Source of the DNA: Rhizobium sp. C1
GTDB taxonomy: Bacteria; Pseudomonadota; Alphaproteobacteria; Rhizobiales; Rhizobiaceae
Assembly: GCF_021026335.1 (NCBI RefSeq)
Contig: NZ_JAJNCY010000001.1
Location: 496,001-560,000, forward strand
Reading direction: 5' to 3'
DNA: 64,000 nucleotides
Shown here in pieces: positions 1 to 64,000 of the stretch (the stretch's first letter is position 1; each line of letters opens with the position of its first letter). The notes beneath the pieces are model-generated. The model was not told where the DNA came from, made no database searches, and was given only the letters and a program-made list of their open reading frames with translations. Made by a program: the position numbers and the translations under genes.

Positions 1-834
<834 letters not shown>

Positions 835-968
835 TCAGGGTGGCGCTGATCAGGCCCCTATAGCGCATGATGACAGAGAGCGCGACCGGGAAATGCGGGG
901 AAGTTGGGGAATATGGCATGGCTTGTCGGGGGTGTCAGGCAAATCTGTGAACATATCTCGCGTGATAC

Positions 969-988
969 CCACATTTGTGCTAATGTGG
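969..988. promoter_or_regulatory. Inverted repeat upstream of parDE, probable autoregulatory operator
   Basis: CCACATT and AATGTGG form a perfect 7-bp inverted repeat with a 6-nt spacer, about 20 bp before the parD start. ParD-type antitoxins repress their own operon by binding such repeats. The operator role is inferred from position and symmetry. Confidence 0.45.
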
Positions 989-1008
989 CGCGCGAAAAGG
1001 ATAAAGCA

Positions 1009-1263
1009 ATGAGCCGACTGTCCATCGACATGACAGACCAGCAGCACCAGAGCCTCAAGGCACTTGCAGCCTTGCAGGGGAAGACGATCAAGCAATATGC
1101 CCTTGAGCGGCTCTTTCCCGTCGATGCAGGAGAAGATCAGGCCTTGGAGGAACTGAAGACGCTGCTTGAGGAGCGGGTTCAGGAGGGGCTTTCCGGCAAG
1201 GTTTCGACCAGAAGTATTGGTGACATCCTTGATGAGGAGCTTTCGCAGGAAAGGGGTGCGTGA
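1009..1263 (+). CDS. parD: Antitoxin ParD (RK2 type)
   Basis: This is an 84-residue ribbon-helix-helix antitoxin that would bind and neutralise ParE and repress its own promoter. The opening MSRLSIDMTDQQHQSLKALA followed by LQGKTIKQYALERLF is, from memory, nearly identical to ParD of plasmid RK2, as is the C-terminal GKVSTRSIGDILDEELS. The N-terminal half is the DNA-binding arm and the C-terminal half binds toxin. I chose ATG 1009 because it gives the RK2-like N-terminus and follows an AAAAGGA ribosome site. An upstream in-frame start at 904 would add unrelated residues. It overlaps parE by 4 bases, the classic coupling in this family. Confidence 0.92.
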   Translation: MSRLSIDMTDQQHQSLKALAALQGKTIKQYALERLFPVDAGEDQALEELKTLLEERVQEGLSGKVSTRSIGDILDEELSQERGA

Positions 1264-1574
1264 AAGCATCCTATATCCTGACCGAAGCCGCGGAAGCCGA
1301 CCTCCGCGCCATCATCCGTTACACGCGCCGCGAATGGAGCGATCCGCAGGTTCGGAGATACGTCGAAGACCTCGAACTGGGCATTGCTCGCTTGGCGCTG
1401 GCACAAGGTTCCTGGCGAGACGTTGGTTCGCTGTATCCGCACATGCGTGTGGCACATGTCGGACACCATTATGTTTTCTGCCTACCGCAAGACAATGCAC
1501 CAGCCTTGATCGTCGCGATTTTGCACGAACGCATGGATTTGATGGCGCGATTGGCGGAGCGACTCAAGGGCTAA
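1260..1574 (+). CDS. parE: Toxin ParE (RK2 type, RelE/ParE fold)
   Basis: This is a 104-residue ParE toxin. RK2 ParE poisons DNA gyrase, and this copy is close enough in sequence to expect the same target. It shares YILTEAAEADLRAIIRYTRREW at the N-terminus and HHYVFCLP and VVAILHERMDLMARLAERLKG-like stretches at the C-terminus with RK2 ParE (recalled, not searched). The start is GTG at 1260 inside the parD stop (GTGA overlap), so translation is coupled to the antitoxin. It ends 39 bp before the 3' end of the convergent RACo gene. The full-length frame with no internal stops suggests an intact module. Confidence 0.92.
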   Translation: MKASYILTEAAEADLRAIIRYTRREWSDPQVRRYVEDLELGIARLALAQGSWRDVGSLYPHMRVAHVGHHYVFCLPQDNAPALIVAILHERMDLMARLAERLKG

Positions 1575-1613
1575 AGCGAGCTTGTGTTGGCGAAGCCTAG
1601 GCCTTCGCGACAC

Positions 1614-3641
1614 TCACTCCCGGCTCCTTCTTCGCCGTCTCCCGCCGTCTCCACCCGCATCCGCCAACACCTTTTTCTCCGGCAGCGCGATCACCTTTTC
1701 CAGGTTCGGGAAGTGGTCCACCTTGTTGGGCATGGCCATGGCGTAGACGAAATGTTCCTGGAACTTGGGTTCCAGCGCGGTTTCGATCTTTTCGATCTTG
1801 CGCACCGTCTCCTCGATCTCGCGGCGATAGCCACGGTTGAGCAGGCACATGCGCGCACCGGTGCCGGCGGCGTTGCCGACGGCCTTGACCTTGTCCAGGT
1901 CGCAATCGGGGATGAGGCCGAGGACCATGGCGTATTTCGGGTCGATGAAGGTGCCGAAGGCGCCGGCGAGGCCGATGCGGTCGACGTGATCGATGCCGAG
2001 CTTGTCCATCAGCAGCTTCACGCCGGCATAAAGTGCGGCCTTGGCGAGCTGGATGGCGCGGACGTCGTTCTGCGTCACGGTGATCTTCTGTGCGCCGTTA
2101 TGCAGCAGATAGGAGAAGGTGCGGCCGTTTTCGAGGATGCGGGAGCTTCTGGCGGCCATGGCACCATCGACGACGCCATCTTCCGAGATGATGCCGGCGA
2201 GGAACATTTCTGCGACGACTTCGATGATGGCCGAGCCGCAGATGCCGGTGATGCCGGTCTTTTCCGCCGCTTCGGCAAAGCCCGGTTCATCCGACCACTG
2301 TTCGACGCCGATGACGCGGAAGCGTGGCTCCAGCGTGTCGCGGTCGATGCGGACGCGCTCGATGGCGCCGGGGGCGGCGCGCTGGCCGGAGGAGATTTCC
2401 GCGCCCTCGAAGGCCGGGCCTGTGGGCGAGGAGGCAGCGACCGTGCGGGCGGAGTTGCCGAGCACGATTTCGGCATTGGTGCCGATATCGACCAACAGCA
2501 TCTGCTCGTCCTGCCGGTGCGGCCCTTCGGTCAGCGTGGCGGCGGCTGCATCCGCGCCGACATGGCCCGCGATGCAGGGGAGCATGTAGACGCGCGCGCC
2601 CTTGTTGATATGAATGCCGATCTCTTCGGCCTTCAGATGCTGCGCACCAGAGGCCGCGAGCGCGAAGGGCGCGCCGCCGAGTTCGGTCGGGTCGATGCCG
2701 AGGAAGAGGTGGTGCATGACCGGATTGCCGACGAAGACGGCGTCGAGGATGTCCGCGCGGTCGATGCCGCCCTGTTCCGCCACCTTGTCGACGAGACCGT
2801 TGATCGCCTCGCGCACGGCGTTGGTCATCGCCTCGCGGCCGTCCGGGTTCATCATGACATAGGAGACGCGGCTCATCAGGTCTTCGCCGAAGCGGATCTG
2901 CGGGTTTGACGTGCCGGAGGAGGCGAGCGTCCGGCCCGACAGCAGCGAGGAGAGATGCATGGCAATCGTCGTCGATCCGATGTCGCAGGCAATGCCATAG
3001 GCCTCGTTCTTCAGACCCGGATAGAGCGCGATGAGGCGAGGGCGGTCGTCGGCCTCATCCTTGTGGATGGCCGCCGTGACCTTCCATTCGCCTTTGCGCA
3101 GGATTTGCTGGACGCGCGGCAGGAGATGGAAATCGACATCGATGCGCTTGAGCTTCCAGTCCTTTTCGAGCGCCACGAGCAGCCGGTCGAGATCGCCGAG
3201 CGGTTTTTCCATGTCGGGTTCCTCGACCTCGACATAGCACATGTGGATCGCCGGATCGCGCTCGATCACGCGGCCATCGCTCTCCTTGCGCACGACCTGA
3301 GCGTTGACGACCGTGTCCTGCGGAATGTCGATGACGAGATCGCCTTCAATGGTCGCCGAGCAGGAGAGGCGGCGGCCTTCGGGCAGCCCGCGCACGCGGT
3401 CATAGCGCTCTTCCTTCGGGCCGATGGGGGAAATGTGATCGTTGGAGGAGGTGATGCCATGCTTGGCAAACTGGCCTTCCTGCACCGAAACCTGACAGCG
3501 CCCACACGTCGCCCGCCCGCCGCAGACGCTTTCGACATAGACGCCAAGCTCGCGCGCGGCCTCTATGACCGGCGTGCCCGAGGCAAAACGGCCGCGCTTG
3601 CCCGAGGGCATGAAAAGGACGAGATGCGTTTCTTCAGTCAT
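1614..3641 (-). CDS. Corrinoid activation/reactivation protein (RACo/RamA-like, 2Fe-2S plus ASKHA)
   Basis: This protein (675 aa) reductively reactivates oxidised cob(II)alamin on corrinoid proteins using ATP. An N-terminal plant-type [2Fe-2S] domain has Cys40, Cys46, Cys49 and Cys93. A linker region follows (about 105-210), then an ASKHA ATPase-like domain starting near IACDIGSTTIAMHL, with VDIGTNAEIVLG and GLAGAFGTFIDP motifs. This is the architecture of RACo (acetogens) and RamA-like proteins. The tail is arginine-rich (GGRRRRRSRE), a feature shared with other proteins of this locus. It is the last gene of a run that includes the pterin methyltransferase. Its likely client is the corrinoid protein at 10212-10907. 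An activator of this kind replaces the SAM-dependent reactivation domain of classical MetH. Confidence 0.9.
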   Translation of the reverse strand: MTEETHLVLFMPSGKRGRFASGTPVIEAARELGVYVESVCGGRATCGRCQVSVQEGQFAKHGITSSNDHISPIGPKEERYDRVRGLPEGRRLSCSATIEGDLVIDIPQDTVVNAQVVRKESDGRVIERDPAIHMCYVEVEEPDMEKPLGDLDRLLVALEKDWKLKRIDVDFHLLPRVQQILRKGEWKVTAAIHKDEADDRPRLIALYPGLKNEAYGIACDIGSTTIAMHLSSLLSGRTLASSGTSNPQIRFGEDLMSRVSYVMMNPDGREAMTNAVREAINGLVDKVAEQGGIDRADILDAVFVGNPVMHHLFLGIDPTELGGAPFALAASGAQHLKAEEIGIHINKGARVYMLPCIAGHVGADAAAATLTEGPHRQDEQMLLVDIGTNAEIVLGNSARTVAASSPTGPAFEGAEISSGQRAAPGAIERVRIDRDTLEPRFRVIGVEQWSDEPGFAEAAEKTGITGICGSAIIEVVAEMFLAGIISEDGVVDGAMAARSSRILENGRTFSYLLHNGAQKITVTQNDVRAIQLAKAALYAGVKLLMDKLGIDHVDRIGLAGAFGTFIDPKYAMVLGLIPDCDLDKVKAVGNAAGTGARMCLLNRGYRREIEETVRKIEKIETALEPKFQEHFVYAMAMPNKVDHFPNLEKVIALPEKKVLADAGGDGGRRRRRSRE

Positions 3642-3650
3642 TGTCTGCTT

Positions 3651-4109
3651 TCATTCGATTGCGGTGGTCTTCTGGACCTTGCGCGGACGGCCGCCCTTGC
3701 TGCCATTGCGGCGGCTGGCTTCTACCTTGGCGGGGGAGCGGGAGAGGCCGCCGGGGCGTTGGGCGTCCATGAAGCTGCGGCTGCCGAAGATGCCATTCAT
3801 GAGGCCGGTGATCGTGTAATCGACATCCAGCGTTTCCCAATGGAGACCAGTTTCTCCGAGAAGTTCCACTTCGGCGAGTTCGTCTTCCGATGCATTGGCA
3901 AGGCCTTCGAGGGCTCTGGCGGGGACCATGAAAGTTGCACCGTTTTCAAAGTCTACAACGATGCGGCCCGTTTTGTCGTCATAGCAAACCTCGACGGGAA
4001 TGGAGCGTCCGGAACGCTCGGCCTGCCAATGGGCCTTGGCTTCGGCAAGCTCCGCCCCCATTTCAACGGTTTTGCCAAAGGGGATCACTTTGTAGTTTTC
4101 CTTCTTCAA
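3651..4109 (-). CDS. DUF2442 domain protein
   Basis: This is a 152-residue protein. The central part (about residues 38-110), with VEVCYDDKTGRIVVDFENGA and ALEGLANASEDELAEVEL, resembles the DUF2442 family. Members often occur in small two-gene, toxin-antitoxin-like loci, but no DUF4160 partner is seen here. The C-terminus holds GSKGGRPRKVQK, an AT-hook-like GRP core, so DNA binding is possible. It lies 9 bp upstream of the RACo start and 13 bp downstream of a small membrane protein gene, in the same direction. It is therefore probably co-transcribed with the methyl-transfer genes, although it and its neighbour look like an insertion. The function is unknown. Confidence 0.65.
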   Translation of the reverse strand: MKKENYKVIPFGKTVEMGAELAEAKAHWQAERSGRSIPVEVCYDDKTGRIVVDFENGATFMVPARALEGLANASEDELAEVELLGETGLHWETLDVDYTITGLMNGIFGSRSFMDAQRPGGLSRSPAKVEASRRNGSKGGRPRKVQKTTAIE

Positions 4110-4122
4110 CCAGAGACAAGTT

Positions 4123-4491
4123 TCAGCTCCTAGCGGTGAGGGCTAACGCAACTATCACGGACGACAACCACAACCAAGCCGCAAGAAACCAAGAAATCCC
4201 TACGACGAGGTTGCGAAGGAACGGCTGCTTCAGTTCCTCCGCCTTTGCATAGATATAGTCAGCCGTGATGCTGCCTATACATGCACCTAAATAGATACTG
4301 AATAGGAAGAATGTGCCCGATGAGAGGTAAACCGGAAGCTTGCCGACAGCTTCCATGAACTGAGTTGGAACCCTGTTCCAAAGCGTTGCCGAGATTCCGA
4401 GACAAAACGCCATCCTGACGATCATGCCAATAAAGTCAGAGAACTTTTTCGCATTATCAAAGTTCAGGGGGCCGGGCTTGATATCGGTCAC
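4123..4491 (-). CDS. Small hypothetical membrane protein
   Basis: This is a 122-residue protein that I do not recognise. It has about three to four hydrophobic segments: around residues 20-42, 52-80 and 92-119 (for example FFLFSIYLGACIGSITADYI and SWFLAAWLWLSSVIVALAL), so an inner-membrane location is likely. The DNA here is visibly lower in GC than the flanking methyltransferase and RACo genes, which suggests it was acquired. It is 9 bp from the end of the pterin methyltransferase and 13 bp before the DUF2442 gene, all on the minus strand. No known motif was found. Confidence 0.6.
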   Translation of the reverse strand: MTDIKPGPLNFDNAKKFSDFIGMIVRMAFCLGISATLWNRVPTQFMEAVGKLPVYLSSGTFFLFSIYLGACIGSITADYIYAKAEELKQPFLRNLVVGISWFLAAWLWLSSVIVALALTARS

Positions 4492-4500
4492 GGTATGGAC

Positions 4501-5472
4501 TCACTCGCTCGCGCCACCCCCGCCAACGCGTGCGGCACGCCCACCACGCCGGGCCGGACGATCGCCGCTGGCGGCCGGGGCGGGGCTTTGGGCAGCTGCG
4601 CCGCCTTCGGCCGGCTTGTAATCGCGATAGGTCATGATCCAGTTGGAGCAGTTGGGGTCGGTGCCGTTCAGCACATTGGCGGCGCGGACGGCTTCCATTT
4701 CCTGCGGGCGGCAGGGGTTCATGATGGCGGACGTCATGCCGGCGCCGATGACCATGGGGATGAAGCCGGCATTGATGCCATGGCGATGCGGCAGGCCGAA
4801 GGAGATGTTGGAGAGGCCGCAGGTCGTGTTGACCTTCAGCTCGTTGCGCAGGCGATAGAGCAGCTGGAAGACCTGGCGGCCTGCATCGCCCAGCGCGCCG
4901 ATCGGCATGACGAGTGGGTCGACAACGATATCCTCCGGCTTGATGCCGTAGTCGGCGGCGCGCTCGACGATCTTCTTGGCGACGGCAAAGCGGACGTCCG
5001 GGTCCATGGAAATGCCGGTCTCATCGTTGGAGATGGCCACGACCGGCACGTCATACTTCTTGCAGAGCGGCAGGATGGCTTCCAGCTTTTCTTCCTCGCC
5101 GGTGACGGAGTTCACCAGCGGGCGGCCCTTGGCGACCTTGAGAGCTGCTTCGATGGCGGCCGTCACGGAGCTGTCGATGGAGAGCGGAACGTCGACGAGA
5201 CCCTGCACGATTTCCAGCGTCTGGACGAGCAGGCCCGGCTCGGTCTCGTTGGGGTTGACGGAGGTGACGCCCGCATTGACGTCGAGCATGGTGGCGCCGG
5301 CGGCGACCTGTTCCAGCGCGTCCTTGATGACGGTTTCGAAATTGCCGACCTGCATTTCGGCGGCGAGCTTTTTGCGGCCGGTTGGGTTGATGCGTTCGCC
5401 GATCACGCAGAAGGGCTGGTCGAAGCCGATGACGATTTCGCGGGTGGCGGAGGCGACGATGGTGCGGGTCAT
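4501..5472 (-). CDS. Methyltetrahydrofolate:corrinoid methyltransferase (pterin-binding domain, MtrH/AcsE/MetH-folate-module type)
   Basis: This is a stand-alone pterin-binding TIM barrel of 323 residues. It moves a methyl group between tetrahydrofolate and a corrinoid protein, corresponding to the second module of MetH or to AcsE. Motifs include FCVIGERINPTGRKK (about residues 20-34), TMLDVNAG, PLSIDSS, LVNSVTGEE, and the substrate-pocket stretch TTCGLSNISFGLPHR. ATG 5472 gives a natural N-terminus (MTRTIVASATREIVIGFDQP); the longer frame to 5658 overlaps metF and is not family-like. The C-terminal 35 residues are low-complexity and Arg/Gly-rich (GDRPARRGGRAARVGGGG). It lies 65 bp downstream of metF and in the same run as metV and RACo. 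Confidence 0.92.
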   Translation of the reverse strand: MTRTIVASATREIVIGFDQPFCVIGERINPTGRKKLAAEMQVGNFETVIKDALEQVAAGATMLDVNAGVTSVNPNETEPGLLVQTLEIVQGLVDVPLSIDSSVTAAIEAALKVAKGRPLVNSVTGEEEKLEAILPLCKKYDVPVVAISNDETGISMDPDVRFAVAKKIVERAADYGIKPEDIVVDPLVMPIGALGDAGRQVFQLLYRLRNELKVNTTCGLSNISFGLPHRHGINAGFIPMVIGAGMTSAIMNPCRPQEMEAVRAANVLNGTDPNCSNWIMTYRDYKPAEGGAAAQSPAPAASGDRPARRGGRAARVGGGGASE

Positions 5473-5537
5473 TGTGTTCGGTCCTTCAGGCGGAGAACGG
5501 TTTAACTGATCATTGTGGATGAAGCGGCGTCGCCGCC

Positions 5538-6629
5538 TCAGGATTGATGCGTGGCGGCAGCTTTGACCATGTCCTGCTGGTTCTGCAACTGGCCTTCTTG
5601 AACTTCTGTCGCATGGGCGGCGGCAATGGCCTCGCTGCGGGAGACTTCGCGCTTCCACGGCTGGCGGCCCTTCAGCACGCCGGATTCATGGACGATTTCG
5701 GCGACATATTCTTCCTGCCGGTAGGCCATGACATGGATGCCGGAAACGCCTTCGATCTCCTTGACCTCGTTGATCATGTCGATGCAGATCTGCTTGCCTT
5801 CCTGCTTCTGGTTTTCCGCGCCTTCGAGCCGCTTGATGATATTGTCGGGAATATGGATGCCCGGCACATTGGTCCGGATCCATTTCGCGGTCTTGGCCGA
5901 GGCCATCGGGCCGACGCCGGCGAGGATGAAGCATTTTTCGGCGTAACCGAGATCGACCACCTTCTTCATGTATTCCTTGAACATGGGAATATCGAAGACA
6001 TATTGGCTCTGCACGAATTGCGCGCCCGCCGCGATCTTCTTGCCGAGTCGATAGGGGCGGAAGTCGTAGGGCGGGGCAAAGGGGTTGATCGCGGCGCCGA
6101 GAAAGACACCCGGCGGCGTCGTCAGCTTGCGGCCGGAGAGGAACTTGCCTTCGTCGCGCATGGTGCGAATGGTTTCGAGCATGGACATGCAGTCGAGGTC
6201 GAAGACCGGCTTCGCGCCCGGCTGGTCGCCCGTCTGCACGCCGTCGCCGGTGAGGCAGAGAATGTTCTGCACGCCCATGGCGGAGGCGCCGAGAACGTCT
6301 CCCTGGATCGCGATGCGGTTGCGGTCGCGGGCCGAAATCTGCATGATCGGCGCATAGCCCATGCGCGTCAACAGCGCGCAGATGCCGACGGAGGACATGT
6401 GGCAGTTGGCGCCCGAGGCGTCCACCGCATTGATGCCGTCCACCCAGCCTTCGAAGATCGCGGCGCGCTCGTAGACGTCTTCCGGATTGGCGCTGTCCGG
6501 CGGATTGAGTTCGGCGGTGACGGCGAATTCGCCGCGGCGCAGGATGCGCTCCAGGCGGCCGCGCGAAGAATGGCCGGGCAGGGGCTCCAGCGGCAGGCCG
6601 GGATCGTGCGGATGGGTGTCGTTCATCAT
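5538..6629 (-). CDS. metF: Methylenetetrahydrofolate reductase, MetF family
   Basis: This 363-residue MetF-type TIM-barrel flavoprotein interconverts 5,10-methylene-THF and 5-methyl-THF. Family features include FAVTAELNPPDSANPEDVYE at the N-terminus, the GVQNILCLTGDG segment and the AGAQFVQSQYVFD strand. The start ATG 6629 overlaps the metV stop by 4 bases (ATGA); a second ATG follows directly at 6626. The pairing with metV resembles the acetogen MetFV arrangement rather than a solitary E. coli-type metF. In this context it can run in the reductive direction to feed methionine synthesis, or in the oxidative direction when methyl groups enter from an MttB-type demethylase. The direction cannot be read from sequence. 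Confidence 0.92.
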   Translation of the reverse strand: MMNDTHPHDPGLPLEPLPGHSSRGRLERILRRGEFAVTAELNPPDSANPEDVYERAAIFEGWVDGINAVDASGANCHMSSVGICALLTRMGYAPIMQISARDRNRIAIQGDVLGASAMGVQNILCLTGDGVQTGDQPGAKPVFDLDCMSMLETIRTMRDEGKFLSGRKLTTPPGVFLGAAINPFAPPYDFRPYRLGKKIAAGAQFVQSQYVFDIPMFKEYMKKVVDLGYAEKCFILAGVGPMASAKTAKWIRTNVPGIHIPDNIIKRLEGAENQKQEGKQICIDMINEVKEIEGVSGIHVMAYRQEEYVAEIVHESGVLKGRQPWKREVSRSEAIAAAHATEVQEGQLQNQQDMVKAAATHQS

Positions 6630-7189
6630 TTCACCGCTCCCTGATCCTGCGCGGGGGCTTCCTTTGCCTTCGCGGCCAATGCCGTAACGCGCAGCCATGC
6701 GGACGTCTCGCGCAGTGACTGATCGACCGGCTTCTGAACGTTCAGGATCGCGTCACCCTTGGCCATGTTCTGCGAGCCCTTCCAGGCCTGAACCCAGACG
6801 CAGGGCATGTCCGGCTCGACCTCGCAATGGCCGTTGGCGCGGACGCCGCCGCAGGGACCGTTGCGGAGCTGCTTGGGACAGTTCATCGGGCAGCTCATGC
6901 CGGTGGAGGACAGCGCGCACTGGCCGCACATGCGACAGTCGAAGAGCAGGCCCTTCACATTGCGCTCGATGAACTTCACCGGCTTTTCGGCGCGGCTGTA
7001 GCCTATGGCTTTCCAGAAGGGGTGAAGCTTGAGAAAAAAGTCGGCGAAGAGATTGTAGATCACTTCGAGAAAGCGAGAGTGGCGCACCGACCAGAGCCTG
7101 ATCGAGTAGCTGCGCCCGGCGCGGCGCGAGGGTGAAACGCCGGAGGGCTGGTAGGCCGTGCCGGTGGGCTTCTTGGCGGCCTCAGCCAT
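6626..7189 (-). CDS. metV: MetV-like methylenetetrahydrofolate reductase partner (Cys-rich iron-sulfur protein)
   Basis: This 187-residue protein matches the MetV / MTHFR C-terminal-domain family found next to metF in acetogens. Its core carries a dense cysteine motif, CRMCGQCALSSTG followed by SCPMNCPKQLRNGPCGG and later CEVEPDMPC. This pattern fits an Fe-S or zinc site that links the flavin subunit to an electron donor. The N-terminus is basic. I chose ATG 7189, which overlaps the upstream gene by 8 bases and starts MAEAAKKPTG; the longer frame to 7282 adds residues that only shadow the upstream gene. The tight overlaps with the PF13769 gene and with metF imply one translationally coupled unit. 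Confidence 0.85.
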   Translation of the reverse strand: MAEAAKKPTGTAYQPSGVSPSRRAGRSYSIRLWSVRHSRFLEVIYNLFADFFLKLHPFWKAIGYSRAEKPVKFIERNVKGLLFDCRMCGQCALSSTGMSCPMNCPKQLRNGPCGGVRANGHCEVEPDMPCVWVQAWKGSQNMAKGDAILNVQKPVDQSLRETSAWLRVTALAAKAKEAPAQDQGAVK

Positions 7190-7484
7190 TGTCGCGGCCT
7201 CCGGCGTGGACCAGAGCCACAAGGCGTTCCTTGGTGTAGGCCGCTTCGAGATCGGCGGCGGCCTTGTCTGCCTCGGTGTCAAGATCGTCGGATACGGGAA
7301 TGGGGTCAGCCTTGCGCCATTCGGCGAGATAGTCGTCGGTCTCGGCTGCGCCCGAGCGCATGGCGCACATGTCGATGGCTTCAGTGAAGCGCAGCGACAA
7401 TTCGCGCTTGGCCGATGTGCGGCCCTTCTTCACGATCACCTGCGCCGGAATGTCACGCCAATAGACGACGATAAGGTCTGCCAT
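7182..7484 (-). CDS. PF13769-type 'virulence factor' domain protein of the methyl-transfer locus
   Basis: This is a 100-residue protein starting MADLIVVYWRDIPAQVIVKKG. It contains the conserved core WRDIPAQVIV, ELSLRFTEAIDMCAMR and DDYLAEWR of a small family labelled virulence factor (PF13769), a name with no functional support. The gene overlaps metV by 8 bases and heads the metV-metF-methyltransferase unit. Such context in alphaproteobacteria suggests an accessory role in corrinoid methyl transfer. The start at 7484 is preferred because the frame up to 7556 is Cys/Arg-rich and not family-like. No catalytic residues can be assigned. The function is unknown. Confidence 0.75.
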   Translation of the reverse strand: MADLIVVYWRDIPAQVIVKKGRTSAKRELSLRFTEAIDMCAMRSGAAETDDYLAEWRKADPIPVSDDLDTEADKAAADLEAAYTKERLVALVHAGGRDNG

Positions 7485-7803
7485 GTTGATTGTTCCGCCT
7501 CTCCCCAGATCGCAAGAGCCTCGCCTGCAAGGCCTGCAAATGCAAGGAGAATGCACCTGCGTTCACAGGCGGACGCCACTTGCCGCGACGTCGGGATTGC
7601 TCAAAAGCGACAGCGGGATTTTCTCGGATGACGCGAATGGGCGATATTTTTCACGAATTCTTAAATTTCCGATTTACCATTTGTCTCTACCGTGAACGCA
7701 GTTGCAGTCGTGCAGAGCCACAGTGTTTCAACGGTTGCTCAAAAAGCCGAGACTTTACGCCCGCCGGGTTGTAACGTCGGGCGATTCTACCGATAGGTTC
7801 TTC
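7485..7803. promoter_or_regulatory. Divergent promoter region (methyl-transfer operon / GGDEF gene)
   Basis: This 319-bp stretch has no credible gene. It separates the minus-strand PF13769-metV-metF unit from the plus-strand GGDEF gene, so it should hold promoters for both. An AT-rich patch (about 7658-7682, GAATTCTTAAATTTCCGATT) stands out from the GC-rich surroundings. No clear operator was recognised. Confidence 0.5.
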
Positions 7804-9270
7804 ATGGAAAACGCCCCGGATATGGATATTTTCGAGCTCGCACCCGTTGCGATGTGGATCGAGGATTTCAGTGCGGTGCGCGCCCTGTTTCAGGCATGGC
7901 GCGTCGAGGGCGTTGAGGATCTGCGTGCCTTTCTTCAGGCGGATCTGTCGCGGGTTTCGCTTTGCTCCAGCCGTATCGGGATCACGCGGGTGAATGCGAA
8001 GACGCTGGAGCTTTTCGAGGCGCGCGATTTCGATCACCTGAAGGACAATCTCGATCAGGTTTTCCGCGACGACATGCTGGAAAGCCATATCAACGAACTG
8101 GTCGAACTCTGGGAGGGCAGGACTGCCTTTTCCAGCAGCGCCGTGAATTACTCGCTTTCCGGCCGCCGGCTCGATATCCAGCTTCGTGGCTCCGTTCTGC
8201 CGGGACATGAAGACACGCTCGATTGCCTGCTGATGACCACAGAGGATGTCACGGCGCGAGAAGAGGCGCGGCGCGCCGAAGAGCGGCATCGCCGCCACGC
8301 GGAAGGCATTTTTGCGAATTCGCCGGTTTCTCTGTGGATGGAGGATTTCAGTGCCATCCGTCAGCTTCTGGAGCGGGTTCGTTCGAACGGCATCGTGGAT
8401 TTTCGGGTGTTTCTCGATGTCCATCCCGAATTCATCCAGCAATGCATGTCCGAAATCCGGGTTCTCGACGTCAACAAGGCGACAGTCGAACTTTTTGCGG
8501 CGCCGGACCGCGAAACGCTGTTCAAGCGCTTGTCGCATGTCTTCCGCGACGCGATGGAAAAGCCGTTCAAGGAGCAATTGATCGAGCTTTGGGACGGCAA
8601 GCTCCACCAGCATCGCGAGGTGGTCAATTATGCGCTGGATGGCAACGAGCGTCATCTTCTGATGAACTTCTCGGTTCTGCCGGGTCATGAAAGCGACTGG
8701 TCGCTGGTGCAGGTGGCGTTGACCGACATCACCGCGCGCAAGAAGGCCGAAGCCTATCTTGAATATCTCGGCAAGCACGACGTGCTGACCCGGCTGCACA
8801 ATCGCGCCTTCTATACCGATGAACTCAACCGGCTGGAACGCAAGCCCTTACGGCCGATCTCGGCGATCATCATCGACCTCAACGGACTCAAGGAGGCCAA
8901 TGATCAGCTTGGTCACGAGGCCGGCGATGCGCTGCTGCGCCGTTTCGGGGAGGTGCTGAACGGTGTCGCCTCGGCTCCGGTGACGGCCTCACGCATCGGT
9001 GGCGACGAGTTTGCTCTTCTGTTGCCTGGCTCCGATGCGCGCGCCGCCGCCGCGATGGCAGACACGGTGCGAGAGCTTTTGAAGATCAACAATCAATTTT
9101 ACTCGGATGCGCCCATCTCGATGTCTATCGGCTTTGCAACGAGCGAAGCGGGCGAGACGGTGGAATCCGTCATCCGCCGCGCCGACGCGATGATGTTCGA
9201 GGAGAAGCGGGCCTATTATTCCGAGCGTCTGTCAGGCCGCTCAGAAGGTGTGCGTCTGGCGGCCCGATAA
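7804..9270 (+). CDS. Diguanylate cyclase with two tandem PAS-like sensor domains
   Basis: This predicted cytosolic protein (488 aa) would make cyclic di-GMP from GTP. Two homologous sensor repeats (about residues 10-150 and 165-310) each begin with a PV-(A/S)-(M/L)-W-(I/M)-EDFSA motif and share VFRD, ELWEG/ELWDG, VNY and VLPGHE blocks, so they arose by internal duplication. The GGDEF domain follows, with the intact catalytic motif GGDEF at residues 399-403. The usual RxxD inhibitory site just upstream is absent (APVT instead), so product inhibition may be lacking. ATG 7804 (MENAPDMDIFELAP) is chosen over an upstream alternative start. The gene sits on the opposite strand between two methyl-transfer genes. 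Its ligand is unknown. Confidence 0.88.
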   Translation: MENAPDMDIFELAPVAMWIEDFSAVRALFQAWRVEGVEDLRAFLQADLSRVSLCSSRIGITRVNAKTLELFEARDFDHLKDNLDQVFRDDMLESHINELVELWEGRTAFSSSAVNYSLSGRRLDIQLRGSVLPGHEDTLDCLLMTTEDVTAREEARRAEERHRRHAEGIFANSPVSLWMEDFSAIRQLLERVRSNGIVDFRVFLDVHPEFIQQCMSEIRVLDVNKATVELFAAPDRETLFKRLSHVFRDAMEKPFKEQLIELWDGKLHQHREVVNYALDGNERHLLMNFSVLPGHESDWSLVQVALTDITARKKAEAYLEYLGKHDVLTRLHNRAFYTDELNRLERKPLRPISAIIIDLNGLKEANDQLGHEAGDALLRRFGEVLNGVASAPVTASRIGGDEFALLLPGSDARAAAAMADTVRELLKINNQFYSDAPISMSIGFATSEAGETVESVIRRADAMMFEEKRAYYSERLSGRSEGVRLAAR

Positions 9271-9285
9271 GCCGAAAACAGCATA

Positions 9286-9897
9286 TCAGGTCGCAAGATC
9301 CGCAGCGCTTTCGAGCGCGGGCGTCAGGTCGCCATAGCCGGTAAACCGATATTCGTAGGCAAGGCCGAGATAATCGGCCGCCCATTTCGCCTTGGCCTGA
9401 AGGTCTTTATCTTCGGTCTGCGCCAGATAGACGATCTTCTCGTAATTTCCGAAAACCATCGGGATCAGTTCGGGATGCTTGTCGAGCTTCAGCGGTTCGA
9501 TGACGAAGGCTTCGAACTGCCGCGCGATGAGGTCGGTCAGATAGAAGGCCGTGATTTCATCGCCACATTCGGTGAGGAATTTGTCGACGCCGGTGTAGAA
9601 GGCATAGCAATGGGGACCGGCGATCCGCTCGATGCCTTCCTCGGCGCAGATGCGGTCGATTTCGCCCCGCGTACCGCATTCCGCGTAGCCGATGAAGATG
9701 CGTTCGATCCCTTCGGCGCGGGCTTCGGCAATCTTTTCGCGAAGGGCGGGGGCGATCCTGTCGGGGTAGACATGCCATATGGCGGGCAGGCATGTCAGAT
9801 CGACATGCGCGAGCTTGTTCGCCTCGCATATCGCGAGGATTTCGCGCGCGAGAGCTCCGCATGCGATGACCCGAACCTTGCTTTCAGCGGATTTCAT
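9286..9897 (-). CDS. DUF1638 protein of the corrinoid methyl-transfer locus
   Basis: This 203-residue protein belongs to the DUF1638 family by its motifs, a family that recurs beside corrinoid methyltransferases and split methionine synthase genes. Potential metal ligands are conserved-looking: a Cys in VIACGALAREI, a Cys and His in LTCLPAIWHVYPDRI, a Cys in GYAECGTRGEID and a His-Cys pair in AGPHCYAFYTG. The last two motifs look like an active or metal site. The start is ATG 9897 (MKSAESKVRV), since the long frame upstream covers the lipoprotein gene on the other strand. It lies downstream of the corrinoid protein gene with the lipoprotein between them. A role in assembling or maintaining the corrinoid system is plausible but inferred. 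Confidence 0.8.
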   Translation of the reverse strand: MKSAESKVRVIACGALAREILAICEANKLAHVDLTCLPAIWHVYPDRIAPALREKIAEARAEGIERIFIGYAECGTRGEIDRICAEEGIERIAGPHCYAFYTGVDKFLTECGDEITAFYLTDLIARQFEAFVIEPLKLDKHPELIPMVFGNYEKIVYLAQTEDKDLQAKAKWAADYLGLAYEYRFTGYGDLTPALESAADLAT

Positions 9898-9990
9898 TCG
9901 TAATCCTCGGGAACTTCCGCACGAGTCATGCATTATGATGACACCGGCGGGAGCAGCCGGGTCAACATTTTTTACATCAGGGGTGACACC

Positions 9991-10155
9991 ATGTCGAAAT
10001 TCCGTTCGACCGTTTCCATCATCGCAACCGCAACCGCGCTTCTGGCTCTTGCCTCCTGCGCCAACACGATCAAGGGCGTCGGCAAGGATACTGCCGGTGC
10101 GGTGAACGCGACCCAGAGCGCTGCTCACAGCGTCGAACGCGCTGCCAAGAAGTAA
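9991..10155 (+). CDS. Entericidin-like small lipoprotein
   Basis: This is a 54-residue lipoprotein precursor. Residues 1-22 form a signal peptide ending in the lipobox LASC, with lipidation expected at the Cys in ALASCANTIKGVGKD. The mature part is short and Ala-rich, with GVGKDTAGAVN as in entericidin A/B family proteins, which are envelope-stress-linked small lipoproteins. ATG 9991 (MSKFRSTVS) gives a proper signal peptide. A strong intrinsic terminator follows directly, so it is probably monocistronic. It lies on the plus strand between two minus-strand methyl-transfer genes and shows no functional link to them. Confidence 0.82.
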   Translation: MSKFRSTVSIIATATALLALASCANTIKGVGKDTAGAVNATQSAAHSVERAAKK

Positions 10156-10173
10156 GTTCGCTAGCGAATGTGA

Positions 10174-10207
10174 AACGGTCGCTCCCGCAAGAGAGCGACC
10201 GTTTTTG
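10174..10207 (+). terminator. Intrinsic terminator after the entericidin-like gene
   Basis: A perfect 11-bp stem AACGGTCGCTC / GAGCGACCGTT (10174-10184 and 10193-10203) is followed by a T-rich run (TTTTTGTTT). On the minus strand the same hairpin lies just past the stop of the corrinoid protein gene, so it may act in both directions, though the T tract is good only on the plus strand. Confidence 0.85.
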
Positions 10208-10211
10208 TTTG

Positions 10212-10907
10212 TCAGGCGTTCAGGCTGTTGTGCTTGCGCTTGATGAAGTCCTTGGCGGTTTCCACTGCCACGGCCGCATCGCGACAATAGGCGTCGGCGC
10301 CGATCGCCTTGCCGAATTCCTCGTTGAGCGGCGCGCCGCCGACGAGAACGACGAGATCGTCGCGAATGCCCTTTTCTTTCAGTGTATCGATGACAACCTT
10401 CATGTAGGGCATGGTCGTCGTCAGAAGCGCGGACATGCCGAGAATGTCCGGCTGTTCCTTTTCAATGGCTTCCAGATAGGCTTCCACCGCGTTGTTGATG
10501 CCGAGGTCGACGACGTCGAAGCCGGCGCCTTCCATCATCATGCCGACGAGGTTCTTGCCGATGTCGTGGATGTCGCCCTTGACGGTGCCGATGACCATCT
10601 TGCCCTGCTTCGGGGCGTCGGTGGCCGCAAGCAGCGGGCGCAGGATATTCATGCCGGCCTTCATCGCGTTGGCCGAGAGGAGAACTTCCGGCACGAAGAG
10701 AATGCCGTCACGGAAGTCGATGCCGACGATGCGCATGCCCTCGACGAGCGCCTGGGTCAGAACGTCATAGGGCGCCCAGCCGCGATCCAGCAGGATGCGG
10801 GTGGCTTCCTCGATTTCCTCCTTCAGACCGTCGTAAAGGTCGTCATGCATCTGCTGCACGAGTTCTTCGTCGGAAAGCTCGGAAAGAATGATTTCATCGT
10901 CAGACAT
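10212..10907 (-). CDS. Corrinoid (B12-binding) methyl-carrier protein, MtbC/MetH-B12-module type
   Basis: This 231-residue corrinoid protein shuttles methyl groups between methyltransferases. The N-terminal helical cap (about residues 10-95) is followed by a Rossmann B12 domain with the signature GDIHDIGKN, where His114 is the expected lower axial cobalt ligand. Downstream SALLTTTM and VGGAPLNEEF motifs also fit. The N-terminal 35 residues are very acidic (for example SDDEIILSELSDEELVQQ). I chose ATG 10907 (MSDDEII) rather than the upstream frame start at 10940. It is the first minus-strand gene of the methyl-transfer set and the natural partner of the MttB-like, pterin-binding and RACo proteins. 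Confidence 0.92.
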   Translation of the reverse strand: MSDDEIILSELSDEELVQQMHDDLYDGLKEEIEEATRILLDRGWAPYDVLTQALVEGMRIVGIDFRDGILFVPEVLLSANAMKAGMNILRPLLAATDAPKQGKMVIGTVKGDIHDIGKNLVGMMMEGAGFDVVDLGINNAVEAYLEAIEKEQPDILGMSALLTTTMPYMKVVIDTLKEKGIRDDLVVLVGGAPLNEEFGKAIGADAYCRDAAVAVETAKDFIKRKHNSLNA

Positions 10908-11047
10908 GGTCGCTCCCGCTTTGAGATAAGCCTTCGGCATGATTGCGCCGGACCCTTTTATACAGTGTTAGATTAAACTTAGCGTAACGCGCAATCGAAA
11001 GCGACAGCGGTCGCGCCGATCTGCGACGGAAGGCGCGGGCGAGCGCT

Positions 11048-12118
11048 TTAGCGGGCGCGTCTGCGGTCGAATTGCGCGGCCACGACACGGGAAACGATAG
11101 GTCCCAGAAAAAGAACAGAGATGAACCTCGTCATCTGCATGGCCAAGACGAAGGGTTTATCCACCGGTGTCGAGGCTGCGATGATGGCGACGGAATCGGC
11201 TCCGCCGGGGCTGGTTGCAAGGTAGGCGGTCAGGAGGTCCATGTGGCCGAAATGGGCGACGGCGACGGCAAGCAACCCGCACAGAGAAATCAGCAACAGG
11301 ATCGAGATGAACAGGACAGGCAGTGCCTTCAGCGCGTGAATGACGATTTCGCGCGTGAAACGGAAGCCGACATTCCAGCCAAAGAGAACATAGGCAGATG
11401 CGAGCAGCCAGAGCGGCAGGGTGATTGTCACCAGACCTGTCGCATGGCAGGCGATGCCGATGACGATCGGGGCCAGCATGTTGATCGACGGGCGTCTGAG
11501 AAGCCTTGACAAGATCGGGCCACAGGCGGCGATCGCCATCGTGAGGGCGAGGTTCAGCGGGTCGACCGAGGGAAACCATGGTTCCGGAGGCGGCAACTCA
11601 CCCGTCTGCCCGATGACAAGGCGGGCAATCAGCGAGGCGGTCGCGGCCACCATCAGGACACGCAGATATTGCATGAAGGCGACCAGACGGAAATCGGCAC
11701 CCGCTGCCTCGGCCATCAGCACCATGGCGCTGGCTGCTCCCGGCGAGGAACCCCATATGGCTGTCGTGCCGGGCAGGATCTGATATTTGGCCAGCAGCCA
11801 GCCGAAGCCGTAGCTCAAGGCGATCACCGCGAGGACCAGCCCAATGAAAAATAGGCCGTCCTTGGCGATTTCGGCAAAGACCGTGAGCGGCATGCCTCCG
11901 GCAATCATGACGCCGATCATGCCCTGGCAGAAGGCAACCAGCGGAGAGGGCAGGGAAAACTTCCTGCCGCGCGATGCGAGGATCAGCCCCGACAGCATCG
12001 GCCCCAGCAGGAAAACGGCCGGAAGATCCAGAGCGTAGAGCACACCCGTCACGACGGACGTCAGCGCGATGAGCTGGCACCAGTTTCCAATACTATTGAT
12101 GCTGTCGCTTTTGGACAT
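11048..12118 (-). CDS. AbrB-family integral membrane protein (putative transporter)
   Basis: This is a 356-residue polytopic membrane protein with about ten hydrophobic helices and two similar halves. The motifs LLGPMLSGLILASR, TTAIWGSSPGAASAMVLMA and LATSPGGADSVAIIA match the AbrB/AmoA duplicated membrane family, for which transport or ammonia-monooxygenase-related names have been used without firm function. ATG 12118 (MSKSDSINSIGN) is preferred over 12208, whose extension is not membrane-like. It is divergent from the MttB-like gene with a 217-bp spacer. A role in uptake or export of a methylated substrate is conceivable from context only. Confidence 0.8.
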   Translation of the reverse strand: MSKSDSINSIGNWCQLIALTSVVTGVLYALDLPAVFLLGPMLSGLILASRGRKFSLPSPLVAFCQGMIGVMIAGGMPLTVFAEIAKDGLFFIGLVLAVIALSYGFGWLLAKYQILPGTTAIWGSSPGAASAMVLMAEAAGADFRLVAFMQYLRVLMVAATASLIARLVIGQTGELPPPEPWFPSVDPLNLALTMAIAACGPILSRLLRRPSINMLAPIVIGIACHATGLVTITLPLWLLASAYVLFGWNVGFRFTREIVIHALKALPVLFISILLLISLCGLLAVAVAHFGHMDLLTAYLATSPGGADSVAIIAASTPVDKPFVLAMQMTRFISVLFLGPIVSRVVAAQFDRRRAR

Positions 12119-12335
12119 GAGCAGTATATTGTCCTGGGGAGGGCTGGTCTGTCCGCCTCTAGGGCAGCGACCGGGCTCACGCAAGGACGCCGCGACGTAA
12201 AATGCCACTGGCGCCCGCAGAATTTTGCTTCGCGAACAGCGTTGTCAGTGGCGCATTTAGGAATGTCCGGCTAGGGCTATCATCTAAGATCGTTTCTTAT
12301 GGGTCGAAAAGACCGTCATATCGGGTGAGGGAACC
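12119..12335. promoter_or_regulatory. Divergent promoter region, AbrB gene / MttB-like gene
   Basis: This 217-bp spacer holds the promoter of the MttB-like gene and of the AbrB gene. An imperfect inverted repeat flanks a 40-bp core: AAATGCCACTGGCG near 12200 and CAGTGGCGCATTT near 12247. It may be an operator for a regulator encoded elsewhere, as no regulator gene lies nearby. GGGTGAGGGAACC just before ATG 12336 is a plausible ribosome site. Confidence 0.45.
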
Positions 12336-13919
12336 ATGGATCAGGATATCGAACTTGCAGGTGCTGCCGCCGAGGGAGATGGCGGACGGCGGAGCCGTAG
12401 CGCCGGCCGGGGCGCCGCAGCGCGCCGCGCGGCCCGCACGGGTGGCGGTCCGGGTCCCTCGCTTCCCTACATCACCCGCAAGATCCGCGAATACGAGGTT
12501 CTGGACGAGGAAGGTCTGAGCCTGATCGAGAACAACGCAGACCGTGTTCTGGAAGAAATCGGCATCGAGTTCCGTGAGGACGCCGAAGCTCTGGCGCTCT
12601 GGAAGGAAGCCGGCGCAGATGTGCGCGGCGAGCGCGTGCATTTCCCGAAAGGCCTGTGTCGTGAGCTGCTGAAGACCGCACCACGTGAGTTTACCTGGCA
12701 TGCGCGCAACCCGGAGCGCAGCGTTCATGTCGGCGGCAAGGCGACGATCTTCGCGCCGGTTTATGGCCCGCCCTTCGTCCGCGATCTCGAAGGCAACCGC
12801 CGCTATGCGACGATCGAAGATTTCCGCAATTTCGTGAAGCTTGCCTACATGGCGCCGTCGATGCATTCGTCGGGCGGCACGGTCTGCGAGCCGGTGGACA
12901 TCCCGGTCAACAAGCGCCATCTCGACATGGTCTACAGCCATATCAAGTATAGCGACAAGCCGTTCATGGGCTCGGTGACTGCGCCGGAACGCGCGGAAGA
13001 CACGATCGCCATGGCAAAGCTCGTCTTCGGCGACGAGTTTGTCGAAAACAATTGCGTGACGCTGAACCTCATCAACGCCAACTCGCCGATGGTCTTCGAC
13101 GAAACCATGGTCGGCGCGCTGAAGGTCTATGCCCGCCACAACCAGGCTTCGGTGATCTCGCCCTTCATTCTCTCCGGCGCGATGAGCCCGGTGACGGTCG
13201 CCGGTACGCTGACGCAGATCCTCGCTGAAGTTCTGGCCGGAGCTTCCTTCACCCAGCTCATCCGCAAGGGTTCGCCGGTTCTGTTCGGCACGTTTGCGGC
13301 CTCGATCTCGATGCAGTCCGGTGCGCCGACCTTCGGGACGCCGGAACCGTCGCTCGTGTCTTACGGTGCGGCGCAGCTTGCCCGTCGTCTCGGCCTTCCG
13401 TTCCGTACCGGCGGCTCGCTCTGTGCGTCAAAGGTTCCGGATGCGCAGGCCGCGCATGAGAGCGCCAACACGCTCAACATGACGCTGCTGGCCGGCACGA
13501 ATTTCGTGCTGCACGCCGCCGGCTGGCTTGAGGGCGGTCTGGTCTCCTCGTACGAGAAGTTCATGATCGACCAGGACCAACTCGGCATGATGCAGAAGAT
13601 GGCCGAGGGCCTTGATCTCTCCGAAAACGCGCAGGCGCTCGATGCCATCCGCGAGGTCGGTCCAGGCAGCCACTATCTCGGCTGTGCGCATACGCAGGCG
13701 AATTTCCAGACGGCTTTCTATCGTTCGCCGCTGGCCGACAACAATTCGTTCGAGCAGTGGGAAATCGAAGGTTCCAAGCGGATCGAGGAGCGAGCCAATG
13801 CGCTCTGCCGTTCGTGGCTTGAGGCTTACGAAGCCCCGCCGCTTGATCCGGCCATCGACGCGGCGCTGCTCGCCTTCATCCAGCAGAAGAAGGACTCGGT
13901 TCCTGACGCCTTCACCTGA
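12336..13919 (+). CDS. MttB-superfamily corrinoid-dependent methyltransferase (non-pyrrolysine)
   Basis: This 527-residue member of the trimethylamine methyltransferase superfamily (PF06253) is expected to demethylate a quaternary or tertiary amine onto the corrinoid protein. Family blocks include YITRKIREYEVLDEEGLSLIE, HARNPERSVHVGG, APVYGPPFVRDLEG, MHSSGGTVCEP and GGSLCASKVPDAQAAHESANT. There is no in-frame TAG codon, so it is a non-pyrrolysine enzyme. Characterised relatives use glycine betaine, proline betaine or carnitine, and the substrate cannot be chosen from sequence. Residues 14-40 are an Arg/Gly/Ala-rich tail (GDGGRRSRSAGRGAAARRAA) unlike the conserved core. The TGA stop is followed in frame by 47 more open codons (separate entry). 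Confidence 0.9.
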   Translation: MDQDIELAGAAAEGDGGRRSRSAGRGAAARRAARTGGGPGPSLPYITRKIREYEVLDEEGLSLIENNADRVLEEIGIEFREDAEALALWKEAGADVRGERVHFPKGLCRELLKTAPREFTWHARNPERSVHVGGKATIFAPVYGPPFVRDLEGNRRYATIEDFRNFVKLAYMAPSMHSSGGTVCEPVDIPVNKRHLDMVYSHIKYSDKPFMGSVTAPERAEDTIAMAKLVFGDEFVENNCVTLNLINANSPMVFDETMVGALKVYARHNQASVISPFILSGAMSPVTVAGTLTQILAEVLAGASFTQLIRKGSPVLFGTFAASISMQSGAPTFGTPEPSLVSYGAAQLARRLGLPFRTGGSLCASKVPDAQAAHESANTLNMTLLAGTNFVLHAAGWLEGGLVSSYEKFMIDQDQLGMMQKMAEGLDLSENAQALDAIREVGPGSHYLGCAHTQANFQTAFYRSPLADNNSFEQWEIEGSKRIEERANALCRSWLEAYEAPPLDPAIDAALLAFIQQKKDSVPDAFT

Positions 13920-14063
13920 AGCGAGCCCGCAGCCAGGGAGCAAGGCGCGGCGGCCCATGTGACGGAGATGATCCAGCGCGCCGTCTGGCGGCCGCATTAT
14001 CAGGAATTGCGCGATCGGGCGCTGCTCGATCAGGCGAGGAAGATTAAAGAGGGCGGGCAGTGA
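13920..14063 (+). other. In-frame open extension after the MttB-like stop codon
   Basis: Reading on in the same frame past the TGA at 13917-13919 gives 47 sense codons, then TGA at 14061-14063, which overlaps the ATG of the next gene. The peptide includes HVTEMIQRAVWRPHYQEL and RDRALLDQARKIKEGGQ, which look like real amphipathic helix sequence, and the reading frame ends coupled to the downstream gene. It could be a remnant of a lost gene, a separate short ORF (GTG or ATG starts near 13959-13968), or a readthrough tail. None of these is proven. Confidence 0.4.
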
Positions 14064-14740
14064 TGTCCGCCTTCGGCCTTTTGACGACGCTTGACGCCGA
14101 CCTTGAGCCCTCCGGGATCAGGACGCGCGGTGTTGTAACATTCGCGGAAGGCGAGGGGCCGGCGCTGCCGGATGGAAGACCGGTGGGGAGCATGGTCCTG
14201 CTCGGCAATGTGGGCGGCTCGATCTGGCCGGCCTTTTCTGCGTGGCGCAAGTCTTACCGAGGCGCGGATCCGCTGGATGCCTGGTCGAAGTCCATCATCG
14301 ACCCGGTCGCTGCAAGGTTTGGAGCGACGGCCTTCTATCCGTCCGATCAGCCCTATATGCCGTTCCAGCAATGGGCGATGCGTGCGGAAGGTCTGAGAGC
14401 TTCACCGCTCGGGATCCTTGTTCATCCGGACTATGGGTTGTGGCATGGCTATCGCGGGGCGCTTGCCTTCCGGGAGGGGTGCGATGCGCCTGCCTTCACG
14501 CCTGCTGTGTCACCCTGCGAAACGTGTCTTGAGAAGCCCTGTCTCTCAGCCTGTCCGGCGCAGGCCATTTCGCTGGCGGGATTTGCCGTCGATCCGTGCC
14601 GAAGCCATCTGGCGTCCGAAGCGGGACGGTGGAGCTGCATGGCGTCAGGTTGCATAGCGCGCAATGCCTGTCCGGTCGGTGCAGGCCATCGCTACCCTCC
14701 AGAGCAGCTAGCCTTCCATATGGACGCGCTGTTTTCCTGA
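14063..14740 (+). CDS. Double-cluster ferredoxin-like iron-sulfur protein of the methyl-transfer locus
   Basis: This 225-residue protein has an unassigned N-terminal half and a C-terminal region with eight cysteines at 152, 155, 160, 164, 179, 192, 197 and 203. The first four read C-x2-C-x4-C-x3-C-P, and the second group has wider spacing ending C-P. Two [4Fe-4S] clusters are likely, although the spacing is not the standard bacterial ferredoxin motif. The N-terminal half, with PSDQPYMPFQQWAMRAEGL and SPLGILVHPDYGLWHGYRGA, is somewhat reminiscent of QueG-type or reductive-dehalogenase iron-sulfur proteins. ATG 14063 overlaps the preceding stop by one base, after the MttB-like gene. A job as electron donor to RACo or to MetV is a reasonable guess. 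Confidence 0.7.
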   Translation: MSAFGLLTTLDADLEPSGIRTRGVVTFAEGEGPALPDGRPVGSMVLLGNVGGSIWPAFSAWRKSYRGADPLDAWSKSIIDPVAARFGATAFYPSDQPYMPFQQWAMRAEGLRASPLGILVHPDYGLWHGYRGALAFREGCDAPAFTPAVSPCETCLEKPCLSACPAQAISLAGFAVDPCRSHLASEAGRWSCMASGCIARNACPVGAGHRYPPEQLAFHMDALFS

Positions 14741-14744
14741 CTCC

Positions 14745-15089
14745 TCAAGCCTTCGGCCAGGCCTTGTCCAGTCCGCCGGATTTCGAGAGACCTTCGCGGA
14801 AGGCCGCATAGGCTGGATGCTGGCTGGAGCGGGCGATTTCCATGAGACGGATCTGCAGGCGTGCGGGTGCGTTCGCCCCCAGCCATTCGCCGGCGCGTGA
14901 CAGTTTCAGCGAATTGAGAAAACGCGCTTCGGCCGCCGCATTGACGAAATGCGTGATGCCGTCGAGCAGCGCATCGTCCTGTGCCGAGTTTTCAAGCACC
15001 AACTGTAGCCAGACCTTGTCCTGATCATCGAGGCCGGAAAGCTTGCCCGATACGGTTTCGCTGTCGGGAAAATTGGCCTTGGCATTCAT
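14745..15089 (-). CDS. Hypothetical protein (114 aa)
   Basis: This is a 114-residue soluble, mostly helical protein that I do not recognise. It starts MNAKANFPDSETVSGKL and contains LVLENSAQDDALLDGITHFVNAAAEARFLNSL. There is no signal peptide, membrane segment or known motif. ATG 15089 is chosen because the longer frame to 15191 is not protein-like. It is convergent with the ferredoxin-like gene (4 bp between stops) and divergent from the first glycosyltransferase-like gene, and there is no terminator between the converging ends. Confidence 0.6.
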   Translation of the reverse strand: MNAKANFPDSETVSGKLSGLDDQDKVWLQLVLENSAQDDALLDGITHFVNAAAEARFLNSLKLSRAGEWLGANAPARLQIRLMEIARSSQHPAYAAFREGLSKSGGLDKAWPKA

Positions 15090-15240
15090 TGTCTGCTGTC
15101 TCGCGTTTCGAATCGATGGGACGACGCGCATCATATGTTGAGTGAGCCCGCTTCGCATCCCCCCCATTTGAACCAGCTGATCAGAACACATTAAGAATCG
15201 CTAATGTTTTTATGTAAGAATCCTATTAAGAAAGCTGTTC

Positions 15241-16257
15241 ATGAAACAGCTTTCGATCTGCATGCCGAGCAATCGTGGTTTTGAGACGTCGTTTCGCGCC
15301 ATCGAGACCGCGCTTGCCTTTTGTGAGGCGCGCAACGCCATCCTCATCGTGTCTGACAATTCCCGTGATGTGGAAAAGGCGGCTTACTGGAAGGGGCGCT
15401 CTGAGCACCTTCTCTATGTTCCGGACGCACCGCTTGAAGCGAGTGCCAACGGGCTCAACTCCATAAAGGCGGTCGAAACACCGTTTCTCATGCCGCTTGG
15501 CGATGATGATGAATTGTATTCGGACGATGCCCATACGCCGGTGGATCTTGCCACGCTTGGTCCGGATGTCATCGGCGTGAAGCCCCTGATAGAACTCTTT
15601 TCACCGGGGACGGAAATGGCGGCGCGGCGCGCCTTCGCGCTGGATGGGGAAACGGCAGGTCTTCGGCTCCAGCAGTTTTTGGAGCGCAATCAAGGCGACA
15701 ACACATCCTATTACAGCGTTTTCCGCACCGCGCCCTATATTTCTCTGGGTGAGTATTTCCAGGCTTCGCATCCGACGCGCGGCCTTTACTGCGACTGGGC
15801 GCTGGCCATGGCGCTGTTCATGGCCGGCAAGCTCCTGTTCGATCCGTCGATTGTCTTTCGCTACAATGCCTCCGCGTGGTCCACGCCGGCTCTGGTCGAG
15901 GAGAATGCCCGGAAATTCTACACGCGCGTTGGCCTTCCGGGCAATTTCCGGGATTATAATATGCTCTTGCGGGCGATGGACCTGTTTGTTCTTTGCGGGC
16001 GCAAGGGCGGCGGCATGGCGCGCGAGGCGCTTGCCGAGCTTCAGACCGGCGCGCTTTGGGAGTTTCTCAATTACGGCTTTTCGGCGGTCCTGGAACGAGC
16101 CAATCCAGAGACGCCGAATCTCGTGGAACTGGCGCAAAAAGGGTTGCAGGAGCTTAACCCGGTGCTGAAATTCCTTCATGGTGCGGCCGTACTTGATTGT
16201 TTCCAGCCGGGTCTCAAGGCCAAATATATCGCTTTTCTCAAGTCCGCCTCCGTTTGA
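15241..16257 (+). CDS. Glycosyltransferase-like protein, tandem copy 1
   Basis: This 338-residue protein looks like a GT-A (family 2-type) glycosyltransferase. The N-terminus LSICMPSNRGFETSFRAIETAL is the first Rossmann strand, ILIVSDNSRD the next, and MPLGDDDELY (about residues 84-93) holds a DxD-type metal site. A later YCDWALAMALFMAGK region fits the acceptor half. There is no membrane segment. The acceptor and donor are unknown. The next gene is a paralogue of the same length with an identical C-terminal block, LDCFQPGLKAKYIAFLKSAS. The ATG lies in the loop of a hairpin (AAAGCTGTT / AACAGCTTT, 15231-15253) and no strong Shine-Dalgarno is seen, so translation may be structure-controlled. 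Confidence 0.72.
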   Translation: MKQLSICMPSNRGFETSFRAIETALAFCEARNAILIVSDNSRDVEKAAYWKGRSEHLLYVPDAPLEASANGLNSIKAVETPFLMPLGDDDELYSDDAHTPVDLATLGPDVIGVKPLIELFSPGTEMAARRAFALDGETAGLRLQQFLERNQGDNTSYYSVFRTAPYISLGEYFQASHPTRGLYCDWALAMALFMAGKLLFDPSIVFRYNASAWSTPALVEENARKFYTRVGLPGNFRDYNMLLRAMDLFVLCGRKGGGMAREALAELQTGALWEFLNYGFSAVLERANPETPNLVELAQKGLQELNPVLKFLHGAAVLDCFQPGLKAKYIAFLKSASV

Positions 16258-16339
16258 GCGCCGCCGAGTCCTCCTGCCGGATTTTTCTCTATGAACAAGA
16301 TTTAATACCGTGGTTGAAGAATCGCTTTAAAAGCGATTC

Positions 16340-17356
16340 ATGAGGCAGATTTCCATTTGCATGCCGAGCAATCGCGGCTTTGAAAAATCGTTCCGCGCCA
16401 TCGAGACTGCGCTGGCTTTCTGCGAGGCGCGCGATGCCATGCTCATTGTTTCTGACAATTCCCGCGATGCGGAGAAGGCCGCCTATTGGCAGGGCCGCTC
16501 GCGGCATCTTTGTTACCTCGCCGACGCGCCTCTGGAGCCGAACGCGAATGCGATGAACACGTTTGCGGCGGTCGAGACGCCCTTCCTGATGCCGATCGGC
16601 GATGATGACGAGTTGCATGCAGACGATGCGCATGTGCCGGTCGATCTGGCGGCGCTCGCACCGGATGTCATCGGCGTGAAGCCGGTGACGGAACTGTTTA
16701 TCGGGGGAACCGATATCGCTGTGCGTCGGGCCTTTGAGCTTGATGCGCAGACGCCCGGCCTGCGTCTGCGGCAGTTTTTCCAGCGCAATGAAGGTGACAA
16801 TACAGCCTTTTACAGCATCTTCCGGACTGCGCCTTACATGTCGTTGCGCACCTGTTTTCTCGAATTCCATCCGACGCGCGGCGGGTATTGCGACTGGCCC
16901 ATGAGCATGGCGCTGTTCATGAGCGGCAAGCTGCTTCTCGATCGCTCCATCGTCTTTCGCTACAACGCGGAGGCCTGGGCCACGCGGGACGCGATTGATG
17001 AAAGCGAGAAGCGGCTTTACGCAAGCGCCGGCCTGCCGGAGAACTTTCACGATTACAGTCTGATCCTGCGCGCCATGGATCTCTTCGTCTTTTCAGCACG
17101 CAAGAACAGCGGACTGACGCGCGACGCGCTCGCCGAGGTTCAGTCCGGCGAGCTTTGCGACCTCTTCAATCAAGGCTTTGCTGCTGTTCTCGAACGTGTC
17201 GGCGACGCCAACAGGCTGCTCGCCGAGGCTGCGCGCAAGGGGGGACAGGAACGCAACCCGATGCTCAAATTCCTGCACGGAGCGACCGTGCTCGACTGTT
17301 TCCAGCCAGGCCTGAAGGCGAAATATATCGCCTTCCTCAAGTCTGCATCCGTTTGA
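16340..17356 (+). CDS. Glycosyltransferase-like protein, tandem copy 2
   Basis: This is a paralogue of the preceding gene with the same length (338 aa) and layout: ISICMPSNRGFEKSFRAIETAL, MLIVSDNSRD, MPIGDDDELHADDAHVPVDL with the DxD-type metal motif, and the invariant C-terminal block. The codons of the two copies differ throughout, even where the protein is identical, so the duplication is old. The start ATG 16340 follows directly after a perfect 19-nt palindrome (AATCGCTTT-A-AAAGCGATT, 16320-16338). The 82-bp gap after copy 1 has no terminator, so the two may be co-transcribed. It converges on the homocysteine methyltransferase gene. Substrates are unknown. Confidence 0.72.
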   Translation: MRQISICMPSNRGFEKSFRAIETALAFCEARDAMLIVSDNSRDAEKAAYWQGRSRHLCYLADAPLEPNANAMNTFAAVETPFLMPIGDDDELHADDAHVPVDLAALAPDVIGVKPVTELFIGGTDIAVRRAFELDAQTPGLRLRQFFQRNEGDNTAFYSIFRTAPYMSLRTCFLEFHPTRGGYCDWPMSMALFMSGKLLLDRSIVFRYNAEAWATRDAIDESEKRLYASAGLPENFHDYSLILRAMDLFVFSARKNSGLTRDALAEVQSGELCDLFNQGFAAVLERVGDANRLLAEAARKGGQERNPMLKFLHGATVLDCFQPGLKAKYIAFLKSASV

Positions 17357-17369
17357 GGACTGATCGCTC

Positions 17370-18377
17370 TCAACCGCGACGACGGCGACGCTCGCCGTTG
17401 CCGCCGCTTTCGGACGCCATCTTGTTGCGCAGCGGACCGATGCGGGTCACGACATCGTCAATGGTCGGACGCGGGCCCTTCGTGTGGCTGTCGATGGCGC
17501 CGCGGATCGAGCGCAGGTGATCGCTGGACGTGCCGCAGCAGCCGCCAATGATGCGCGCGCCGGCGTCGATCGCCAGATGAGCATATTCTGCCATCAGTTC
17601 CGGCGTGCCGGAATAGTATATTTCCGCGCCGCGATATTCCGGTATGCCGCAATTGCCCTTGACGACGACGACGGCATTCGGATCCGCCGCCGTCATGTCG
17701 AGGAGCGACGAGAGAATGTCGGCAGCGCCCACGCCGCAATTGGCGCCGAAGGCGACCGGCTTGTCGGCGAGACCGTCAGCCACCTGCGGCATGTCCTTGG
17801 GGTTGAGACCCATCATCGTCTTGCCGGCGGTGTCGAAGGAGCCGGTGTAAACATAAGGCAGGTCGAGCGCGATGGCCGCTTCGGCGGCTGCGCGGATTTC
17901 GTCCGGCGAGGACATGGTCTCGATCCAGGCGATGTCGATGCCGCCGGCCTTGAGGCCTTCCATCTGTTCCTTGAACGCGGAGACCGCGTCGTCATAGGTC
18001 ATCGCGCCGAGCGGAACCAGAAGCTCGCCGGTCGGACCGACCGAGCCGGCAACGATGACCTTGCGACCGGCCTTGTCGGCGACGGCGCGCGCGATCTCGG
18101 CGGCTTGTCTGTTCAGGTCGAAGACGCGATCCTGTGCGTGGTGCAGCTTCAGGCGATGACGCGTACCGCCGAAAGAGTTGGTGAGGATGATATCCGCGCC
18201 GGCATCCACGAAGTCCTGATGCAGCTTGGTGATGTTCTCTGGCTTTGTCTCGTTCCAGAGTTCCGGCGCTTCGCCGGCCTCCAGCCCCATGGCGAAGAGA
18301 TTGGTGCCCGTGGCTCCATCGGCCATGAGTACGCCTTTTTCGGAAAGCAGGGCCTGCAGCGGATTTGCGCTCGTCAT
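17370..18377 (-). CDS. Homocysteine S-methyltransferase (betaine-homocysteine methyltransferase / MetH homocysteine-module type)
   Basis: This 335-residue S-methyl_trans (PF02574) domain protein methylates homocysteine to methionine. The zinc ligands are visible as the Cys in FGANCGVGA and the CysCys pair in IIGGCCGTSSDH. ADGATGTNLFAMGL at the N-terminus and LTNSFGGTRHRLKLH also match. The methyl donor may be betaine, or the methyl-corrinoid protein if this is the homocysteine module of a split methionine synthase, which the rest of the locus favours. The C-terminus ends in an Arg-rich tail (GNGERRRRRG), like RACo. A perfect 22-bp palindrome lies 27 bp upstream of its start. Confidence 0.88.
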   Translation of the reverse strand: MTSANPLQALLSEKGVLMADGATGTNLFAMGLEAGEAPELWNETKPENITKLHQDFVDAGADIILTNSFGGTRHRLKLHHAQDRVFDLNRQAAEIARAVADKAGRKVIVAGSVGPTGELLVPLGAMTYDDAVSAFKEQMEGLKAGGIDIAWIETMSSPDEIRAAAEAAIALDLPYVYTGSFDTAGKTMMGLNPKDMPQVADGLADKPVAFGANCGVGAADILSSLLDMTAADPNAVVVVKGNCGIPEYRGAEIYYSGTPELMAEYAHLAIDAGARIIGGCCGTSSDHLRSIRGAIDSHTKGPRPTIDDVVTRIGPLRNKMASESGGNGERRRRRG

Positions 18378-18403
18378 CGTCGGATCCTCAATTTGATGCG
18401 GAG

Positions 18404-18425
18404 GATATAAAGATATCTTTATATC
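18404..18425. promoter_or_regulatory. 22-bp perfect palindrome, probable operator of the homocysteine methyltransferase gene
   Basis: GATATAAAGATATCTTTATATC is perfectly self-complementary with a central AAGATATCTT core. It lies 27 bp upstream of the ATG at 18377. AT-rich palindromes of this type occur upstream of methionine-cycle genes in proteobacteria and have been linked to the ArsR-family regulator SahR. That assignment is from memory and is an inference here. Confidence 0.6.
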
Positions 18426-18449
18426 TTTTCAATCGCTATCTTCCGCTTA

Positions 18450-18550
18450 GATTGTTTCAGCGTTTCAGAGAGACACTGAATCACTCTATCTCTTTGTTTT
18501 ACGCAATTCCGGACGCGAAACCGGTTTCCACTTTCGCCGGGATTGCTCGG
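18450..18550. repeat. RIME-like palindromic intergenic repeat, copy 1 (degenerate)
   Basis: The segment CAGCGTTTCAGAGAGACACTG, then CTCTATCTCTTTGTTTTACGCAATTCCGGACGCGAAACCGGTTTCCACTTTCGCCGGGATTGCTC (quoted piecemeal from 18458 on), matches the second copy at 39377-39480 along its length. It resembles the Rhizobium intergenic mosaic element RIME1. The left arm palindrome is partly decayed here. It lies between the homocysteine methyltransferase gene and cobQ. Confidence 0.7.
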
Positions 18551-18894
18551 GCTGTCCAATAAGTCGCAATTATCGTTCAGTTTCAATCAACTATTTGTCT
18601 CATGAAGACGTGTTTGCGCCACTGAGCGGCAAGCAGGCTAAAATAAATCGTCAGTTCATAGATATTTAAGCTCTCGATAACCGTCCGGTAAGAATGTCCC
18701 GCTAATTGTTTTCGTGCAGCGGGGGACACCGCTAGCAACGCTTCCGGATCAGGTCTCGCGTACCGGAGGTGAGCGTATCTCGCAGTGTATGTGTGGGATG
18801 GCCACGAGTTTTAGGCAAGCCGTTCAGGTCGCTTGACGATCTGGGCGGCTTTCGCGCTTTAAAAGCCCCGGTGGCGATGCTACCACCCATCCTT
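18551..18894. promoter_or_regulatory. Promoter region of cobQ without recognisable riboswitch
   Basis: No gene is supported in this 344-bp leader. A stem-like pair GTCCCGCT ... AGCGGGGGAC occurs near 18695-18727. I looked for the cobalamin riboswitch B12 box and the CCGCAACTGTA-like core and did not find them, so cobQ appears not to be riboswitch-controlled, unlike cobP-cobW-cobN. Confidence 0.5.
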
Positions 18895-20349
18895 ATGACC
18901 AAGACCATCATGCTTCAGGGAACCGGCTCCGATGTCGGCAAAACCGTGCTTGTCGCCGGGCTCTGCCGGATTGCGGCCAATCGCGGGCTGAAGGTGAAGC
19001 CCTTCAAGCCGCAGAACATGTCCAACAATGCGGCCGTCTCTGACGATGGCGGCGAGATCGGCCGCGCGCAATGGCTGCAGGCGATGGCCGCAAGGGTACC
19101 GTCTTCTGTTCACATGAACCCGGTTCTTTTGAAGCCGCAGTCAGAGAACGGCAGCCAGATCATCGTGCAGGGCAAGGTGTTCGGGCAGGCCAAGGGGCGC
19201 GATTATCAGCGCCTTAAGCCGCAATTGCTGGGCGCCGTGCTTGACAGCTTCGAGACGGTGAAGGCGGGCGCTGACCTTGTCGTGGTCGAGGGCGCTGGTT
19301 CTCCGGCCGAGATCAATCTGCGCGCGGGCGATATCGCGAATATGGGCTTTGCCACCGCCGCGAAGGTACCCGTCGTGCTGGTCGGGGACATCGATCGCGG
19401 CGGGGTCATTGCCTCGCTGGTCGGGACACATGCGATCCTGCCGGACGAGGATCGCGCGATGATCACTGGCTATCTCATCAACAAGTTTCGCGGCGATGTC
19501 AGCCTGTTCGACGATGGGATCAGGCAGATCGAAGGGTTCACCGGCTGGCCGTGCTTTGGCGTCGTCCCGTGGCTGAAATCGGCAGGGCGCTTGCCGGCTG
19601 AGGATTCGGTCGTGCTGGAGCGCCTGGTCTCGAAGGGCGCGGGGGCGTTGAAGGTCGCCGTGCCGATGCTGCCCCGTATTGCCAATTTCGATGATCTCGA
19701 TCCTTTGGCGGCAGAGGAGCAGGTGGAGCTTGTCTTCGTGAAGCCGGGCGAGGCGCTTCCCGCCGATGCCGGGCTTGTCGTGCTGCCCGGTTCCAAATCG
19801 ACCATCGGCGACCTGAAGGTACTGCGCGCGAATGGCTGGGACCGCGATCTTCAGGCGCATCGCCGGCGCGGGGGACGCGTGATCGGTATTTGCGGTGGCT
19901 ACCAGATGCTCGGCAACCGGATCACGGACCCGCTCGGGCTGGAAGGCGAGGATCGGGAGATCGCAGGGCTCGGGCTTCTCGATGTAGAGACGGAGATGGC
20001 GCCGGAAAAGACGGTGCGGAATTCCTCTGCGCGCTCGCTGGAATATGATGCGCCGCTGACGGGCTATGAAATCCATCTCGGTGTGACGAAGGGGGCGGAT
20101 TGTAATCGTCCTTCGGTCTCCATCGACAACCGGGCCGATGGTGCGATTTCGGCGGATGGGCGGGTCATGGGGACCTATCTGCATGGGCTCTTCGGCTCGG
20201 ATGCCTATCGTCGCGCGCTGCTTGCGAGTTTCGGCGTCGAAGGGGGTGCGCAGTCCTATCGCCAGACGGTCGATCAGGCGCTCGATCAGGTCGCGGAAGA
20301 ACTTGAGGCGGTGCTGGACAAACACTGGCTGGGCAGTCTCCTTGATTGA
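18895..20349 (+). CDS. cobQ: Cobyric acid synthase CobQ
   Basis: This ATP- and glutamine-dependent amidotransferase (484 aa) adds four amides to adenosylcobyrinic acid a,c-diamide to give cobyric acid. The N-terminal half is an ATPase related to dethiobiotin synthase, with the P-loop-like LQGTGSDVGKTVLVAGLCRI. VVEGAGSPAEINLR and VGDIDRGGVIASL are CobQ signatures. The C-terminal class I glutaminase has its nucleophile Cys in VIGICGGYQMLG and the catalytic His in GTYLHGLFGSD. ATG 18895 (MTKTIMLQG) is preferred over the upstream in-frame start at 18769. It is separated from the cobP operon by the B12 riboswitch. Confidence 0.96.
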   Translation: MTKTIMLQGTGSDVGKTVLVAGLCRIAANRGLKVKPFKPQNMSNNAAVSDDGGEIGRAQWLQAMAARVPSSVHMNPVLLKPQSENGSQIIVQGKVFGQAKGRDYQRLKPQLLGAVLDSFETVKAGADLVVVEGAGSPAEINLRAGDIANMGFATAAKVPVVLVGDIDRGGVIASLVGTHAILPDEDRAMITGYLINKFRGDVSLFDDGIRQIEGFTGWPCFGVVPWLKSAGRLPAEDSVVLERLVSKGAGALKVAVPMLPRIANFDDLDPLAAEEQVELVFVKPGEALPADAGLVVLPGSKSTIGDLKVLRANGWDRDLQAHRRRGGRVIGICGGYQMLGNRITDPLGLEGEDREIAGLGLLDVETEMAPEKTVRNSSARSLEYDAPLTGYEIHLGVTKGADCNRPSVSIDNRADGAISADGRVMGTYLHGLFGSDAYRRALLASFGVEGGAQSYRQTVDQALDQVAEELEAVLDKHWLGSLLD

Positions 20350-20389
20350 CATGAGCGTCCATCGCGCCTAACCCTTGTTGCGTTAATTG

Positions 20390-20712
20390 AATGGTTTCTC
20401 CGGGTAACCGGAGACGAAGAGGGAATGCGACGAAAGCCGCTTCACGCGGATCTCCAATCGCAGCCGACCCCGCGACTGTAGAACGGTGAGGTCGGCCCGT
20501 CGCGCAAATCCGAAAGCCGCAATGGTGCGGGCTTTAGGAGGGCGTGAAAAGCCACTGGCATGCATGTCTTGAACAACCGGGGTCGGACGCCTCTTTCTCT
20601 ACGAATCGTCCTCCTCTCAAGATGCGCGATAATGCCGGGAAGGCGAGGGCCGCCGATGATCAAGATCCAAGCGTCTTGATCGGGAGCCGTGAGCCAGGAG
20701 ACCTGCCATTCT
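20390..20712 (+). ncRNA. Cobalamin (B12) riboswitch
   Basis: This 5' leader of cobP has cobalamin riboswitch landmarks in order: GAGGGAATGCG (about 20418), ACCCCGCGACTGTAGAACGGTGAG (split from 20467 on), GCCACTGGCATGCATG (about 20550), GGGAAGGCGAGGGC (20637 on) and the B12 box GAGCCGTGAGCCAGGAGACC (20684-20703). Adenosylcobalamin binding would repress the downstream cobP-cobW-cobN genes. It is followed by a hairpin that masks the cobP ribosome site. The exact 5' boundary is approximate. Confidence 0.95.
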
Positions 20713-20765
20713 CCGTTAAATTGAAGCGCTCGCAGCACGGAGGTTGTCTTGGCGCAGGTTTTAAA

Positions 20766-20781
20766 CGCTCCTTCCGGAGCG
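20766..20781 (+). promoter_or_regulatory. Hairpin sequestering the cobP Shine-Dalgarno
   Basis: CGCTCC-TTCC-GGAGCG forms a perfect 6-bp stem. The right arm is the GGAG ribosome site located 7 nt before the cobP ATG at 20787. Placed just after the B12 riboswitch, it looks like the expression platform, acting by ribosome-site occlusion rather than by a U-tract terminator. Confidence 0.7.
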
Positions 20782-20786
20782 GCGCG

Positions 20787-21299
20787 ATGACGCGCAGCAC
20801 ATTCATTCTTGGCGGCGCCCGCTCGGGCAAGTCCGCGCTTGCCGAAAGGCTGGCGCGGGAGAGCGGCTTGCTGCTTCATTATATTGCGACGGGTCAGGCC
20901 TGGGACGCCGAGATGCGCGAGCGCATCGGCCAGCACCAGAGCCGGCGCGGGCCGGAATGGACGACCATCGAGGCGCCGATCGAACTCACCTGCGCGATCA
21001 CGCCGCTGGATTTCGAGGAGAACGCCATTCTCATCGATTGCCTGACGCTCTGGGTCACCAATCTGATGATGGCGGAGCGCGACATGGACGAGGCCTTTGA
21101 ACGCCTCGCCTCGGCCATAGCTGGCGCAAAGGCGCGTATTTTCATCGTTTCCAATGAAGTCGGTCTCGGCATCGTGCCGGATAATGCCATGGCGCGCGCC
21201 TTTCGCGACCATGCCGGCCGGCTGCACCAGAAGATCGCGGCCGTGGCCGACGAAGTTTATTTCGTGGCGGCCGGGCTGCCGCTCAAGATGAAGGGTTGA
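20787..21299 (+). CDS. cobP: Adenosylcobinamide kinase / adenosylcobinamide-phosphate guanylyltransferase CobP (CobU)
   Basis: This 170-residue bifunctional enzyme phosphorylates adenosylcobinamide and then transfers GMP to it, in nucleotide loop assembly. The P-loop [17 protein letters not shown] is at the N-terminus. The guanylylated His is expected in the [16 protein letters not shown] segment, and [13 protein letters not shown] and [21 protein letters not shown] are family signatures. ATG 20787 gives the family-sized protein; the 251-residue frame from 20544 runs through the riboswitch and is not real. It is the first gene behind the B12 riboswitch and lies 5 bp before cobW. Confidence 0.96.
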
Positions 21300-21304
21300 C
21301 GAGA

Positions 21305-22351
21305 ATGCAGAAGATACCGGCCACCGTGATCACGGGCTTTCTGGGCGCGGGCAAGACGACGATGATCCGCAACCTGCTGTCCAATGCGGGCGGCAAGAAG
21401 ATCGCGCTGATCATCAACGAATTCGGCGATCTCGGCGTCGATGGTGAGGTGCTGAAGGGCTGCGGTGCCGAGAACTGCACAGAAGACGATATCATCGAGC
21501 TCAATAACGGCTGCATCTGCTGCACGGTTGCCGACGACTTCATCCCGACGATGGAGAAACTGCTGGAGCGCGCGAACCGTCCGGACCACATCGTGATCGA
21601 GACATCTGGTCTCGCGCTGCCGCAGCCGCTGGTCGCTGCCTTCAACTGGCCCGGCATCAAGACGCGGGTGACGGTCGATGGCGTCGTGACGGTGGTGGAC
21701 AGCGCCGCCGTCGCCGCCGGGCGCTTTGCCGACGACCATGATGCGATCGACGCGCAGCGCGCGGAAGATGAAGGGCTGGACCATGAGAGCCCGCTGGAAG
21801 AGCTGTTCGAAGACCAGTTGACGGCCGCGGATCTCGTGATCCTCAACAAGGCCGATCTGCTGGATGCTGCCGGGCTGGAAGCCGTGCGCGACGCCATTTC
21901 GAACGCCACGGCGCGCAAGCCGAAGATGGTCGTCAGTCGAGGCGGCGATGTGCCGGCTTCAGTTCTCCTTGGTCTCGGCGTCGGCACGGAAGACGATATC
22001 GAAAACCGCAAGTCGCATCATGAGCTTGAGCACGAAGGCGCGCCACATGACCACGATCACGACGAGTTCGAGAGCTTCGTCGTCGATTACGGCCCGGTTG
22101 CCGACCCGGCCACCTTCGCGGATGCGCTGAAGGGGATTATCGAGACGCATGACATCCTGCGCCTCAAGGGTTTCGCCGATGTCCCCGGCAAGCCCATGCG
22201 CCTCGTCATCCAGGCCGTGGGCAACCGCATCGAGACCTATTTCGACCGGCCATGGAAGCCAGGCGAGGTGCGGGCGACGAAGCTTGTCGTGATCGGGCTG
22301 CATGACGAGATGGACGATGCGGCAATCATCGAGGCGATCAAGGGGATTTGA
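21305..22351 (+). CDS. cobW: CobW GTPase, cobalamin-pathway metallochaperone
   Basis: This 348-residue G3E-family GTPase is thought to deliver cobalt to the CobN-dependent chelatase. The Walker A motif GFLGAGKTTMIRN is at residues 10-22, the metal-binding CxCC motif lies in NNGCICCTVADD, and the G-domain motif NKAD is in VILNKADLL. A His-rich loop (HHELEHEGAPHDHDHDEF, about residues 240-257) may bind cobalt. ATG 21305 is chosen over the TTG at 21296. It sits in the riboswitch-controlled operon between cobP and the higBA insert upstream of cobN, where the two proteins are expected to work together. Confidence 0.95.
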   Translation: MQKIPATVITGFLGAGKTTMIRNLLSNAGGKKIALIINEFGDLGVDGEVLKGCGAENCTEDDIIELNNGCICCTVADDFIPTMEKLLERANRPDHIVIETSGLALPQPLVAAFNWPGIKTRVTVDGVVTVVDSAAVAAGRFADDHDAIDAQRAEDEGLDHESPLEELFEDQLTAADLVILNKADLLDAAGLEAVRDAISNATARKPKMVVSRGGDVPASVLLGLGVGTEDDIENRKSHHELEHEGAPHDHDHDEFESFVVDYGPVADPATFADALKGIIETHDILRLKGFADVPGKPMRLVIQAVGNRIETYFDRPWKPGEVRATKLVVIGLHDEMDDAAIIEAIKGI

Positions 22352-22357
22352 TAGACA

Positions 22358-22380
22358 AATGTATCACCTGGTGATACATT
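22358..22380. promoter_or_regulatory. Palindromic operator of the higBA module in the cob operon
   Basis: AATGTATCACC-T-GGTGATACATT is a perfect 23-nt palindrome lying 7 bp after the cobW stop and 8 bp before the higB start. HigA-type antitoxins bind such palindromes to repress their own operon, so the module probably has its own promoter within the cob operon. Confidence 0.8.
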
Positions 22381-22387
22381 CCGTTTA

Positions 22388-22675
22388 ATGATCGTCTCTC
22401 TGAAGGGCTCTTTTGCTGAGGGAATTGCGCAGGGGCGATTGCCGAAGGGCTTTCCACCCGATCTCCTGCGTGTCGTCCAACGCAAATTTGCGTTGCTCGG
22501 TTTTGCCAGGGCGCTGGATGACTTGCGGTCCCCGCCCGGCAACCGGCTGGAGAAACTGAAAGGCGACAGGTCCGGGCAGTGGTCTATTCGGATCAACGAT
22601 CAATGGAGGATTTGCTTTCTTTGGACGGAAGCAGGGCCGGCCGACGTAGAGATCGTTGATTATCACAAGGGTTGA
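22388..22675 (+). CDS. higB: HigB-type toxin (RelE superfamily)
   Basis: This is a 95-residue RelE/HigB-like mRNA interferase. The core [48 protein letters not shown] (cited in part) is typical of the HigB family (PF05015), with basic residues and the [11 protein letters not shown] strand forming the catalytic face. It would cleave mRNA on the ribosome and is kept silent by HigA. The toxin-first gene order is the hig signature. It is inserted between cobW and cobN on the same strand and begins 36 bp after the cobW stop. Confidence 0.9.
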
Positions 22676-22680
22676 ATGCG

Positions 22681-22989
22681 ATGACGAACATGCTTGCTGT
22701 TGAACTGCCAGCCATTCACCCCGGGGAAATCCTGCGGGAGGAATATCTTGTGCCGCTGAACCTGAGCGCTGGCGCTTTGGCGCGCCGTTTGCAGGTACCG
22801 CGTACGCGCATTGAGCGGATCGTGGCCGAAGAAACCGGGATCACGACAGATACCGCGCTGCGCCTCGCGCGCTTTTTCCGCACCACGCCCGATTTCTGGA
22901 TGAACATGCAGGTCGGATACGAGCTGGCGGTTGCGCGTACCGAAAAGGCGGATGCCATAGCCGCTATCGAACCGCTCGAAGCAGCCTGA
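22681..22989 (+). CDS. higA: HigA-type antitoxin
   Basis: This 102-residue helix-turn-helix antitoxin has the classical HigA opening LPAIHPGEILREEYLVPLNL and an XRE-type HTH in LSAGALARRLQVPRTRIERIVAEETGITTDTALRLARFF (cited in part). The conserved DFWMNMQVGYELAVA follows. It binds HigB and the palindrome upstream of higB. ATG 22681 is chosen because it follows the toxin stop by 5 bp; an earlier TTG overlaps. The cobN start lies 10 bp downstream, so readthrough from the hig promoter could reach cobN. Confidence 0.9.
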   Translation: MTNMLAVELPAIHPGEILREEYLVPLNLSAGALARRLQVPRTRIERIVAEETGITTDTALRLARFFRTTPDFWMNMQVGYELAVARTEKADAIAAIEPLEAA

Positions 22990-22999
22990 TTGCTCCGAA

Positions 23000-25900
23000 A
23001 TGCACCTTCTTCTTGCACAAAAGGGTTCTATTGCCGATGGCGGCGAGGCGGTTGATCTCGGGCAGTCGCCGGGGGATATCCTGTTTCTGTCGGCGGCGGA
23101 TACCGAGCTTGCGGCCATTGCTGCGGCGGCGGAGGGTTGGAGTGGACCCTCGCTGAGGCTGGCGAGCTTGATGAGCCTGCGGCACCCGATGTCGGTCGAT
23201 ACCTATGTCGAGCGGACGCTGAAGCATGCGAAGCTCGTTGTCGTGCGGGCGCTCGGCGGGGCGGGGTATTTTCATTATCTGCTCGAGGCGTTTCATGCAG
23301 CGGCCTCCCGCTCCGGCGCGCTGATTGCTGCACTGCCTGGCGACGATAGGCCGGACCCGGCGCTGGCCGATTATTCCAACGTGACGCTTGCCGATTATGC
23401 GGCGCTGCATTCCTATCTCGTTGAAGGCGGCGACGCGAATGCGCGCGGGTTCCTGGATTACTGCGCGGCAATGCTCGCCTCCGCCGAAAAGCCGGCACCG
23501 GCTACGCCGCTTCTGAAGGCGGGGCTCTGGTGGCCGGGGCGGGGTGTGATCGGGGTTGAGGCGTGGCGGTCACTCTCCCCCCTTGAGGGGGCGGTGTTCC
23601 GGCAGGGACAGAAGTGGGGATCGTCCCGATCTGCCTTGGAAGACCCCTCTCTGTCGGCTGCGCCGACATCTCCCCCTCAAGGGGGGAGAGTGGGCGGAGA
23701 CCGCGGCACCGTCGCGATCTGCTTCTACCGGGCGCTGGTGCAATCCGGCGAGACCGCGCCGGTCGCTGCGCTTGTCGAGGCCTTGACGGCACGGGGGCTG
23801 AAAGCGCTGCCGGTCTTCGTTTCCAGCCTCAAGCATGCGGTCAGCCAGGAAACGGTGCGGCATATTTTCGGGGAGGTTCAGCCCGCCGTCGTCATCAATG
23901 TGACAGGCTTTGCCGTGTCGCCGCCGGGGGCTGAATATCAATCCGGCGTGCTGGATGAGGGCGGGGCGGTCGTGCTGCAGGCGGTGTTTTCCTCATCGTC
24001 GAAGGAGGCATGGGAAGCCTCACCGCAGGGCCTTTCGGCACGCGATCTTGCCATGCATGTGTCGCTCACCGAGACCGATGGGCGCGTCATTACGCGGGCT
24101 GTTTCCTTCAAGGCGGCGGCGCGGTTCGACGAGCGGGTTCAGGCCAATATCGTCTCGCATGTGCCGGAGGCTGGGCGAGTCGGCTTTGTCGCTGATCTCG
24201 CGGCCAATTGGGTGCGGCTGAGGCGAAAGGCTGCGGCGGAGCGCCGGGTGGCCATCGTGCTCGCCAATTATCCGAACCGCGACGGGCGTCTCGGCAATGG
24301 CGTGGGGCTCGATACGCCGGCCGGGACGGTCGAGGTTTTGAAAGCGATGGCGGCGGCGGGCTATCCGGTCGCGGATGTACCGGCCGATGGCGATGCGCTG
24401 ATGGATTTCCTGATGGGTGGGCCGACCAATGCGGGGAATGACGGGCGCGAAATCCGCGAGACGCTTTCCTTGAGTCACTACAAGGCCTTCTTCGCGAAAC
24501 TTCCCAAAGCGATTCAAGTTGCTGTGACGGCGAAATGGGGTGAGCCGGAGCGTGACCCCTATATCGTCGGCGACGTGTTTGCGTTGCCAGTGTCGCGGCT
24601 CGGTGATGTCGCGATCGGCATCCAGCCGGCGCGCGGCTACAATATCGATCCGAAAGAGACCTATCATTCGCCGGACCTCGTGCCGCCGCATGGCTATTTC
24701 GCCTTCTATGCCTGGCTGCGCGAGGCCTTCGAGGCGGATGCCGTCGTTCATATGGGCAAGCATGGCAATCTCGAATGGCTGCCCGGCAAGGCGCTGGCCC
24801 TTTCAGAGACCTGCTATCCCGAAGCCGTATTCGGGCCGCTGCCGCAGCTCTATCCCTTCATCGTCAACGATCCGGGCGAGGGCACGCAGGCCAAGCGGCG
24901 CACCTCCGCAGTCATCATCGATCATCTGACACCGCCGTTGACGCGGGCGGAGAGCTACGGGCCGCTGAAGGACCTCGAAGCGCTGGTGGACGAATATTAT
25001 CAGGCGGCCGGCGGCGATCCGCGCCGGCTGACAGTGCTCAGGAAGAAGATCCTCGATCTGGTTGCTGATCTCGGGCTCGATCACGATGCGGGCATCGGGA
25101 AGGCAGACGATGCGGATGCAGCGCTCACCAAGCTCGATGCCTGGCTCTGCGATCTCAAGGAAATGCAGATCCGCGATGGGCTGCATGTCTTCGGCGTTGC
25201 GCCGGAGGGGCGCTTGCTGACCGATCTCTGCGTGGCGCTTGCGCGTGTGCCGCGCGGGCTGGGCGAGGGCGGGAACCAGAGTTTGCAGCGGGCGATTGCG
25301 CTGGATGCGTTTGCGAAAAACCCCTCCCCAACCCTCCCCACAAGGGGGAGGGAGAGTGACCGCCGTGCTCCCCTTACAGAGGAGCGTGAGCAAGTTTCTG
25401 GAACTGTGGACGAGGCCGGTGCCACGAGTCGTCTCCCCCCTTGTGGGGGAGATGGCCGGCAGGCCAGAGGGGGTTCTTTGGCTCCCGGCTACGACGGTGC
25501 GGCTCCCCCCTCTGTCCCTATCGGGACATCTCCCCCTCAAGGGGGGAGATTGACGGTAAGCGTTTTCGATCCTCTCAATTGTGCCATGTCTGATCAGTGG
25601 ACTGGCCCTAAGCCCGCAATCCTCACCGATCTCTCCGTCGACCCGTGGCGGACGAATGGGGACACGGTGGAGCGGATCGAGCTTCTGGCTGCGCAGTTAG
25701 TCTCCGGCGAACAATCCTGTCCCGAAGAATGGGCTGCCACGCGCGCTGTCCTCACCGAGATCGAAACCCGCCTGAAACCTTCCGTCATCGCCTGCGGCCC
25801 AGCCGAAATCAAAGGCTTGCTCACCGGCCTCGACGGCCGCTTCGTGCCGCCAGGCCCTTCCGGCGCGCCGACGCGGGGGCGGCCCGATGTGTTGGCGACG

Positions 25901-27085
25901 GGGCGGAATTTCTATTCGGTCGACAGCCGCGCGGTGCCGACGCAGACAGCCTGGGAACTCGGTCGCAAGTCCGCCGAATTGCTCGTGACACGTTATGTGC
26001 AGGACCACGGCGACTGGCCGAAGAGTTTCGCGCTCACCGCCTGGGGCACCTCGAACATGCGCACCGGCGGCGACGATATCGCTCAAGGTCTGGCGCTGAT
26101 CGGGGTGAAGCCTGTTTGGGATACGGCGTCGCTGCGGGTGACGGGCTATGAAGTCATTCCCGTCGCACAACTCGGGCGGCCGCGAGTCGATGTGACCTTG
26201 CGCATTTCCGGCTTTTTCCGCGATGCATTTCCGGAGCAGATTGCTCTGTTTGACAAGGCCGTGCGGGCGGTTGGCGTGCTGGACGAGGACGAAGGCGACA
26301 ATCCTGTCGCGGCGCGGATGCGGGCCGAGCAGGCGGCGCTGATAGCCTCCGGCATGAGCGTATCGGAGGCGGCGCGCAAGGCGGGTTTCCGCGTCTTCGG
26401 CTCCAAGCCCGGCGCTTATGGCGCGGGTCTTCAGGCGCTGATCGACGAGAAGGGTTGGGACCGGCGCGGCGATCTGGCGGAAAGCTATCTGGTCTGGGGT
26501 TCCTATGCCTATGGCGCGGGCGAGGAGGGGGCAGCAGAGCGGGCGCTCTTGGAGACCCGGCTTTCGAGCGTGGAAGCGGTCATCCAGAACCAGGACAATC
26601 GCGAGCACGACCTGCTCGATTCCGACGACTATTACCAGTTCGAAGGCGGCATGTCGGCGGCCGTGGAGCACCTTAAGGGCAGACAGCCGGCAGTTTATCA
26701 CAACGACCATTCGCGGCCGGAAAAGCCGGTGATCCGCTCGCTGGAGGAGGAAATTTCCCGCGTCGTGCGCGGCCGCGTCGTCAACCCGAAATGGATCGCC
26801 GGCGTCATGCGCCACGGTTACAAGGGTGCATTCGAGATCACCGCGACGGTGGACTACATGTTCGCCTTCTCGGCGACGACGGGCGCCGTGAAAAGCCACC
26901 ATTTCGAGGCGGCCTATCAGGCCTTTATCGCCGATGAAGCCGTGCGCGATTTCATGGCCGAGAAAAACGCGCCGGCGCTCAGGGAACTCGCGGAGCGGTT
27001 CATCGAGGCGCTCGATCGTGGGCTCTGGGAGGCGCGGTCGAATTCGGCGCGGTTCGAACTGGAGCGGCTGGTCAATGGTCGGTGA
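23000..27085 (+). CDS. cobN: Cobaltochelatase subunit CobN, with two in-frame repeat insertions
   Basis: This large subunit (1361 aa) of the ATP-dependent aerobic-type cobaltochelatase inserts cobalt into hydrogenobyrinic acid a,c-diamide. Family blocks include MSLRHPMSVDTYVERTLKH, VAIVLANYPNRDGRLGNGVGLDTP, DAVVHMGKHGNLEWLPGKA and a C-terminal HHFEAAYQAFIAD region. It is about 85 residues longer than the ~1275 I recall for Pseudomonas denitrificans CobN. The surplus is explained by two palindromic-element insertions, at about residues 191-231 and 774-851. Both encode Pro/Gly/Arg-rich stretches such as SPLEG and SPPQGGR and lie in poorly conserved loops. The frame is open throughout, so the protein may still work. 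CobS and CobT are not in the window. Confidence 0.95.
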   Translation: MHLLLAQKGSIADGGEAVDLGQSPGDILFLSAADTELAAIAAAAEGWSGPSLRLASLMSLRHPMSVDTYVERTLKHAKLVVVRALGGAGYFHYLLEAFHAAASRSGALIAALPGDDRPDPALADYSNVTLADYAALHSYLVEGGDANARGFLDYCAAMLASAEKPAPATPLLKAGLWWPGRGVIGVEAWRSLSPLEGAVFRQGQKWGSSRSALEDPSLSAAPTSPPQGGRVGGDRGTVAICFYRALVQSGETAPVAALVEALTARGLKALPVFVSSLKHAVSQETVRHIFGEVQPAVVINVTGFAVSPPGAEYQSGVLDEGGAVVLQAVFSSSSKEAWEASPQGLSARDLAMHVSLTETDGRVITRAVSFKAAARFDERVQANIVSHVPEAGRVGFVADLAANWVRLRRKAAAERRVAIVLANYPNRDGRLGNGVGLDTPAGTVEVLKAMAAAGYPVADVPADGDALMDFLMGGPTNAGNDGREIRETLSLSHYKAFFAKLPKAIQVAVTAKWGEPERDPYIVGDVFALPVSRLGDVAIGIQPARGYNIDPKETYHSPDLVPPHGYFAFYAWLREAFEADAVVHMGKHGNLEWLPGKALALSETCYPEAVFGPLPQLYPFIVNDPGEGTQAKRRTSAVIIDHLTPPLTRAESYGPLKDLEALVDEYYQAAGGDPRRLTVLRKKILDLVADLGLDHDAGIGKADDADAALTKLDAWLCDLKEMQIRDGLHVFGVAPEGRLLTDLCVALARVPRGLGEGGNQSLQRAIALDAFAKNPSPTLPTRGRESDRRAPLTEEREQVSGTVDEAGATSRLPPCGGDGRQARGGSLAPGYDGAAPPSVPIGTSPPQGGRLTVSVFDPLNCAMSDQWTGPKPAILTDLSVDPWRTNGDTVERIELLAAQLVSGEQSCPEEWAATRAVLTEIETRLKPSVIACGPAEIKGLLTGLDGRFVPPGPSGAPTRGRPDVLATGRNFYSVDSRAVPTQTAWELGRKSAELLVTRYVQDHGDWPKSFALTAWGTSNMRTGGDDIAQGLALIGVKPVWDTASLRVTGYEVIPVAQLGRPRVDVTLRISGFFRDAFPEQIALFDKAVRAVGVLDEDEGDNPVAARMRAEQAALIASGMSVSEAARKAGFRVFGSKPGAYGAGLQALIDEKGWDRRGDLAESYLVWGSYAYGAGEEGAAERALLETRLSSVEAVIQNQDNREHDLLDSDDYYQFEGGMSAAVEHLKGRQPAVYHNDHSRPEKPVIRSLEEEISRVVRGRVVNPKWIAGVMRHGYKGAFEITATVDYMFAFSATTGAVKSHHFEAAYQAFIADEAVRDFMAEKNAPALRELAERFIEALDRGLWEARSNSARFELERLVNGR
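23571..23692. repeat. Palindromic element copy A, inserted in frame in cobN
   Basis: This is a 122-bp element with perfect 20-bp terminal inverted repeats, CACTCTCCCCCCTTGAGGGG (23571-23590) and its exact complement at 23673-23692. The interior carries the GTCGGCTGCGCCGAC hairpin and the ACCCCTCTCTGTCGG block shared with the other copies. It is translated as part of CobN (SPLEGAVFRQGQ to SPPQGGR). Confidence 0.88.
25320..25552. repeat. Composite palindromic element copy B, inserted in frame in cobN
   Basis: This has two parts. At 25332-25352, CCCTCCCCACAAGGGGGAGGG forms a hairpin. From 25431 to 25551, GTCTCCCCCCTTGTGGGGGAGATG at the left and ACATCTCCCCCTCAAGGGGGGAGAT (quoted here as landmarks) at the right flank an interior with CAGGCCAGAGGGGG and CCCCCTCTGTCC blocks. 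The whole is translated in CobN as Pro/Gly/Arg-rich sequence. The composite structure suggests repeated insertion or nested copies. Confidence 0.82.
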
Positions 27086-27087
27086 CG

Positions 27088-27462
27088 CTACTTGTTGGGG
27101 ATGTAGATAACATGCGGCAGTCCCTCGAAATGCCTGTCGCAGGTGACAAGCTCTGCCTCGAATTCAAGCGCTGCGGCGTAGACGATGGCGTCGGCAGTGG
27201 CCAGCTTGAAGTCACGATGCACGCGGGCCGCCATGAGTGCCCGGTTCGTGTCGAGGGGAGCGGATATGCATTGGCTTGAGAAGGCGAGAAACTTCCGTAG
27301 CGTCGCGGTGTCTGCTTCGCGCTCGATCCATTTGGCGAGCTCAAGCTCGATCATCGTGGGCATGACGATGTCGTTCACCGCTGGCAGCTCCGCCAACAGG
27401 GTGTCTGCTCGTGGTCCGTCTGCCAGAATTTCGATCCAAACGGAGGAGTCGATAACGCGCAT
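27088..27462 (-). CDS. vapC: VapC-type PIN-domain ribonuclease toxin
   Basis: This is a 124-residue PIN-domain toxin. The acidic catalytic set is visible as the Asp in MRVIDSSVWIEIL, the Glu in PTMIELELAKW, the Asp in LATADAIVYAAAL and a C-terminal Asp in LVTCDRHFEGL. VapC toxins are Mg-dependent RNases that often cut tRNA. The start overlaps the vapB stop by one base (TGATG), so it is coupled to its antitoxin. It is convergent with cobN (2 bp between stop codons) and lies between cobN and cobO on the opposite strand. The frame is intact. Confidence 0.9.
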   Translation of the reverse strand: MRVIDSSVWIEILADGPRADTLLAELPAVNDIVMPTMIELELAKWIEREADTATLRKFLAFSSQCISAPLDTNRALMAARVHRDFKLATADAIVYAAALEFEAELVTCDRHFEGLPHVIYIPNK

Positions 27463-27674
27463 CAGACGCGGTCATTCCGGTCGCGGGGGACGGATCGGTC
27501 CGCACCCTTGGCTAGGCCGCGAAGGTCTGCCGCCGATGGAACCGGCACGAGGAGATAGCCACCATCGCCCGGCACGAAGGCAAATTTCTGCCCCGGCTGC
27601 CAATCTTCCTTGTCCCGAACAGCTTTCGGAACAGAAATCTGAAATTTTGAAGAGAGCGTTGCCGTATCGCTCAT
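27462..27674 (-). CDS. vapB: VapB-type antitoxin (AbrB/MazE fold)
   Basis: This is a 70-residue antitoxin with an N-terminal swapped-hairpin AbrB DNA-binding domain (TATLSSKFQISVPKAVRDKE, then WQPGQKFAFVP). A C-terminal tail (about residues 48-70), basic and flexible, would bind VapC. It should repress its own promoter, which lies in the 60-bp divergent gap shared with cobO; TATCGATCGGTAGATG near 27688-27703 is a possible operator. Gene order is antitoxin then toxin, as in most vapBC. Confidence 0.88.
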   Translation of the reverse strand: MSDTATLSSKFQISVPKAVRDKEDWQPGQKFAFVPGDGGYLLVPVPSAADLRGLAKGADRSVPRDRNDRV

Positions 27675-27734
27675 TTTTACGTTTCCCTATCGATCGGTAG
27701 ATGTAAGAATAGCGCAAATCGAGGAGCCTGCAAA

Positions 27735-28364
27735 GTGACCGAAGCCGAAGAGACCGCCCCCAAGGACGATGCGCGCCACGCCGAAAAGATGGCCAAGAAG
27801 AAGGCCGCGCGCGACAAGATCATGGCGACGAAGACCGACGAGAAGGGGCTGATCGTCGTCCATACCGGCAAGGGCAAGGGGAAGTCGACGGCGGCCTTCG
27901 GCATGATCTTCCGGCATATCGCACACGGGATGCCATCGGCCGTCGTGCAGTTCATCAAGGGCGGCATGTCAACGGGCGAGCGCGACCTGATCCTGGCGCG
28001 CTTTTCCGACCTTTGCGAATTCCACACGATGGGCGAAGGCTTTACCTGGGAAACGCAGGACCGTGCGCGCGATGTGGCGGCAGCGCAGGCCGCCTGGTCC
28101 AAGGCGAAGGAGCTGATTGCATCGGGTGATAAGTCGATGGTGCTGCTCGACGAGATCAATATCGCGATCCGCTATGACTATATCGACATCCATGAAGTCG
28201 TCGAATTTCTGAAGACCGAGAAGCCACCTATGACGCATGTCGTGCTGACGGGGCGCAATGCGCGCGAGGAGCTGATCGAGATAGCCGATCTGGTGACGGA
28301 GATGGAACTGGTGAAGCATCCGTTCCGGTCGGGCATCAAGGCACAGAAGGGGGTCGAATTCTGA
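27735..28364 (+). CDS. cobO: Cob(I)alamin adenosyltransferase CobO
   Basis: This 209-residue CobA/CobO-type corrinoid adenosyltransferase makes adenosylcob(I)yrinic acid a,c-diamide or adenosylcobalamin from ATP and reduced corrinoid. The N-terminal 35 residues are basic and helical (HAEKMAKKKAARDKI). The P-loop is VHTGKGKGKSTAAFGM, and VLLDEINIAIRYDYI carries the Walker B-like acidic residues. The start is GTG at 27735 with GAGGAG just upstream. It overlaps the EamA gene by one base (TGATG). It may share a short divergent promoter region with vapB. Confidence 0.95.
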   Translation: MTEAEETAPKDDARHAEKMAKKKAARDKIMATKTDEKGLIVVHTGKGKGKSTAAFGMIFRHIAHGMPSAVVQFIKGGMSTGERDLILARFSDLCEFHTMGEGFTWETQDRARDVAAAQAAWSKAKELIASGDKSMVLLDEINIAIRYDYIDIHEVVEFLKTEKPPMTHVVLTGRNAREELIEIADLVTEMELVKHPFRSGIKAQKGVEF

Positions 28365-28789
28365 TGGCGCTCGGCTGGCAGGTCTGGGCACTTTTGTCCG
28401 CCGGCTTCGCGGCGCTGACCGCAATCTTCGCGAAGATCGGGGTCGAGGGCGTGAACTCCGATTTCGCGACGCTCATCCGGACCTGCGTTGTGATCGTCGT
28501 CCTGACCGCGATTGTCGGAGCGACGGGGCAATTCCAGCCGTTGCGCGACATCTCGGCGAAGACGTGGTTTTTTCTCGCGCTTTCGGGTCTCGGCACGGGA
28601 GCTTCATGGCTGTGCTATTTCCGTGCGCTGAAGCTCGGCGATGCCGCCCGCGTCGCTCCGGTAGACAAGCTTTCGATCGTTCTTGTCGCCGTTTTCGGCG
28701 TCGTCTTTCTCAGTGAGAAGCTCAGCTTGCTGCACTGGCTCGCGATTGCCATGATGACGGCCGGGGCTGTCATGCTGGCCGTCCTGTGA
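28364..28789 (+). CDS. Single-domain EamA-family transporter
   Basis: This 141-residue protein has about five hydrophobic helices and matches one EamA/DMT repeat (LLSAGFAALTAIFAKIGVEG at the start, FRALKLGDAARVAPVDKLSI and IAMMTAGAVMLAVL near the end). Full EamA transporters usually have two such repeats in about 290 residues, so this half-size form would act as a dimer. It is translationally coupled to cobO (one-base overlap), which hints at a role with corrinoids or cobalt. The substrate is unknown and the link rests on position only. Confidence 0.78.
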   Translation: MALGWQVWALLSAGFAALTAIFAKIGVEGVNSDFATLIRTCVVIVVLTAIVGATGQFQPLRDISAKTWFFLALSGLGTGASWLCYFRALKLGDAARVAPVDKLSIVLVAVFGVVFLSEKLSLLHWLAIAMMTAGAVMLAVL

Positions 28790-28817
28790 CGCCGCCTCAG
28801 CCGAAGCTCAATGCATT

Positions 28818-29108
28818 TCAAAGAAATGTCGGCCAGCGACGGGCGGTGTGAACGACAGTCAAAATATCGATTGAATTTTCCGTTACACGGTATGCGATGA
28901 CGTAGGAGACGTCGGGCAAGACCAGTTCCCGGGTGCCTTTGACGCGGCCTTCGCGGCCCATTTGAGGCTGGCTTGCGAGGGTATCCGCGGCGGTAACGAT
29001 GCGGTTCAGGACTTTGGCGGCTGCGTTAGGATTATTGGCGGAAATGTAAGCACCAATTTCCTCCAATCGACGTAGGGCTCGGCGTGTCCAGCGGATCCTC
29101 CGAGCCAT
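28818..29108 (-). CDS. RelE/ParE-family toxin
   Basis: This is a 96-residue toxin of the RelE/ParE superfamily. It shows IRWTRRALRRLEEIGAYISANNP (cited in part) at the N-terminus, then MGREGRVKGTRELVLPDVSYVIAYRV and a C-terminal VVHTARRWP, the usual family layout. The target (gyrase or ribosome-bound mRNA) cannot be decided. It lies 5 bp downstream of a ribbon-helix-helix antitoxin gene on the same strand and is convergent with the EamA gene. It is the third toxin-antitoxin module in the cob region. Confidence 0.88.
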   Translation of the reverse strand: MARRIRWTRRALRRLEEIGAYISANNPNAAAKVLNRIVTAADTLASQPQMGREGRVKGTRELVLPDVSYVIAYRVTENSIDILTVVHTARRWPTFL

Positions 29109-29113
29109 CTAAA

Positions 29114-29353
29114 TCAGCGTCCGGATGCGCGATATCGATCCAAGACGAGCCTCAAATCTTCGTCCTTGGCAAAATCGGCTCTTTCGGCTTCTTCTAGGCC
29201 GGCTTGGATTTCCGCAATTTGCCAGTTTTCCTTTGCGATAAACTCTTCAATGGCTCTTGAGACAAGCGAGGATCGAGAGCTTTCTTGAACCTTGGCTAGG
29301 GTATCGAGCTGTTCGGCCGTTTCGTCCGACAGTCTGATGGTAAGGGCAGACAT
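29114..29353 (-). CDS. Ribbon-helix-helix antitoxin (RelB/ParD/CopG-like)
   Basis: This 79-residue protein starts MSALTIRLSDETAEQLDTLA, a CopG/ParD-type ribbon-helix-helix DNA-binding domain. SRSSLVSRAIEEFIAKENWQ is the second helix, and the acidic C-terminal half (AGLEEAERADFAKDEDL) would wrap the toxin. It is the cognate antitoxin of the gene 5 bp downstream. The start ATG at 29353 is preceded by a plausible GAAGGAAAC ribosome site on the minus strand. Confidence 0.87.
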   Translation of the reverse strand: MSALTIRLSDETAEQLDTLAKVQESSRSSLVSRAIEEFIAKENWQIAEIQAGLEEAERADFAKDEDLRLVLDRYRASGR

Positions 29354-29415
29354 TCATGTTTCCTTCTACCGCTCCTGTTGAGGCTCAATATAGAAGAACC
29401 GCAGGGCTCCGGCAA

Positions 29416-30201
29416 TCACAGCCCCAGCCACACCCTGACCGGGTTTGCCGGATCGGCCAGCAACTTCACCGCCAGCGCCATGCAGGTGACGACGAGGAGC
29501 GGGCGGATGATCTTTGCGCCGTTCCGCATGGCGAGCCTTGAACCCGTCTGTGCGCCCAGGAACTGGCCGGCGGCCATGACGAGGCCGACCTTCCAGAGGA
29601 TGACGCCGGAAATGATGAAGACGATGAAGGCGCCGATATTGGACGCGAAGTTCAGGAGCTTCGTGTGCGCCGTCGCCTTCAGCATGCCGAAGCCGGCCAT
29701 GGTGACGAAGGCCAGCATGAAGAAGGAGCCCGTGCCGGGGCCGAACATACCGTCGTAGAAGCCGATGAGTGGCACGAAGGTCAGGCCGAAGACGAAGGGG
29801 CGCATGCGGGCGTGGCGGTCGTCGTCACCCATGTTGCGCTTGAGGCCGAAATAGAGCGCCACGGCGATGAGCAGCAGCGGCAGAAAGGCCTTCAGCACGT
29901 CGCCGGGAATGTAGGTCGTTGCGATCGCGCCGATCATCGAACCCAGCGCCGACATGACCGCCATCGGCAACTGTTCTTTGAGCTTTACATGCCCCTTTGC
30001 GGCGTAGGCAAGCGTTGCCGAACCCGAACCGAACAGCGATTGCAACTTGTTGGTGCCCAGTGTTTCGAGCGGTGGCACGCCGGCGATCAGCAGGGCGGGA
30101 ACGGTGATCAAACCGCCGCCGCCGGCAATGGAATCGATGAAGCCCGCCACGAAGGCGGCGAGGAACAGGAAGGCGAGGAGATGGAGGGTGATTTCGAGCA
30201 C
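29416..30201 (-). CDS. TauE/SafE (TSUP) family membrane permease
   Basis: This 261-residue permease has seven to eight membrane helices. TSUP signatures are AGFIDSIAGGGGLITVPAL near the N-terminus and GFYDGMFGPGTGSFFMLAF in the second half, the two-repeat layout. Family members move sulfite, sulfonates or other organic anions, and some are found near cobalamin genes. I chose GTG 30201 (MLEITLHLLAFLF) because it gives the expected N-terminus; a TTG at 30258 is an alternative. It is divergent from cbiX across a 335-bp gap. A role in cobalt or precursor transport is speculative. Confidence 0.82.
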   Translation of the reverse strand: MLEITLHLLAFLFLAAFVAGFIDSIAGGGGLITVPALLIAGVPPLETLGTNKLQSLFGSGSATLAYAAKGHVKLKEQLPMAVMSALGSMIGAIATTYIPGDVLKAFLPLLLIAVALYFGLKRNMGDDDRHARMRPFVFGLTFVPLIGFYDGMFGPGTGSFFMLAFVTMAGFGMLKATAHTKLLNFASNIGAFIVFIISGVILWKVGLVMAAGQFLGAQTGSRLAMRNGAKIIRPLLVVTCMALAVKLLADPANPVRVWLGL

Positions 30202-30536
30202 GTGCAGGCTTTCAAAAGATGAGAGCCGAGATGTCGCACCGGCTGTCAAAAAAGGCAAATGTCATTTCGTCTTCATGACAATTCTGCAGGCGGGAAAGGG
30301 CGCTGGCGCAAACGCGCCTGCTGCGGGCGCAAACCGGTTTGACCCCGGCGCGCGCTTCGGCTAACACCGGTCTGACAAAATGTACGGCGGCGTCCTTTTG
30401 AAGGACTGAAGCGAGTTCGGTGCGGCTGACCCAAACAGGGGGCTTGGATCCGGGGCTGTCGGGGAGGTGGGGCCTTGCCACGCGCAAGTGCTCGCGCCGT
30501 TTCGTGCATTGGGACAACGCGAAACGGGAGACTGTC
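30202..30536. promoter_or_regulatory. Divergent leader region, TSUP gene / cbiX operon
   Basis: This 335-bp region should hold the promoter of the long cbiX-to-cobM operon. Short hairpins are visible, for example GTCCTTTTGAAGGAC (30390-30404). I looked for a B12 riboswitch (B12 box and core) and found none, and no metal-riboswitch consensus was recognised. ATG 30537 has GGGAGA about 10 bases upstream. Confidence 0.5.
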
Positions 30537-31916
30537 ATGCTTCAGCACACGGAAAAGCTCGGAATCATGGTCTGCGGCCATGGCAGCCGGAACCAGAACG
30601 CGGCGCGCGAATTCTCCGTCATCGCCGAAGAGCTGCGCAAGCGCTATCCCGATCTGCCCGTCGAATACGGCTATCTCGAATTCTGCAATCCCGTCCTCTC
30701 ACACGGTCTTGACGCGCTGCGCGATGCCGGCGTGACGCGCATTCTCGCCGTTCCAGGCATGCTCTTTGCCGCCGGCCATGCCAAGAATGACATTCCCTCC
30801 GTGCTCAACACGTGGGCCGCACAAAATCCGGGCGTGACGGTCAATTACGGCCGGGAACTCGGCATTGACCTGAAGATGATCCGCGCCGCCGGCGACCGCA
30901 TCAAGGAAGCCGTCGATGCGGCCAACCGCGAGCATGGCGAGATGTCGCTGCATGACACGATGTTGATGGTCGTCGGGCGCGGTGCTTCCGATCCGGATGC
31001 CAATTCCAATGTCGCCAAGGTCATGCGCATGCTGTGGGAAGGTATGGGCTTTGGCTGGGGCGAGACGGCCTATTCAGGAGTAACCTTCCCGCTGGTCGAG
31101 CCGGCGCTGGAGCACGTCTCTCGCCTTGGCTACAAGCGAATCATCGTCTTCCCGTATTTCCTCTTCACCGGCGTTCTGGTGAAACGCATCTATTCCTCGA
31201 CCGACGAGGTGGCGGCGCGCCATCCGGACATCCAGTTCATCAAGGCGCCTTATCTCAACGACCATCCGCTGGTGCTCGATGCCTTCCAGGATCGCGTGAC
31301 CGAAATTCTCGAAGGCCAGGCGCTGATGAATTGCCAGATGTGCAAGTATCGCGAACAGGTGCTCGGCTTCGAAGCCTCCGTTGGCCAGCCGCAGGAAAGC
31401 CATCACCATCATGTCGAAGGCATTGGCGGCGGTCTGGAAAACTGTCCCTGCAACGGCGATTGCGATGCCTCCTGCCGCGAGGAATCCTTCTGCCGCGAAC
31501 ACGGCCTGCCATGGACGCCGGTGCATAGCCATGCGAGCCCGGCACCGCTCGAACCCGCCTTTGACTACACGCCCTCGATTACGCTTGGCGGCAAATACGC
31601 CAAGCTTGAGAACGTCGTGGCGGAGAAGCTGGACGAGGCGGATTACGAGCGCACCAGCCATGTCCATGGGCCGGATTGCGGCTGCGGGCATGATCATTCG
31701 CACGACCATCACGATCACGACCATCATGGGCATGAGCACCATGGGCATGAGCACCATGGCCACGACCACCATCATGATCATGACCACGGTCACTCGCATG
31801 ATCATGGACATCATCATCATCATGATCATGGACATAGCCACGACCATGATCACCACCACGCGCCTTATCCCCATGCCGATCACCCGCTCGGGCCGAAGAG
31901 CTTGAAGAAGGGGTGA
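30537..31916 (+). CDS. cbiX: Sirohydrochlorin cobaltochelatase CbiX, long form with Cys-rich segment and His-rich tail
   Basis: This protein (459 aa) would insert Co2+ into sirohydrochlorin, the early step of the anaerobic-type pathway. Two CbiX repeats occupy about residues 8-260: IMVCGHGSRNQNAAREF with the catalytic His and, in the second half, MVVGRGASDPDANSN. A MNCQMCKYR motif and a Cys cluster (ENCPCNGDCDASCREESFC) follow, suggesting the Fe-S site known in CbiX-L. The tail from about residue 380 is almost all His, Asp and Gly and probably stores or buffers cobalt. ATG 30537 is chosen over the upstream frame at 30420. It heads the cbiX-cobH-cobL-cobI-cobJ-cobM operon, the position taken by cobG in Pseudomonas denitrificans. 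Confidence 0.93.
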   Translation: MLQHTEKLGIMVCGHGSRNQNAAREFSVIAEELRKRYPDLPVEYGYLEFCNPVLSHGLDALRDAGVTRILAVPGMLFAAGHAKNDIPSVLNTWAAQNPGVTVNYGRELGIDLKMIRAAGDRIKEAVDAANREHGEMSLHDTMLMVVGRGASDPDANSNVAKVMRMLWEGMGFGWGETAYSGVTFPLVEPALEHVSRLGYKRIIVFPYFLFTGVLVKRIYSSTDEVAARHPDIQFIKAPYLNDHPLVLDAFQDRVTEILEGQALMNCQMCKYREQVLGFEASVGQPQESHHHHVEGIGGGLENCPCNGDCDASCREESFCREHGLPWTPVHSHASPAPLEPAFDYTPSITLGGKYAKLENVVAEKLDEADYERTSHVHGPDCGCGHDHSHDHHDHDHHGHEHHGHEHHGHDHHHDHDHGHSHDHGHHHHHDHGHSHDHDHHHAPYPHADHPLGPKSLKKG

Positions 31917-31918
31917 GG

Positions 31919-32563
31919 ATGGCGCCGGACCTCACCTATATCCGCGATCCCGCCGCCATTTACGCCAAGTCCTTCGAGACGATCCGCGCGGAAGCGGATT
32001 TGTTGCGGTTTCCCAAGGGGATGGATGCGCTGGCTATCCGGTTGATTCATGCCTGCGGGATGGTCGATCTGGCCGGTGACATTGCGTTTTCGGATGGGGC
32101 ATTCGAGATCGGCCAAGCGGCTTTGGCCACTGGCGCGCCGATTTTCGTGGATGCGGAAATGGTGGCGCATGGGATCATTCGGCGCCTGCTGCCGAAGACC
32201 AATGAGGTGATCTGCCTGCTCAATGATCCGCGCGTGCGGCCGCTGGCGAGCGAGATTGGCAATACGCGCTCGGCGGCGCAGGTCGATCTCTGGGGCGAGC
32301 GGCTGGAGGGAGCGGTTGTCGCGATCGGCAACGCGCCGACGGCGCTGTTCCGGCTGCTGGAATTGATCACGGCGGGTGGACCAAGGCCCGCGATCATCCT
32401 AGGCTTTCCGGTCGGGTTTGTCGGGGCGGCTGAATCAAAAGAGTCACTTATCGGGGACAGTTCAATCGTTCCTTTCATTGCGGTGCGGGGGCGGCGTGGC
32501 GGATCGGCCATGGCCGCGGCGGCGGTGAATGCGCTGGCTGGGGGATTGGGGGCGAATGACTAA
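31919..32563 (+). CDS. cobH: Precorrin-8X methylmutase CobH (CbiC)
   Basis: This 214-residue enzyme moves a methyl group from C-11 to C-12 to form hydrogenobyrinic (or cobyrinic) acid. The catalytic His is expected in ALAIRLIHACGMVDLAGDI. GAPIFVDAEMVAHGI and ILGFPVGFVGAAESKESLI are signature stretches. ATG 31919 follows the cbiX stop by 2 bp, and a GTG at 31913 is an alternative. It overlaps cobL by 8 bases, so the operon is tightly coupled. Confidence 0.96.
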   Translation: MAPDLTYIRDPAAIYAKSFETIRAEADLLRFPKGMDALAIRLIHACGMVDLAGDIAFSDGAFEIGQAALATGAPIFVDAEMVAHGIIRRLLPKTNEVICLLNDPRVRPLASEIGNTRSAAQVDLWGERLEGAVVAIGNAPTALFRLLELITAGGPRPAIILGFPVGFVGAAESKESLIGDSSIVPFIAVRGRRGGSAMAAAAVNALAGGLGAND

Positions 32564-33797
32564 CAAAATTGATGAGCCCTCGAACGGCGACGAACCCTGG
32601 CTGACGATTGTCGGTATCGGCGACAACGGGCTTTCCAGCGTGACGCCGGAAGCGCTGCCCTATGTCTGGCAGGCGGAGACCATTGTCGTGGCCGAACGGC
32701 TCGACACGGTGCTCGAAGGCCTGCCGCCGAAGACGGTGATCAACTGGGCGGAGGGCTATCGCGATGTGATCGACCGCATCGTTTCGCTGCGCGGAACGCC
32801 GGTGACGATCCTGGCGACCGGCGATCCCATGCATTTCGGCATCGGCTCGACGCTGCGCCGGCATTTCGAGCCGCATGAAATGCGCGTCATGCCGTCGCCA
32901 TCGGCCTTTTCGCTCGCCGCTGCGCGGCTCGGCTGGGCGCTGCAGGATGTCGAGCAGATTTCGCTGCATGGCCGGCCGGTCGAAACACTGATCCGGCATC
33001 TGCAACCGGCGGCGCGCCTTCTGGCGCTGACCTCCGATGCTGCGACCATCCGCGAAGTCGCAGAACTTGTCATCGCGCGCGGCTATACCGGGTCGCATAT
33101 CCATGTGCTGGAGCATATGGGGGGCGATCGCGAGCGGGTCAGCCTCTTCACCGTCGAGGATATTCTGGACGGCGCCCCCGAGTTTGCGGACTTCAACACG
33201 ATCGGCATCCATTTGGTGCGCGCGCCGGAATTCCTGCCGCTGGTGCCGGGGCTTTCCGACGACGCTTTCGTGCATGACGGGCAGATCACCAAGCGCGAGA
33301 TTCGCGCCGTGACGCTCGCCTATCTCATGCCCTATCGCAATGCGCTGCTCTGGGACGTTGGGGCGGGCTCCGGTTCGATCTCGGTGGAATGGATGCGCGC
33401 CGGCGGACGTGCGGTGGCGATTGAGCAGAAGGCCGAACGGATCGCTATGATCCAGCAGAACGCCGCCGAACTCGGCGTGCCGGCCCTGCAGATCGTCGAG
33501 GGCGATGCGCCGGCAGCGCTGGAGGGGCTGAAGGCCCCGGACGCCATCTTCATCGGCGGCGGTGTGACGGGTGAGGGCGTGTTCGAGGCCTGCTGGGAAG
33601 CTCTGAAGCCCGGTGGCCGGCTGGTGGCCAATGCGGTGACGGTCGAGGGCGAGATGGCACTCACGTCGCTTCAGGCGCAGCTCGGCGGCGAACTCGTTCG
33701 CATGTCCGTTTCGCGCGCCGAGCCTGTCGGGCGGTTTTCGGCATTCAAGCCGATGATGCCGGTGACGTTGTGGTCGGTTCAGAAGGGGTGGGAGTGA
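32556..33797 (+). CDS. cobL: Precorrin-6Y C5,15-methyltransferase (decarboxylating) CobL (CbiET)
   Basis: This 413-residue fusion has an N-terminal CbiE domain (C-5 methylation, about 1-205, with WLTIVGIGDNGLSSVTPEAL and ATGDPMHFGIGSTL) and a C-terminal CbiT domain (C-15 methylation and decarboxylation, about 215-405). The CbiT part carries the SAM-binding motif LLWDVGAGSGSISVEWMRAG. The length agrees with P. denitrificans CobL. ATG 32556 overlaps the cobH stop. It ends 16 bp before a palindromic repeat element that separates it from cobI, so downstream expression may depend on that structured RNA. Confidence 0.96.
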   Translation: MTNKIDEPSNGDEPWLTIVGIGDNGLSSVTPEALPYVWQAETIVVAERLDTVLEGLPPKTVINWAEGYRDVIDRIVSLRGTPVTILATGDPMHFGIGSTLRRHFEPHEMRVMPSPSAFSLAAARLGWALQDVEQISLHGRPVETLIRHLQPAARLLALTSDAATIREVAELVIARGYTGSHIHVLEHMGGDRERVSLFTVEDILDGAPEFADFNTIGIHLVRAPEFLPLVPGLSDDAFVHDGQITKREIRAVTLAYLMPYRNALLWDVGAGSGSISVEWMRAGGRAVAIEQKAERIAMIQQNAAELGVPALQIVEGDAPAALEGLKAPDAIFIGGGVTGEGVFEACWEALKPGGRLVANAVTVEGEMALTSLQAQLGGELVRMSVSRAEPVGRFSAFKPMMPVTLWSVQKGWE

Positions 33798-33812
33798 TGG
33801 TGCGTCATGCTC

Positions 33813-33990
33813 CAATCTCCCCCCTTGAGGGGGAGATGTCGGCGCAGCCGACAGAGGGGGGTGCTTGGCACCCTCCGATGGTTGCGGCCACCCCCCTCTG
33901 GCCTGCCGGCGTTCGTCACTGCAATCGATTCACTGGATCGATTGCTTCGCTGCGCGAACCGCTGCCTACCCCCCTCAAGGGGGGAGATCG
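33813..33990. repeat. Palindromic element copy C, between cobL and cobI
   Basis: The left arm AATCTCCCCCCTTGAGGGGG starts at 33813 and continues GAGATGTCGGCGCAGCCGACAGAGGGGGGTG. The right arm, around 33969-33988, is CCCCCTCAAGGGGGGAGATC. The interior is longer than in the copies inside genes and contains a perfect hairpin CAATCGAT/ATCGATTG (33921-33943). It lies in the 300-bp cobL-cobI gap. A further palindrome-like CCTCTCCCACGAGGGGAGAGG (34065-34085) lies just before the cobI ribosome site. Confidence 0.85.
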
Positions 33991-34097
33991 AATGCCGCAT
34001 GGTCGTGTTTTCCCCCTCACCAAGTGCGCCCAGCACTCGCCTTCGGCTCGCACGGGCTTACTATCCTCTCCCACGAGGGGAGAGGATTGGAGGTCGC

Positions 34098-34838
34098 ATG
34101 CCCGGTAAACTCTTTGGCCTCGGCCTCGGCCCCGGCGATCCGGAACTGATCACACTGAAGGCGCATCGGATCATCACATCCGCCCCCGTCATCGCCTATC
34201 CGGCCCCCGACACCGGACCGAGCTTCGCGCGGCAGATTGCCGAGCGTTACCTCAAGCCCGAACAGGTGGAAATTCCCGTCGTCATGCCGATGCGCGTCGA
34301 GCGCTATCCGGCGCAGGATGTCTATGATGCGGCTGCGAGAGATATTGCCGCGCATCTTGATGCGGGCCGCGATGTGGCAGTTCTGTGTGAAGGCGATCCG
34401 TTTTTCTTTGGCTCCTTCATGTATCTCTTCGAGCGTCTTGAAGCGGACTATGAAGTCGAGATCGTGCCGGGCGTGTCCTCGATCATGGCGGGCGCGGCGG
34501 CGTTGAGAAGACCGCTGACGGCACGTAACGATATCCTGGCCGTGATCCCCGGACCGATCGAGACTGAGGTGATGCGCGCGCGTATCGAAACCTCGGATGC
34601 AGTCGCGATCATGAAGGTTGGGCGGCATTTTGCGCGAATCCGCGACCTCATCCGCGACATGGGCCTGATCGACCGCGCCGGCTACCTGGAGCGCGTGTCG
34701 CTCGACAATGAACGGGTGTTTCCGCTTGCCGATGTGCTTGAGGATGCCGCGCCCTATTTCTCGCTGATCCTGATCTACAAGGGGCAGGAGGACTGGATTT
34801 CCCGCCTGCCCATTCTCACGAAAGACCATCCCGCATGA
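34098..34838 (+). CDS. cobI: Precorrin-2 C20-methyltransferase CobI (CbiL)
   Basis: This SAM-dependent methyltransferase of the precorrin family (246 aa) acts at C-20. The N-terminal LFGLGLGPGDPELITLKA loop, VLCEGDPFFFGSFMYLFERL and EIVPGVSSIMAGAA are family motifs. ATG 34098 has GGAGG about 5 bases upstream and gives a family-sized protein; the 343-residue frame from 33807 runs through the repeat element and is rejected. It overlaps the next gene by 4 bases (ATGA). Confidence 0.96.
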   Translation: MPGKLFGLGLGPGDPELITLKAHRIITSAPVIAYPAPDTGPSFARQIAERYLKPEQVEIPVVMPMRVERYPAQDVYDAAARDIAAHLDAGRDVAVLCEGDPFFFGSFMYLFERLEADYEVEIVPGVSSIMAGAAALRRPLTARNDILAVIPGPIETEVMRARIETSDAVAIMKVGRHFARIRDLIRDMGLIDRAGYLERVSLDNERVFPLADVLEDAAPYFSLILIYKGQEDWISRLPILTKDHPA

Positions 34839-36769
34839 CCAGACCTGCCGTCATCATCCTGAGCGAACAGGCCGCTGCGACTGGCCGCGCCGTCGCGGAC
34901 GCCATCGGCGGCGAGCTTGTCGGTGCGCGGGCGCGTGTCACTTCGGCGGATTGGGTGTTTGATGAGGTGCGGACGGAGGTTCAGGCTCTGTTTGCGGCTG
35001 GCCGTCCGATTGTCGCGGTCATGGCGTCCGGCGCGCTGATCCGGCTGGTCGCGCCGCTTCTCGCCGACAAGATGGCGGAGCCGCCGGTGATCGCGGTCGC
35101 CGAGGATGGGTCGTCCGTCGTGCCGCTTCTGGGCGGGCATCATGGGGCGAACGATCTGGCGCGGGTGATTGCGGCGGCTTTGCAGGGGCATGCGGCGATC
35201 ACGACGGCGGGGGATTTGCGGTTTGGCATTGCGCTCGATGCGCCGCCGGCGGGTTTGAAGCTGGCGAACCCGGAAGCTGCGAAGGCTGTTATGGCGGAGC
35301 TTGTGGCGGGCGCTACCGTTCTGCCAATCTCCCCCCTTGAGGGGGAGATGCCCGGCAGGGCAGAGGGGGGTATGCTCCGGACCTCTGCGGCCGCCGGCCC
35401 CCTCTCTGTCGGCTACGTCGACATCTCCCCCTCGAGGGGGGAGAGTGGCGATCGCGGGTGGCTCACCGACTCCAAACTTCCGTTCTCGGAAGACGGAGCC
35501 GTCAAACTCACCATCACCGATAAACCTCACATCGCCGGCCCGCTCGAACTCGTGTACCATCCGGCCACACTAGCGCTTGGCATGGGCTGCGAGCGTGGCT
35601 GCAACCCGGCGGAAGCAATTGCGCTGGCGGAGCGGGCGATTGCCGAGAGCGGCTACGCCCGCCAATCCATCGCGGTCGTCGTGTCGCTGGACCTGAAGGC
35701 CGACGAGTCCGCGATCCATGCGGTCGCGGCGCATCTCGGCGTGCCGGCGCGGTTCTTCGATGCGGCGACGCTGGAGCGGGAAACCCCGCGTTTGAGGAAC
35801 CCGTCCGATATTGTCTTTGCCGAGGTGGGTTGCCATGGCGTGGCGGAAGGGGCGGCGCTGGCTGCCGCCGGGGCATCCGGCGAACTCGTGTTTCCCAAGA
35901 TCAAGTCCAAGGGAGCTACGGCGGCGATTGCGAGGTCCGCTGACATGATCGACCCGGCTAAGTGCGGCCGGGCGCGCGGACGGCTCTTCGTCGTCGGCAT
36001 CGGGCCGGGTTCGGAGGGCTGGCGCTCGCCGGAGGTGACGGAGATGGTGGCCAAGTCTAGCGATCTCGTCGGCTATTCGCTCTATCTCGATCTGCTCGGG
36101 CCGCTGGCCAAGGGCAAGGCGCGGCATGATTTCGATCTCGGCAAGGAAGAGGCCCGCGTCGTGCATGCCATGGAACTGGCAGGACAGGGCCGCGATGTCG
36201 CGCTGGTCTGCTCGGGTGACGCCGGCATCTATGCCATGGCGACGCTGGTTTTCGAGCTTTTCGACAAGGGCGGCATTTCCGATGCGGCCTCGCGGATCGA
36301 GGTGCAATGCTCGCCCGGCATCTCGGCGCTGCAGGGGGCGGCCGCCCGCATCGGCGCGCCGCTGGGGCATGATTTCTGCACCATCTCGCTCTCCGATCTG
36401 CTGACGCCCTGGGAAGACATCAAGCGGCGCGTGAAGGCGGCGGGCGAGGGTGATTTCGTCATCGCCTTCTATAATCCTGTCTCGATGAAGCGGCGGACGC
36501 AGCTCGCCTATGCGCGAGACGAACTGCTGAAATACCGCCCGGCTTCAACGCCTGTCGTGCTGGCCACCAATCTCGGTCGGCCGGGCGAGACGGTGCGCAC
36601 GGTGCCGCTGGGTGAACTCAATATCGAAGAGGTTGATATGCTGACCGTGGTCGTCGTCGGTTCGTCCGAGAGCAGGACGGTGAAGACGGGCGACGGCAAG
36701 ACCTGGGTTTACACGCCACGCGGCTATTCCGGAAAGACGGATAGCGGCATGAAGAAAGTGGAAGCATGA
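34835..36769 (+). CDS. cobJ: CbiG-CobJ fusion: cobalt-precorrin-5A hydrolase plus precorrin-3B C17-methyltransferase, with in-frame repeat insertion
   Basis: This fusion has 644 residues. The N-terminal half is CbiG: an N domain (about 1-160, with IVAVMASGALIRLVAPLLADK and PLLGGHHGANDLARVIA) and a C-terminal CobE/CbiG-C domain (about 235-370, with MGCERGCNPAEAIALAERA). CobJ follows (about 383-637, with LFVVGIGPGSEGWRSPEV, ALVCSGDAGIYAMA and EVQCSPGISALQGAAARIGA). CbiG removes the C-20 unit after lactone opening; CobJ methylates C-17 and contracts the ring. Residues about 164-204 are translated palindromic repeat (ISPLEGEMPGRAEGG and ISPSRGESG), placed between the CbiG N and C domains. The gene overlaps cobI and cobM by 4 bases each. 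The reading frame is intact. Confidence 0.94.
   Translation: MTRPAVIILSEQAAATGRAVADAIGGELVGARARVTSADWVFDEVRTEVQALFAAGRPIVAVMASGALIRLVAPLLADKMAEPPVIAVAEDGSSVVPLLGGHHGANDLARVIAAALQGHAAITTAGDLRFGIALDAPPAGLKLANPEAAKAVMAELVAGATVLPISPLEGEMPGRAEGGMLRTSAAAGPLSVGYVDISPSRGESGDRGWLTDSKLPFSEDGAVKLTITDKPHIAGPLELVYHPATLALGMGCERGCNPAEAIALAERAIAESGYARQSIAVVVSLDLKADESAIHAVAAHLGVPARFFDAATLERETPRLRNPSDIVFAEVGCHGVAEGAALAAAGASGELVFPKIKSKGATAAIARSADMIDPAKCGRARGRLFVVGIGPGSEGWRSPEVTEMVAKSSDLVGYSLYLDLLGPLAKGKARHDFDLGKEEARVVHAMELAGQGRDVALVCSGDAGIYAMATLVFELFDKGGISDAASRIEVQCSPGISALQGAAARIGAPLGHDFCTISLSDLLTPWEDIKRRVKAAGEGDFVIAFYNPVSMKRRTQLAYARDELLKYRPASTPVVLATNLGRPGETVRTVPLGELNIEEVDMLTVVVVGSSESRTVKTGDGKTWVYTPRGYSGKTDSGMKKVEA
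35326..35447. repeat. Palindromic element copy D, inserted in frame in the cbiG-cobJ fusion
   Basis: The left arm AATCTCCCCCCTTGAGGGGG starts at 35326. The right arm, ATCTCCCCCTCGAGGGGGGA, ends near 35444. Inside are GGCAGGGCAGAGGGGGG and CCCCCTCTCTGTCGGCTACG blocks as in the other copies. The element is about 122 bp, like copy A in cobN, and encodes Pro/Gly/Ser-rich linker sequence between CbiG domains. Confidence 0.87.
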
Positions 36770-37551
36770 CAGTCTATTTTATCGGCGCCGGTCCCGGCGC
36801 GCCCGATCTCATCACCGTGCGCGGTCTTCGCCTCATCGAAAGCTGCCCGGTCTGCCTCTATGCCGGCTCGCTGGTTCCGGAGGAGACGGTGAAATGTGCG
36901 CCGGAAGGGGCGATCGTCAAGGACACCGCGCCGATGCATCTCGACGAGATCGTCGCGGACATGAAGGCGGCGCATGAGAGGGGTCAGGATGTCGCGCGCG
37001 TCCATTCCGGCGATCCCTCGATCTATGGGGCGATTGCCGAGCAGATGCGGCGGCTGGATGCGCTCGACATTCCGTATGAGGTCGTGCCGGGCGTGCCGGC
37101 CTTTGCGGCTGCGGCGGCGAAGATGAAGGCGGAGCTGACGCTGCCTGAGATCGCCCAGACGATCATCATCACCCGCACCGGCATGAAGGCTTCCTCCATG
37201 CCGGAATTCGAGACGCTGGAGATTCTGGGCAAGTCACGCGCGACGCTTGCTATCCACCTCTCGATCCGCAATCTCACCTATGTTCACGATGCGCTCGTGC
37301 CCTATTATGGCGAAGATTGCCCGGTCATCATTGCCTATCGCGCGACATGGCCGGACGAGCAATATATCCGCACGACGCTGTCAGCCATGAAGGAAGATGT
37401 GCGCAAGGCGAAGATCACCCGCACCGCGCTGATCTTCGTCGGCAAGGTCTTCGGCGAGGTCGAGTTCCGCGACAGCGATCTCTACAATGCCTCCTTCAGC
37501 CATGTTCTGAGGAACAAGGGAAAGAAGAAGACTTCTGTAGACGCGTCATGA
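36766..37551 (+). CDS. cobM: Precorrin-4 C11-methyltransferase CobM (CbiF)
   Basis: This 261-residue SAM methyltransferase acts at C-11. Signatures are VYFIGAGPGAPDLITVRGL at the N-terminus, VARVHSGDPSIYGAIAEQM, and VVPGVPAFAAAAAKMKAELT with the following IIITRTGMKASSMP. It starts by a 4-base overlap with the cbiG-cobJ gene and is the last gene of the cbiX operon. About 30 bp after the stop, GCGGTC-TGAAACC-GACCGC (37583-37601) can form a hairpin, but there is no T run, so termination is uncertain. Confidence 0.96.
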   Translation: MTVYFIGAGPGAPDLITVRGLRLIESCPVCLYAGSLVPEETVKCAPEGAIVKDTAPMHLDEIVADMKAAHERGQDVARVHSGDPSIYGAIAEQMRRLDALDIPYEVVPGVPAFAAAAAKMKAELTLPEIAQTIIITRTGMKASSMPEFETLEILGKSRATLAIHLSIRNLTYVHDALVPYYGEDCPVIIAYRATWPDEQYIRTTLSAMKEDVRKAKITRTALIFVGKVFGEVEFRDSDLYNASFSHVLRNKGKKKTSVDAS

Positions 37552-37645
37552 GGGGCTGCTAAGCTGTTCTCATCTTCAAGGGGCGGTCTGAAACCGACCG
37601 CGTGGGGCAGCGCCGATATTTCGATTATCAAAAGGTAAAAAGACT

Positions 37646-38605
37646 ATGCATAAAGTCATTTTCGACACTGATCCCGGCGTTGACGACGCCATGGCGCTCC
37701 TCTTTCTGCATCATCACAAGGACATCGATCTGCTGGGCGTGACGACCGTGTTCGGCAATGCCCGGATCGAGGTGACGACGCGCAATGCGCTGTTTCTGAA
37801 GCGCGAATGGAAGATCGAGGCGCCGGTCGCACAAGGCGCGGGCGAGACCTTCATTCCGCATCGCGTGACGCATGAGCCGCCGGCCTGGATCCATGGCGAT
37901 GACGGGCTCGGCAATATCGGCGTGCCGGAAACGGTCGATATCGCGACCGATCCGCGTCCTGCCGCGCAGTTCATCATCGACATGGTGCGCAAGTATCCGG
38001 GCGAGGTGACGCTGGTGGCGGTCGGCCGCATGACGAACCTCGCCAATGCGCTGAAGCAGGATCCGGAGATCGTTTCGCTGGTCAAGGAAGTCGTGATCAT
38101 GGGCGGTGCCTTCGAGGTGCCCGGCAATGTGACGCCCGCGGCGGAGGCCAATATCCATGGCGACCCGGAAGCTGCCGATATCGTGGCGACAGCCACATGG
38201 CCGGTCGTCTGGATCGGTCTGGACGTGACCATGCAGACCGTCATGACGCGCTCTCAGCTCAAGGATATTGCGGATGCCGCCGGCCGCCGAGGCAAACTGC
38301 TCTTCGACCTGTCGCAGTTCTATATCGACTTCTACGAAGGCCTCGTGGATGACGGCATGGTCGTTCACGACAGCTGCGCCTGCGCCTATGTTGTCGCGCC
38401 CGAACTCTTCACCACCCGCTCCGGCACCGTCCGCGTCGTCTGTTGCGGGATTGCTGATGGCAAGACGATCCAGAAACCTGACGGCCGCGGCTTCGGGCCG
38501 TCCGACTGGGATAATCTGCCCAGCCAGAAGATTGCGGTCGGGATTGATGACAAGGCCGTGCTGAAGCTGATCCACGATGCGATTGTGTCGGTGAAGGAGG
38601 ATTGA
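37646..38605 (+). CDS. Inosine/uridine-preferring nucleoside hydrolase family protein
   Basis: This 319-residue enzyme hydrolyses N-glycosidic bonds of nucleosides in the cytosol. The calcium-binding Asp cluster is clear at the N-terminus, VIFDTDPGVDDAMALLFL (residues 4-21). IMGGAFEVPGNVTPAAEANI and the late VHDSCACAYVVAPELF, which positions another Asp ligand, also fit the IUNH fold. Substrate preference cannot be predicted. It stands alone between cobM and a higBA-type module, with a possible own promoter in the 94-bp gap. A link to nucleotide loop or base salvage for B12 is speculative. Confidence 0.88.
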   Translation: MHKVIFDTDPGVDDAMALLFLHHHKDIDLLGVTTVFGNARIEVTTRNALFLKREWKIEAPVAQGAGETFIPHRVTHEPPAWIHGDDGLGNIGVPETVDIATDPRPAAQFIIDMVRKYPGEVTLVAVGRMTNLANALKQDPEIVSLVKEVVIMGGAFEVPGNVTPAAEANIHGDPEAADIVATATWPVVWIGLDVTMQTVMTRSQLKDIADAAGRRGKLLFDLSQFYIDFYEGLVDDGMVVHDSCACAYVVAPELFTTRSGTVRVVCCGIADGKTIQKPDGRGFGPSDWDNLPSQKIAVGIDDKAVLKLIHDAIVSVKED

Positions 38606-38617
38606 GGTCTTTCAGGC

Positions 38618-38656
38618 GTTTCCGGATTGGGAATTTCTTGTTTCCAATCCGGAAAC
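38618..38656. promoter_or_regulatory. Inverted repeat upstream of the second higBA-type module, probable operator
   Basis: GTTTCCGGATTGG and CCAATCCGGAAAC are perfect 13-bp inverted arms separated by 13 bp, lying 18 bp before the toxin start. Size and position fit an autoregulatory operator. As RNA it would also form a stable hairpin after the nucleoside hydrolase gene, though without a U tract. Confidence 0.65.
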
Positions 38657-38674
38657 CTGTTATAGCCCTTACCT

Positions 38675-38986
38675 ATGAATGTGATCGCCAAGTCTGCGCT
38701 GGTCGAGTTCTGGAACCGCCAGCCGTCGGGGTTGCCGCAGAAGACGGCGCGTGCGGCGATGATGGAATGGTACACAACGGCGTCTGATGCACGGTGGGAT
38801 CACTTTGACGACCTGAAGAAGACTTTCAATTCGGCGGACTATGTTGCGGATGGCAAGGTCGTCTTCGATGTCGGCGGCAACAAGTATCGGATTGTCGGGC
38901 TCGTTGCTTATCGGACGAAACGCATTTTCGTCCTGTTTGTCGGAACGCATGGCGAATACGACCGGATCGATGTCAGGGCTTTGTGA
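38675..38986 (+). CDS. higB: HigB-family toxin (PF09907 type)
   Basis: This 103-residue toxin has the HigB_toxin layout: FWNRQPSGLPQKTARAAMMEWY at the N-terminus, WDHFDDLKKTFNSADYV, and VFDVGGNKYRIVGLVAYRTKRIFVLFVGTHGEYDR (cited in part) at the C-terminus, where basic and His residues form the RNase site. It is a different family from the higB at 22388. The antitoxin gene overlaps by 4 bases at the 3' end. The module sits between the nucleoside hydrolase gene and cobK. Confidence 0.9.
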   Translation: MNVIAKSALVEFWNRQPSGLPQKTARAAMMEWYTTASDARWDHFDDLKKTFNSADYVADGKVVFDVGGNKYRIVGLVAYRTKRIFVLFVGTHGEYDRIDVRAL

Positions 38987-39378
38987 GGGCGGTGAAGATG
39001 ATCAGGCTTGAAGAATTGCGCACATTGCAGACCGATGAGGAATATCGGGCAGCGCTGAAGGCCGTGCGTCCCTATTTCGAGAACGAGCCTGATGAAGGGA
39101 CGCCCGCTGTCGCGCATTTCGATGCACTGGTCCTGCTGATTGAAGAATATGAGCGGCGGCACTTCGAAATTCCGCGGGCAAGTCCAGTCGATGTGATCAA
39201 GTCCGTGATGGCGGCGAACAATTACAGTCGAGCCGATCTCATTGAAGTCATCGGCTCCAAGTCCCGTGCGGCCGATCTTCTGAACGGTCGGCGGGATATC
39301 AATCTCGATCAGATCCGCAAGCTCAGCAAAGCGTGGGGCATTCCCGCCGGCGCGCTGGTGGGAGATCTGGCGGCCTAG
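38983..39378 (+). CDS. higA: HigA-like HTH antitoxin
   Basis: This 131-residue protein has an N-terminal toxin-binding part (IRLEELRTLQTDEEYRAALK, HFDALVLLIEEYERRHFEI) and a C-terminal XRE-type HTH (YSRADLIEVIGSKSRAADLLNGRRDINLDQIRKLSKAW, cited in part). This HTH-last layout is typical of antitoxins paired with PF09907 toxins. The GTG at 38983 overlaps the toxin stop; ATG 38998 is an alternative. Its TAG stop is formed by the first bases of the RIME-like repeat that follows. Confidence 0.88.
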   Translation: MRAVKMIRLEELRTLQTDEEYRAALKAVRPYFENEPDEGTPAVAHFDALVLLIEEYERRHFEIPRASPVDVIKSVMAANNYSRADLIEVIGSKSRAADLLNGRRDINLDQIRKLSKAWGIPAGALVGDLAA

Positions 39379-39480
39379 AGCGTTTCACCGTTTCATGGAA
39401 ACACTGAAACGCTCTATCTTTTTTTGTTTTTACGCAATTTCGGACGTAAAACCGGTTTCCACTTTTCCTGAAATTGCTCT
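39377..39480. repeat. RIME-like palindromic repeat copy 2, doubling as transcription terminator
   Basis: AGAGCGTTTCA (39377-39387) and TGAAACGCTCT (39405-39415) form an 11-bp stem, with a nested GTTTC/GAAAC pair. It is followed by ATCTTTTTTTGTTTTT, a good intrinsic terminator for higBA. The right part, ACGCAATTTCGGACGTAAAA and CCGGTTTCCACTTTTCCTG, matches the degenerate copy at 18450-18550 and recalls RIME1. Its outer TAG ends overlap the stop codons of higA and, on the minus strand, cobK. Confidence 0.85.
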
Positions 39481-40171
39481 AGCGCCCCACCATCACAACC
39501 GGCAATCCCATCGCCCTCGCGGCCACGATTTTGGCATAGGCCCCTTCGCCGCCCGAATTGCGGGCGACGATGTGGGTAATCGCATGTTCGCGGAACAGGG
39601 CAGCTTCCTCATCGGGGTCCGGGGATGGTTTCGCGGTGATGACGTCGTAGCTCCCGAAGGCGAGCGGGGTTTCCGGCGGGTCGATCATTCGGATGACGAA
39701 GTGGCAGCCGGTGCGGCCTGAGAAGGCGTCGAGATGTTGGCGGCCGAGCGCCAGGAGCACGCGGGCTTTCTCGGGCAGGGCGGCGGCAGCCTCTTCGAGT
39801 GTCGCGACCTCTATCCAGAGGTCGCCGGGCTGCTTTTGCCACGGTGCGCGGGTGCTGATGTCGAGCGGGACGGCCGCGAGCTCGCAGGCTTTGACGGCGT
39901 TTGCCGAAATGGTTTTTGCGAAGGGATGCGTGGCGTCGATGACGCGGGTGATGCCTTCGGCTTTGAGGTAGGCGGCGAGGCCTTCCGCGCCGCCGAAACC
40001 GCCGATGCGGAGCTTGCCTTCGACGGGTGCCGGTTCTTTCGTCCGTCCAGCAAGCGAGGTGGTGACGTCGCGGCCTTTGGACACGAGGTCTCGTGCCAGT
40101 TCGCCCGCTTCTTTCGTGCCGCCGAGGATCAGAATTTTTTCCGGCTTTTCGGGGGCTGAATCACTCGGCAT
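39479..40171 (-). CDS. cobK: Precorrin-6A reductase CobK (CbiJ)
   Basis: This NADPH-dependent reductase (230 aa) reduces precorrin-6A to 6B (or the cobalt form). The N-terminal nucleotide fold is ILILGGTKEAGELARDLVSK. VIDATHPFAKTISANAVKAC, LLALGRQHL and VARNSGGEGAYAKIVAARAMGLPVVMV (cited in part) are family motifs. ATG 40171 overlaps the cbiD end by 11 bases, so cbiD and cobK form a coupled pair. The TAG stop lies within the end of the RIME-like repeat. Confidence 0.95.
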   Translation of the reverse strand: MPSDSAPEKPEKILILGGTKEAGELARDLVSKGRDVTTSLAGRTKEPAPVEGKLRIGGFGGAEGLAAYLKAEGITRVIDATHPFAKTISANAVKACELAAVPLDISTRAPWQKQPGDLWIEVATLEEAAAALPEKARVLLALGRQHLDAFSGRTGCHFVIRMIDPPETPLAFGSYDVITAKPSPDPDEEAALFREHAITHIVARNSGGEGAYAKIVAARAMGLPVVMVGR

Positions 40172-41264
40172 GGGCGATGATGGTTCCCTGCCGGTCGGTG
40201 ATCAGGATGTCGATCTTCACCGGTGCTCCCCGCAAGGTCTCCGCCGCCTTTTCGCGCGCTTGCACGGCGATAAGGCTCGCGAGGTCGATGCCGTTTTCGC
40301 GAGTCAATTCCAGAACTTCCAGCGCGGTGTTGGCAGATTGAATCCGCTTTGCAAGCTCCTCGCCGCAGGCGGGAAGCAACGAGAGGTAGAAGTCCATATC
40401 CACCTGGCTGCGGCCGGAATGGAGGTCGAGCGCGCCTTGCGCCAGCTTCGTCATCTTGGCAAAGCCGCCCGCGATGGTGAGGCGCTCGACCGGGTGGGCG
40501 CGGAGATATTTGAGCAGCGCGCCGGCGAAGTCGCCCATGTCGATCAGCGCACCGAGCGGCAAGTGATGGAAATCTTGGCCCGCTTTCTCCGACGTCGAGC
40601 CGGTGGAGCCCAGAAGATGCGTCAGCCCTTCGGCGCGGGCGACATCGATACCGCGATGGATGGAATGTATCCAGGCGGCGCAGGAGAAGGGGTGCACGAT
40701 GCCGGTGGTGCCGAGGATCGAGAGGCCGCCGACAATGCCGAGGCGGGGGTTCCAGGTTTTCTCGGCCAGTGCCTGCCCACCCGGTATGGAAATGGTGATT
40801 TCCAGATCTGCGGGAAGGCCGGCCTCTTCGCAAAGCGCCAACGCTTCAGCCATCATCATGGAGCGCGGCACGGGGTTGATCGCCGGCTCACCAACCTCGA
40901 CTGGCAGGCCGGGCTTGGTGACGGTGCCGACGCCTTCGCCGGCGCGGAAGCGGATGCCGCTTTCAGGCGGGAGCGGGCGAATGGCCGCGACTACAGTCGC
41001 GCCGTGGGTGACGTCGGGGTCGTCGCCGGCGTCCTTGACGATGCCGGCCATGGCATAGCCATCGCCCAGCGTCTCGAAGGCGAGCGGGAAGGCTGGCGTT
41101 TCGCCGCGCGGCAGGGTGATTTCGACGGGGTCGGGGAATTCGCCGGTGATCAGTGCCGTCAGCGCCGCCTTCGTTGCTGCCGTTGCGCAGGCGCCGGTGG
41201 TCCAGCCCGTGCGCAAGGCGGCGTCCGGCTTGTCGATGCGGGCGGTTTCTGATGCTTCTGTCAT
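40161..41264 (-). CDS. cbiD: Cobalt-precorrin-5B C1-methyltransferase CbiD
   Basis: This 367-residue enzyme is CbiD of the oxygen-independent pathway, which methylates C-1 with SAM and replaces the unrelated CobF. Signatures are LRTGWTTGACATAATKAALT at the N-terminus, VTKPGLPVEVGEPAINPVPR, and ILGTTGIVHPFSCAAWIHSI. It is divergent from cobA across a 93-bp gap that must hold both promoters, and it is followed by cobK. Its presence beside CobN and CobO is notable, since CobN belongs to the late-cobalt pathway. Confidence 0.95.
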   Translation of the reverse strand: MTEASETARIDKPDAALRTGWTTGACATAATKAALTALITGEFPDPVEITLPRGETPAFPLAFETLGDGYAMAGIVKDAGDDPDVTHGATVVAAIRPLPPESGIRFRAGEGVGTVTKPGLPVEVGEPAINPVPRSMMMAEALALCEEAGLPADLEITISIPGGQALAEKTWNPRLGIVGGLSILGTTGIVHPFSCAAWIHSIHRGIDVARAEGLTHLLGSTGSTSEKAGQDFHHLPLGALIDMGDFAGALLKYLRAHPVERLTIAGGFAKMTKLAQGALDLHSGRSQVDMDFYLSLLPACGEELAKRIQSANTALEVLELTRENGIDLASLIAVQAREKAAETLRGAPVKIDILITDRQGTIIAHAE

Positions 41265-41357
41265 GGGTGCAAGTATAGGCGGGCGGTGGTGGGCAGGAAA
41301 GGCGTCGTTTCATTCCGCCGTTGCATTTTTTGAGCGCCGCTCATAGGACAGTAGAAC

Positions 41358-42197
41358 ATGGACATGCTTTTTTCGACATTGCCGCAGATCGAGAAAGGAA
41401 GCGTCTGGCTCGCAGGTGCGGGGCCGGGCGATCCGGGTTTGCTGACGCTGCTCGTCGCAAAGGCGCTGAGCGAGGCGGATGTCATCGTTTATGACGCGCT
41501 GGTCAATGACGAGTGCCTGAAGCTCGCGCGGCCCGATGCCCTTCTCGAATATGCCGGCAAGCGCGGAGGCAAGCCGTCCGTCAAACAACGCGATATCTCG
41601 CTGCGGCTGGTCGAACTGGCGCGCCAGGGGCATCGCGTGTTGCGGCTCAAGGGCGGCGATCCCTTCGTGTTCGGGCGCGGTGGCGAAGAGGCGCTGACGC
41701 TCGTTCAGCATGATATTCCGTTCCGTATCGTGCCGGGGATTACGGCCGGGATCGGCGGGCTAGCCTATGCCGGTATTCCGGTCACTCATCGCGAGATCAA
41801 TCATGCCGTGACATTTCTCACCGGTCACGATTCGTCCGGTATCGTACCGGACCGGATCGACTGGGAGGCGCTGGGGCGCGGGTCTCCGGTTCTCGTCATG
41901 TATATGGCGATGAAGCATATCGGACAGATTTCGGCGAATCTGATTGCTGCCGGGCGCTCGCCCGAAGAGCCGGTTGCCTTTGTCTGCAATGCGGCGACCC
42001 CTGAACAGCAGGTGCTGGAGACAGTGCTCGGTCGTGCCGAGGCTGATGTCGAAGCCTCTGGCCTGCAGCCGCCGGCAATCGTCGTCATCGGCGAGGTAGT
42101 CCGTTTCCGCAAGGGCATGGACTGGCTGGGCGCTCTCTCCGGGCGGCAGCTGACGACTGAGGGCCTGATGCCCGATTATCCGAAAGCGGCAGAATGA
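41358..42197 (+). CDS. cobA: Uroporphyrinogen-III C-methyltransferase CobA (SUMT)
   Basis: This SAM-dependent enzyme (279 aa) methylates uroporphyrinogen III at C-2 and C-7 to precorrin-2, the branch to B12 and siroheme. Motifs are VWLAGAGPGDPGLLTLLVAK, YAGKRGGKPSVKQRDI, LRLKGGDPFVFGRGGEEAL and PVTHREINHAVTFLTGHD. The single-domain length fits CobA rather than CysG. It is the first gene of cobA-cobB-cobC-cobD and overlaps cobB by 4 bases. Confidence 0.96.
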   Translation: MDMLFSTLPQIEKGSVWLAGAGPGDPGLLTLLVAKALSEADVIVYDALVNDECLKLARPDALLEYAGKRGGKPSVKQRDISLRLVELARQGHRVLRLKGGDPFVFGRGGEEALTLVQHDIPFRIVPGITAGIGGLAYAGIPVTHREINHAVTFLTGHDSSGIVPDRIDWEALGRGSPVLVMYMAMKHIGQISANLIAAGRSPEEPVAFVCNAATPEQQVLETVLGRAEADVEASGLQPPAIVVIGEVVRFRKGMDWLGALSGRQLTTEGLMPDYPKAAE

Positions 42198-43507
42198 GTG
42201 GATTGCTGATTGCTGCCCCTTCTTCCGGTTCCGGCAAGACGACCGTCACGCTCGGCCTGTTGCGCGCGCTGAAAAATGCCGGGCTCAAGATCGCGCCGGG
42301 CAAGGCAGGGCCGGATTATATCGACCCGGCCTTTCACACGGCGGCGTCGGGCGAAGTCTGCTTCAATTTTGATCCCTGGGGCATGCGGCCGGAGCTTCTG
42401 GCCGTCATGGCCGGCGGCCATGGTGGCGGGCGGCATTTTGTCGTCGAGGCCATGATGGGCCTGTTCGACGGCGCAAGCGACGGTTCGGGCTCTCCGGCGG
42501 ACCTCGCGGCACAACTCGATCTCTCGATCGTGCTGGTGATCGATTGCGCCCGCATGTCGCATTCCGTGGCGGCGCTGGCATCGGGCTACCGCGATTTCCG
42601 CAAGGATGTGCGGGTTGCCGGTGTCATTCTCAACCGGGTCGGCAGCGTGCGGCATGAGGCGATGCTGCGGGTTTCGCTGGAGCGGGTGGGCTTCACGATT
42701 CTCGGTGCGCTGCCGAGTGACGAGGCGCTGAAGCTGCCGGAGCGGCATCTCGGGCTCGTGCAGGCCACCGAGCATGAGGCGCTGGAAGACTTTATCGAGC
42801 ATGCGGCGGCGCGGGTCGAGAAACATTGCGATGTGCCGGCGCTGCTGAAGCTTGCGCGACGCGACGCGGCCGATGCGCTTGACGTGCCGGCGCTGTTGCC
42901 GCCGCTTGGGCAGCGCATTGCGGTGGCGCGCGACGCGGCCTTTGCCTTTTCCTATCCGCACCTCCTGCAGGGCTGGCGCGGCCAAGGGGCGGAGCTTTCC
43001 TTCTTCTCACCGCTTAACGGCGAAGCGCCGAACGGGCGGGCCGATGCGATCTATCTGCCGGGCGGTTATCCGGAGCTTCATGCGGGCCGCATTGCCGCCG
43101 CCGAGCCCTTCTTTGCCGGCATGCGGGACGCGGTGAAGCGCGGCGCGCTCGTCTATGGCGAATGCGGCGGCTATATGGTGCTCGGCGAGGCGCTGGTGGA
43201 TGCGGCGGGCGTGGTGCATGCCATGCTTGGCCTTCTGCCGGTGACGACCACGTTTGCAAAGCGGCAGCGGCATCTGGGCCTGCGCGTGGCCCGGCCGGCG
43301 GACGATTCGATCTTCCAGGCCCCGATGCGGGCGCATGAGTTTCACTATTCCACCATTGCGCAGGCCGGCAAGGCCGAGCCGCTGTTCCGAGCCGAGGATG
43401 CGCTGGGCGCCGATCTCGGGCCGATGGGCATGAAGCGCGGACGCGTCGCGGGATCCTATCTGCATCTGATCGATCTCGCCCCGGATATTGACGGGGATCG
43501 TTCATGA
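42194..43507 (+). CDS. cobB: Cobyrinic (hydrogenobyrinic) acid a,c-diamide synthase CobB (CbiA)
   Basis: This glutamine-dependent amidotransferase (437 aa) amidates the a and c side chains. The N-terminal ATPase has LIAAPSSGSGKTTVTLGLLR, with GKAGPDYIDPAFHTAA and VEAMMGLFDGASD following. The C-terminal glutaminase has its nucleophile Cys in VYGECGGYMVLGEAL and the catalytic His in GSYLHL. It overlaps cobA and cobC by 4 bases each. Confidence 0.96.
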   Translation: MSGLLIAAPSSGSGKTTVTLGLLRALKNAGLKIAPGKAGPDYIDPAFHTAASGEVCFNFDPWGMRPELLAVMAGGHGGGRHFVVEAMMGLFDGASDGSGSPADLAAQLDLSIVLVIDCARMSHSVAALASGYRDFRKDVRVAGVILNRVGSVRHEAMLRVSLERVGFTILGALPSDEALKLPERHLGLVQATEHEALEDFIEHAAARVEKHCDVPALLKLARRDAADALDVPALLPPLGQRIAVARDAAFAFSYPHLLQGWRGQGAELSFFSPLNGEAPNGRADAIYLPGGYPELHAGRIAAAEPFFAGMRDAVKRGALVYGECGGYMVLGEALVDAAGVVHAMLGLLPVTTTFAKRQRHLGLRVARPADDSIFQAPMRAHEFHYSTIAQAGKAEPLFRAEDALGADLGPMGMKRGRVAGSYLHLIDLAPDIDGDRS

Positions 43508-44502
43508 GCGGCATCTTTCACGGTGGCGGGATTGCCGCCGCGGCGCGCGCTTATGGCGGCGCGCCCGGGATCTGGCTCGATCTTTCGACCGGCATCAATC
43601 CGGTTCCTCCAGTGCTGCCCGCGATTGAGCCCAGGCTTTTTCACAGGCTGCCGGATGCCGATCTTCTTGAAGTGCTTCGCCGCGCTGCAGCCGAGTTCTA
43701 TGGCAGCGGCACGGTGCTGCCTGTCGCCGCGGCGGGTACGCAGCCGCTGATCCGTCTGCTGGCCCGGACCGGCGAAAAGGCGAGGGTGGCGATCGTCTCG
43801 CCGACCTATGGCGAATATCGCGCCGTCTTTGCTGAAGCAGGCTATGGCCTGGATGAAATCGCCGAACTGTCCGGCGTGACGCGCGCGCATCGCGTGGTCG
43901 TCGTGGTCAATCCCAACAATCCCGACGGGAGGCTCTATTCGCGCGCCGATCTTCTTGCGCTCTGCCTCGACCTCAGGCAGCAGGGCGCAACCCTGATCGT
44001 TGACGAGGCCTTCGGCGAAATGCATCCGGAGGCGAGCCTTGCGGGTGCCGTCGCGCATCAGCCGCATCTGGTGGTGCTGAAATCCTTCGGGAAGTTCTTC
44101 GGCTTTGCGGGCGTCAGGCTCTCCTTCGCCATTGCCGGCGAAGATCATGCGGCTGCGCTGGAGACAGGGCTTGGGCCATGGCCGGTGTCGGGACCAGCGA
44201 TGGCGATCGCGCGGCATTGTTTCGATCTTGATCGGGATGCGATCCGCCGGGATATTGAGACGCGGGCGCTTCAACTGGAGGACATTCTGTCGGCTGCGGG
44301 CCTGCGGGTCGCCGCCAATGCCGGACTTTTCCTGCTGATCGAGGAGCAGCAAGCGGCCGCGCTGCATGCGCATCTGTGCCGCCATGCCATCCTCACGCGG
44401 ATCTTTGATTATCGAAAGGACTGGATGCGCATCGGGCTGCCGGCTGATGCCGAGGGCCAGGAGCGCCTGCGGGCGGCGTTGCAGAACTGGAGCGAGCGAT
44501 GA
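43504..44502 (+). CDS. cobC: CobC, PLP-dependent threonine-phosphate decarboxylase-like protein
   Basis: This aminotransferase-fold protein (332 aa) acts with CobD in aminopropanol arm attachment, supplying (R)-1-amino-2-propanol phosphate from threonine phosphate in the CobD(Salmonella)-like reaction. ICN-type landmarks are WLDLSTGINPVPPVLP, VVNPNNPDGRLYSRADL, LIVDEAFGEMHPEASL and the PLP-lysine segment LKSFGKFFGFAGVRLSF. It overlaps cobB and cobD by 4 bases each, in the classical cobA-B-C-D order. Confidence 0.95.
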   Translation: MSGIFHGGGIAAAARAYGGAPGIWLDLSTGINPVPPVLPAIEPRLFHRLPDADLLEVLRRAAAEFYGSGTVLPVAAAGTQPLIRLLARTGEKARVAIVSPTYGEYRAVFAEAGYGLDEIAELSGVTRAHRVVVVVNPNNPDGRLYSRADLLALCLDLRQQGATLIVDEAFGEMHPEASLAGAVAHQPHLVVLKSFGKFFGFAGVRLSFAIAGEDHAAALETGLGPWPVSGPAMAIARHCFDLDRDAIRRDIETRALQLEDILSAAGLRVAANAGLFLLIEEQQAAALHAHLCRHAILTRIFDYRKDWMRIGLPADAEGQERLRAALQNWSER

Positions 44503-45479
44503 TCGCGTTTCGGCTGGCGTTTCTCTTTCTGGCGCTGCTGATCGACAAGGTGGTCGGCGATCCGCCGCGGCTTTGGGCGCGTGTGCCGCATCCCGTCGTA
44601 CTCTTCGGCAAGGCGGTCGGGGCGGCCGATCGGCGGCTGAACGTGGCGGGCCTTTCACCGGCGGCGGCGAAATCGCGCGGGGTCTTGGCGGCGGTAATGC
44701 TCACCCTTCTGGCGGTGGGCTGCGGCCTTCTTGCCTCGGCGCTGTTCTCGGGTCTCTGGCTGCTGGGAGCGGCGATGGAAATCGTCGTCGTCGCCATTCT
44801 GCTGGCGCAGAAGAGCCTGGCCGATCATGTCGGCGCGGTTTCCTTCGCGTTGCGGGAGGAGGGGCTGACGGGCGGGAGGCAGGCGGTGTCGATGATTGTC
44901 GGACGCGATCCGCAGACGCTGGACGGGCCTGCGGTCAGCCGCGCGGCCATCGAGAGCCTTGCGGAGAACTATTCCGATGGCGTCGTGGCTCCGGCCTTCT
45001 GGTATGTGTTCCTCGGTCTGCCGGGGATCTTTGCCTACAAGATGATCAATACGGCCGACTCGATGGTCGGCCACAAATCGGAAAAGTATCTCTATTTCGG
45101 CTGGGCTTCTGCGCGATGGGACGACCTCGTCAATCTTCTGCCGGCGCGCTTGTCCGTGCTGTTCATCGCGCTCGGCGCGTGGACGGCGGGGGGCTTCGCG
45201 GCGATGAAGCGCTCGCTGAAGATTGCGCTTGCCGATCATGGCAAACATCGCTCGCCCAATTCCGGCTGGCCCGAGGCGGCCATGGCGGGGGCCATCGATG
45301 TGCAACTGGCCGGACCGCGGGTCTATCACGGCGTCGTGGTGAACGAGGACATGCTGAATGTTGGCGGCTCCCGCAATGCCTCGCCACTGCATATCGATCG
45401 TGCCATCAAGGTCTTCGATCACGCCTGCAACTGGCTGGCTGGCGTAACGTGTGCACTCCTCGTGTTGCAACTTTCCTGA
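44499..45479 (+). CDS. cobD: Adenosylcobinamide-phosphate synthase CobD (CbiB)
   Basis: This integral membrane protein (326 aa) joins the aminopropanol arm to adenosylcobyric acid. The N-terminal FLALLIDKVVGDPPRLWARVPHPVVLFGK (cited in part) holds the conserved D-x-x-x-G-D-P motif. AIESLAENYSDGVVAPAFWY and YKMINTADSMVGHKSEKY are CbiB signatures, and NSGWPEAAMAGAI is the conserved cytoplasmic loop. There are about four to five membrane helices. It is the last gene of the cobA operon. Confidence 0.95.
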   Translation: MIAFRLAFLFLALLIDKVVGDPPRLWARVPHPVVLFGKAVGAADRRLNVAGLSPAAAKSRGVLAAVMLTLLAVGCGLLASALFSGLWLLGAAMEIVVVAILLAQKSLADHVGAVSFALREEGLTGGRQAVSMIVGRDPQTLDGPAVSRAAIESLAENYSDGVVAPAFWYVFLGLPGIFAYKMINTADSMVGHKSEKYLYFGWASARWDDLVNLLPARLSVLFIALGAWTAGGFAAMKRSLKIALADHGKHRSPNSGWPEAAMAGAIDVQLAGPRVYHGVVVNEDMLNVGGSRNASPLHIDRAIKVFDHACNWLAGVTCALLVLQLS

Positions 45480-45603
45480 TTCGATTGCGGCATTTTAACG
45501 ATGTGCAATAGTTTTTTTGGCAATATCTTTTAATCCACAGGAATTCGAATATCCTCATATATCAGCGGAGTTGGGACGCTCCGGTTCAACCTGGGGATTT
45601 TTC

Positions 45604-46035
45604 ATGAAAAGCTATATTCTTGCAGGCGCGGCTGTATTTGCCTCTTTCGCCATATCCGCGACCTCGTCGCACGCGTCAAGCCTTGTGGCGCAGGTCAATC
45701 TTTCGAAACAGACAATGACCATTACCGAGAACGGATCGGTCCGGTATCAGTGGAAGGTCTCGACGGCGCGTCGCGGCTATTCGACCCCGGTCGGCAATTA
45801 TTCCGCCAAGTCGCTGGATGCCAACCACCGGTCGCGCAAATACCACAATTCGCCGATGCCCTATTCCGTCTTCTTCAAGGGAGGCTATGCGGTGCATGGG
45901 ACCTATGAAGTGCGCAATCTGGGTCGTCCGGCCTCACATGGCTGTATCCGCCTGCATCCGGAAAATGCCGCGACCTTTTTCTCGCTGGTGAAGAATGCCG
46001 GCCTTTCCAACACGCGGATCGTCATTTCACAGTGA
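45604..46035 (+). CDS. L,D-transpeptidase (YkuD domain), secreted
   Basis: This 143-residue protein has a signal peptide (residues 1-25, SYILAGAAVFASFAISATSSHA) and a YkuD domain. The active-site motif is complete: His in YAVHGTYEVRNLG and the Cys in RPASHGCIRLHPENA. Such enzymes crosslink peptidoglycan at 3-3 positions or attach lipoproteins in the periplasm. It is at the short end for the family, with no substrate-binding repeat. ATG 45604 gives the signal peptide; the start at 45517 would bury it. It is convergent with fnrN. Confidence 0.9.
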   Translation: MKSYILAGAAVFASFAISATSSHASSLVAQVNLSKQTMTITENGSVRYQWKVSTARRGYSTPVGNYSAKSLDANHRSRKYHNSPMPYSVFFKGGYAVHGTYEVRNLGRPASHGCIRLHPENAATFFSLVKNAGLSNTRIVISQ

Positions 46036-46065
46036 TGCGGCGATAGTGTTGAGACGCCAGCGCCG

Positions 46066-46827
46066 TCAGTCGTTGCCGGCGGCGCGGCGAAGCCGTTCCA
46101 TGTCGGGGCAGGTGACATGGCGGTTGTTTTCGATGCGGATGATGCCTTCGTGGCGAAGCTTCGTCATCTGACGGCTGACGGTTTCGATCGTCAGCCCCAG
46201 AAAATCGGCGATATCGGCGCGGGTCAACGGAAGGTCGAAGCTGCGCTTGTCGGCGTTTTCCGGATCGATATGCATGGCGATCATGTGCAGGAAGCTGGCG
46301 ACCTTTTCCTGTGCGGTCTTGCGGCCAAGCGTCAGCATCCAGTCGCGCGCTTCGTCCAGTTCCTTCAGTGTCTGCTCGTGAATCTTATGCTCAAGCTCCG
46401 GCGTATCGGCAATCATGCGATCGATGATCGCCTTGGGCATGGAGCAGACTTCGATATCGACGGCGGCTTCGGCGGCGACCTGGCTTTCGCGCAGGAAGGG
46501 GCGGCCCATGAAGTCGGGGGCGAATTGCAGGCCGACGATCTGCTGACGGCCGTCAGCCATCATCTTCGAGAGTTTGACGACACCGCTCAGGATATTCGAA
46601 TAGGCATTCAGCTGCTCGCCCTGGCCGATCACTTCAGAACCACCCGTCACCTTGCGGCGCTTGGTGTGGCGGCTCAGCTCCGTCAGTTGTGACGGGGAGA
46701 GGGTGCCGCAAATTCCGCCGTGCCGTGCCTCGCAGGAAATGCAGACCGCCGGTATCTCCGAGTTATGAATGTCCTTGCGTTGCGGTTCCATCGAAGCCTT
46801 GGCCTGACTGAATTGAATGACTTGCAT
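46066..46827 (-). CDS. fnrN: FNR-type oxygen-sensing regulator FnrN/FnrL
   Basis: This is a 253-residue Crp/Fnr regulator. The N-terminal cysteines in AVCISCEARHGGICGTL (C-x2-C-x7-C), plus the Cys in DIEVCSMPKAI, make up the oxygen-labile [4Fe-4S] ligand set. The HTH recognition helix ETVSRQMTKLRHEG has the FNR-type E..SR residues, so it should bind TTGAT-N4-ATCAA. Three perfect boxes and one imperfect box lie in this window: upstream of hemN, ccoN and ccoG, plus the imperfect one before its own start, which suggests autoregulation. It is divergent from hemN. Confidence 0.94.
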   Translation of the reverse strand: MQVIQFSQAKASMEPQRKDIHNSEIPAVCISCEARHGGICGTLSPSQLTELSRHTKRRKVTGGSEVIGQGEQLNAYSNILSGVVKLSKMMADGRQQIVGLQFAPDFMGRPFLRESQVAAEAAVDIEVCSMPKAIIDRMIADTPELEHKIHEQTLKELDEARDWMLTLGRKTAQEKVASFLHMIAMHIDPENADKRSFDLPLTRADIADFLGLTIETVSRQMTKLRHEGIIRIENNRHVTCPDMERLRRAAGND

Positions 46828-46900
46828 TTCTCTCTTTACTCCCGACCTCTATCGGTGAGTCCCCCTGCCGTCTACGCAACGTTCGTCGGCCTTGCCATAG

Positions 46901-46914
46901 TTGGCAATCGTCAA
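46901..46914. promoter_or_regulatory. Imperfect FNR box in the fnrN-hemN gap
   Basis: TTGGC-AATC-GTCAA matches the FNR/FixK half sites at 9 of 10 positions in an inverted-repeat sense (TTGAC/GTCAA). It lies 74 bp upstream of the fnrN start and is a candidate autoregulatory site. Confidence 0.5.
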
Positions 46915-46949
46915 CGTTCGGAGTGTCGCAAAGATTTGACACCCTCTGT

Positions 46950-46963
46950 TTGATCAAGATCAA
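46950..46963. promoter_or_regulatory. FNR/FixK box upstream of hemN
   Basis: TTGAT-CAAG-ATCAA is a perfect anaerobox, 48 bp before the hemN ATG. This spacing fits an activator site for low-oxygen induction of hemN by FnrN. Confidence 0.9.
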
Positions 46964-47011
46964 GCACAGCGCGGATTTTTGCCTTTACTCAATTCCGGCA
47001 GGAGAACCAAG

Positions 47012-48376
47012 ATGCACACGATCCCCAGCTACAAGTCCCTGACCGGCAAATATTCCGCACCCGTGCCGCGCTATACGAGCTATCCGACAGCGCCTCACTT
47101 CGGTCCTCATATTACAAGAACGGAATACAGCCAATGGCTGCAAGCGCTCGGAGAGGGCGACAAGCTGTCGCTGTATGTCCATATTCCCTATTGCGACCGG
47201 CTCTGCTGGTTCTGCGCCTGCCATACGAAGCATACGCTGCGCTATGAGCCTGTCGCCGAATATCTGAATGCGCTGGAGCTCGAAGTCGAGGCCGTGGCGC
47301 GGCTCGTCAGCCGCAAGGCAGTAGTGACGGCGCTGCATTTCGGTGGCGGTTCGCCGACGCTGATGAAGCCGGACGATATCCGACGCATCGGCGCGCTCTT
47401 TCGCTCGGCCTTCAACTTTGCACCCGATGCCGAGATCAGCGTCGAGATGGATCCGAACGACATGGATGAGGCACGCTACGATGCGCTTGCCGACATCGGC
47501 ATGACCCGGGCGAGCCTCGGTGTACAGGATTTTCAGGCTGAGGTTCAGAAGGCGATCAACCGCATCCAGACTTTCGAGCAGACCAGGTCCGTCGTCGATG
47601 CGGTCAGGGCGCGGGGCGTACATTCGGTCAATTGCGACCTTCTTTATGGTCTGCCGCACCAGACGCTGGAAACGCTGTCGGAGACCGTCAAGCAGATCCT
47701 GACGCTTGATCCTGACCGCATTGCGCTTTTCGGCTATGCGCATGTGCCGTGGATGAAGAAGCATCAGACGATGATCAAGGAAGAGGTGTTACCGGATGTC
47801 GATCAGCGCTTTGAGCAGTCACGCATGGCGGCCTCCATGCTGATTGCCGCCGGATACCAGCAGATCGGCATCGACCATTTCGCCAAGCCCGGCGATTCGA
47901 TGGCGATTGCGGAGCGGGAAGGCCGGCTTCGGCGCAATTTCCAGGGCTATACCGATGACAGTGCCGAGACGCTGATCGGTTTCGGCGCATCCTCCATCGG
48001 GCAATTTCGTCAGGGTTTCGTGCAAAACATGGTAGCGACCGGCGAATTTCAGCGCATGGCGGAGGCCGGGGGGCTCGCCGTCGTGCGCGGTCTTGTCTTC
48101 AGCGAGGAAGATAAGCTGCGCGGCTATGCCATCGAGAAGATCATGTGCGACTTTGCCTTCTCTTTTGCCGATCTTAAGAGCCGCTTTGGCGCGGCGGCCG
48201 ACGAGGTCATTGCCGAGGCCAAGCTGTTTGTCTGGCAGAATACGGATGGGCTCGCGGAGATTGCCGATGGTCGATTTCTGTTGACGGAAACAGGCCGGCT
48301 TTTCGCCCGCACGGTTGCCTCGCAGTTCGATGCCTATCTCGGAAACGGCAAGGGGCGGCATTCGATTGCAGTGTAA
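47012..48376 (+). CDS. hemN: Oxygen-independent coproporphyrinogen III oxidase HemN
   Basis: This radical-SAM enzyme (454 aa) decarboxylates coproporphyrinogen III to protoporphyrinogen IX without oxygen, for heme synthesis. The cluster motif is YCDRLCWFCACHTKH (C-x3-C-x2-C plus the fourth Cys of HemN). LHFGGGSPTLMKPDDIRRI and GYAHVPWMKKHQTMI are HemN signatures. ATG 47012 follows AGGAGAACCAAG, and the frame start at 46979 is less likely. A perfect FNR box lies 48 bp upstream. It pairs logically with the cbb3 oxidase genes. Confidence 0.95.
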   Translation: MHTIPSYKSLTGKYSAPVPRYTSYPTAPHFGPHITRTEYSQWLQALGEGDKLSLYVHIPYCDRLCWFCACHTKHTLRYEPVAEYLNALELEVEAVARLVSRKAVVTALHFGGGSPTLMKPDDIRRIGALFRSAFNFAPDAEISVEMDPNDMDEARYDALADIGMTRASLGVQDFQAEVQKAINRIQTFEQTRSVVDAVRARGVHSVNCDLLYGLPHQTLETLSETVKQILTLDPDRIALFGYAHVPWMKKHQTMIKEEVLPDVDQRFEQSRMAASMLIAAGYQQIGIDHFAKPGDSMAIAEREGRLRRNFQGYTDDSAETLIGFGASSIGQFRQGFVQNMVATGEFQRMAEAGGLAVVRGLVFSEEDKLRGYAIEKIMCDFAFSFADLKSRFGAAADEVIAEAKLFVWQNTDGLAEIADGRFLLTETGRLFARTVASQFDAYLGNGKGRHSIAV

Positions 48377-48488
48377 ACGCGCAACATATGCCCCCCATTT
48401 ATGTCATTTGACTGTTGCAAGCCATTGGCTTTTGAAATCGATTTGCCTATAGCATCGCGCAACAGCTTTGACATTGAGAGGTATCGGC

Positions 48489-48767
48489 GTGACGACGACG
48501 TTTGATAAGGTAGCCGACATTATTTCCGAAACCAGCGAAATCGACCGCGAGAAGATTACGCCCGAGAGCCACACGATCGACGATCTGGGCATCGACAGCC
48601 TGGACTTCCTCGACATCGTTTTTGCGATCGACAAGGAATTCGGCATCAAGATTCCGCTGGAAAAGTGGACCCAGGAAGTCAATGACGGCAAGGTCGCGAC
48701 GGACGAGTATTTCGTTCTGAAGAACCTCTGTGCCAAGATCGACGAACTGCGCGCCGCCAAGGGCTGA
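48489..48767 (+). CDS. acpXL: Acyl carrier protein AcpXL for very-long-chain fatty acid of lipid A
   Basis: This 92-residue acyl carrier protein is dedicated to the 27-hydroxyoctacosanoate chain of rhizobial lipid A. The phosphopantetheine Ser is in [18 protein letters not shown]. The sequence is very close to rhizobial AcpXL as recalled, including [16 protein letters not shown]-type residues at the C-terminus. The start is GTG at 48489 ([12 protein letters not shown]); the frame from 48468 adds seven residues not seen in the family. It is the first gene of the acpXL-lpxXL cluster. Confidence 0.95.
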
Positions 48768-48784
48768 GGCCTGACGGCTTTCTC

Positions 48785-48807
48785 CGGGGCCGTATCCTGC
48801 GGCCCCG
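48785..48807 (+). other. GC-rich hairpin between acpXL and fabZXL
   Basis: CGGGGCCG and CGGCCCCG form a perfect 8-bp stem with a 7-nt loop. No T run follows, so it is not an intrinsic terminator. It might stabilise the acpXL message, which is needed in larger amounts than the enzymes downstream. Confidence 0.5.
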
Positions 48808-48825
48808 CGCGACAGGTGCGATCCC

Positions 48826-49302
48826 ATGCTTCTTGAATATTTCCAGATGATCGACCGCGTGACGGACCTCGACCTCAAGTCGGGGCATCTCGTCGCGCGT
48901 TCCGTCGTTCCCGAAAAGAGCCCGGTCTTCGAGGGGCATTTTCCCGGCATGCCGCTGGTGCCCGGCGTTCTCCTCATCGAGACGATGGCGCAGGCTTCCG
49001 GTCTGATGCTGCTGGCGGTCAACGAGTTTTCCTCCATGCCGCTGCTGATGGCGGTGGACGAGGCGAAGCTTCGCACTTTTGTGGAACCCCTTGCGGAACT
49101 CGATGTCGAGGCCGATCTTGTACATCTCGGTTCCGGTTATGCGGTGACGAAGGCGAAGATCACTTCCGGCGGCAAGAAGGTCTGTGATGCGCAATTGAAG
49201 CTGCGCACCATTCCCTTCGACCAGGTTCCCATCGGCGATATCGTGAAGAACCGCGCCCGCGAAATCGGGCTTTACGATGCCATCGCGGCCAACGTGTCAT
49301 AA
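48826..49302 (+). CDS. fabZXL: 3-hydroxyacyl-ACP dehydratase, FabZ type, VLCFA cluster
   Basis: This 158-residue hot-dog-fold dehydratase has the catalytic His in EGHFPGMPLVPGVLLIETMAQ (residues about 43-63), where the usual FPG-x-P motif is intact and a Glu follows in IETMAQASG. It acts in elongating the AcpXL-bound very-long-chain acyl group. It lies 58 bp after acpXL with a hairpin between, and 11 bp before the first ketosynthase. Confidence 0.93.
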   Translation: MLLEYFQMIDRVTDLDLKSGHLVARSVVPEKSPVFEGHFPGMPLVPGVLLIETMAQASGLMLLAVNEFSSMPLLMAVDEAKLRTFVEPLAELDVEADLVHLGSGYAVTKAKITSGGKKVCDAQLKLRTIPFDQVPIGDIVKNRAREIGLYDAIAANVS

Positions 49303-49313
49303 GGACTGAAATC

Positions 49314-50504
49314 ATGGCCAAGTCTGATCAGGATGTGGTGATTACCGGCATCGGTCTCGTGTCGTCGCTGGGCGTCGGACGCGAGGCGCACGAGGCGCTG
49401 ATCCTCGGCGACAGCACGCCTTCTCCGATTGTCGAGACCGAGCGTTTCGCGCCCTATCCGGTCCATCCGCTGCCGGCCATCGACTGGTCGCAGCAGATCC
49501 CGAAGCGCGGCGACCAGCGCCAGATGGAAAACTGGCAGCGGCTCGGCGTCTTCGCCGCCGGCCTTGCGCTGGACGATGCCGGCTTCAAGGACGACGCGGA
49601 GGCCTGCGCCTCGATGGACATGATCGTGGCGGCCGGTGGCGGCGAGCGCGATATCAATGTTGATTCGATGATCGTGGACGAAGCGCTGAAGCGCAACGAC
49701 CGTGAGGTGCTGCTGAACCAGAAGCTGACGACGGAACTGCGGCCGACGCTATTCCTGGCGCAGCTTTCCAATCTTCTTGCCGGCAATATCTCCATCGTTC
49801 ACAAGGTCACCGGCTCCTCGCGCACCTTCATGGGCGAAGAGGGGGCTGGCGTTTCGGCCGTGGAAACGGCAGCGGCGCGCATTCGCGCCGGCCAGTCCAC
49901 CCACGCGCTCGTCGGCGGCGCCTTCATTGCGGAGCGTCTCGACATCATTCTGATGGTCGAAGGGATCAAGGGGCATCAGACCGGCGACTGGTCGCCAATC
50001 TGGGCGCGCGACAAGGATCATGGCGGCGGCATGATTATGGGTTCGGTCGGGGCGTTCCTCGTGCTCGAATCGCGCGGTCATGCAGAAGCGCGCGGCGCTC
50101 GCATCTATGCGACCATAGAGATGGTTGAGGGCGACCGCGGCAATCGCGCCGAGGGTCGGCTTGAGAAGCGGCTGGAGCGGATGGTCGAAGGTGCGAAGCC
50201 CGAGCTTGTCCTATCCGGCACGACGGGCTTCCACGACTTGGCTGCCCGCGAAAAGGCGTTCTTTGAAAAGGTATTCCCGGCGGCAGCGATCCGCGGCTTC
50301 GGCGGGCTGATCGGCCATTCGGTCGAGGCGCAGTTCACCGCAGGTATCGGACTTGCCGCGATGGCGCTCGGGGCTGGAAAGCCGGTCGCGCCCTTCGACA
50401 AGGATCATGAAAAGGCGATGACGGAGCCGGCAAAGACCGCGCTCGTCACCACGATTGGCCATCAGCGCGGCGAGGGGGTTGCCCTTCTTGCCGCCAATGC
50501 GTGA
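49314..50504 (+). CDS. fabF2XL: Beta-ketoacyl-ACP synthase II-like, VLCFA cluster (FabF2XL)
   Basis: This 396-residue thiolase-fold ketosynthase belongs to the AcpXL system. Its N-terminus VVITGIGLVSSLGVGREAHE and GHSVEAQFTAGIGLAAMALGAGKP near the end are KS-like. The canonical active-site Cys region reads NISIVHKVTGSSRTFMGEEGAGVSAVE, where no Cys is found at the expected nucleophile position. It may therefore be a chain-length-factor-like partner of the next gene rather than an independent condensing enzyme. The stop lies 11 bp before the next ATG. Confidence 0.88.
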   Translation: MAKSDQDVVITGIGLVSSLGVGREAHEALILGDSTPSPIVETERFAPYPVHPLPAIDWSQQIPKRGDQRQMENWQRLGVFAAGLALDDAGFKDDAEACASMDMIVAAGGGERDINVDSMIVDEALKRNDREVLLNQKLTTELRPTLFLAQLSNLLAGNISIVHKVTGSSRTFMGEEGAGVSAVETAAARIRAGQSTHALVGGAFIAERLDIILMVEGIKGHQTGDWSPIWARDKDHGGGMIMGSVGAFLVLESRGHAEARGARIYATIEMVEGDRGNRAEGRLEKRLERMVEGAKPELVLSGTTGFHDLAAREKAFFEKVFPAAAIRGFGGLIGHSVEAQFTAGIGLAAMALGAGKPVAPFDKDHEKAMTEPAKTALVTTIGHQRGEGVALLAANA

Positions 50505-50515
50505 GGCAAAAGGTC

Positions 50516-51799
50516 ATGAGCAATCAGTTTCGCGATCATCTCGGCCGTCCCATTGTTGCCGTCACCGGCATGGGCGTCATCACTTCGCTCGGTCAGGGGC
50601 TTGAGGACAACTGGGCGGCGCTGACGGGCGGCCGTTCTGGCATTCACGACATCACCCGCTTCCCGGTCAACGAGCTGTCGACGCGCATCGCCGGCACTGT
50701 GGATTTCATCGATCTGCCGGTGGCGAATGCCGTCGAGCGCTCCTATGCCATGGCGCGCGAAACGACGGTTGAAGCGCTGGCGCAGGCCGGGCTTTCGGGC
50801 GATTTCAACGGGCCGCTGTTTCTGGCCGCACCGCCGGTCGAACCGGAATGGTCTGCCCGTTTCGAACTCGCCGACCGTGCGGGTCCTGCGGAAGAGCCGG
50901 GCGATGCCTATGACCGTTTCCTCGCCGCCATGCGCGAGCGTCCCGATCCGGCCTTCCATGAGGCGGTGCTCTTCGGCTCGATCTCGGAGCGTCTGGCCGA
51001 CAAATTTGGGACGCGCGGGCTTCCCGTGACTCTGTCCACGGCTTGTGCGTCTGGTGCCACCGCAATTCAGCTCGGCGTAGAGGCGATCCGTCAGGGCCGC
51101 ACGGAGCGCGCGCTGACGGTGGCAACCGATGGTTCGGTTTCGGCCGAAGCGCTCATTCGCTTTTCGCTGCTTTCGGCACTCTCCACGCAGAACGATCCGC
51201 CGGAAAAGGCCTCCAAGCCCTTTACCAAGGACCGCGACGGATTCGTGATTGCGGAAGGGGCTGCGACGCTCGTTCTCGAATCGCTGGAATCGGCGATTGC
51301 CCGCGGCGCGAGGGTGTATGGCATCGTGAAGGGCTGCGGCGAAAAGGCGGATAGTTTCCACCGTACGCGCTCCTCGCCGGATGGCGGACCGGTGATTGCG
51401 ACGATCCGCGCAGCACTCGAAGATGCGGGCGTCGGCGAAGAGGCGATCGGCTATATCAACGCGCATGGCACCTCGACGCCGGAAAACGACAAGATGGAAT
51501 ATGGCGCGATGCTCTCCGTCTTCGGCGAGCGGCTGAAGTCCATCCCGGTTTCGTCCAACAAGTCGATGATCGGCCATACGCTGACGGCGGCTGGCGCGGT
51601 CGAGGCGGTGTTCTCGCTGCAGACGATCCTCACCGGCACATTGCCGCCGACGATCAACTACCAGAACCCCGACCCGAGTATCGAACTCGATGTCGTGCCG
51701 AACGTGAAGCGGGCACAGCAGGTTTCGGCCGTGCTCTCCAACTCCTTCGGGTTTGGTGGTCAGAATGCCAGCCTTGTGCTGGCGGCGGAACCCCGGTAA
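50516..51799 (+). CDS. fabF1XL: Beta-ketoacyl-ACP synthase, VLCFA cluster (FabF1XL)
   Basis: This is a 427-residue ketosynthase. The nucleophile Cys lies in VTLSTACASGATAIQLGVEAI, with the catalytic His residues in NAHGTSTPENDKMEY and SNKSMIGHTLTAAGAVEAVF, so the full Cys-His-His triad is present. It extends the AcpXL-bound acyl chain toward C28. ATG 50516 (MSNQFRDHLG) follows AAAAGG. It is paired with the Cys-less paralogue upstream. Confidence 0.93.
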   Translation: MSNQFRDHLGRPIVAVTGMGVITSLGQGLEDNWAALTGGRSGIHDITRFPVNELSTRIAGTVDFIDLPVANAVERSYAMARETTVEALAQAGLSGDFNGPLFLAAPPVEPEWSARFELADRAGPAEEPGDAYDRFLAAMRERPDPAFHEAVLFGSISERLADKFGTRGLPVTLSTACASGATAIQLGVEAIRQGRTERALTVATDGSVSAEALIRFSLLSALSTQNDPPEKASKPFTKDRDGFVIAEGAATLVLESLESAIARGARVYGIVKGCGEKADSFHRTRSSPDGGPVIATIRAALEDAGVGEEAIGYINAHGTSTPENDKMEYGAMLSVFGERLKSIPVSSNKSMIGHTLTAAGAVEAVFSLQTILTGTLPPTINYQNPDPSIELDVVPNVKRAQQVSAVLSNSFGFGGQNASLVLAAEPR

Positions 51800-51845
51800 A
51801 CCGCACACAACAAGAACACGTATTTGACCCGCGAAAGCGGAAGGT

Positions 51846-52880
51846 ATGATCATGCGCGCATTGCAACTCATCGAAGATCGCAGACTTGAAGCCGTCGAGC
51901 TTCCCGAACCGGAGGCTCCGGCTCCGGGCGAGGTGACGCTGCGCGTCAAGGCGGTTGCGCTGAACCATATCGACGTCTGGGGCTGGCGCGGCATGGCGTT
52001 TGCCAAGCGCAAGATGCCGCTGACCATCGGCGCGGAAGCTTCCGGCGTGGTCGAGGCCATCGGGCCGGGCGTCTCGAATGTCCTGCCAGGCCAGCTCGTG
52101 TCGGTCTATGGCGCGCGGGTCTGCGGTTACTGCAAGGCCTGTCGCGAAGGTCGCGACAATCTCTGCGAACATGTCGGCGGTGTGCATGGCTTCCACCTTG
52201 ATGGCTTCGCGCAGGAGAAGATCAACATTCCGGCCCGCCAGCTCGTCGTCGCGCCTCCCGGCATCGATGCGGTGGCAGCAGCGCTGGCACCCGTGACCTT
52301 CGGTACGGTCGAGCACATGCTGTTCGACAATGCGAAGCTTCAGCCGGGCGAAACGATCCTCGTTCATGCCGGCGGCTCGGGCATCGGCTCGGCGGCGATC
52401 CAGCTCGCCAAGCGCATGGGCTGCACGGTGATCACGACGGTCGGTTCGGACGACAAGATCGAGAAGGCGAAGGCGCTCGGCGCCGATCACGTCATCAACT
52501 ATCGCGTCGATCGTTTCGAGGGTGTGGTGCGCAAGCTGACCAAGAAGAAGGGCGTCGATGTCGTCTTCGAACATGTCGGCAAGGACACCTGGGCCGGTTC
52601 TATTCTCTCCATGAAGCGCGGCGGACGGCTCGTCACCTGCGGTTCGACCTCGGGTGTTTCGACCGAGATGAACCTGATGATGCTGTTCCAGCAGCAGCTC
52701 AAGCTGCTCGGCTCTTTCGGCTGCCGGATGGAGAATATGGCCAATGCCATGCAGAAGATGGCGCAGGGCATCGTGCATCCGGTCATCGACACCGAAGTGG
52801 GCTTCGGCGAGATCGACGTGGCGCTGAAGCGGATGGAAGAGCGCTCCATCTTCGGCAAGATCATCCTGCGGATGGATTGA
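51846..52880 (+). CDS. Zinc-type alcohol dehydrogenase / quinone-oxidoreductase-family enoyl reductase candidate, VLCFA cluster
   Basis: This 344-residue MDR-family protein has a GroES-like N-terminal domain with VYGARVCGYCKACREGRDNLCEHVGG, holding the four-Cys structural zinc set. The NAD(P)-binding GGSGIGSAAIQLAKRMGCTVI domain follows. In rhizobial acpXL clusters this gene is conserved and is proposed to provide a reductive step for the very-long-chain acyl group. A second ATG six bases downstream (51852) is an equal start candidate. It lies 4 bp before lpxXL. Confidence 0.9.
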   Translation: MIMRALQLIEDRRLEAVELPEPEAPAPGEVTLRVKAVALNHIDVWGWRGMAFAKRKMPLTIGAEASGVVEAIGPGVSNVLPGQLVSVYGARVCGYCKACREGRDNLCEHVGGVHGFHLDGFAQEKINIPARQLVVAPPGIDAVAAALAPVTFGTVEHMLFDNAKLQPGETILVHAGGSGIGSAAIQLAKRMGCTVITTVGSDDKIEKAKALGADHVINYRVDRFEGVVRKLTKKKGVDVVFEHVGKDTWAGSILSMKRGGRLVTCGSTSGVSTEMNLMMLFQQQLKLLGSFGCRMENMANAMQKMAQGIVHPVIDTEVGFGEIDVALKRMEERSIFGKIILRMD

Positions 52881-52884
52881 GGCC

Positions 52885-53835
52885 ATGAAGGGCCTTCTTA
52901 GGCGCATCGGTGCGAACCTGCGCAAGGCCTGGCCTTGGCTGCTCGCCAGGCTGGTGCTGGCCGCCCTCATGTTGCTCAAGCTGTTGCCCGCTGATTTCGC
53001 GCTCAATCTCATCGATCGCGTCGCGCGCTGGCTGGGGCCGAAGCAGAAGCGGCATCGGCTGATGCTTTACAATCTGAAGCGCGCGTTTCCTGAGAAAACG
53101 GATGAGGAACGCCTGAAGATCGCCATGGATTCATGGGGCTCCATGGGGCGCATGGCGGCCGAATATGTCTATCTCGACAAGCTCTTCGACTTCGATCCCG
53201 AACGGCCGGGCCGGGGCAGGGTGGAGGTGTCCGGCATCCCGCTTTTTCTTGAGATCCGCGATCTGAAGGGACCGTTCATCGTTTTTACCGCCCATACGGC
53301 GAATTTCGAGATGCTGCCGGTCGCCGGAAACGCCTTTGGTCTCGATGTCACCGTGCTTTTTCGCCCGCCGAACAATCCTTACATGGCCGACATGGTCCAT
53401 GGCTTCCGGGCGGACCGCATGGGCGCGCTCGTGCCCTCGCATGCCGGGTCGTCCTTTGCACTGGCACGCCAGCTCGAAAGCGGCGGCGGCGTCGGTGTGC
53501 TGGTGGATCAGAAGTTCTCCAAGGGCGCCGATACGACACTTTTCGGCGTACCTGTGAAAACCAATCCCTTGCTGGCGAAACTGGTGCGGCAGTTCAACTG
53601 CCCGGTCTATCCTGCGCGCTGCATCCGGCTGCCCGGCAATCGCTACCGGCTGGAGCTTGAGCCGGCGCTGACGATCCCCCGCAAGGAGAATGGCGATGTG
53701 GACGTGAATGCCACCGCCCAGCTGCTCAACGATACGGTGGAGCGCTGGGTCCGAGAATATCCCGGCCAGTGGCTCTGGTACCACGACCGCTGGGACATCA
53801 AGTTTTCGGAAGACTTCAAGAATTTCACCGTCTGA
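52885..53835 (+). CDS. lpxXL: Very-long-chain acyltransferase LpxXL (HtrB/LpxL family)
   Basis: This 316-residue membrane-associated acyltransferase moves the 27-hydroxyoctacosanoyl group from AcpXL to Kdo2-lipid IV precursor. A basic and hydrophobic N-terminal segment (LARLVLAALMLLKLLPADFALNL) anchors it. The catalytic H-x4-E-type motif is FIVFTAHTANFEMLP (HTANFE), and VLVDQKFSKGADTTLFG and YPGQWLWYHDRWD are LpxL signatures. It is the last gene of the cluster. Confidence 0.94.
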   Translation: MKGLLRRIGANLRKAWPWLLARLVLAALMLLKLLPADFALNLIDRVARWLGPKQKRHRLMLYNLKRAFPEKTDEERLKIAMDSWGSMGRMAAEYVYLDKLFDFDPERPGRGRVEVSGIPLFLEIRDLKGPFIVFTAHTANFEMLPVAGNAFGLDVTVLFRPPNNPYMADMVHGFRADRMGALVPSHAGSSFALARQLESGGGVGVLVDQKFSKGADTTLFGVPVKTNPLLAKLVRQFNCPVYPARCIRLPGNRYRLELEPALTIPRKENGDVDVNATAQLLNDTVERWVREYPGQWLWYHDRWDIKFSEDFKNFTV

Positions 53836-53971
53836 CATGCAATGCCGCCTATGCAAGGCGGCAATTCCGATTTCGCCCTTCAAAAATTGTCTATCTCCGC
53901 ATAGGAAATCCTGAAGGTACGGTTGCGGTATTTTCGAGCGGCCCGCGCGACGCGACAGACAGGAGCCCTTC

Positions 53972-54895
53972 ATGCCACTTCAGGATATTCTGCACGAGGT
54001 CTATCACGAGATGCAGCCGCATATCGGCGATGGCAAGGTGGCGGATTACATTCCCGCACTGGCGCGCGTCGACCCCAAAAAGTTCGGCATGGCCGTTGTG
54101 ACGACCGAGGGCGAGGTTCTGACCGTCGGCGATGCGGCCGAACCGTTCTCCATCCAGAGCGTGTCCAAGGTCTTCACGCTGACGCTGGCTCTGGGGCGAA
54201 TCGGAGCTGGGCTGTGGTCGCGGGTCGGGCGCGAGCCTTCGGGCACCGCGTTCAATTCAATCGTTCAGCTCGAGCATGAGCACGGAATCCCGCGCAATCC
54301 TTTCATCAACGCCGGTGCCATCGTGGTGGCCGACGTGCTGCTGGCCGGTCATGAGCCACGCGAGACGCTGGGCGAAATCCTGCAATTCTTCCGCTACCTC
54401 TCCGGCGACGACACGGTCTATATCGATGAGGATGTGGCGCGCTCCGAGCAGGCGACGGGTTTCCGCAATGCCGCACTTGGCAATTACATGCGCGCCTTCG
54501 GCAATATTCACAATCCCGTCGAAAAGACGCTCGGCGTCTATTATCACCAGTGCTCGGTGGCGATGAGTTGCCAGCAGCTTGCCAGGGCGGGACTGTTTCT
54601 GGCCAATGGCGGGCGCAATCCGGTGTCGGGGCAGACGGTCGTCACGCGCGAGCGGGCGCGGCGCATCAATGCGCTGATGCTGACCTGCGGCCATTACGAT
54701 GCGTCCGGCGATTTCGCCTTCCGTGTCGGTCTGCCCGGCAAGAGCGGGGTCGGTGGCGGCATTCTGGCGATCGCGCCCGGCAATGCCTCGATCGCCGTCT
54801 GGTCGCCGGGGCTGAACGCCAACGGCAATTCGGCTGCCGGCACGCGGGCGCTTGAACTGTTCGCGAAAAAGACCGGGTGGTCGGTCTTCGGGTAA
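53972..54895 (+). CDS. glsA: Glutaminase GlsA
   Basis: This 307-residue serine-dependent glutaminase deamidates glutamine to glutamate. The catalytic S-x-x-K is [18 protein letters not shown], followed by [31 protein letters not shown] (cited in part) and later [20 protein letters not shown] and [15 protein letters not shown]. The length and motifs match the bacterial GlsA/YbaS family. It appears monocistronic, with 136 bp upstream. Confidence 0.96.
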
Positions 54896-55024
54896 TTTCA
54901 AACTTGCCATAAGCCGGCGGAAGTTTTTAGATTGAAATGCGCCTGCGACGCGGAAGAGCTGTGTCCGTCCGCGTGGTAATTTCCGGAACGGTCCGTCGTC
55001 TTTTCGGAACGCAGGCGATTTTTT

Positions 55025-55525
55025 TCAAGCCGCCTTTCGCTCGCTCACCATGGCCAGCAGATGTTCCTGCTCGAAGGCGATATGGCGGCGCATGCTGACA
55101 AAATAGCCGCGCAGCATGTAGCCGATGGTTTCGGGGTTCAGCGTGGGATCGGCGGCGCCGAGGCGGAGCAGGGCGTCGATGAGCTCCTCGATAAAGCACT
55201 CGTCTTCAAAATGTTCGAACTTCAGCCGTTCCAGCGTGGATGCAAGTTCCGGATGGCCCGTGACGGTCTGCTCGACCCAGGGGAAGAGGATGTCCTCCTC
55301 AAACCGGTGCGCGCCCATGGTCAGAGGGCCGATCGCCTTGGCGGCATAGATGCATTTCTGGCGGTTGACCTCTGCGGGCAGGCTGTCGGCAATCTCTTCC
55401 AGTTCGCGGCAGAGTTCGAGCTGTTCGCCATGGATTGTCTTCAGCCAGTCGATGGCGCCGACACCCTGCGGCGGGCGATAGCGCTTCTCGAATTCCTCCC
55501 GGTCGTGCGTATCCAGCGTCTTCAT
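55025..55525 (-). CDS. Hemerythrin HHE-domain protein
   Basis: This 166-residue four-helix protein has a hemerythrin-like His/Glu set: [50 protein letters not shown] and [16 protein letters not shown] di-iron site for oxygen or nitric oxide binding or sensing is likely. It is divergent from ccoN, and the FNR box at 55601 lies 76 bp upstream of its start, so it could be co-regulated with the oxidase. It is cytoplasmic, with no signal peptide. Confidence 0.88.
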
Positions 55526-55600
55526 TTTTTCACCTGTCTGAATGCAGGGTATGGAGCCCCATCATAGGCTCATATGTCGCGCGGCGGCCGCCTTTTTGCA

Positions 55601-55614
55601 TTGATCTATATCAA
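55601..55614. promoter_or_regulatory. FNR/FixK box between the hemerythrin gene and ccoN
   Basis: TTGAT-CTAT-ATCAA is a perfect anaerobox, 108 bp before the ccoN ATG and 75 bp before the divergent hemerythrin start. It should make ccoNOQP inducible at low oxygen. Confidence 0.92.
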
Positions 55615-55722
55615 GGATGGCATGCCCCCCAAATGCGATTGCTGCATCAGCCGCAAAGACGGTCGGAAGGCGATTCCGGCGCTGCTTGCCGCATGATCAG
55701 CAATCGTTGGGGGATACCAACA

Positions 55723-57345
55723 ATGACGAAAATTTCACAAACGGTGGGTGTTGGGCTTTTCGCCTTCATCGCCTTGCTCGGGGCAGCCTTTGCCCAGGAC
55801 AGCCTGTTCAAGGCCCATATGTGGGTCCTGTTCACTGTCCTTCTCATTTTCAGCGTGGCGTTGATCCGTCGCGTCTCCTTTGCGCCGGTTTCGACAGTCT
55901 CCGCCGAGCAGCGCAGTTCAGAGTATTTTGACGAAGTCATCCGCTACGGCCTGATCGCCACGGTTTTCTGGGGTGTGGTCGGCTTTCTCGTCGGCGTCGT
56001 CATCGCGTTGCAGCTTGCCTTCCCCCATCTGAACATCGAGCCGTGGTTCAACTTCGGCCGCATGCGCCCTCTGCACACATCCGCCGTCATCTTCGCCTTT
56101 GGGGGCAATGCGCTGATCATGACGTCGTTCTATGTCGTGCAGCGCACCTCGCGCGTCCGCCTCTTCGGCGGCGATCTCGCCTGGTTCGTCTTCTGGGGCT
56201 ACCAGCTGTTCATCGTCATGGCCGCCACCGGCTATCTGCTGGGCATTACGCAGGGGCGCGAATATGCCGAGCCGGAATGGTATGTCGATATCTGGCTGAC
56301 CGTCGTCTGGGTGGCTTATCTGCTGGTCTTCCTCGGCACGATCATGACGCGCAAGGAAACCCATATCTATGTGGCCAACTGGTTCTACCTGTCCTTCATC
56401 GTCACCATCGCCATGCTGCATCTGGTCAACAATGCGGCCGTGCCGGTCTCGTTCCTGGGCTCGAAGAGCTATTCGACCTTCTCGGGCGTACAGGATGCGC
56501 TGACGCAGTGGTGGTACGGCCATAATGCCGTAGGCTTCTTCCTGACGGCCGGCTTCCTGGGCATGATGTATTACTTCGTTCCCAAGCAGGCCAATCGTCC
56601 GGTCTATTCCTACCGTCTGTCGATCATCCACTTCTGGGCGCTGATCTTCCTCTATATCTGGGCCGGCCCGCATCATCTGCACTACACGGCTCTGCCGGAC
56701 TGGGCGCAGACGCTCGGCATGGTCTTCTCCATCATGCTCTGGATGCCTTCGTGGGGCGGCATGATCAACGGTCTGATGACGCTGTCCGGCGCATGGGACA
56801 AGATCCGCACCGACCCGATCATCCGCATGATGGTCATGGCCATCGCCTTCTACGGCATGTCGACCTTCGAGGGCCCGATGATGTCGATCAAGACGGTCAA
56901 CTCGCTCAGCCACTATACGGACTGGACCATCGGTCACGTTCACTCGGGCGCACTCGGCTGGGTCGGCATGATCACCTTCGGCGCCGTCTACTACCTCGCT
57001 CCGAAGCTGTGGGGCAGGGAACGTCTCTATTCGCTGCGTCTGGTCAACTGGCACTTCTGGCTCGCAACCCTCGGCATCGTTGTCTACGCCGCCGTCATGT
57101 GGGTTGCCGGTATCCAGCAGGGTCTGATGTGGCGCGAATATGATGACCAGGGCTTCCTCGTCTACTCGTTCGCGGAATCAGTCCGGGCCATGTTCCCCTA
57201 CTATGTTCTGCGTGCAGTCGGCGGCGGCATGTACCTGCTGGGCGGTCTCATCATGGCCTACAACGTCACGATGACCATCCTTGGCCACCAGCGCGACGAA
57301 GCCCCGATCGGTGGCGCCGTCCCGCAGCTTCAGCCGGCAGAATAA
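55723..57345 (+). CDS. ccoN: Cytochrome cbb3 oxidase catalytic subunit CcoN (FixN)
   Basis: This heme-copper oxidase subunit I (540 aa) has about twelve to fourteen membrane helices and reduces O2 at high affinity. Heme and copper ligand regions are visible: [60 protein letters not shown] and [14 protein letters not shown]-like residues near the C-terminus ([20 protein letters not shown]). ATG 55723 gives the family length; the frame from 55435 overlaps the hemerythrin gene. It heads ccoN-O-Q-P behind an FNR box. Confidence 0.97.
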
Positions 57346-57357
57346 GGAGAGGCAATC

Positions 57358-58089
57358 ATGTCCATTCTTGCAAAACACGAATTGCTCGAGAAGAACGCGT
57401 CGCTCCTCCTGGTAGGCTCGCTGCTTGTCGTCACCATCGGCGGCATCGTCGAGATCGCGCCGCTCTTCTACCTGCAGAATACGATCGAGAAGGTGGAGGG
57501 GATGCGCCCCTACACCCCGCTGGAACTCGCCGGCCGCGACATCTATATCCGCGAAGGCTGTTACCTCTGCCACAGCCAGATGATCCGTCCGTTCCGCGAC
57601 GAAGTGGAGCGCTACGGCCATTACTCGCTGGCTGCGGAATCGATGTACGACCATCCGTTCCAGTGGGGCTCCAAGCGCACGGGTCCGGATCTGGCCCGTG
57701 TCGGCGGCCGCTACTCGAACGAGTGGCACGTCCAGCACCTGACCAATCCGCGCTCGGTCGTTCCGGAATCGGTCATGCCGACCTATGCATTCCTGAAGAA
57801 CACGCCTCTCAAGTTCGAGAATGTGGCCGGTCACCTCAAGACCAACCGCATCGTCGGCGTTCCTTATACGGACGACGACATTGCCAAGGCGGAAACCGAT
57901 CTGATGGCGCAGGCCGATCCGAATGCGGATACGACCGATCTCGTCAAGCGCTATCCGAAGGCCAAGGTCGGCGATTTCGACGGCGACCCGACGAAGGTCA
58001 CCGAAATGGATGCGCTGGTCGCCTATCTCCAGATGCTCGGCACGCTGGTCGATTTCTCGACCTATGACGACGCATCCGGCTACCGGTGA
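57358..58089 (+). CDS. ccoO: Cytochrome cbb3 oxidase monoheme subunit CcoO (FixO)
   Basis: This 243-residue membrane-anchored c-type cytochrome has an N-terminal helix ([23 protein letters not shown], residues about 16-38) followed by the heme motif in [40 protein letters not shown] and the methionine ligand near [11 protein letters not shown] also fit. It passes electrons to CcoN on the periplasmic side. It lies 12 bp after ccoN and 12 bp before ccoQ. Confidence 0.97.
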
Positions 58090-58101
58090 GGAGGGAAGAC
58101 A

Positions 58102-58254
58102 ATGGAAACCTACACCATGATGCGGCAATTCGCCGACAGCTGGGGGCTCCTGGGCTTCACCCTCTTCTTCGTGGGCGCGATTTTCTTCGCGCTCCGGCCC
58201 GGTTCGAAAAAGATGGCCGACGAGGCCGCATCCATACCTCTCAAGGAGGATTGA
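58102..58254 (+). CDS. ccoQ: Cytochrome cbb3 oxidase small subunit CcoQ (FixQ)
   Basis: This is a 50-residue single-span membrane subunit starting METYTMMRQFADSWGLLG with the helix LLGFTLFFVGAIFFALRPG, then a short basic and acidic tail ending IPLKED. It stabilises the oxidase. GAGGGAAGAC before ATG 58102 is a good ribosome site. It lies 3 bp before ccoP, in the invariant N-O-Q-P order. Confidence 0.95.
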   Translation: METYTMMRQFADSWGLLGFTLFFVGAIFFALRPGSKKMADEAASIPLKED

Positions 58255-58257
58255 AAA

Positions 58258-59121
58258 ATGGCAGACAAACATGTTGACGAACTGAGCGGCGTCGAGACCA
58301 CCGGCCATGTCTGGGACGGCATTCGCGAGCTCAACAATCCGCTGCCGAGATGGTGGGTGTGGACCTTCTATGCCTGCATTCTGTGGGCCATCGGCTACAC
58401 GGTCTTCTATCCAGCCTGGCCGCTGCTCACGACCAACACCAAGGGTGTTCTCAACGTCACCAACCGCTCCGTCCTCAAGGACGAGCTGACGGCCGCCAAG
58501 GGCGCACAGAAGATCTATGTGGACAAGATCGCCGCCATGCCGGTCGCCGACATCATCAAGGACAAGTCCCTGAGCGAGTTTGCGACCGCCGCAGGTGCCG
58601 CCGCCTTCAAGGTCAACTGCACACCCTGCCACGGCTCGGGCGCGCAAGGGGGCATCGGCTACCCGAACCTCAACGACAATGACTGGCTGTGGGGCGGTTC
58701 CGCCGACCAGATCTACACGACGATCTCGCACGGTATTCGCGATCCGCAGGATCCGGACACCCGGGTCTCGCAGATGCCGAACTTCGGTGAAATCCTCAAG
58801 CCCGAGGAAATCCAGAACGTTGCGGCCTATGTCGCCGAACAGTCGAAGCAGCCGGTCACCACTGGCAACCCGGCTGCCGGCAAGGAGGTCTTTGCCAACA
58901 ACTGCGCCGCCTGCCACGGCGATCAGGCGCAGGGCAATCGCGATCTCGGCGCACCGAACCTGACGGACGCCATCTGGCTCTATGGTTCTGGCGAGGCTGC
59001 GATCATCGCTCAGGCGACGAAGCCCCGGCATGGCGTCATGCCCGCCTGGAAGGTCCGCCTCGGCGACACGACGGTCAAGGAACTGGCCGTGTTCGTTCAC
59101 TCGCTCGGCGGCGGCGAATAA
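58258..59121 (+). CDS. ccoP: Cytochrome cbb3 oxidase diheme subunit CcoP (FixP)
   Basis: This 287-residue membrane-anchored diheme cytochrome c has a membrane helix (WWVWTFYACILWAIGYTVFYPAW, about residues 32-54). It is followed by two heme motifs, KVNCTPCHGSGAQGG (about residue 120) and NNCAACHGDQAQGN (about 216). It takes electrons from the bc1 complex or soluble cytochromes. The motif DGIRELNNPLPRWW before the helix is typical. An intrinsic terminator follows. Confidence 0.97.
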   Translation: MADKHVDELSGVETTGHVWDGIRELNNPLPRWWVWTFYACILWAIGYTVFYPAWPLLTTNTKGVLNVTNRSVLKDELTAAKGAQKIYVDKIAAMPVADIIKDKSLSEFATAAGAAAFKVNCTPCHGSGAQGGIGYPNLNDNDWLWGGSADQIYTTISHGIRDPQDPDTRVSQMPNFGEILKPEEIQNVAAYVAEQSKQPVTTGNPAAGKEVFANNCAACHGDQAQGNRDLGAPNLTDAIWLYGSGEAAIIAQATKPRHGVMPAWKVRLGDTTVKELAVFVHSLGGGE

Positions 59122-59191
59122 GCTTTCTCCGCCGGGCCCGTCCTGGCGAGATACGATCTCTCCAGCATGATAATTCGTTGTCATGCCGCTT

Positions 59192-59221
59192 GCCGCGCCT
59201 TCACAAGAGGCGCGGCTTTTT
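59192..59221 (+). terminator. Intrinsic terminator after ccoNOQP
   Basis: GCCGCGCCT and AGGCGCGGC form a perfect 9-bp stem (59192-59200 and 59208-59216), followed by TTTTTC. It separates ccoNOQP from the ccoG unit, which has its own FNR box. Confidence 0.88.
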
Positions 59222-59261
59222 CGTGTCCATCTGCGGGATCAATGCGGCAGTTTGTCCATGC

Positions 59262-59275
59262 TTGACTTAAGTCAA
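59262..59275. promoter_or_regulatory. FNR/FixK box upstream of ccoG
   Basis: TTGAC-TTAA-GTCAA is a perfect inverted repeat of the FixK/FNR class, 55 bp before the ccoG ATG, giving ccoG-fixHIS their own low-oxygen promoter. Confidence 0.9.
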
Positions 59276-59330
59276 GGTCCCTTTCGGCTCTGGATGTGAA
59301 AAGGCACATATCAGAATCGGGATTCCAGCG

Positions 59331-60947
59331 ATGAACATTTATACTGCCGACGAGACCAAGAAGGAGGCCCGCAACGCACCGGCTGAAGACGTTGTTCGAC
59401 ATGACGCCGAGCCGGTCAATTCTGCGAAGATCAGGAAGCCGCTTTACGAAGCGCGCAAGAAGATCTTCCCGAAGCGCGCGGAAGGGCGTTTCCGGCAGTT
59501 CAAATGGATTGTGATGCTTGTCACGCTGGGCATCTACTATCTCGGCCCCTGGATCCGCTGGGATCGCGGATCGTTCGCGCCCGATCAGGCAATTCTGATC
59601 GATCTGGCCCATCGCCGCTTCTATTTCTTCTTCATCGAAATCTGGCCGCAGGAGTTCTTCTTCGTGGCAGGACTGCTGGTGATGGCAGGCTTCGGTCTCT
59701 TCCTGATCACGTCCGCCGTTGGGCGCGCCTGGTGCGGTTATACCTGTCCCCAGACGGTCTGGGTCGATCTCTTCCTCGTTGTTGAGCGCTTCATCGAAGG
59801 GGATCGCAATCAGCGCATCAAACTCGACAAGGCTCCCTGGAGCTTCGAGAAGGTCTGGAAGCGCGTTTCCAAGCACGCGATCTGGCTGGCGATCGGCGTT
59901 TCGACCGGCGGTGCCTGGATTTTCTATTTCGCCGATGCGCCGCAATTGCTGCTCGACCTCTGGACCTTCCAGGCTCCGGCCGTCGCCTACATGACGATCG
60001 GCATTCTCACCGGCACGACCTATGTTTTCGGCGGGCTGATGCGCGAGCAGGTCTGCACCTATATGTGCCCCTGGCCACGCATCCAGGGCGCGATGCTGGA
60101 CGAGAACTCGCTGACCGTCACCTATAACGACTGGCGCGGCGAGCCGCGCACCCATGGTACCAAAAAGGCTGCTTCAGAAGGCAAGGTTGCCGGCGACTGC
60201 GTCGACTGCAATGCCTGCGTCGTCGTCTGTCCGATGGGTATCGACATTCGCGACGGGCAGCAGCTCGAATGCATCACCTGCGCGCTCTGCATCGACGCCT
60301 GCGACGGCGTCATGGACAAGCTCGGCCGCGACAAGGGACTGATCTCCTACGCGACGCTCGCCGACTACAACGCCAATATGGCGCTGGCCACCGGTAACGG
60401 TGCGCATGCGATCAATCCGAATATCGTGCGCGATGCGGACGGGCATTTCCACGACAAGGTCAAGCATTTCAACTGGAAGATCATCTTCCGCGCCCGCACG
60501 CTGCTCTACATGGGCGTCTGGGCTGCGGTCGGCATTGGACTCCTCGTTGCGCTGCTGTCGCGTGACCGGCTGGAGGTCAATGTTCTGCATGACCGCAATC
60601 CGCAGTTCGTGATGGAATCGGACGGATCGATCCGCAACGGGTTTACCGTGCGCATCCTCAACATGATCCCCGAGCCGCGCGTCATCAATCTGTCCATCGA
60701 CGGGCTGGAGGGCGCGACGATGAAGATCAACGGCATGGATCAACCGGATAGCCGCAGCTTCGACATTCCGGCCGATCCCGACAAGGCTGTGACGCTGAAG
60801 GTCTATGTGACCGTGCCGCGCAACCAGCTGCATGACGACGAGCAGCATTTCCGTTTCGTCGCGGAAGACAAGTCCAGCAATGAACATGACGTCTACAAGG
60901 CGGTCTTCAACGCGCCGGCGGACGTCAAGAACAGGGAGCATCACTGA
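59331..60947 (+). CDS. ccoG: CcoG/FixG iron-sulfur cupric reductase for cbb3 assembly
   Basis: This 538-residue membrane protein is an accessory for cbb3 maturation that reduces Cu2+ for delivery to CcoN. It has about five to six membrane helices and polyferredoxin motifs: AWCGYTCPQTVWVDLF, VCTYMCPWPRIQGAM, CVDCNACVVVCPMGIDI and CITCALCIDACDGVMD. The last two bind [4Fe-4S] clusters. A C-terminal Ig-like periplasmic domain (about residues 420-530) follows the last helix. The gene overlaps fixH by one base. Confidence 0.95.
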   Translation: MNIYTADETKKEARNAPAEDVVRHDAEPVNSAKIRKPLYEARKKIFPKRAEGRFRQFKWIVMLVTLGIYYLGPWIRWDRGSFAPDQAILIDLAHRRFYFFFIEIWPQEFFFVAGLLVMAGFGLFLITSAVGRAWCGYTCPQTVWVDLFLVVERFIEGDRNQRIKLDKAPWSFEKVWKRVSKHAIWLAIGVSTGGAWIFYFADAPQLLLDLWTFQAPAVAYMTIGILTGTTYVFGGLMREQVCTYMCPWPRIQGAMLDENSLTVTYNDWRGEPRTHGTKKAASEGKVAGDCVDCNACVVVCPMGIDIRDGQQLECITCALCIDACDGVMDKLGRDKGLISYATLADYNANMALATGNGAHAINPNIVRDADGHFHDKVKHFNWKIIFRARTLLYMGVWAAVGIGLLVALLSRDRLEVNVLHDRNPQFVMESDGSIRNGFTVRILNMIPEPRVINLSIDGLEGATMKINGMDQPDSRSFDIPADPDKAVTLKVYVTVPRNQLHDDEQHFRFVAEDKSSNEHDVYKAVFNAPADVKNREHH

Positions 60948-61438
60948 TGGCATCCGCAACCGACAAGACCGGGACATTTACCGGCTGGCATTTCCTGGCG
61001 ATCATGATCGCCTTCTTCGGAACCGTCATCGCGGTCAACTTCACAATGGCCTGGTATGCAACCCATTCGTGGAGCGGGCTGGTTGCCGAGAATACCTTCG
61101 TCGCCAGCCAGGAATTCAACGCCAAGGCCGAGCATATGCGCGAGATGGCGGCGACCGGCATTCGCGGCGAGCTGACGGCCAATCATCAGGGGATCCGTTA
61201 CGTGCTGACGCATCCGCAACGCGGGCCGGTTCCGGCCGACGAGGTGGTGGCGTCGTTCCACCGTCCGGTGGGCACGAAGCAGGATTTCACCGTCACCCTC
61301 AAGCACGAGGGCGACGGGGTCTTTACCACCGATCACGTCGTGCCGGTGGGCGAATGGATTGTCGACCTGAAGACCAATGACAATGGCGAGGTCGTCTATC
61401 ACGAAGCCATCCGGGTTCATGTTTTCCCCGGTCAGTGA
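60947..61438 (+). CDS. fixH: FixH/CcoH, cbb3 oxidase assembly protein
   Basis: This is a 163-residue single-span membrane protein. GWHFLAIMIAFFGTVIAVNFTMAWYA at residues about 12-36 is the membrane helix, and the rest is a periplasmic beta-rich domain including ISR-like IRGELTANHQGIRYVLTHPQ. It is needed for copper-dependent assembly of the oxidase. ATG 60947 overlaps the ccoG stop (TGATG). fixI follows after 24 bp. Confidence 0.94.
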   Translation: MASATDKTGTFTGWHFLAIMIAFFGTVIAVNFTMAWYATHSWSGLVAENTFVASQEFNAKAEHMREMAATGIRGELTANHQGIRYVLTHPQRGPVPADEVVASFHRPVGTKQDFTVTLKHEGDGVFTTDHVVPVGEWIVDLKTNDNGEVVYHEAIRVHVFPGQ

Positions 61439-61462
61439 CATCATTCAGGTAGGTTTGAGATC

Positions 61463-63757
61463 ATGAGTTGCTGCGCAGCAGGCACCGAAGCGGCGCTGGA
61501 TGCCGAAAAGGCGCTCCACGATTTGCCGCCGACCGACGAACTCTGGCTCGCCAGCCGCCCGCTCGACGGCGGTTTGCGCCAGACCGATCTGGCTGTTCCG
61601 GGAGTGCATTGCGGCGCCTGCATCACGACGCTGGAAAAGGCACTTAAGGCGTTGCCGGAAGTGGAACGCGCCCGGGTCAATCTCTCCACCCGGCGCGTCA
61701 CCTGTGTCTGGCGGGAAGAGGTTGACGGCCGGCGCACCGATCCTTCGGTCATTGCCAAGGCCATTGAGGCAGCGGGTTACGAATCCCATCTGTTTTCGGT
61801 TTCTGCCGAGGAGCAGGATCAGACCCGCAACGGCCTCATCCGCGCCATGGCGGTCGCGGGCTTTGCGGCGATGAACATCATGCTGCTCTCGGTCTCTGTC
61901 TGGTCGGGGGCGGATGCGGCGACGCGCGACATGTTCCACTGGATTTCGGCGGCGATTGCCGGGCCGACGCTGATCTATTCCGGCCGGCCATTCTATGTCT
62001 CTGCCTATAATGCGTTGCGCCACGGCCGCATGAACATGGATGTGCCGATCGCGCTGGCCATCACGCTGTCCTATGCCATGTCGCTTCACGAGACGATGAA
62101 CCACGGCAAGGAGGCCTATTTCGATGCCTCCGTGTCGTTGCTCTTCTTCCTGCTGATCGGCCGTACGCTCGATCACATCATGCGCGACCGCGCCCGTTCG
62201 GCGATCAGCGGTCTGGCGCGGCTCAGCCCGCGTGGAGCGACCGTGCTGACGACGGATGGCGGGCGCGAATATCGCAACATCGACGAGATCGTCCCCGGCG
62301 ATCGGTTGCTGATGGCGGCCGGCGAACGGGTGCCGGTCGATTGCGTCGTGATGTCGGGGGCGAGCGAACTTGATCTTTCCATCGTCAGCGGCGAGAGCCT
62401 GCCGGTGGCTGTAGCCACGGGCTCGGCGCTGCAGGCTGGCGGGCTGAACCTCACCGGCGCGCTCGTCGTGCAGGCGACGGCTGCGGCGCGCAACTCTTTC
62501 GTCGCCGAGATCATCGGCTTGATGGAGGCGGCGGAAGGCGGCAAGGCGCGCTATCGGCGTATTGCAGACCGGGCGGCGGAAATCTATGCGCCGGCGGTGC
62601 ATATTCTGGCGCTCGCCGCCTTTCTCTTCTGGGGCGTGTTCGGCGGCGACTGGAAACATGCGCTGACGATTGCGATCGCGGTTCTGATCATTACATGCCC
62701 CTGCGCACTCGGCCTTGCCGTGCCGGTGGTGCAGGTGGTGGCGGCCGGACGGCTCTTCCGCGACGGGATCATGGTCAAGGACGGTTCCGCCATGGAACGG
62801 CTGACGGAGATCGATACCGTTGTCTTCGACAAGACCGGCACACTGACGCTGGGCAAGCCGAAGCTGGTCAACAAGGGCGCGGTGCCGGCGAGGGTGCTGT
62901 CGACGGCCGCTTCGCTGGCGCTGCATTCACGCCATCCGCTGTCGCTGGCGCTGGCAGAAGCGGGCGGGGGTGACGTAACACGCTTTGCGGCCGTCAGCGA
63001 GATTCCGGGCTCCGGCGTCGAGGCCTCGGATGCGGAGGGCGTTTGGCGGCTCGGCCATCGCGCCTTCGCGTTGAACGTGGCGGCGCAGGATGTCCGCGAA
63101 GACAATTTGGCCGGGCCGGAAACGGTTCTGTCGCTGGATGGCCAGCTGATGGCGGTCTTCCAGTTCGAGGACCAGACGCGGCGCGACGCCCAGGGCCTGA
63201 TCACGAACCTCGCCGCGCGGGGCTTCAAGACGGCGGTCCTCTCCGGTGATCGCGAGGGGGTCGTGGCGGCGCTTTGCAGACGTCTCGGTATCGGCTTCTG
63301 GCGCTCGGCCCTGACGCCGAAGGGCAAGGTCGCGGAGATCAGGGCTGCCTCGGCACACGGCCACAAGGTGCTGATGGTGGGCGACGGCATCAATGATGCT
63401 CCGGCGCTGGCAGAGGCGCATGTTTCCATGGCGCCCGCGACGGCCTCCGATGTCGGCCGTCAGGCTGCCGACTTCGTCTTTCTGCATGAAAGCCTGTCGG
63501 CCGTGTCGCTGGCCATTGAGGTCTCGAAGCGGGCAGGGCGGCTGATCATGGAGAATTTCGCACTGGCGATCGCCTATAACGTGGTCTTCGTGCCGTTGGC
63601 GCTGCTGGGCTATGCTTCGCCGCTGATTGCCGCGATCGCCATGTCGACGTCTTCGATCATTGTCGTGGTCAACGCCATGCGCCTGTCGCTGAGCGGGGTG
63701 AAGGCAACCGCCCCGACGCAACAGGAGACACCCATGACACCGGCGGTGGCCTCATGA
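61463..63757 (+). CDS. fixI: Copper-exporting P1B-type ATPase FixI/CcoI
   Basis: This 764-residue copper ATPase supplies copper to the cbb3 oxidase. It begins with SCCAAGTE and an N-terminal heavy-metal-associated domain with HCGACITTLEKALK. The membrane metal site is ITCPCALGLAVPVVQ, the phosphorylation site is VVFDKTGTLTLG, and VMVGDGINDAPALAEAHVSMA is the hinge. It belongs to the slow, high-affinity assembly-type CopA2 subgroup, judged by context. It overlaps fixS by 4 bases. Confidence 0.96.
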   Translation: MSCCAAGTEAALDAEKALHDLPPTDELWLASRPLDGGLRQTDLAVPGVHCGACITTLEKALKALPEVERARVNLSTRRVTCVWREEVDGRRTDPSVIAKAIEAAGYESHLFSVSAEEQDQTRNGLIRAMAVAGFAAMNIMLLSVSVWSGADAATRDMFHWISAAIAGPTLIYSGRPFYVSAYNALRHGRMNMDVPIALAITLSYAMSLHETMNHGKEAYFDASVSLLFFLLIGRTLDHIMRDRARSAISGLARLSPRGATVLTTDGGREYRNIDEIVPGDRLLMAAGERVPVDCVVMSGASELDLSIVSGESLPVAVATGSALQAGGLNLTGALVVQATAAARNSFVAEIIGLMEAAEGGKARYRRIADRAAEIYAPAVHILALAAFLFWGVFGGDWKHALTIAIAVLIITCPCALGLAVPVVQVVAAGRLFRDGIMVKDGSAMERLTEIDTVVFDKTGTLTLGKPKLVNKGAVPARVLSTAASLALHSRHPLSLALAEAGGGDVTRFAAVSEIPGSGVEASDAEGVWRLGHRAFALNVAAQDVREDNLAGPETVLSLDGQLMAVFQFEDQTRRDAQGLITNLAARGFKTAVLSGDREGVVAALCRRLGIGFWRSALTPKGKVAEIRAASAHGHKVLMVGDGINDAPALAEAHVSMAPATASDVGRQAADFVFLHESLSAVSLAIEVSKRAGRLIMENFALAIAYNVVFVPLALLGYASPLIAAIAMSTSSIIVVVNAMRLSLSGVKATAPTQQETPMTPAVAS

Positions 63758-63909
63758 ATGTGTTGATCTACCTCATCCCCATTGCGCTCGCGATGGGCGG
63801 ATTGGGCCTCGCGACCTTCCTCTGGTCGCTGAAAAGCGGCCAATACGACGATCTCGAAGGCTCATCGTGGCGCGTGCTCGACGACGGCGACGATCGACCG
63901 GAGGCATAG
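63754..63909 (+). CDS. fixS: FixS/CcoS, cbb3 oxidase maturation protein
   Basis: This is a 51-residue protein with one N-terminal membrane helix (LIYLIPIALAMGGLGLATFLW) followed by WSLKSGQYDDLEGSSWRVLDD, the diagnostic CcoS motif, and an acidic tail. It is required for incorporating heme b and copper into CcoN. The start overlaps the fixI stop (ATGA). It is the last gene of ccoG-fixH-fixI-fixS. Confidence 0.95.
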   Translation: MNVLIYLIPIALAMGGLGLATFLWSLKSGQYDDLEGSSWRVLDDGDDRPEA

Positions 63910-63986
63910 ACTTAATCGATTTGCTCTTGCCCAGGGCGGTATCGAGTGCCAAAAAAGGCTCCAATAAAAACATTGGAGTGATCCCC

Positions 63987-64000
63987 ATGGAAAAGGCAGA
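63987..64000 (+). other. Possible start of the next gene (window edge)
   Basis: ATG GAA AAG GCA begins at 63987, with GGAG nine bases upstream. That GGAG is in the right arm of a CTCCAAT/ATTGGAG hairpin (63959-63978), so its translation could be controlled by this structure. Only four codons are visible, so the product cannot be named. Confidence 0.35.

What the first reader, a model, noticed from the sequence alone, without database searches (positions are those of the whole stretch)
1614..18377. A dispersed methionine synthase: separate homocysteine, folate and B12 modules with a RACo reactivase, MetF/MetV, DUF1638, PF13769 and an MttB-type demethylase
Seen: the locus encodes each MetH module as its own gene: S-methyl_trans (17370-18377), pterin-binding (4501-5472) and B12-binding (10212-10907). 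An ATP-dependent activator (1614-3641) could stand in for MetH's SAM-dependent reactivation domain, and MetF/MetV are here too. Known: split MetH with RamA-like activators and DUF1638 partners has been reported in marine alphaproteobacteria (recalled, Phaeobacter). Inference: here the split enzyme is joined to an MttB-superfamily demethylase, so methyl groups from a quaternary amine could reach homocysteine or folate directly through one corrinoid protein. This would be a combined assimilation and methionine system in an aerobe, placed beside the B12 pathway.
Basis: partly seen in the sequence, partly recalled or inferred. Interest (0 to 1): 0.85.

Follow-up and report, generated by a model that had tools for sequence, protein, structure and literature searches.

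The report
Known betaine demethylase/methionine gene cluster
This stretch of a bacterium of the Rhizobium family carries a known set of vitamin B12 proteins thought to strip methyl groups from betaine-like compounds and pass them to folate or to methionine, and next to it sits an overlooked small iron-sulphur-type protein that may handle the vitamin for them.

Summary
Their order recurs in most related loci: RACo, MtgD (pterin), MetF, MetV, PF13769, DUF1638, MtgC (B12), MtgB (MttB-type), MtgE (homocysteine). The genome belongs to the Rhizobium family. The main idea, one corrinoid protein joining betaine demethylation to methionine synthesis in an aerobe, is in print: PNAS 2025 (PMC12478193) shows it genetically in Ruegeria pomeroyi and states the same colocalisation with the cob operon for Sinorhizobium meliloti. 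'Dispersed methionine synthase' is only partly right here: the genome also has a complete 1257-aa MetH and a second MetF. Its predicted fold matches, at E<=0.001, only QueG, CblC/MMACHC and PceA, all B12 proteins. Of 199 family genomes, all 119 with it (over 90 bits) have DUF1638. I propose a corrinoid reductase or loader for MtgC; no activity was tested, and in distant genomes it also occurs away from Mtg genes. DUF1638 and the MetH activation domain are near-complementary in the family (65 both, 48 MetH only, 78 DUF1638 only, 8 neither).

The parts
1614..3641 (-). RACo/RamA-type ATP-dependent corrinoid reactivator with N-terminal 2Fe-2S domain
   Evidence: PF14574, PF17651, PF17650, PF00111; matches 3zyy E 2e-97; CxxxxxCxxC in 62 of 62 locus copies read
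4501..5472 (-). MtgD: methyl-H4F:corrinoid methyltransferase (pterin-binding)
   Evidence: PF00809; NF005719 methyltetrahydrofolate:corrinoid methyltransferase over cut-off; closest solved chains MetH folate module and corrinoid methyltransferases
5538..6626 (-). MetF-like methylene-H4F reductase, one of two in the genome
   Evidence: PF02219; the other copy is at G000:C1:309948
6626..7189 (-). MetV, MTHFR partner
   Evidence: PF12225 E 2e-27
7182..7556 (-). PF13769 small protein of unknown role (true start probably further in)
   Evidence: PF13769 E 2e-25; in 65 of 68 full-flank loci
9286..9897 (-). DUF1638 protein
   Evidence: PF07796; Cys 13, 36, 74 and 97 invariant in 40 sequences; AF2 pLDDT 91.5, no PDB fold match at E<=0.001
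10212..10907 (-). MtgC: corrinoid (B12) protein
   Evidence: PF02310, PF02607; DxHxxG in 80 of 80 copies; below the cut-off of the two NCBIfam MtgC models
12336..13919 (+). MtgB: MttB-superfamily methyltransferase without in-frame stop (non-pyrrolysine)
   Evidence: PF06253 E 8e-232, no stop in frame; nearest solved chain 4yyc, then 2qne and 9yce 'Glycine betaine methyltransferase'
14063..14740 (+). Unannotated protein of CblC/QueG fold with eight invariant Cys; proposed corrinoid reductase or loader
   Evidence: No Pfam/NCBIfam family over cut-off; 61 of 68 full-flank loci, 67 of 80 in all; invariant Cys; AF2 pLDDT 92.3; the 16 Foldseek hits at E<=0.001 are all QueG, MMACHC or PceA
17370..18377 (-). 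MtgE (Bmt): homocysteine S-methyltransferase module
   Evidence: PF02574; nearest solved chain is a MetH homocysteine domain 1q7m E 2e-41, BHMT 1lt7 E 1e-11; GGCCG in 51 of 51 copies read
18769..28364 (+). Cobalamin genes CobQ, CobU, CobW, CobN, CobO
20375..20724 (+). Cobalamin riboswitch between CobQ and CobU
   Evidence: RF00174 E 1.7e-17

Best explanation
The locus encodes the MtgBCD(E) corrinoid methyl-transfer system of aerobic Alphaproteobacteria. MtgB takes a methyl group from a quaternary amine, most likely glycine betaine, and puts it on Co(I)-MtgC. MtgD passes it to tetrahydrofolate, and MetF with MetV oxidises methyl-H4F for energy and C1 supply. MtgE can instead take the methyl (from betaine, or from methyl-H4F through MtgD running backwards) to make methionine. 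RACo with ATP, helped by DUF1638, restores Co(II) to Co(I). In this bacterium MetH is also present, so the MtgE branch is a second, betaine-fed and possibly folate-independent route. The CblC/QueG-fold protein next to MtgB is proposed to reduce, clean or load the corrinoid of MtgC. Shown here: genes, order, conservation, predicted fold, co-occurrence. Shown by others: function of MtgC and MtgD in R. pomeroyi. Inferred: the substrate in this organism, flux through MtgE, the role of the CblC/QueG-fold protein.
For: Family and structure matches; conserved order in most of 68 full-flank loci; 42 of the 43 DUF1638-bearing genomes among 240 of the class have MttB; published mutants and the S. meliloti layout (PMC12478193); split MetH, RamA-like protein and DUF1638 fitness in P. 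inhibens (PMC5764234 passages); cob genes and B12 riboswitch next door. CblC/QueG-fold gene: in 67 of 67 loci that have both, it lies downstream of mtgB on the same strand, 59 within 310 bp, median gap 101 bp; all 119 family genomes with it have DUF1638, 108 of 110 same-contig pairs within 10 kb.
Against: No substrate or activity was tested; other MttB-superfamily members act on other betaines (PMC12478193). PMC12366255 passages report that P. inhibens Bmt alone uses betaine or DMSP in vitro, which does not need MtgC. The MtgC here is below the cut-off of the NCBIfam MtgC models. 9 of 51 class genomes with MttB lack DUF1638. The CblC/QueG-fold family is not confined to this system: in the class 12 of 49 genomes with it lack MttB, in 16 of 20 distant regions read it is beside no window gene of this system by tblastn, and 24 of 143 family genomes with DUF1638 lack it.
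Confidence: 0.8

Rival explanations
1. MtgE is a stand-alone betaine:homocysteine methyltransferase (Bmt) and the corrinoid proteins serve only catabolism to folate; the two share a neighbourhood, not a corrinoid carrier.
For: NCBIfam names it betaine--homocysteine S-methyltransferase, over cut-off; purified P. inhibens Bmt uses betaine and DMSP in vitro (PMC12366255 passages).
Against: Nearest solved chain is a MetH homocysteine domain (E 2e-41) rather than BHMT (E 1e-11); PMC12478193 states that this group lacks BHMT betaine-binding residues and that mtgC and mtgD mutants are methionine auxotrophs.
Confidence: 0.25
2. The locus is the organism's own dispersed methionine synthase, replacing MetH, as the title of the finding says.
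For: All modules present; 78 of 199 family genomes have DUF1638 but no PF02965 match, so replacement may have happened in relatives.
Against: Complete MetH with activation domain in this genome and a second MetF.
Confidence: 0.07
3. The CblC/QueG-fold protein beside mtgB is a general B12 chaperone or decyanase of the CblC kind serving all B12 enzymes, and sits here by operon convenience.
For: In 12 class genomes it occurs without MttB, 11 of these with a PF02965 match; in 16 of 20 distant regions it is not beside genes of this system.
Against: Within the family it never occurs over 90 bits without DUF1638 (119 of 119), so none of the 48 family genomes with PF02965 but no DUF1638 carries it at that threshold (G333, one of them, has a dropped 24-bit match in an 839-aa frame); it is next to MtgC also in two distant genomes in other arrangements (L125, L134).
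Confidence: 0.35
4. The CblC/QueG-fold protein is a shortened epoxyqueuosine reductase for tRNA.
For: QueG is the top fold match and hhalign aligns its C-terminal part to this genome's QueG (prob 71).
Against: The genome has a separate QueG-type gene of 373 aa; within the family presence follows DUF1638.
Confidence: 0.04

Closest known systems
MtgBCDE system of Ruegeria pomeroyi and Phaeobacter inhibens (PMC12478193; PMC5764234)
   Same: Same modules: MttB-type MtgB, MtgC, MtgD, MtgE, RamA/RACo, DUF1638, MetF2
   Different: Here the genes are clustered, MetH is also present, MetV and PF13769 belong to the cluster, and the CblC/QueG-fold gene is recognised
Sinorhizobium meliloti mtgBCDE plus cob locus (PMC12478193 text; bmt = SMc04325)
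   Same: Stated to have MtgBCDE, the two reactivation modules and the cob operon colocalised, and to have MetH: essentially this locus. Sinorhizobium loci L046, L047 and L051 show the same gene order
   Different: This window has apparent insertions (GGDEF, AbrB, DUF2442, a membrane protein) not found in the 68 full-flank loci
MtgABC of Desulfitobacterium hafniense and MtgB of Methanolobus vulcani (as described in PMC12478193)
   Same: MtgB homologous by the shared PF06253 domain, corrinoid protein, RamA
   Different: Anaerobes; no homocysteine module in the described set; their MtgC is of another clade according to that paper
CblC/MMACHC, QueG and reductive dehalogenases (B12 reductive fold)
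   Same: Predicted fold of the 14063-14740 protein; its cysteine region aligns with QueG
   Different: Only 225 aa, not found by the QueG DUF1730 model, no family in Pfam or NCBIfam, genetic context of methyl transfer; fold matches are moderate (TM-score 0.48-0.60 by query)

Membership tests
MtgBCDE glycine betaine demethylase / split methionine synthase | MttB-type MtgB without pyrrolysine | tested here: met
   PF06253 E 8e-232, open frame without stop
MtgBCDE glycine betaine demethylase / split methionine synthase | Stand-alone corrinoid protein with B12 cap and DxHxxG motif | tested here: met
   PF02607+PF02310, DxHxxG in 80 of 80
MtgBCDE glycine betaine demethylase / split methionine synthase | Stand-alone methyl-H4F:corrinoid methyltransferase and homocysteine module | tested here: met
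MtgBCDE glycine betaine demethylase / split methionine synthase | RamA/RACo and DUF1638 present | tested here: met
MtgBCDE glycine betaine demethylase / split methionine synthase | MtgC over the curated NCBIfam MtgC cut-offs | tested here: not met
   212 bits of 370 and 174 of 310; PMC12478193 says the alphaproteobacterial MtgC is distinct from that of anaerobes, so this is not a defining feature of the aerobic system
MtgBCDE glycine betaine demethylase / split methionine synthase | Glycine betaine is the substrate | not testable with these tools
   only homology: nearest solved chains 4yyc, 2qne, 9yce
Replacement of MetH by split enzyme | No full-length MetH in the genome | tested here: not met
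   MetH of 1257 aa on C11 with all domains
Replacement of MetH by split enzyme | No MetE in the genome | not tested
BHMT (stand-alone betaine-homocysteine methyltransferase) | Closer to BHMT than to the MetH homocysteine domain | tested here: not met
   1q7m E 2e-41 against 1lt7 E 1e-11
BHMT (stand-alone betaine-homocysteine methyltransferase) | Betaine-binding residues of human BHMT | not tested
   PMC12478193 says they are absent from this group
CblC/QueG/RdhA B12 reductive fold (14063-14740) | Fold match | tested here: met
   16 PDB chains with E<=0.001, all QueG, MMACHC or PceA
CblC/QueG/RdhA B12 reductive fold (14063-14740) | Two 4Fe-4S clusters (eight Cys) as in QueG/RdhA | tested here: inconclusive
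   eight invariant Cys in 62 sequences, region aligned with QueG; clusters themselves not shown
CblC/QueG/RdhA B12 reductive fold (14063-14740) | Binds a corrinoid | not testable with these tools
   no ligand modelling available
QueG (epoxyqueuosine reductase) | QueG DUF1730 domain | tested here: not met
   PF08331 search of the genome gives one place, on C5, not this gene

The most novel reading that the evidence does not exclude
The 225-aa protein encoded beside mtgB founds an unnamed family: a minimal CblC-fold corrinoid reductase with two Fe-S clusters that loads or re-reduces the B12 of a free-standing corrinoid protein in air, working with RACo and DUF1638. It would be the missing electron donor or cofactor-delivery part of aerobic corrinoid methyl transfer.
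Probability: 0.45. Interest if true: 0.65.

Novelty: new member of a known kind. Interest (0 to 1): 0.42.

Why it matters
The locus and its relatives indicate that the published betaine-methionine corrinoid system is common in the Rhizobium family. By proxy (DUF1638 and PF02965) it runs there beside MetH in 65 of 199 genomes and without the MetH activation domain in 78, so it may be a methionine route where MetH is missing. Corrinoid methyl transfer needs Co(I), which oxygen readily oxidises (general knowledge); how aerobes supply electrons and cofactor to a free corrinoid protein is not settled in the papers seen here. The gene beside mtgB gives a concrete, unnamed candidate that can be deleted and purified.

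Tried and rejected
Considered and rejected: the locus as sole methionine synthase (complete MetH found); the 14063-14740 gene as a short QueG (separate QueG-type gene); DUF1638 function by fold (good model, pLDDT 91.5, but no PDB match at E<=0.001; weak carbamoyltransferase and Egt2 matches not used) and by sequence against the PDB (best E 0.061). GGDEF, AbrB, DUF2442 and the membrane protein inside the cluster were considered as parts and dropped, because tblastn found none in 68 full-flank loci. A link of the CblC/QueG-fold family with PF02965 was tested in the class and not found (p 0.42). PHROGs library for that protein: no hit. For a description of it I searched papers and read the listings only; none of the listed titles or abstract starts describes it. 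The main text of PMC12478193 holds no 'ferredoxin', '4Fe', 'iron-sulfur', 'virulence' or 'metV'; parts 5 and 6 were not read through and its supplements could not be opened. The library lacks most subscription papers, so a description elsewhere is not excluded. Locus tags SMc04329-SMc04332 were guessed.

Thresholds and dropped rows: in co-occurrence counts I kept matches of alignment A1 over 90 bits; 12 weaker genomes of 61 in the class and 1 of 120 in the family (G333) were dropped; most of their matches cover about 60-140 of 230 positions, several in open frames of 430-500 aa, and what they are was not tested. Two of the kept class matches are fragments at contig ends or short (G061, G064). 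Handles were copied by hand from the listings into scripts. Motif counts cover only copies whose reading frame was recovered (for example RACo 62 of 67, MtgE 51 of 53).
Full report
What was checked. The nine families of the finding were tested against Pfam and NCBIfam. All are there: RACo 1614-3641, pterin-binding 4501-5472, MetF 5538-6626, MetV 6626-7189, PF13769 7182-7556, DUF1638 9286-9897, B12 protein 10212-10907, homocysteine methyltransferase 17370-18377, all on the minus strand, and the MttB-type protein 12336-13919 on the plus strand. Cobalamin genes follow from 18769, with a cobalamin riboswitch.

The organism. The closest are Rhizobium daejeonense, other Rhizobium, Shinella, Ciceribacter and Mesorhizobium (90-93% identity), so the window is from the Rhizobium family. 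Of the 80 loci, 68 had full flanks; in them the gene order is conserved in most (MtgB 66, DUF1638 66, MtgD 65, PF13769 65, RACo 64, the 14063-14740 gene 61, MetF and MetV 53, MtgE 50). Three deviate strongly (L034, L072, L083). GGDEF, AbrB, DUF2442 and a small membrane protein inside this window's cluster were found in none of the 68 and look like insertions of this lineage. The 80 loci were picked for a close MtgC, so they are not an even sample.

Is it the methionine synthase? The genome holds a complete MetH of 1257 aa on contig C11 with homocysteine, pterin, B12 cap, B12 and reactivation domains, and a second MetF. metE was not searched for. So the split system is not the only methionine route here. 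In 199 genomes of the family, PF02965 (MetH reactivation) and DUF1638 (marker of the split system) are near-complementary: 65 both, 48 PF02965 only, 78 DUF1638 only, 8 neither (Fisher p 2e-7). In 240 genomes of the class, DUF1638 occurs in 43, of which 42 have MttB; 20 of the 43 have PF02965 and 23 do not; 9 of 51 MttB genomes lack DUF1638. In the class DUF1638 and PF02965 are not associated either way (p 0.40). DUF1638 is a proxy; MtgC and RACo were not counted, and related genomes share history, so p values overstate independence.

Already in print. PMC5764234 (passages) gave the split MetH, the RamA-like protein and DUF1638 fitness data in P. inhibens and already noted that S. [quoted passage not shown] PMC12366255 (passages) reports that P. 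inhibens Bmt (MtgE) alone makes methionine from betaine or DMSP in vitro, and describes an S. meliloti metH mutant restored by betaine. The first and third papers differ on whether MtgE needs MtgC. Here MtgE matches a MetH homocysteine domain (1q7m, E 2e-41) far better than BHMT (E 1e-11), which leans to the corrinoid-dependent view but does not settle it; the BHMT betaine-binding residues were not checked here.

Substrate. MtgB's nearest solved chain is 4yyc (putative trimethylamine methyltransferase), then 2qne and 9yce, the last named glycine betaine methyltransferase. It is the only MttB match of the genome. Glycine betaine is the most likely substrate by homology and context; other betaines are not excluded.

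What was missed. Downstream of mtgB, on its strand, lies a 225-aa gene (14063-14740) with no Pfam or NCBIfam family over cut-off. It is in 67 of 80 loci, in all 67 on the strand of mtgB and downstream of it (59 within 310 bp, the other 8 at 608-1736 bp, median 101). Its alignment of 62 sequences (61 of the 67 after thinning, plus the window) has eight invariant cysteines. Sub-threshold sequence hits were to MMACHC and QueG among other Fe-S proteins. AlphaFold2 gives pLDDT 92.3 for the best model, though the five models range from 76 to 92. Foldseek against the PDB gives 16 chains at E<=0.001, all QueG, MMACHC (human or worm CblC) or PceA, TM-score 0.48-0.60 by query and rmsd 5-9 A, so the match is moderate. 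hhalign aligns its C-terminal cysteine region to this genome's own QueG-type protein (prob 71), which is a separate gene. I read it as a compact member of the B12 reductive fold. In the family, 119 of 199 genomes have it (over 90 bits; one weak match dropped) and all 119 have DUF1638; of 110 with both on one contig, 108 are within 10 kb. 24 DUF1638 genomes lack it.

Against that reading. In the class 49 of 240 genomes have it over 90 bits: 37 with MttB and 12 without, 11 of the 12 with PF02965. I read 20 regions around it in distant genomes (10 chosen from genomes without MttB, 10 from genomes with it): it was next to MtgC and DUF1638 in 2 (L125, L134), near an MttB paralogue in 2 (L128, L130), and beside no gene of this system in 16, by tblastn with the window's proteins, which may miss distant copies. 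Fourteen neighbours scanned in seven MttB-less regions (L117-L121, L124, L126) gave no corrinoid gene; they include secA, accA, alaS and srp54 types. So it may be a general corrinoid-handling protein that the Rhizobium family keeps only with this system. L125 has two uroporphyrinogen-decarboxylase-type proteins with MtgC and DUF1638 and no MttB in its genome, which ties the gene to corrinoid proteins rather than to MttB itself.

Mechanism proposed. Betaine + Co(I)-MtgC gives dimethylglycine + methyl-Co(III)-MtgC (MtgB); the methyl goes to H4F (MtgD) and is oxidised by MetF/MetV, or to homocysteine (MtgE). Accidental Co(II) is returned to Co(I) by RACo with ATP. DUF1638 helps by unknown means. 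The CblC/QueG-fold protein is placed as electron donor, ligand remover or loader for the corrinoid of MtgC. The last step is inference.

Verdict. The gene set is real and well conserved; the central idea is published; the claim of a replaced MetH fails for this genome; the conserved CblC/QueG-like gene is the part worth following.

Noticed in passing
14063-14740: Unnamed CblC/QueG-fold protein with eight invariant cysteines downstream of mtgB; in the family found (over 90 bits) only in genomes that have DUF1638 (119 of 119).
   Followed up: yes
7702-9270; 11048-12121; 3651-4109; 4123-4491: PAS-GGDEF protein, AbrB-type membrane protein, DUF2442 protein and a small protein that looks membrane-bound, inside the cluster; none found in 68 related full-flank loci.
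   Followed up: partly
15241-16257 and 16340-17356: Tandem paralogous proteins without Pfam family between the CblC/QueG-fold gene and mtgE; homologues in 4 of 68 related loci.
   Followed up: no
7182-7556: PF13769 'virulence factor' small protein is as constant a part of the cluster (65 of 68) as RACo (64 of 68) and has no assigned role.
   Followed up: no
L125:9213-19325: Distant genome without MttB has MtgC, DUF1638 and the CblC/QueG-fold gene with two URO-D-type proteins and a methylmalonyl-CoA mutase-type protein: possibly another corrinoid methyl-transfer system.
   Followed up: no
20375-20724: Cobalamin riboswitch between CobQ and CobU; it overlaps the start of the mechanical CobU ORF (20544), whose Pfam match begins only at residue 86, so CobU probably starts further in.
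   Followed up: no
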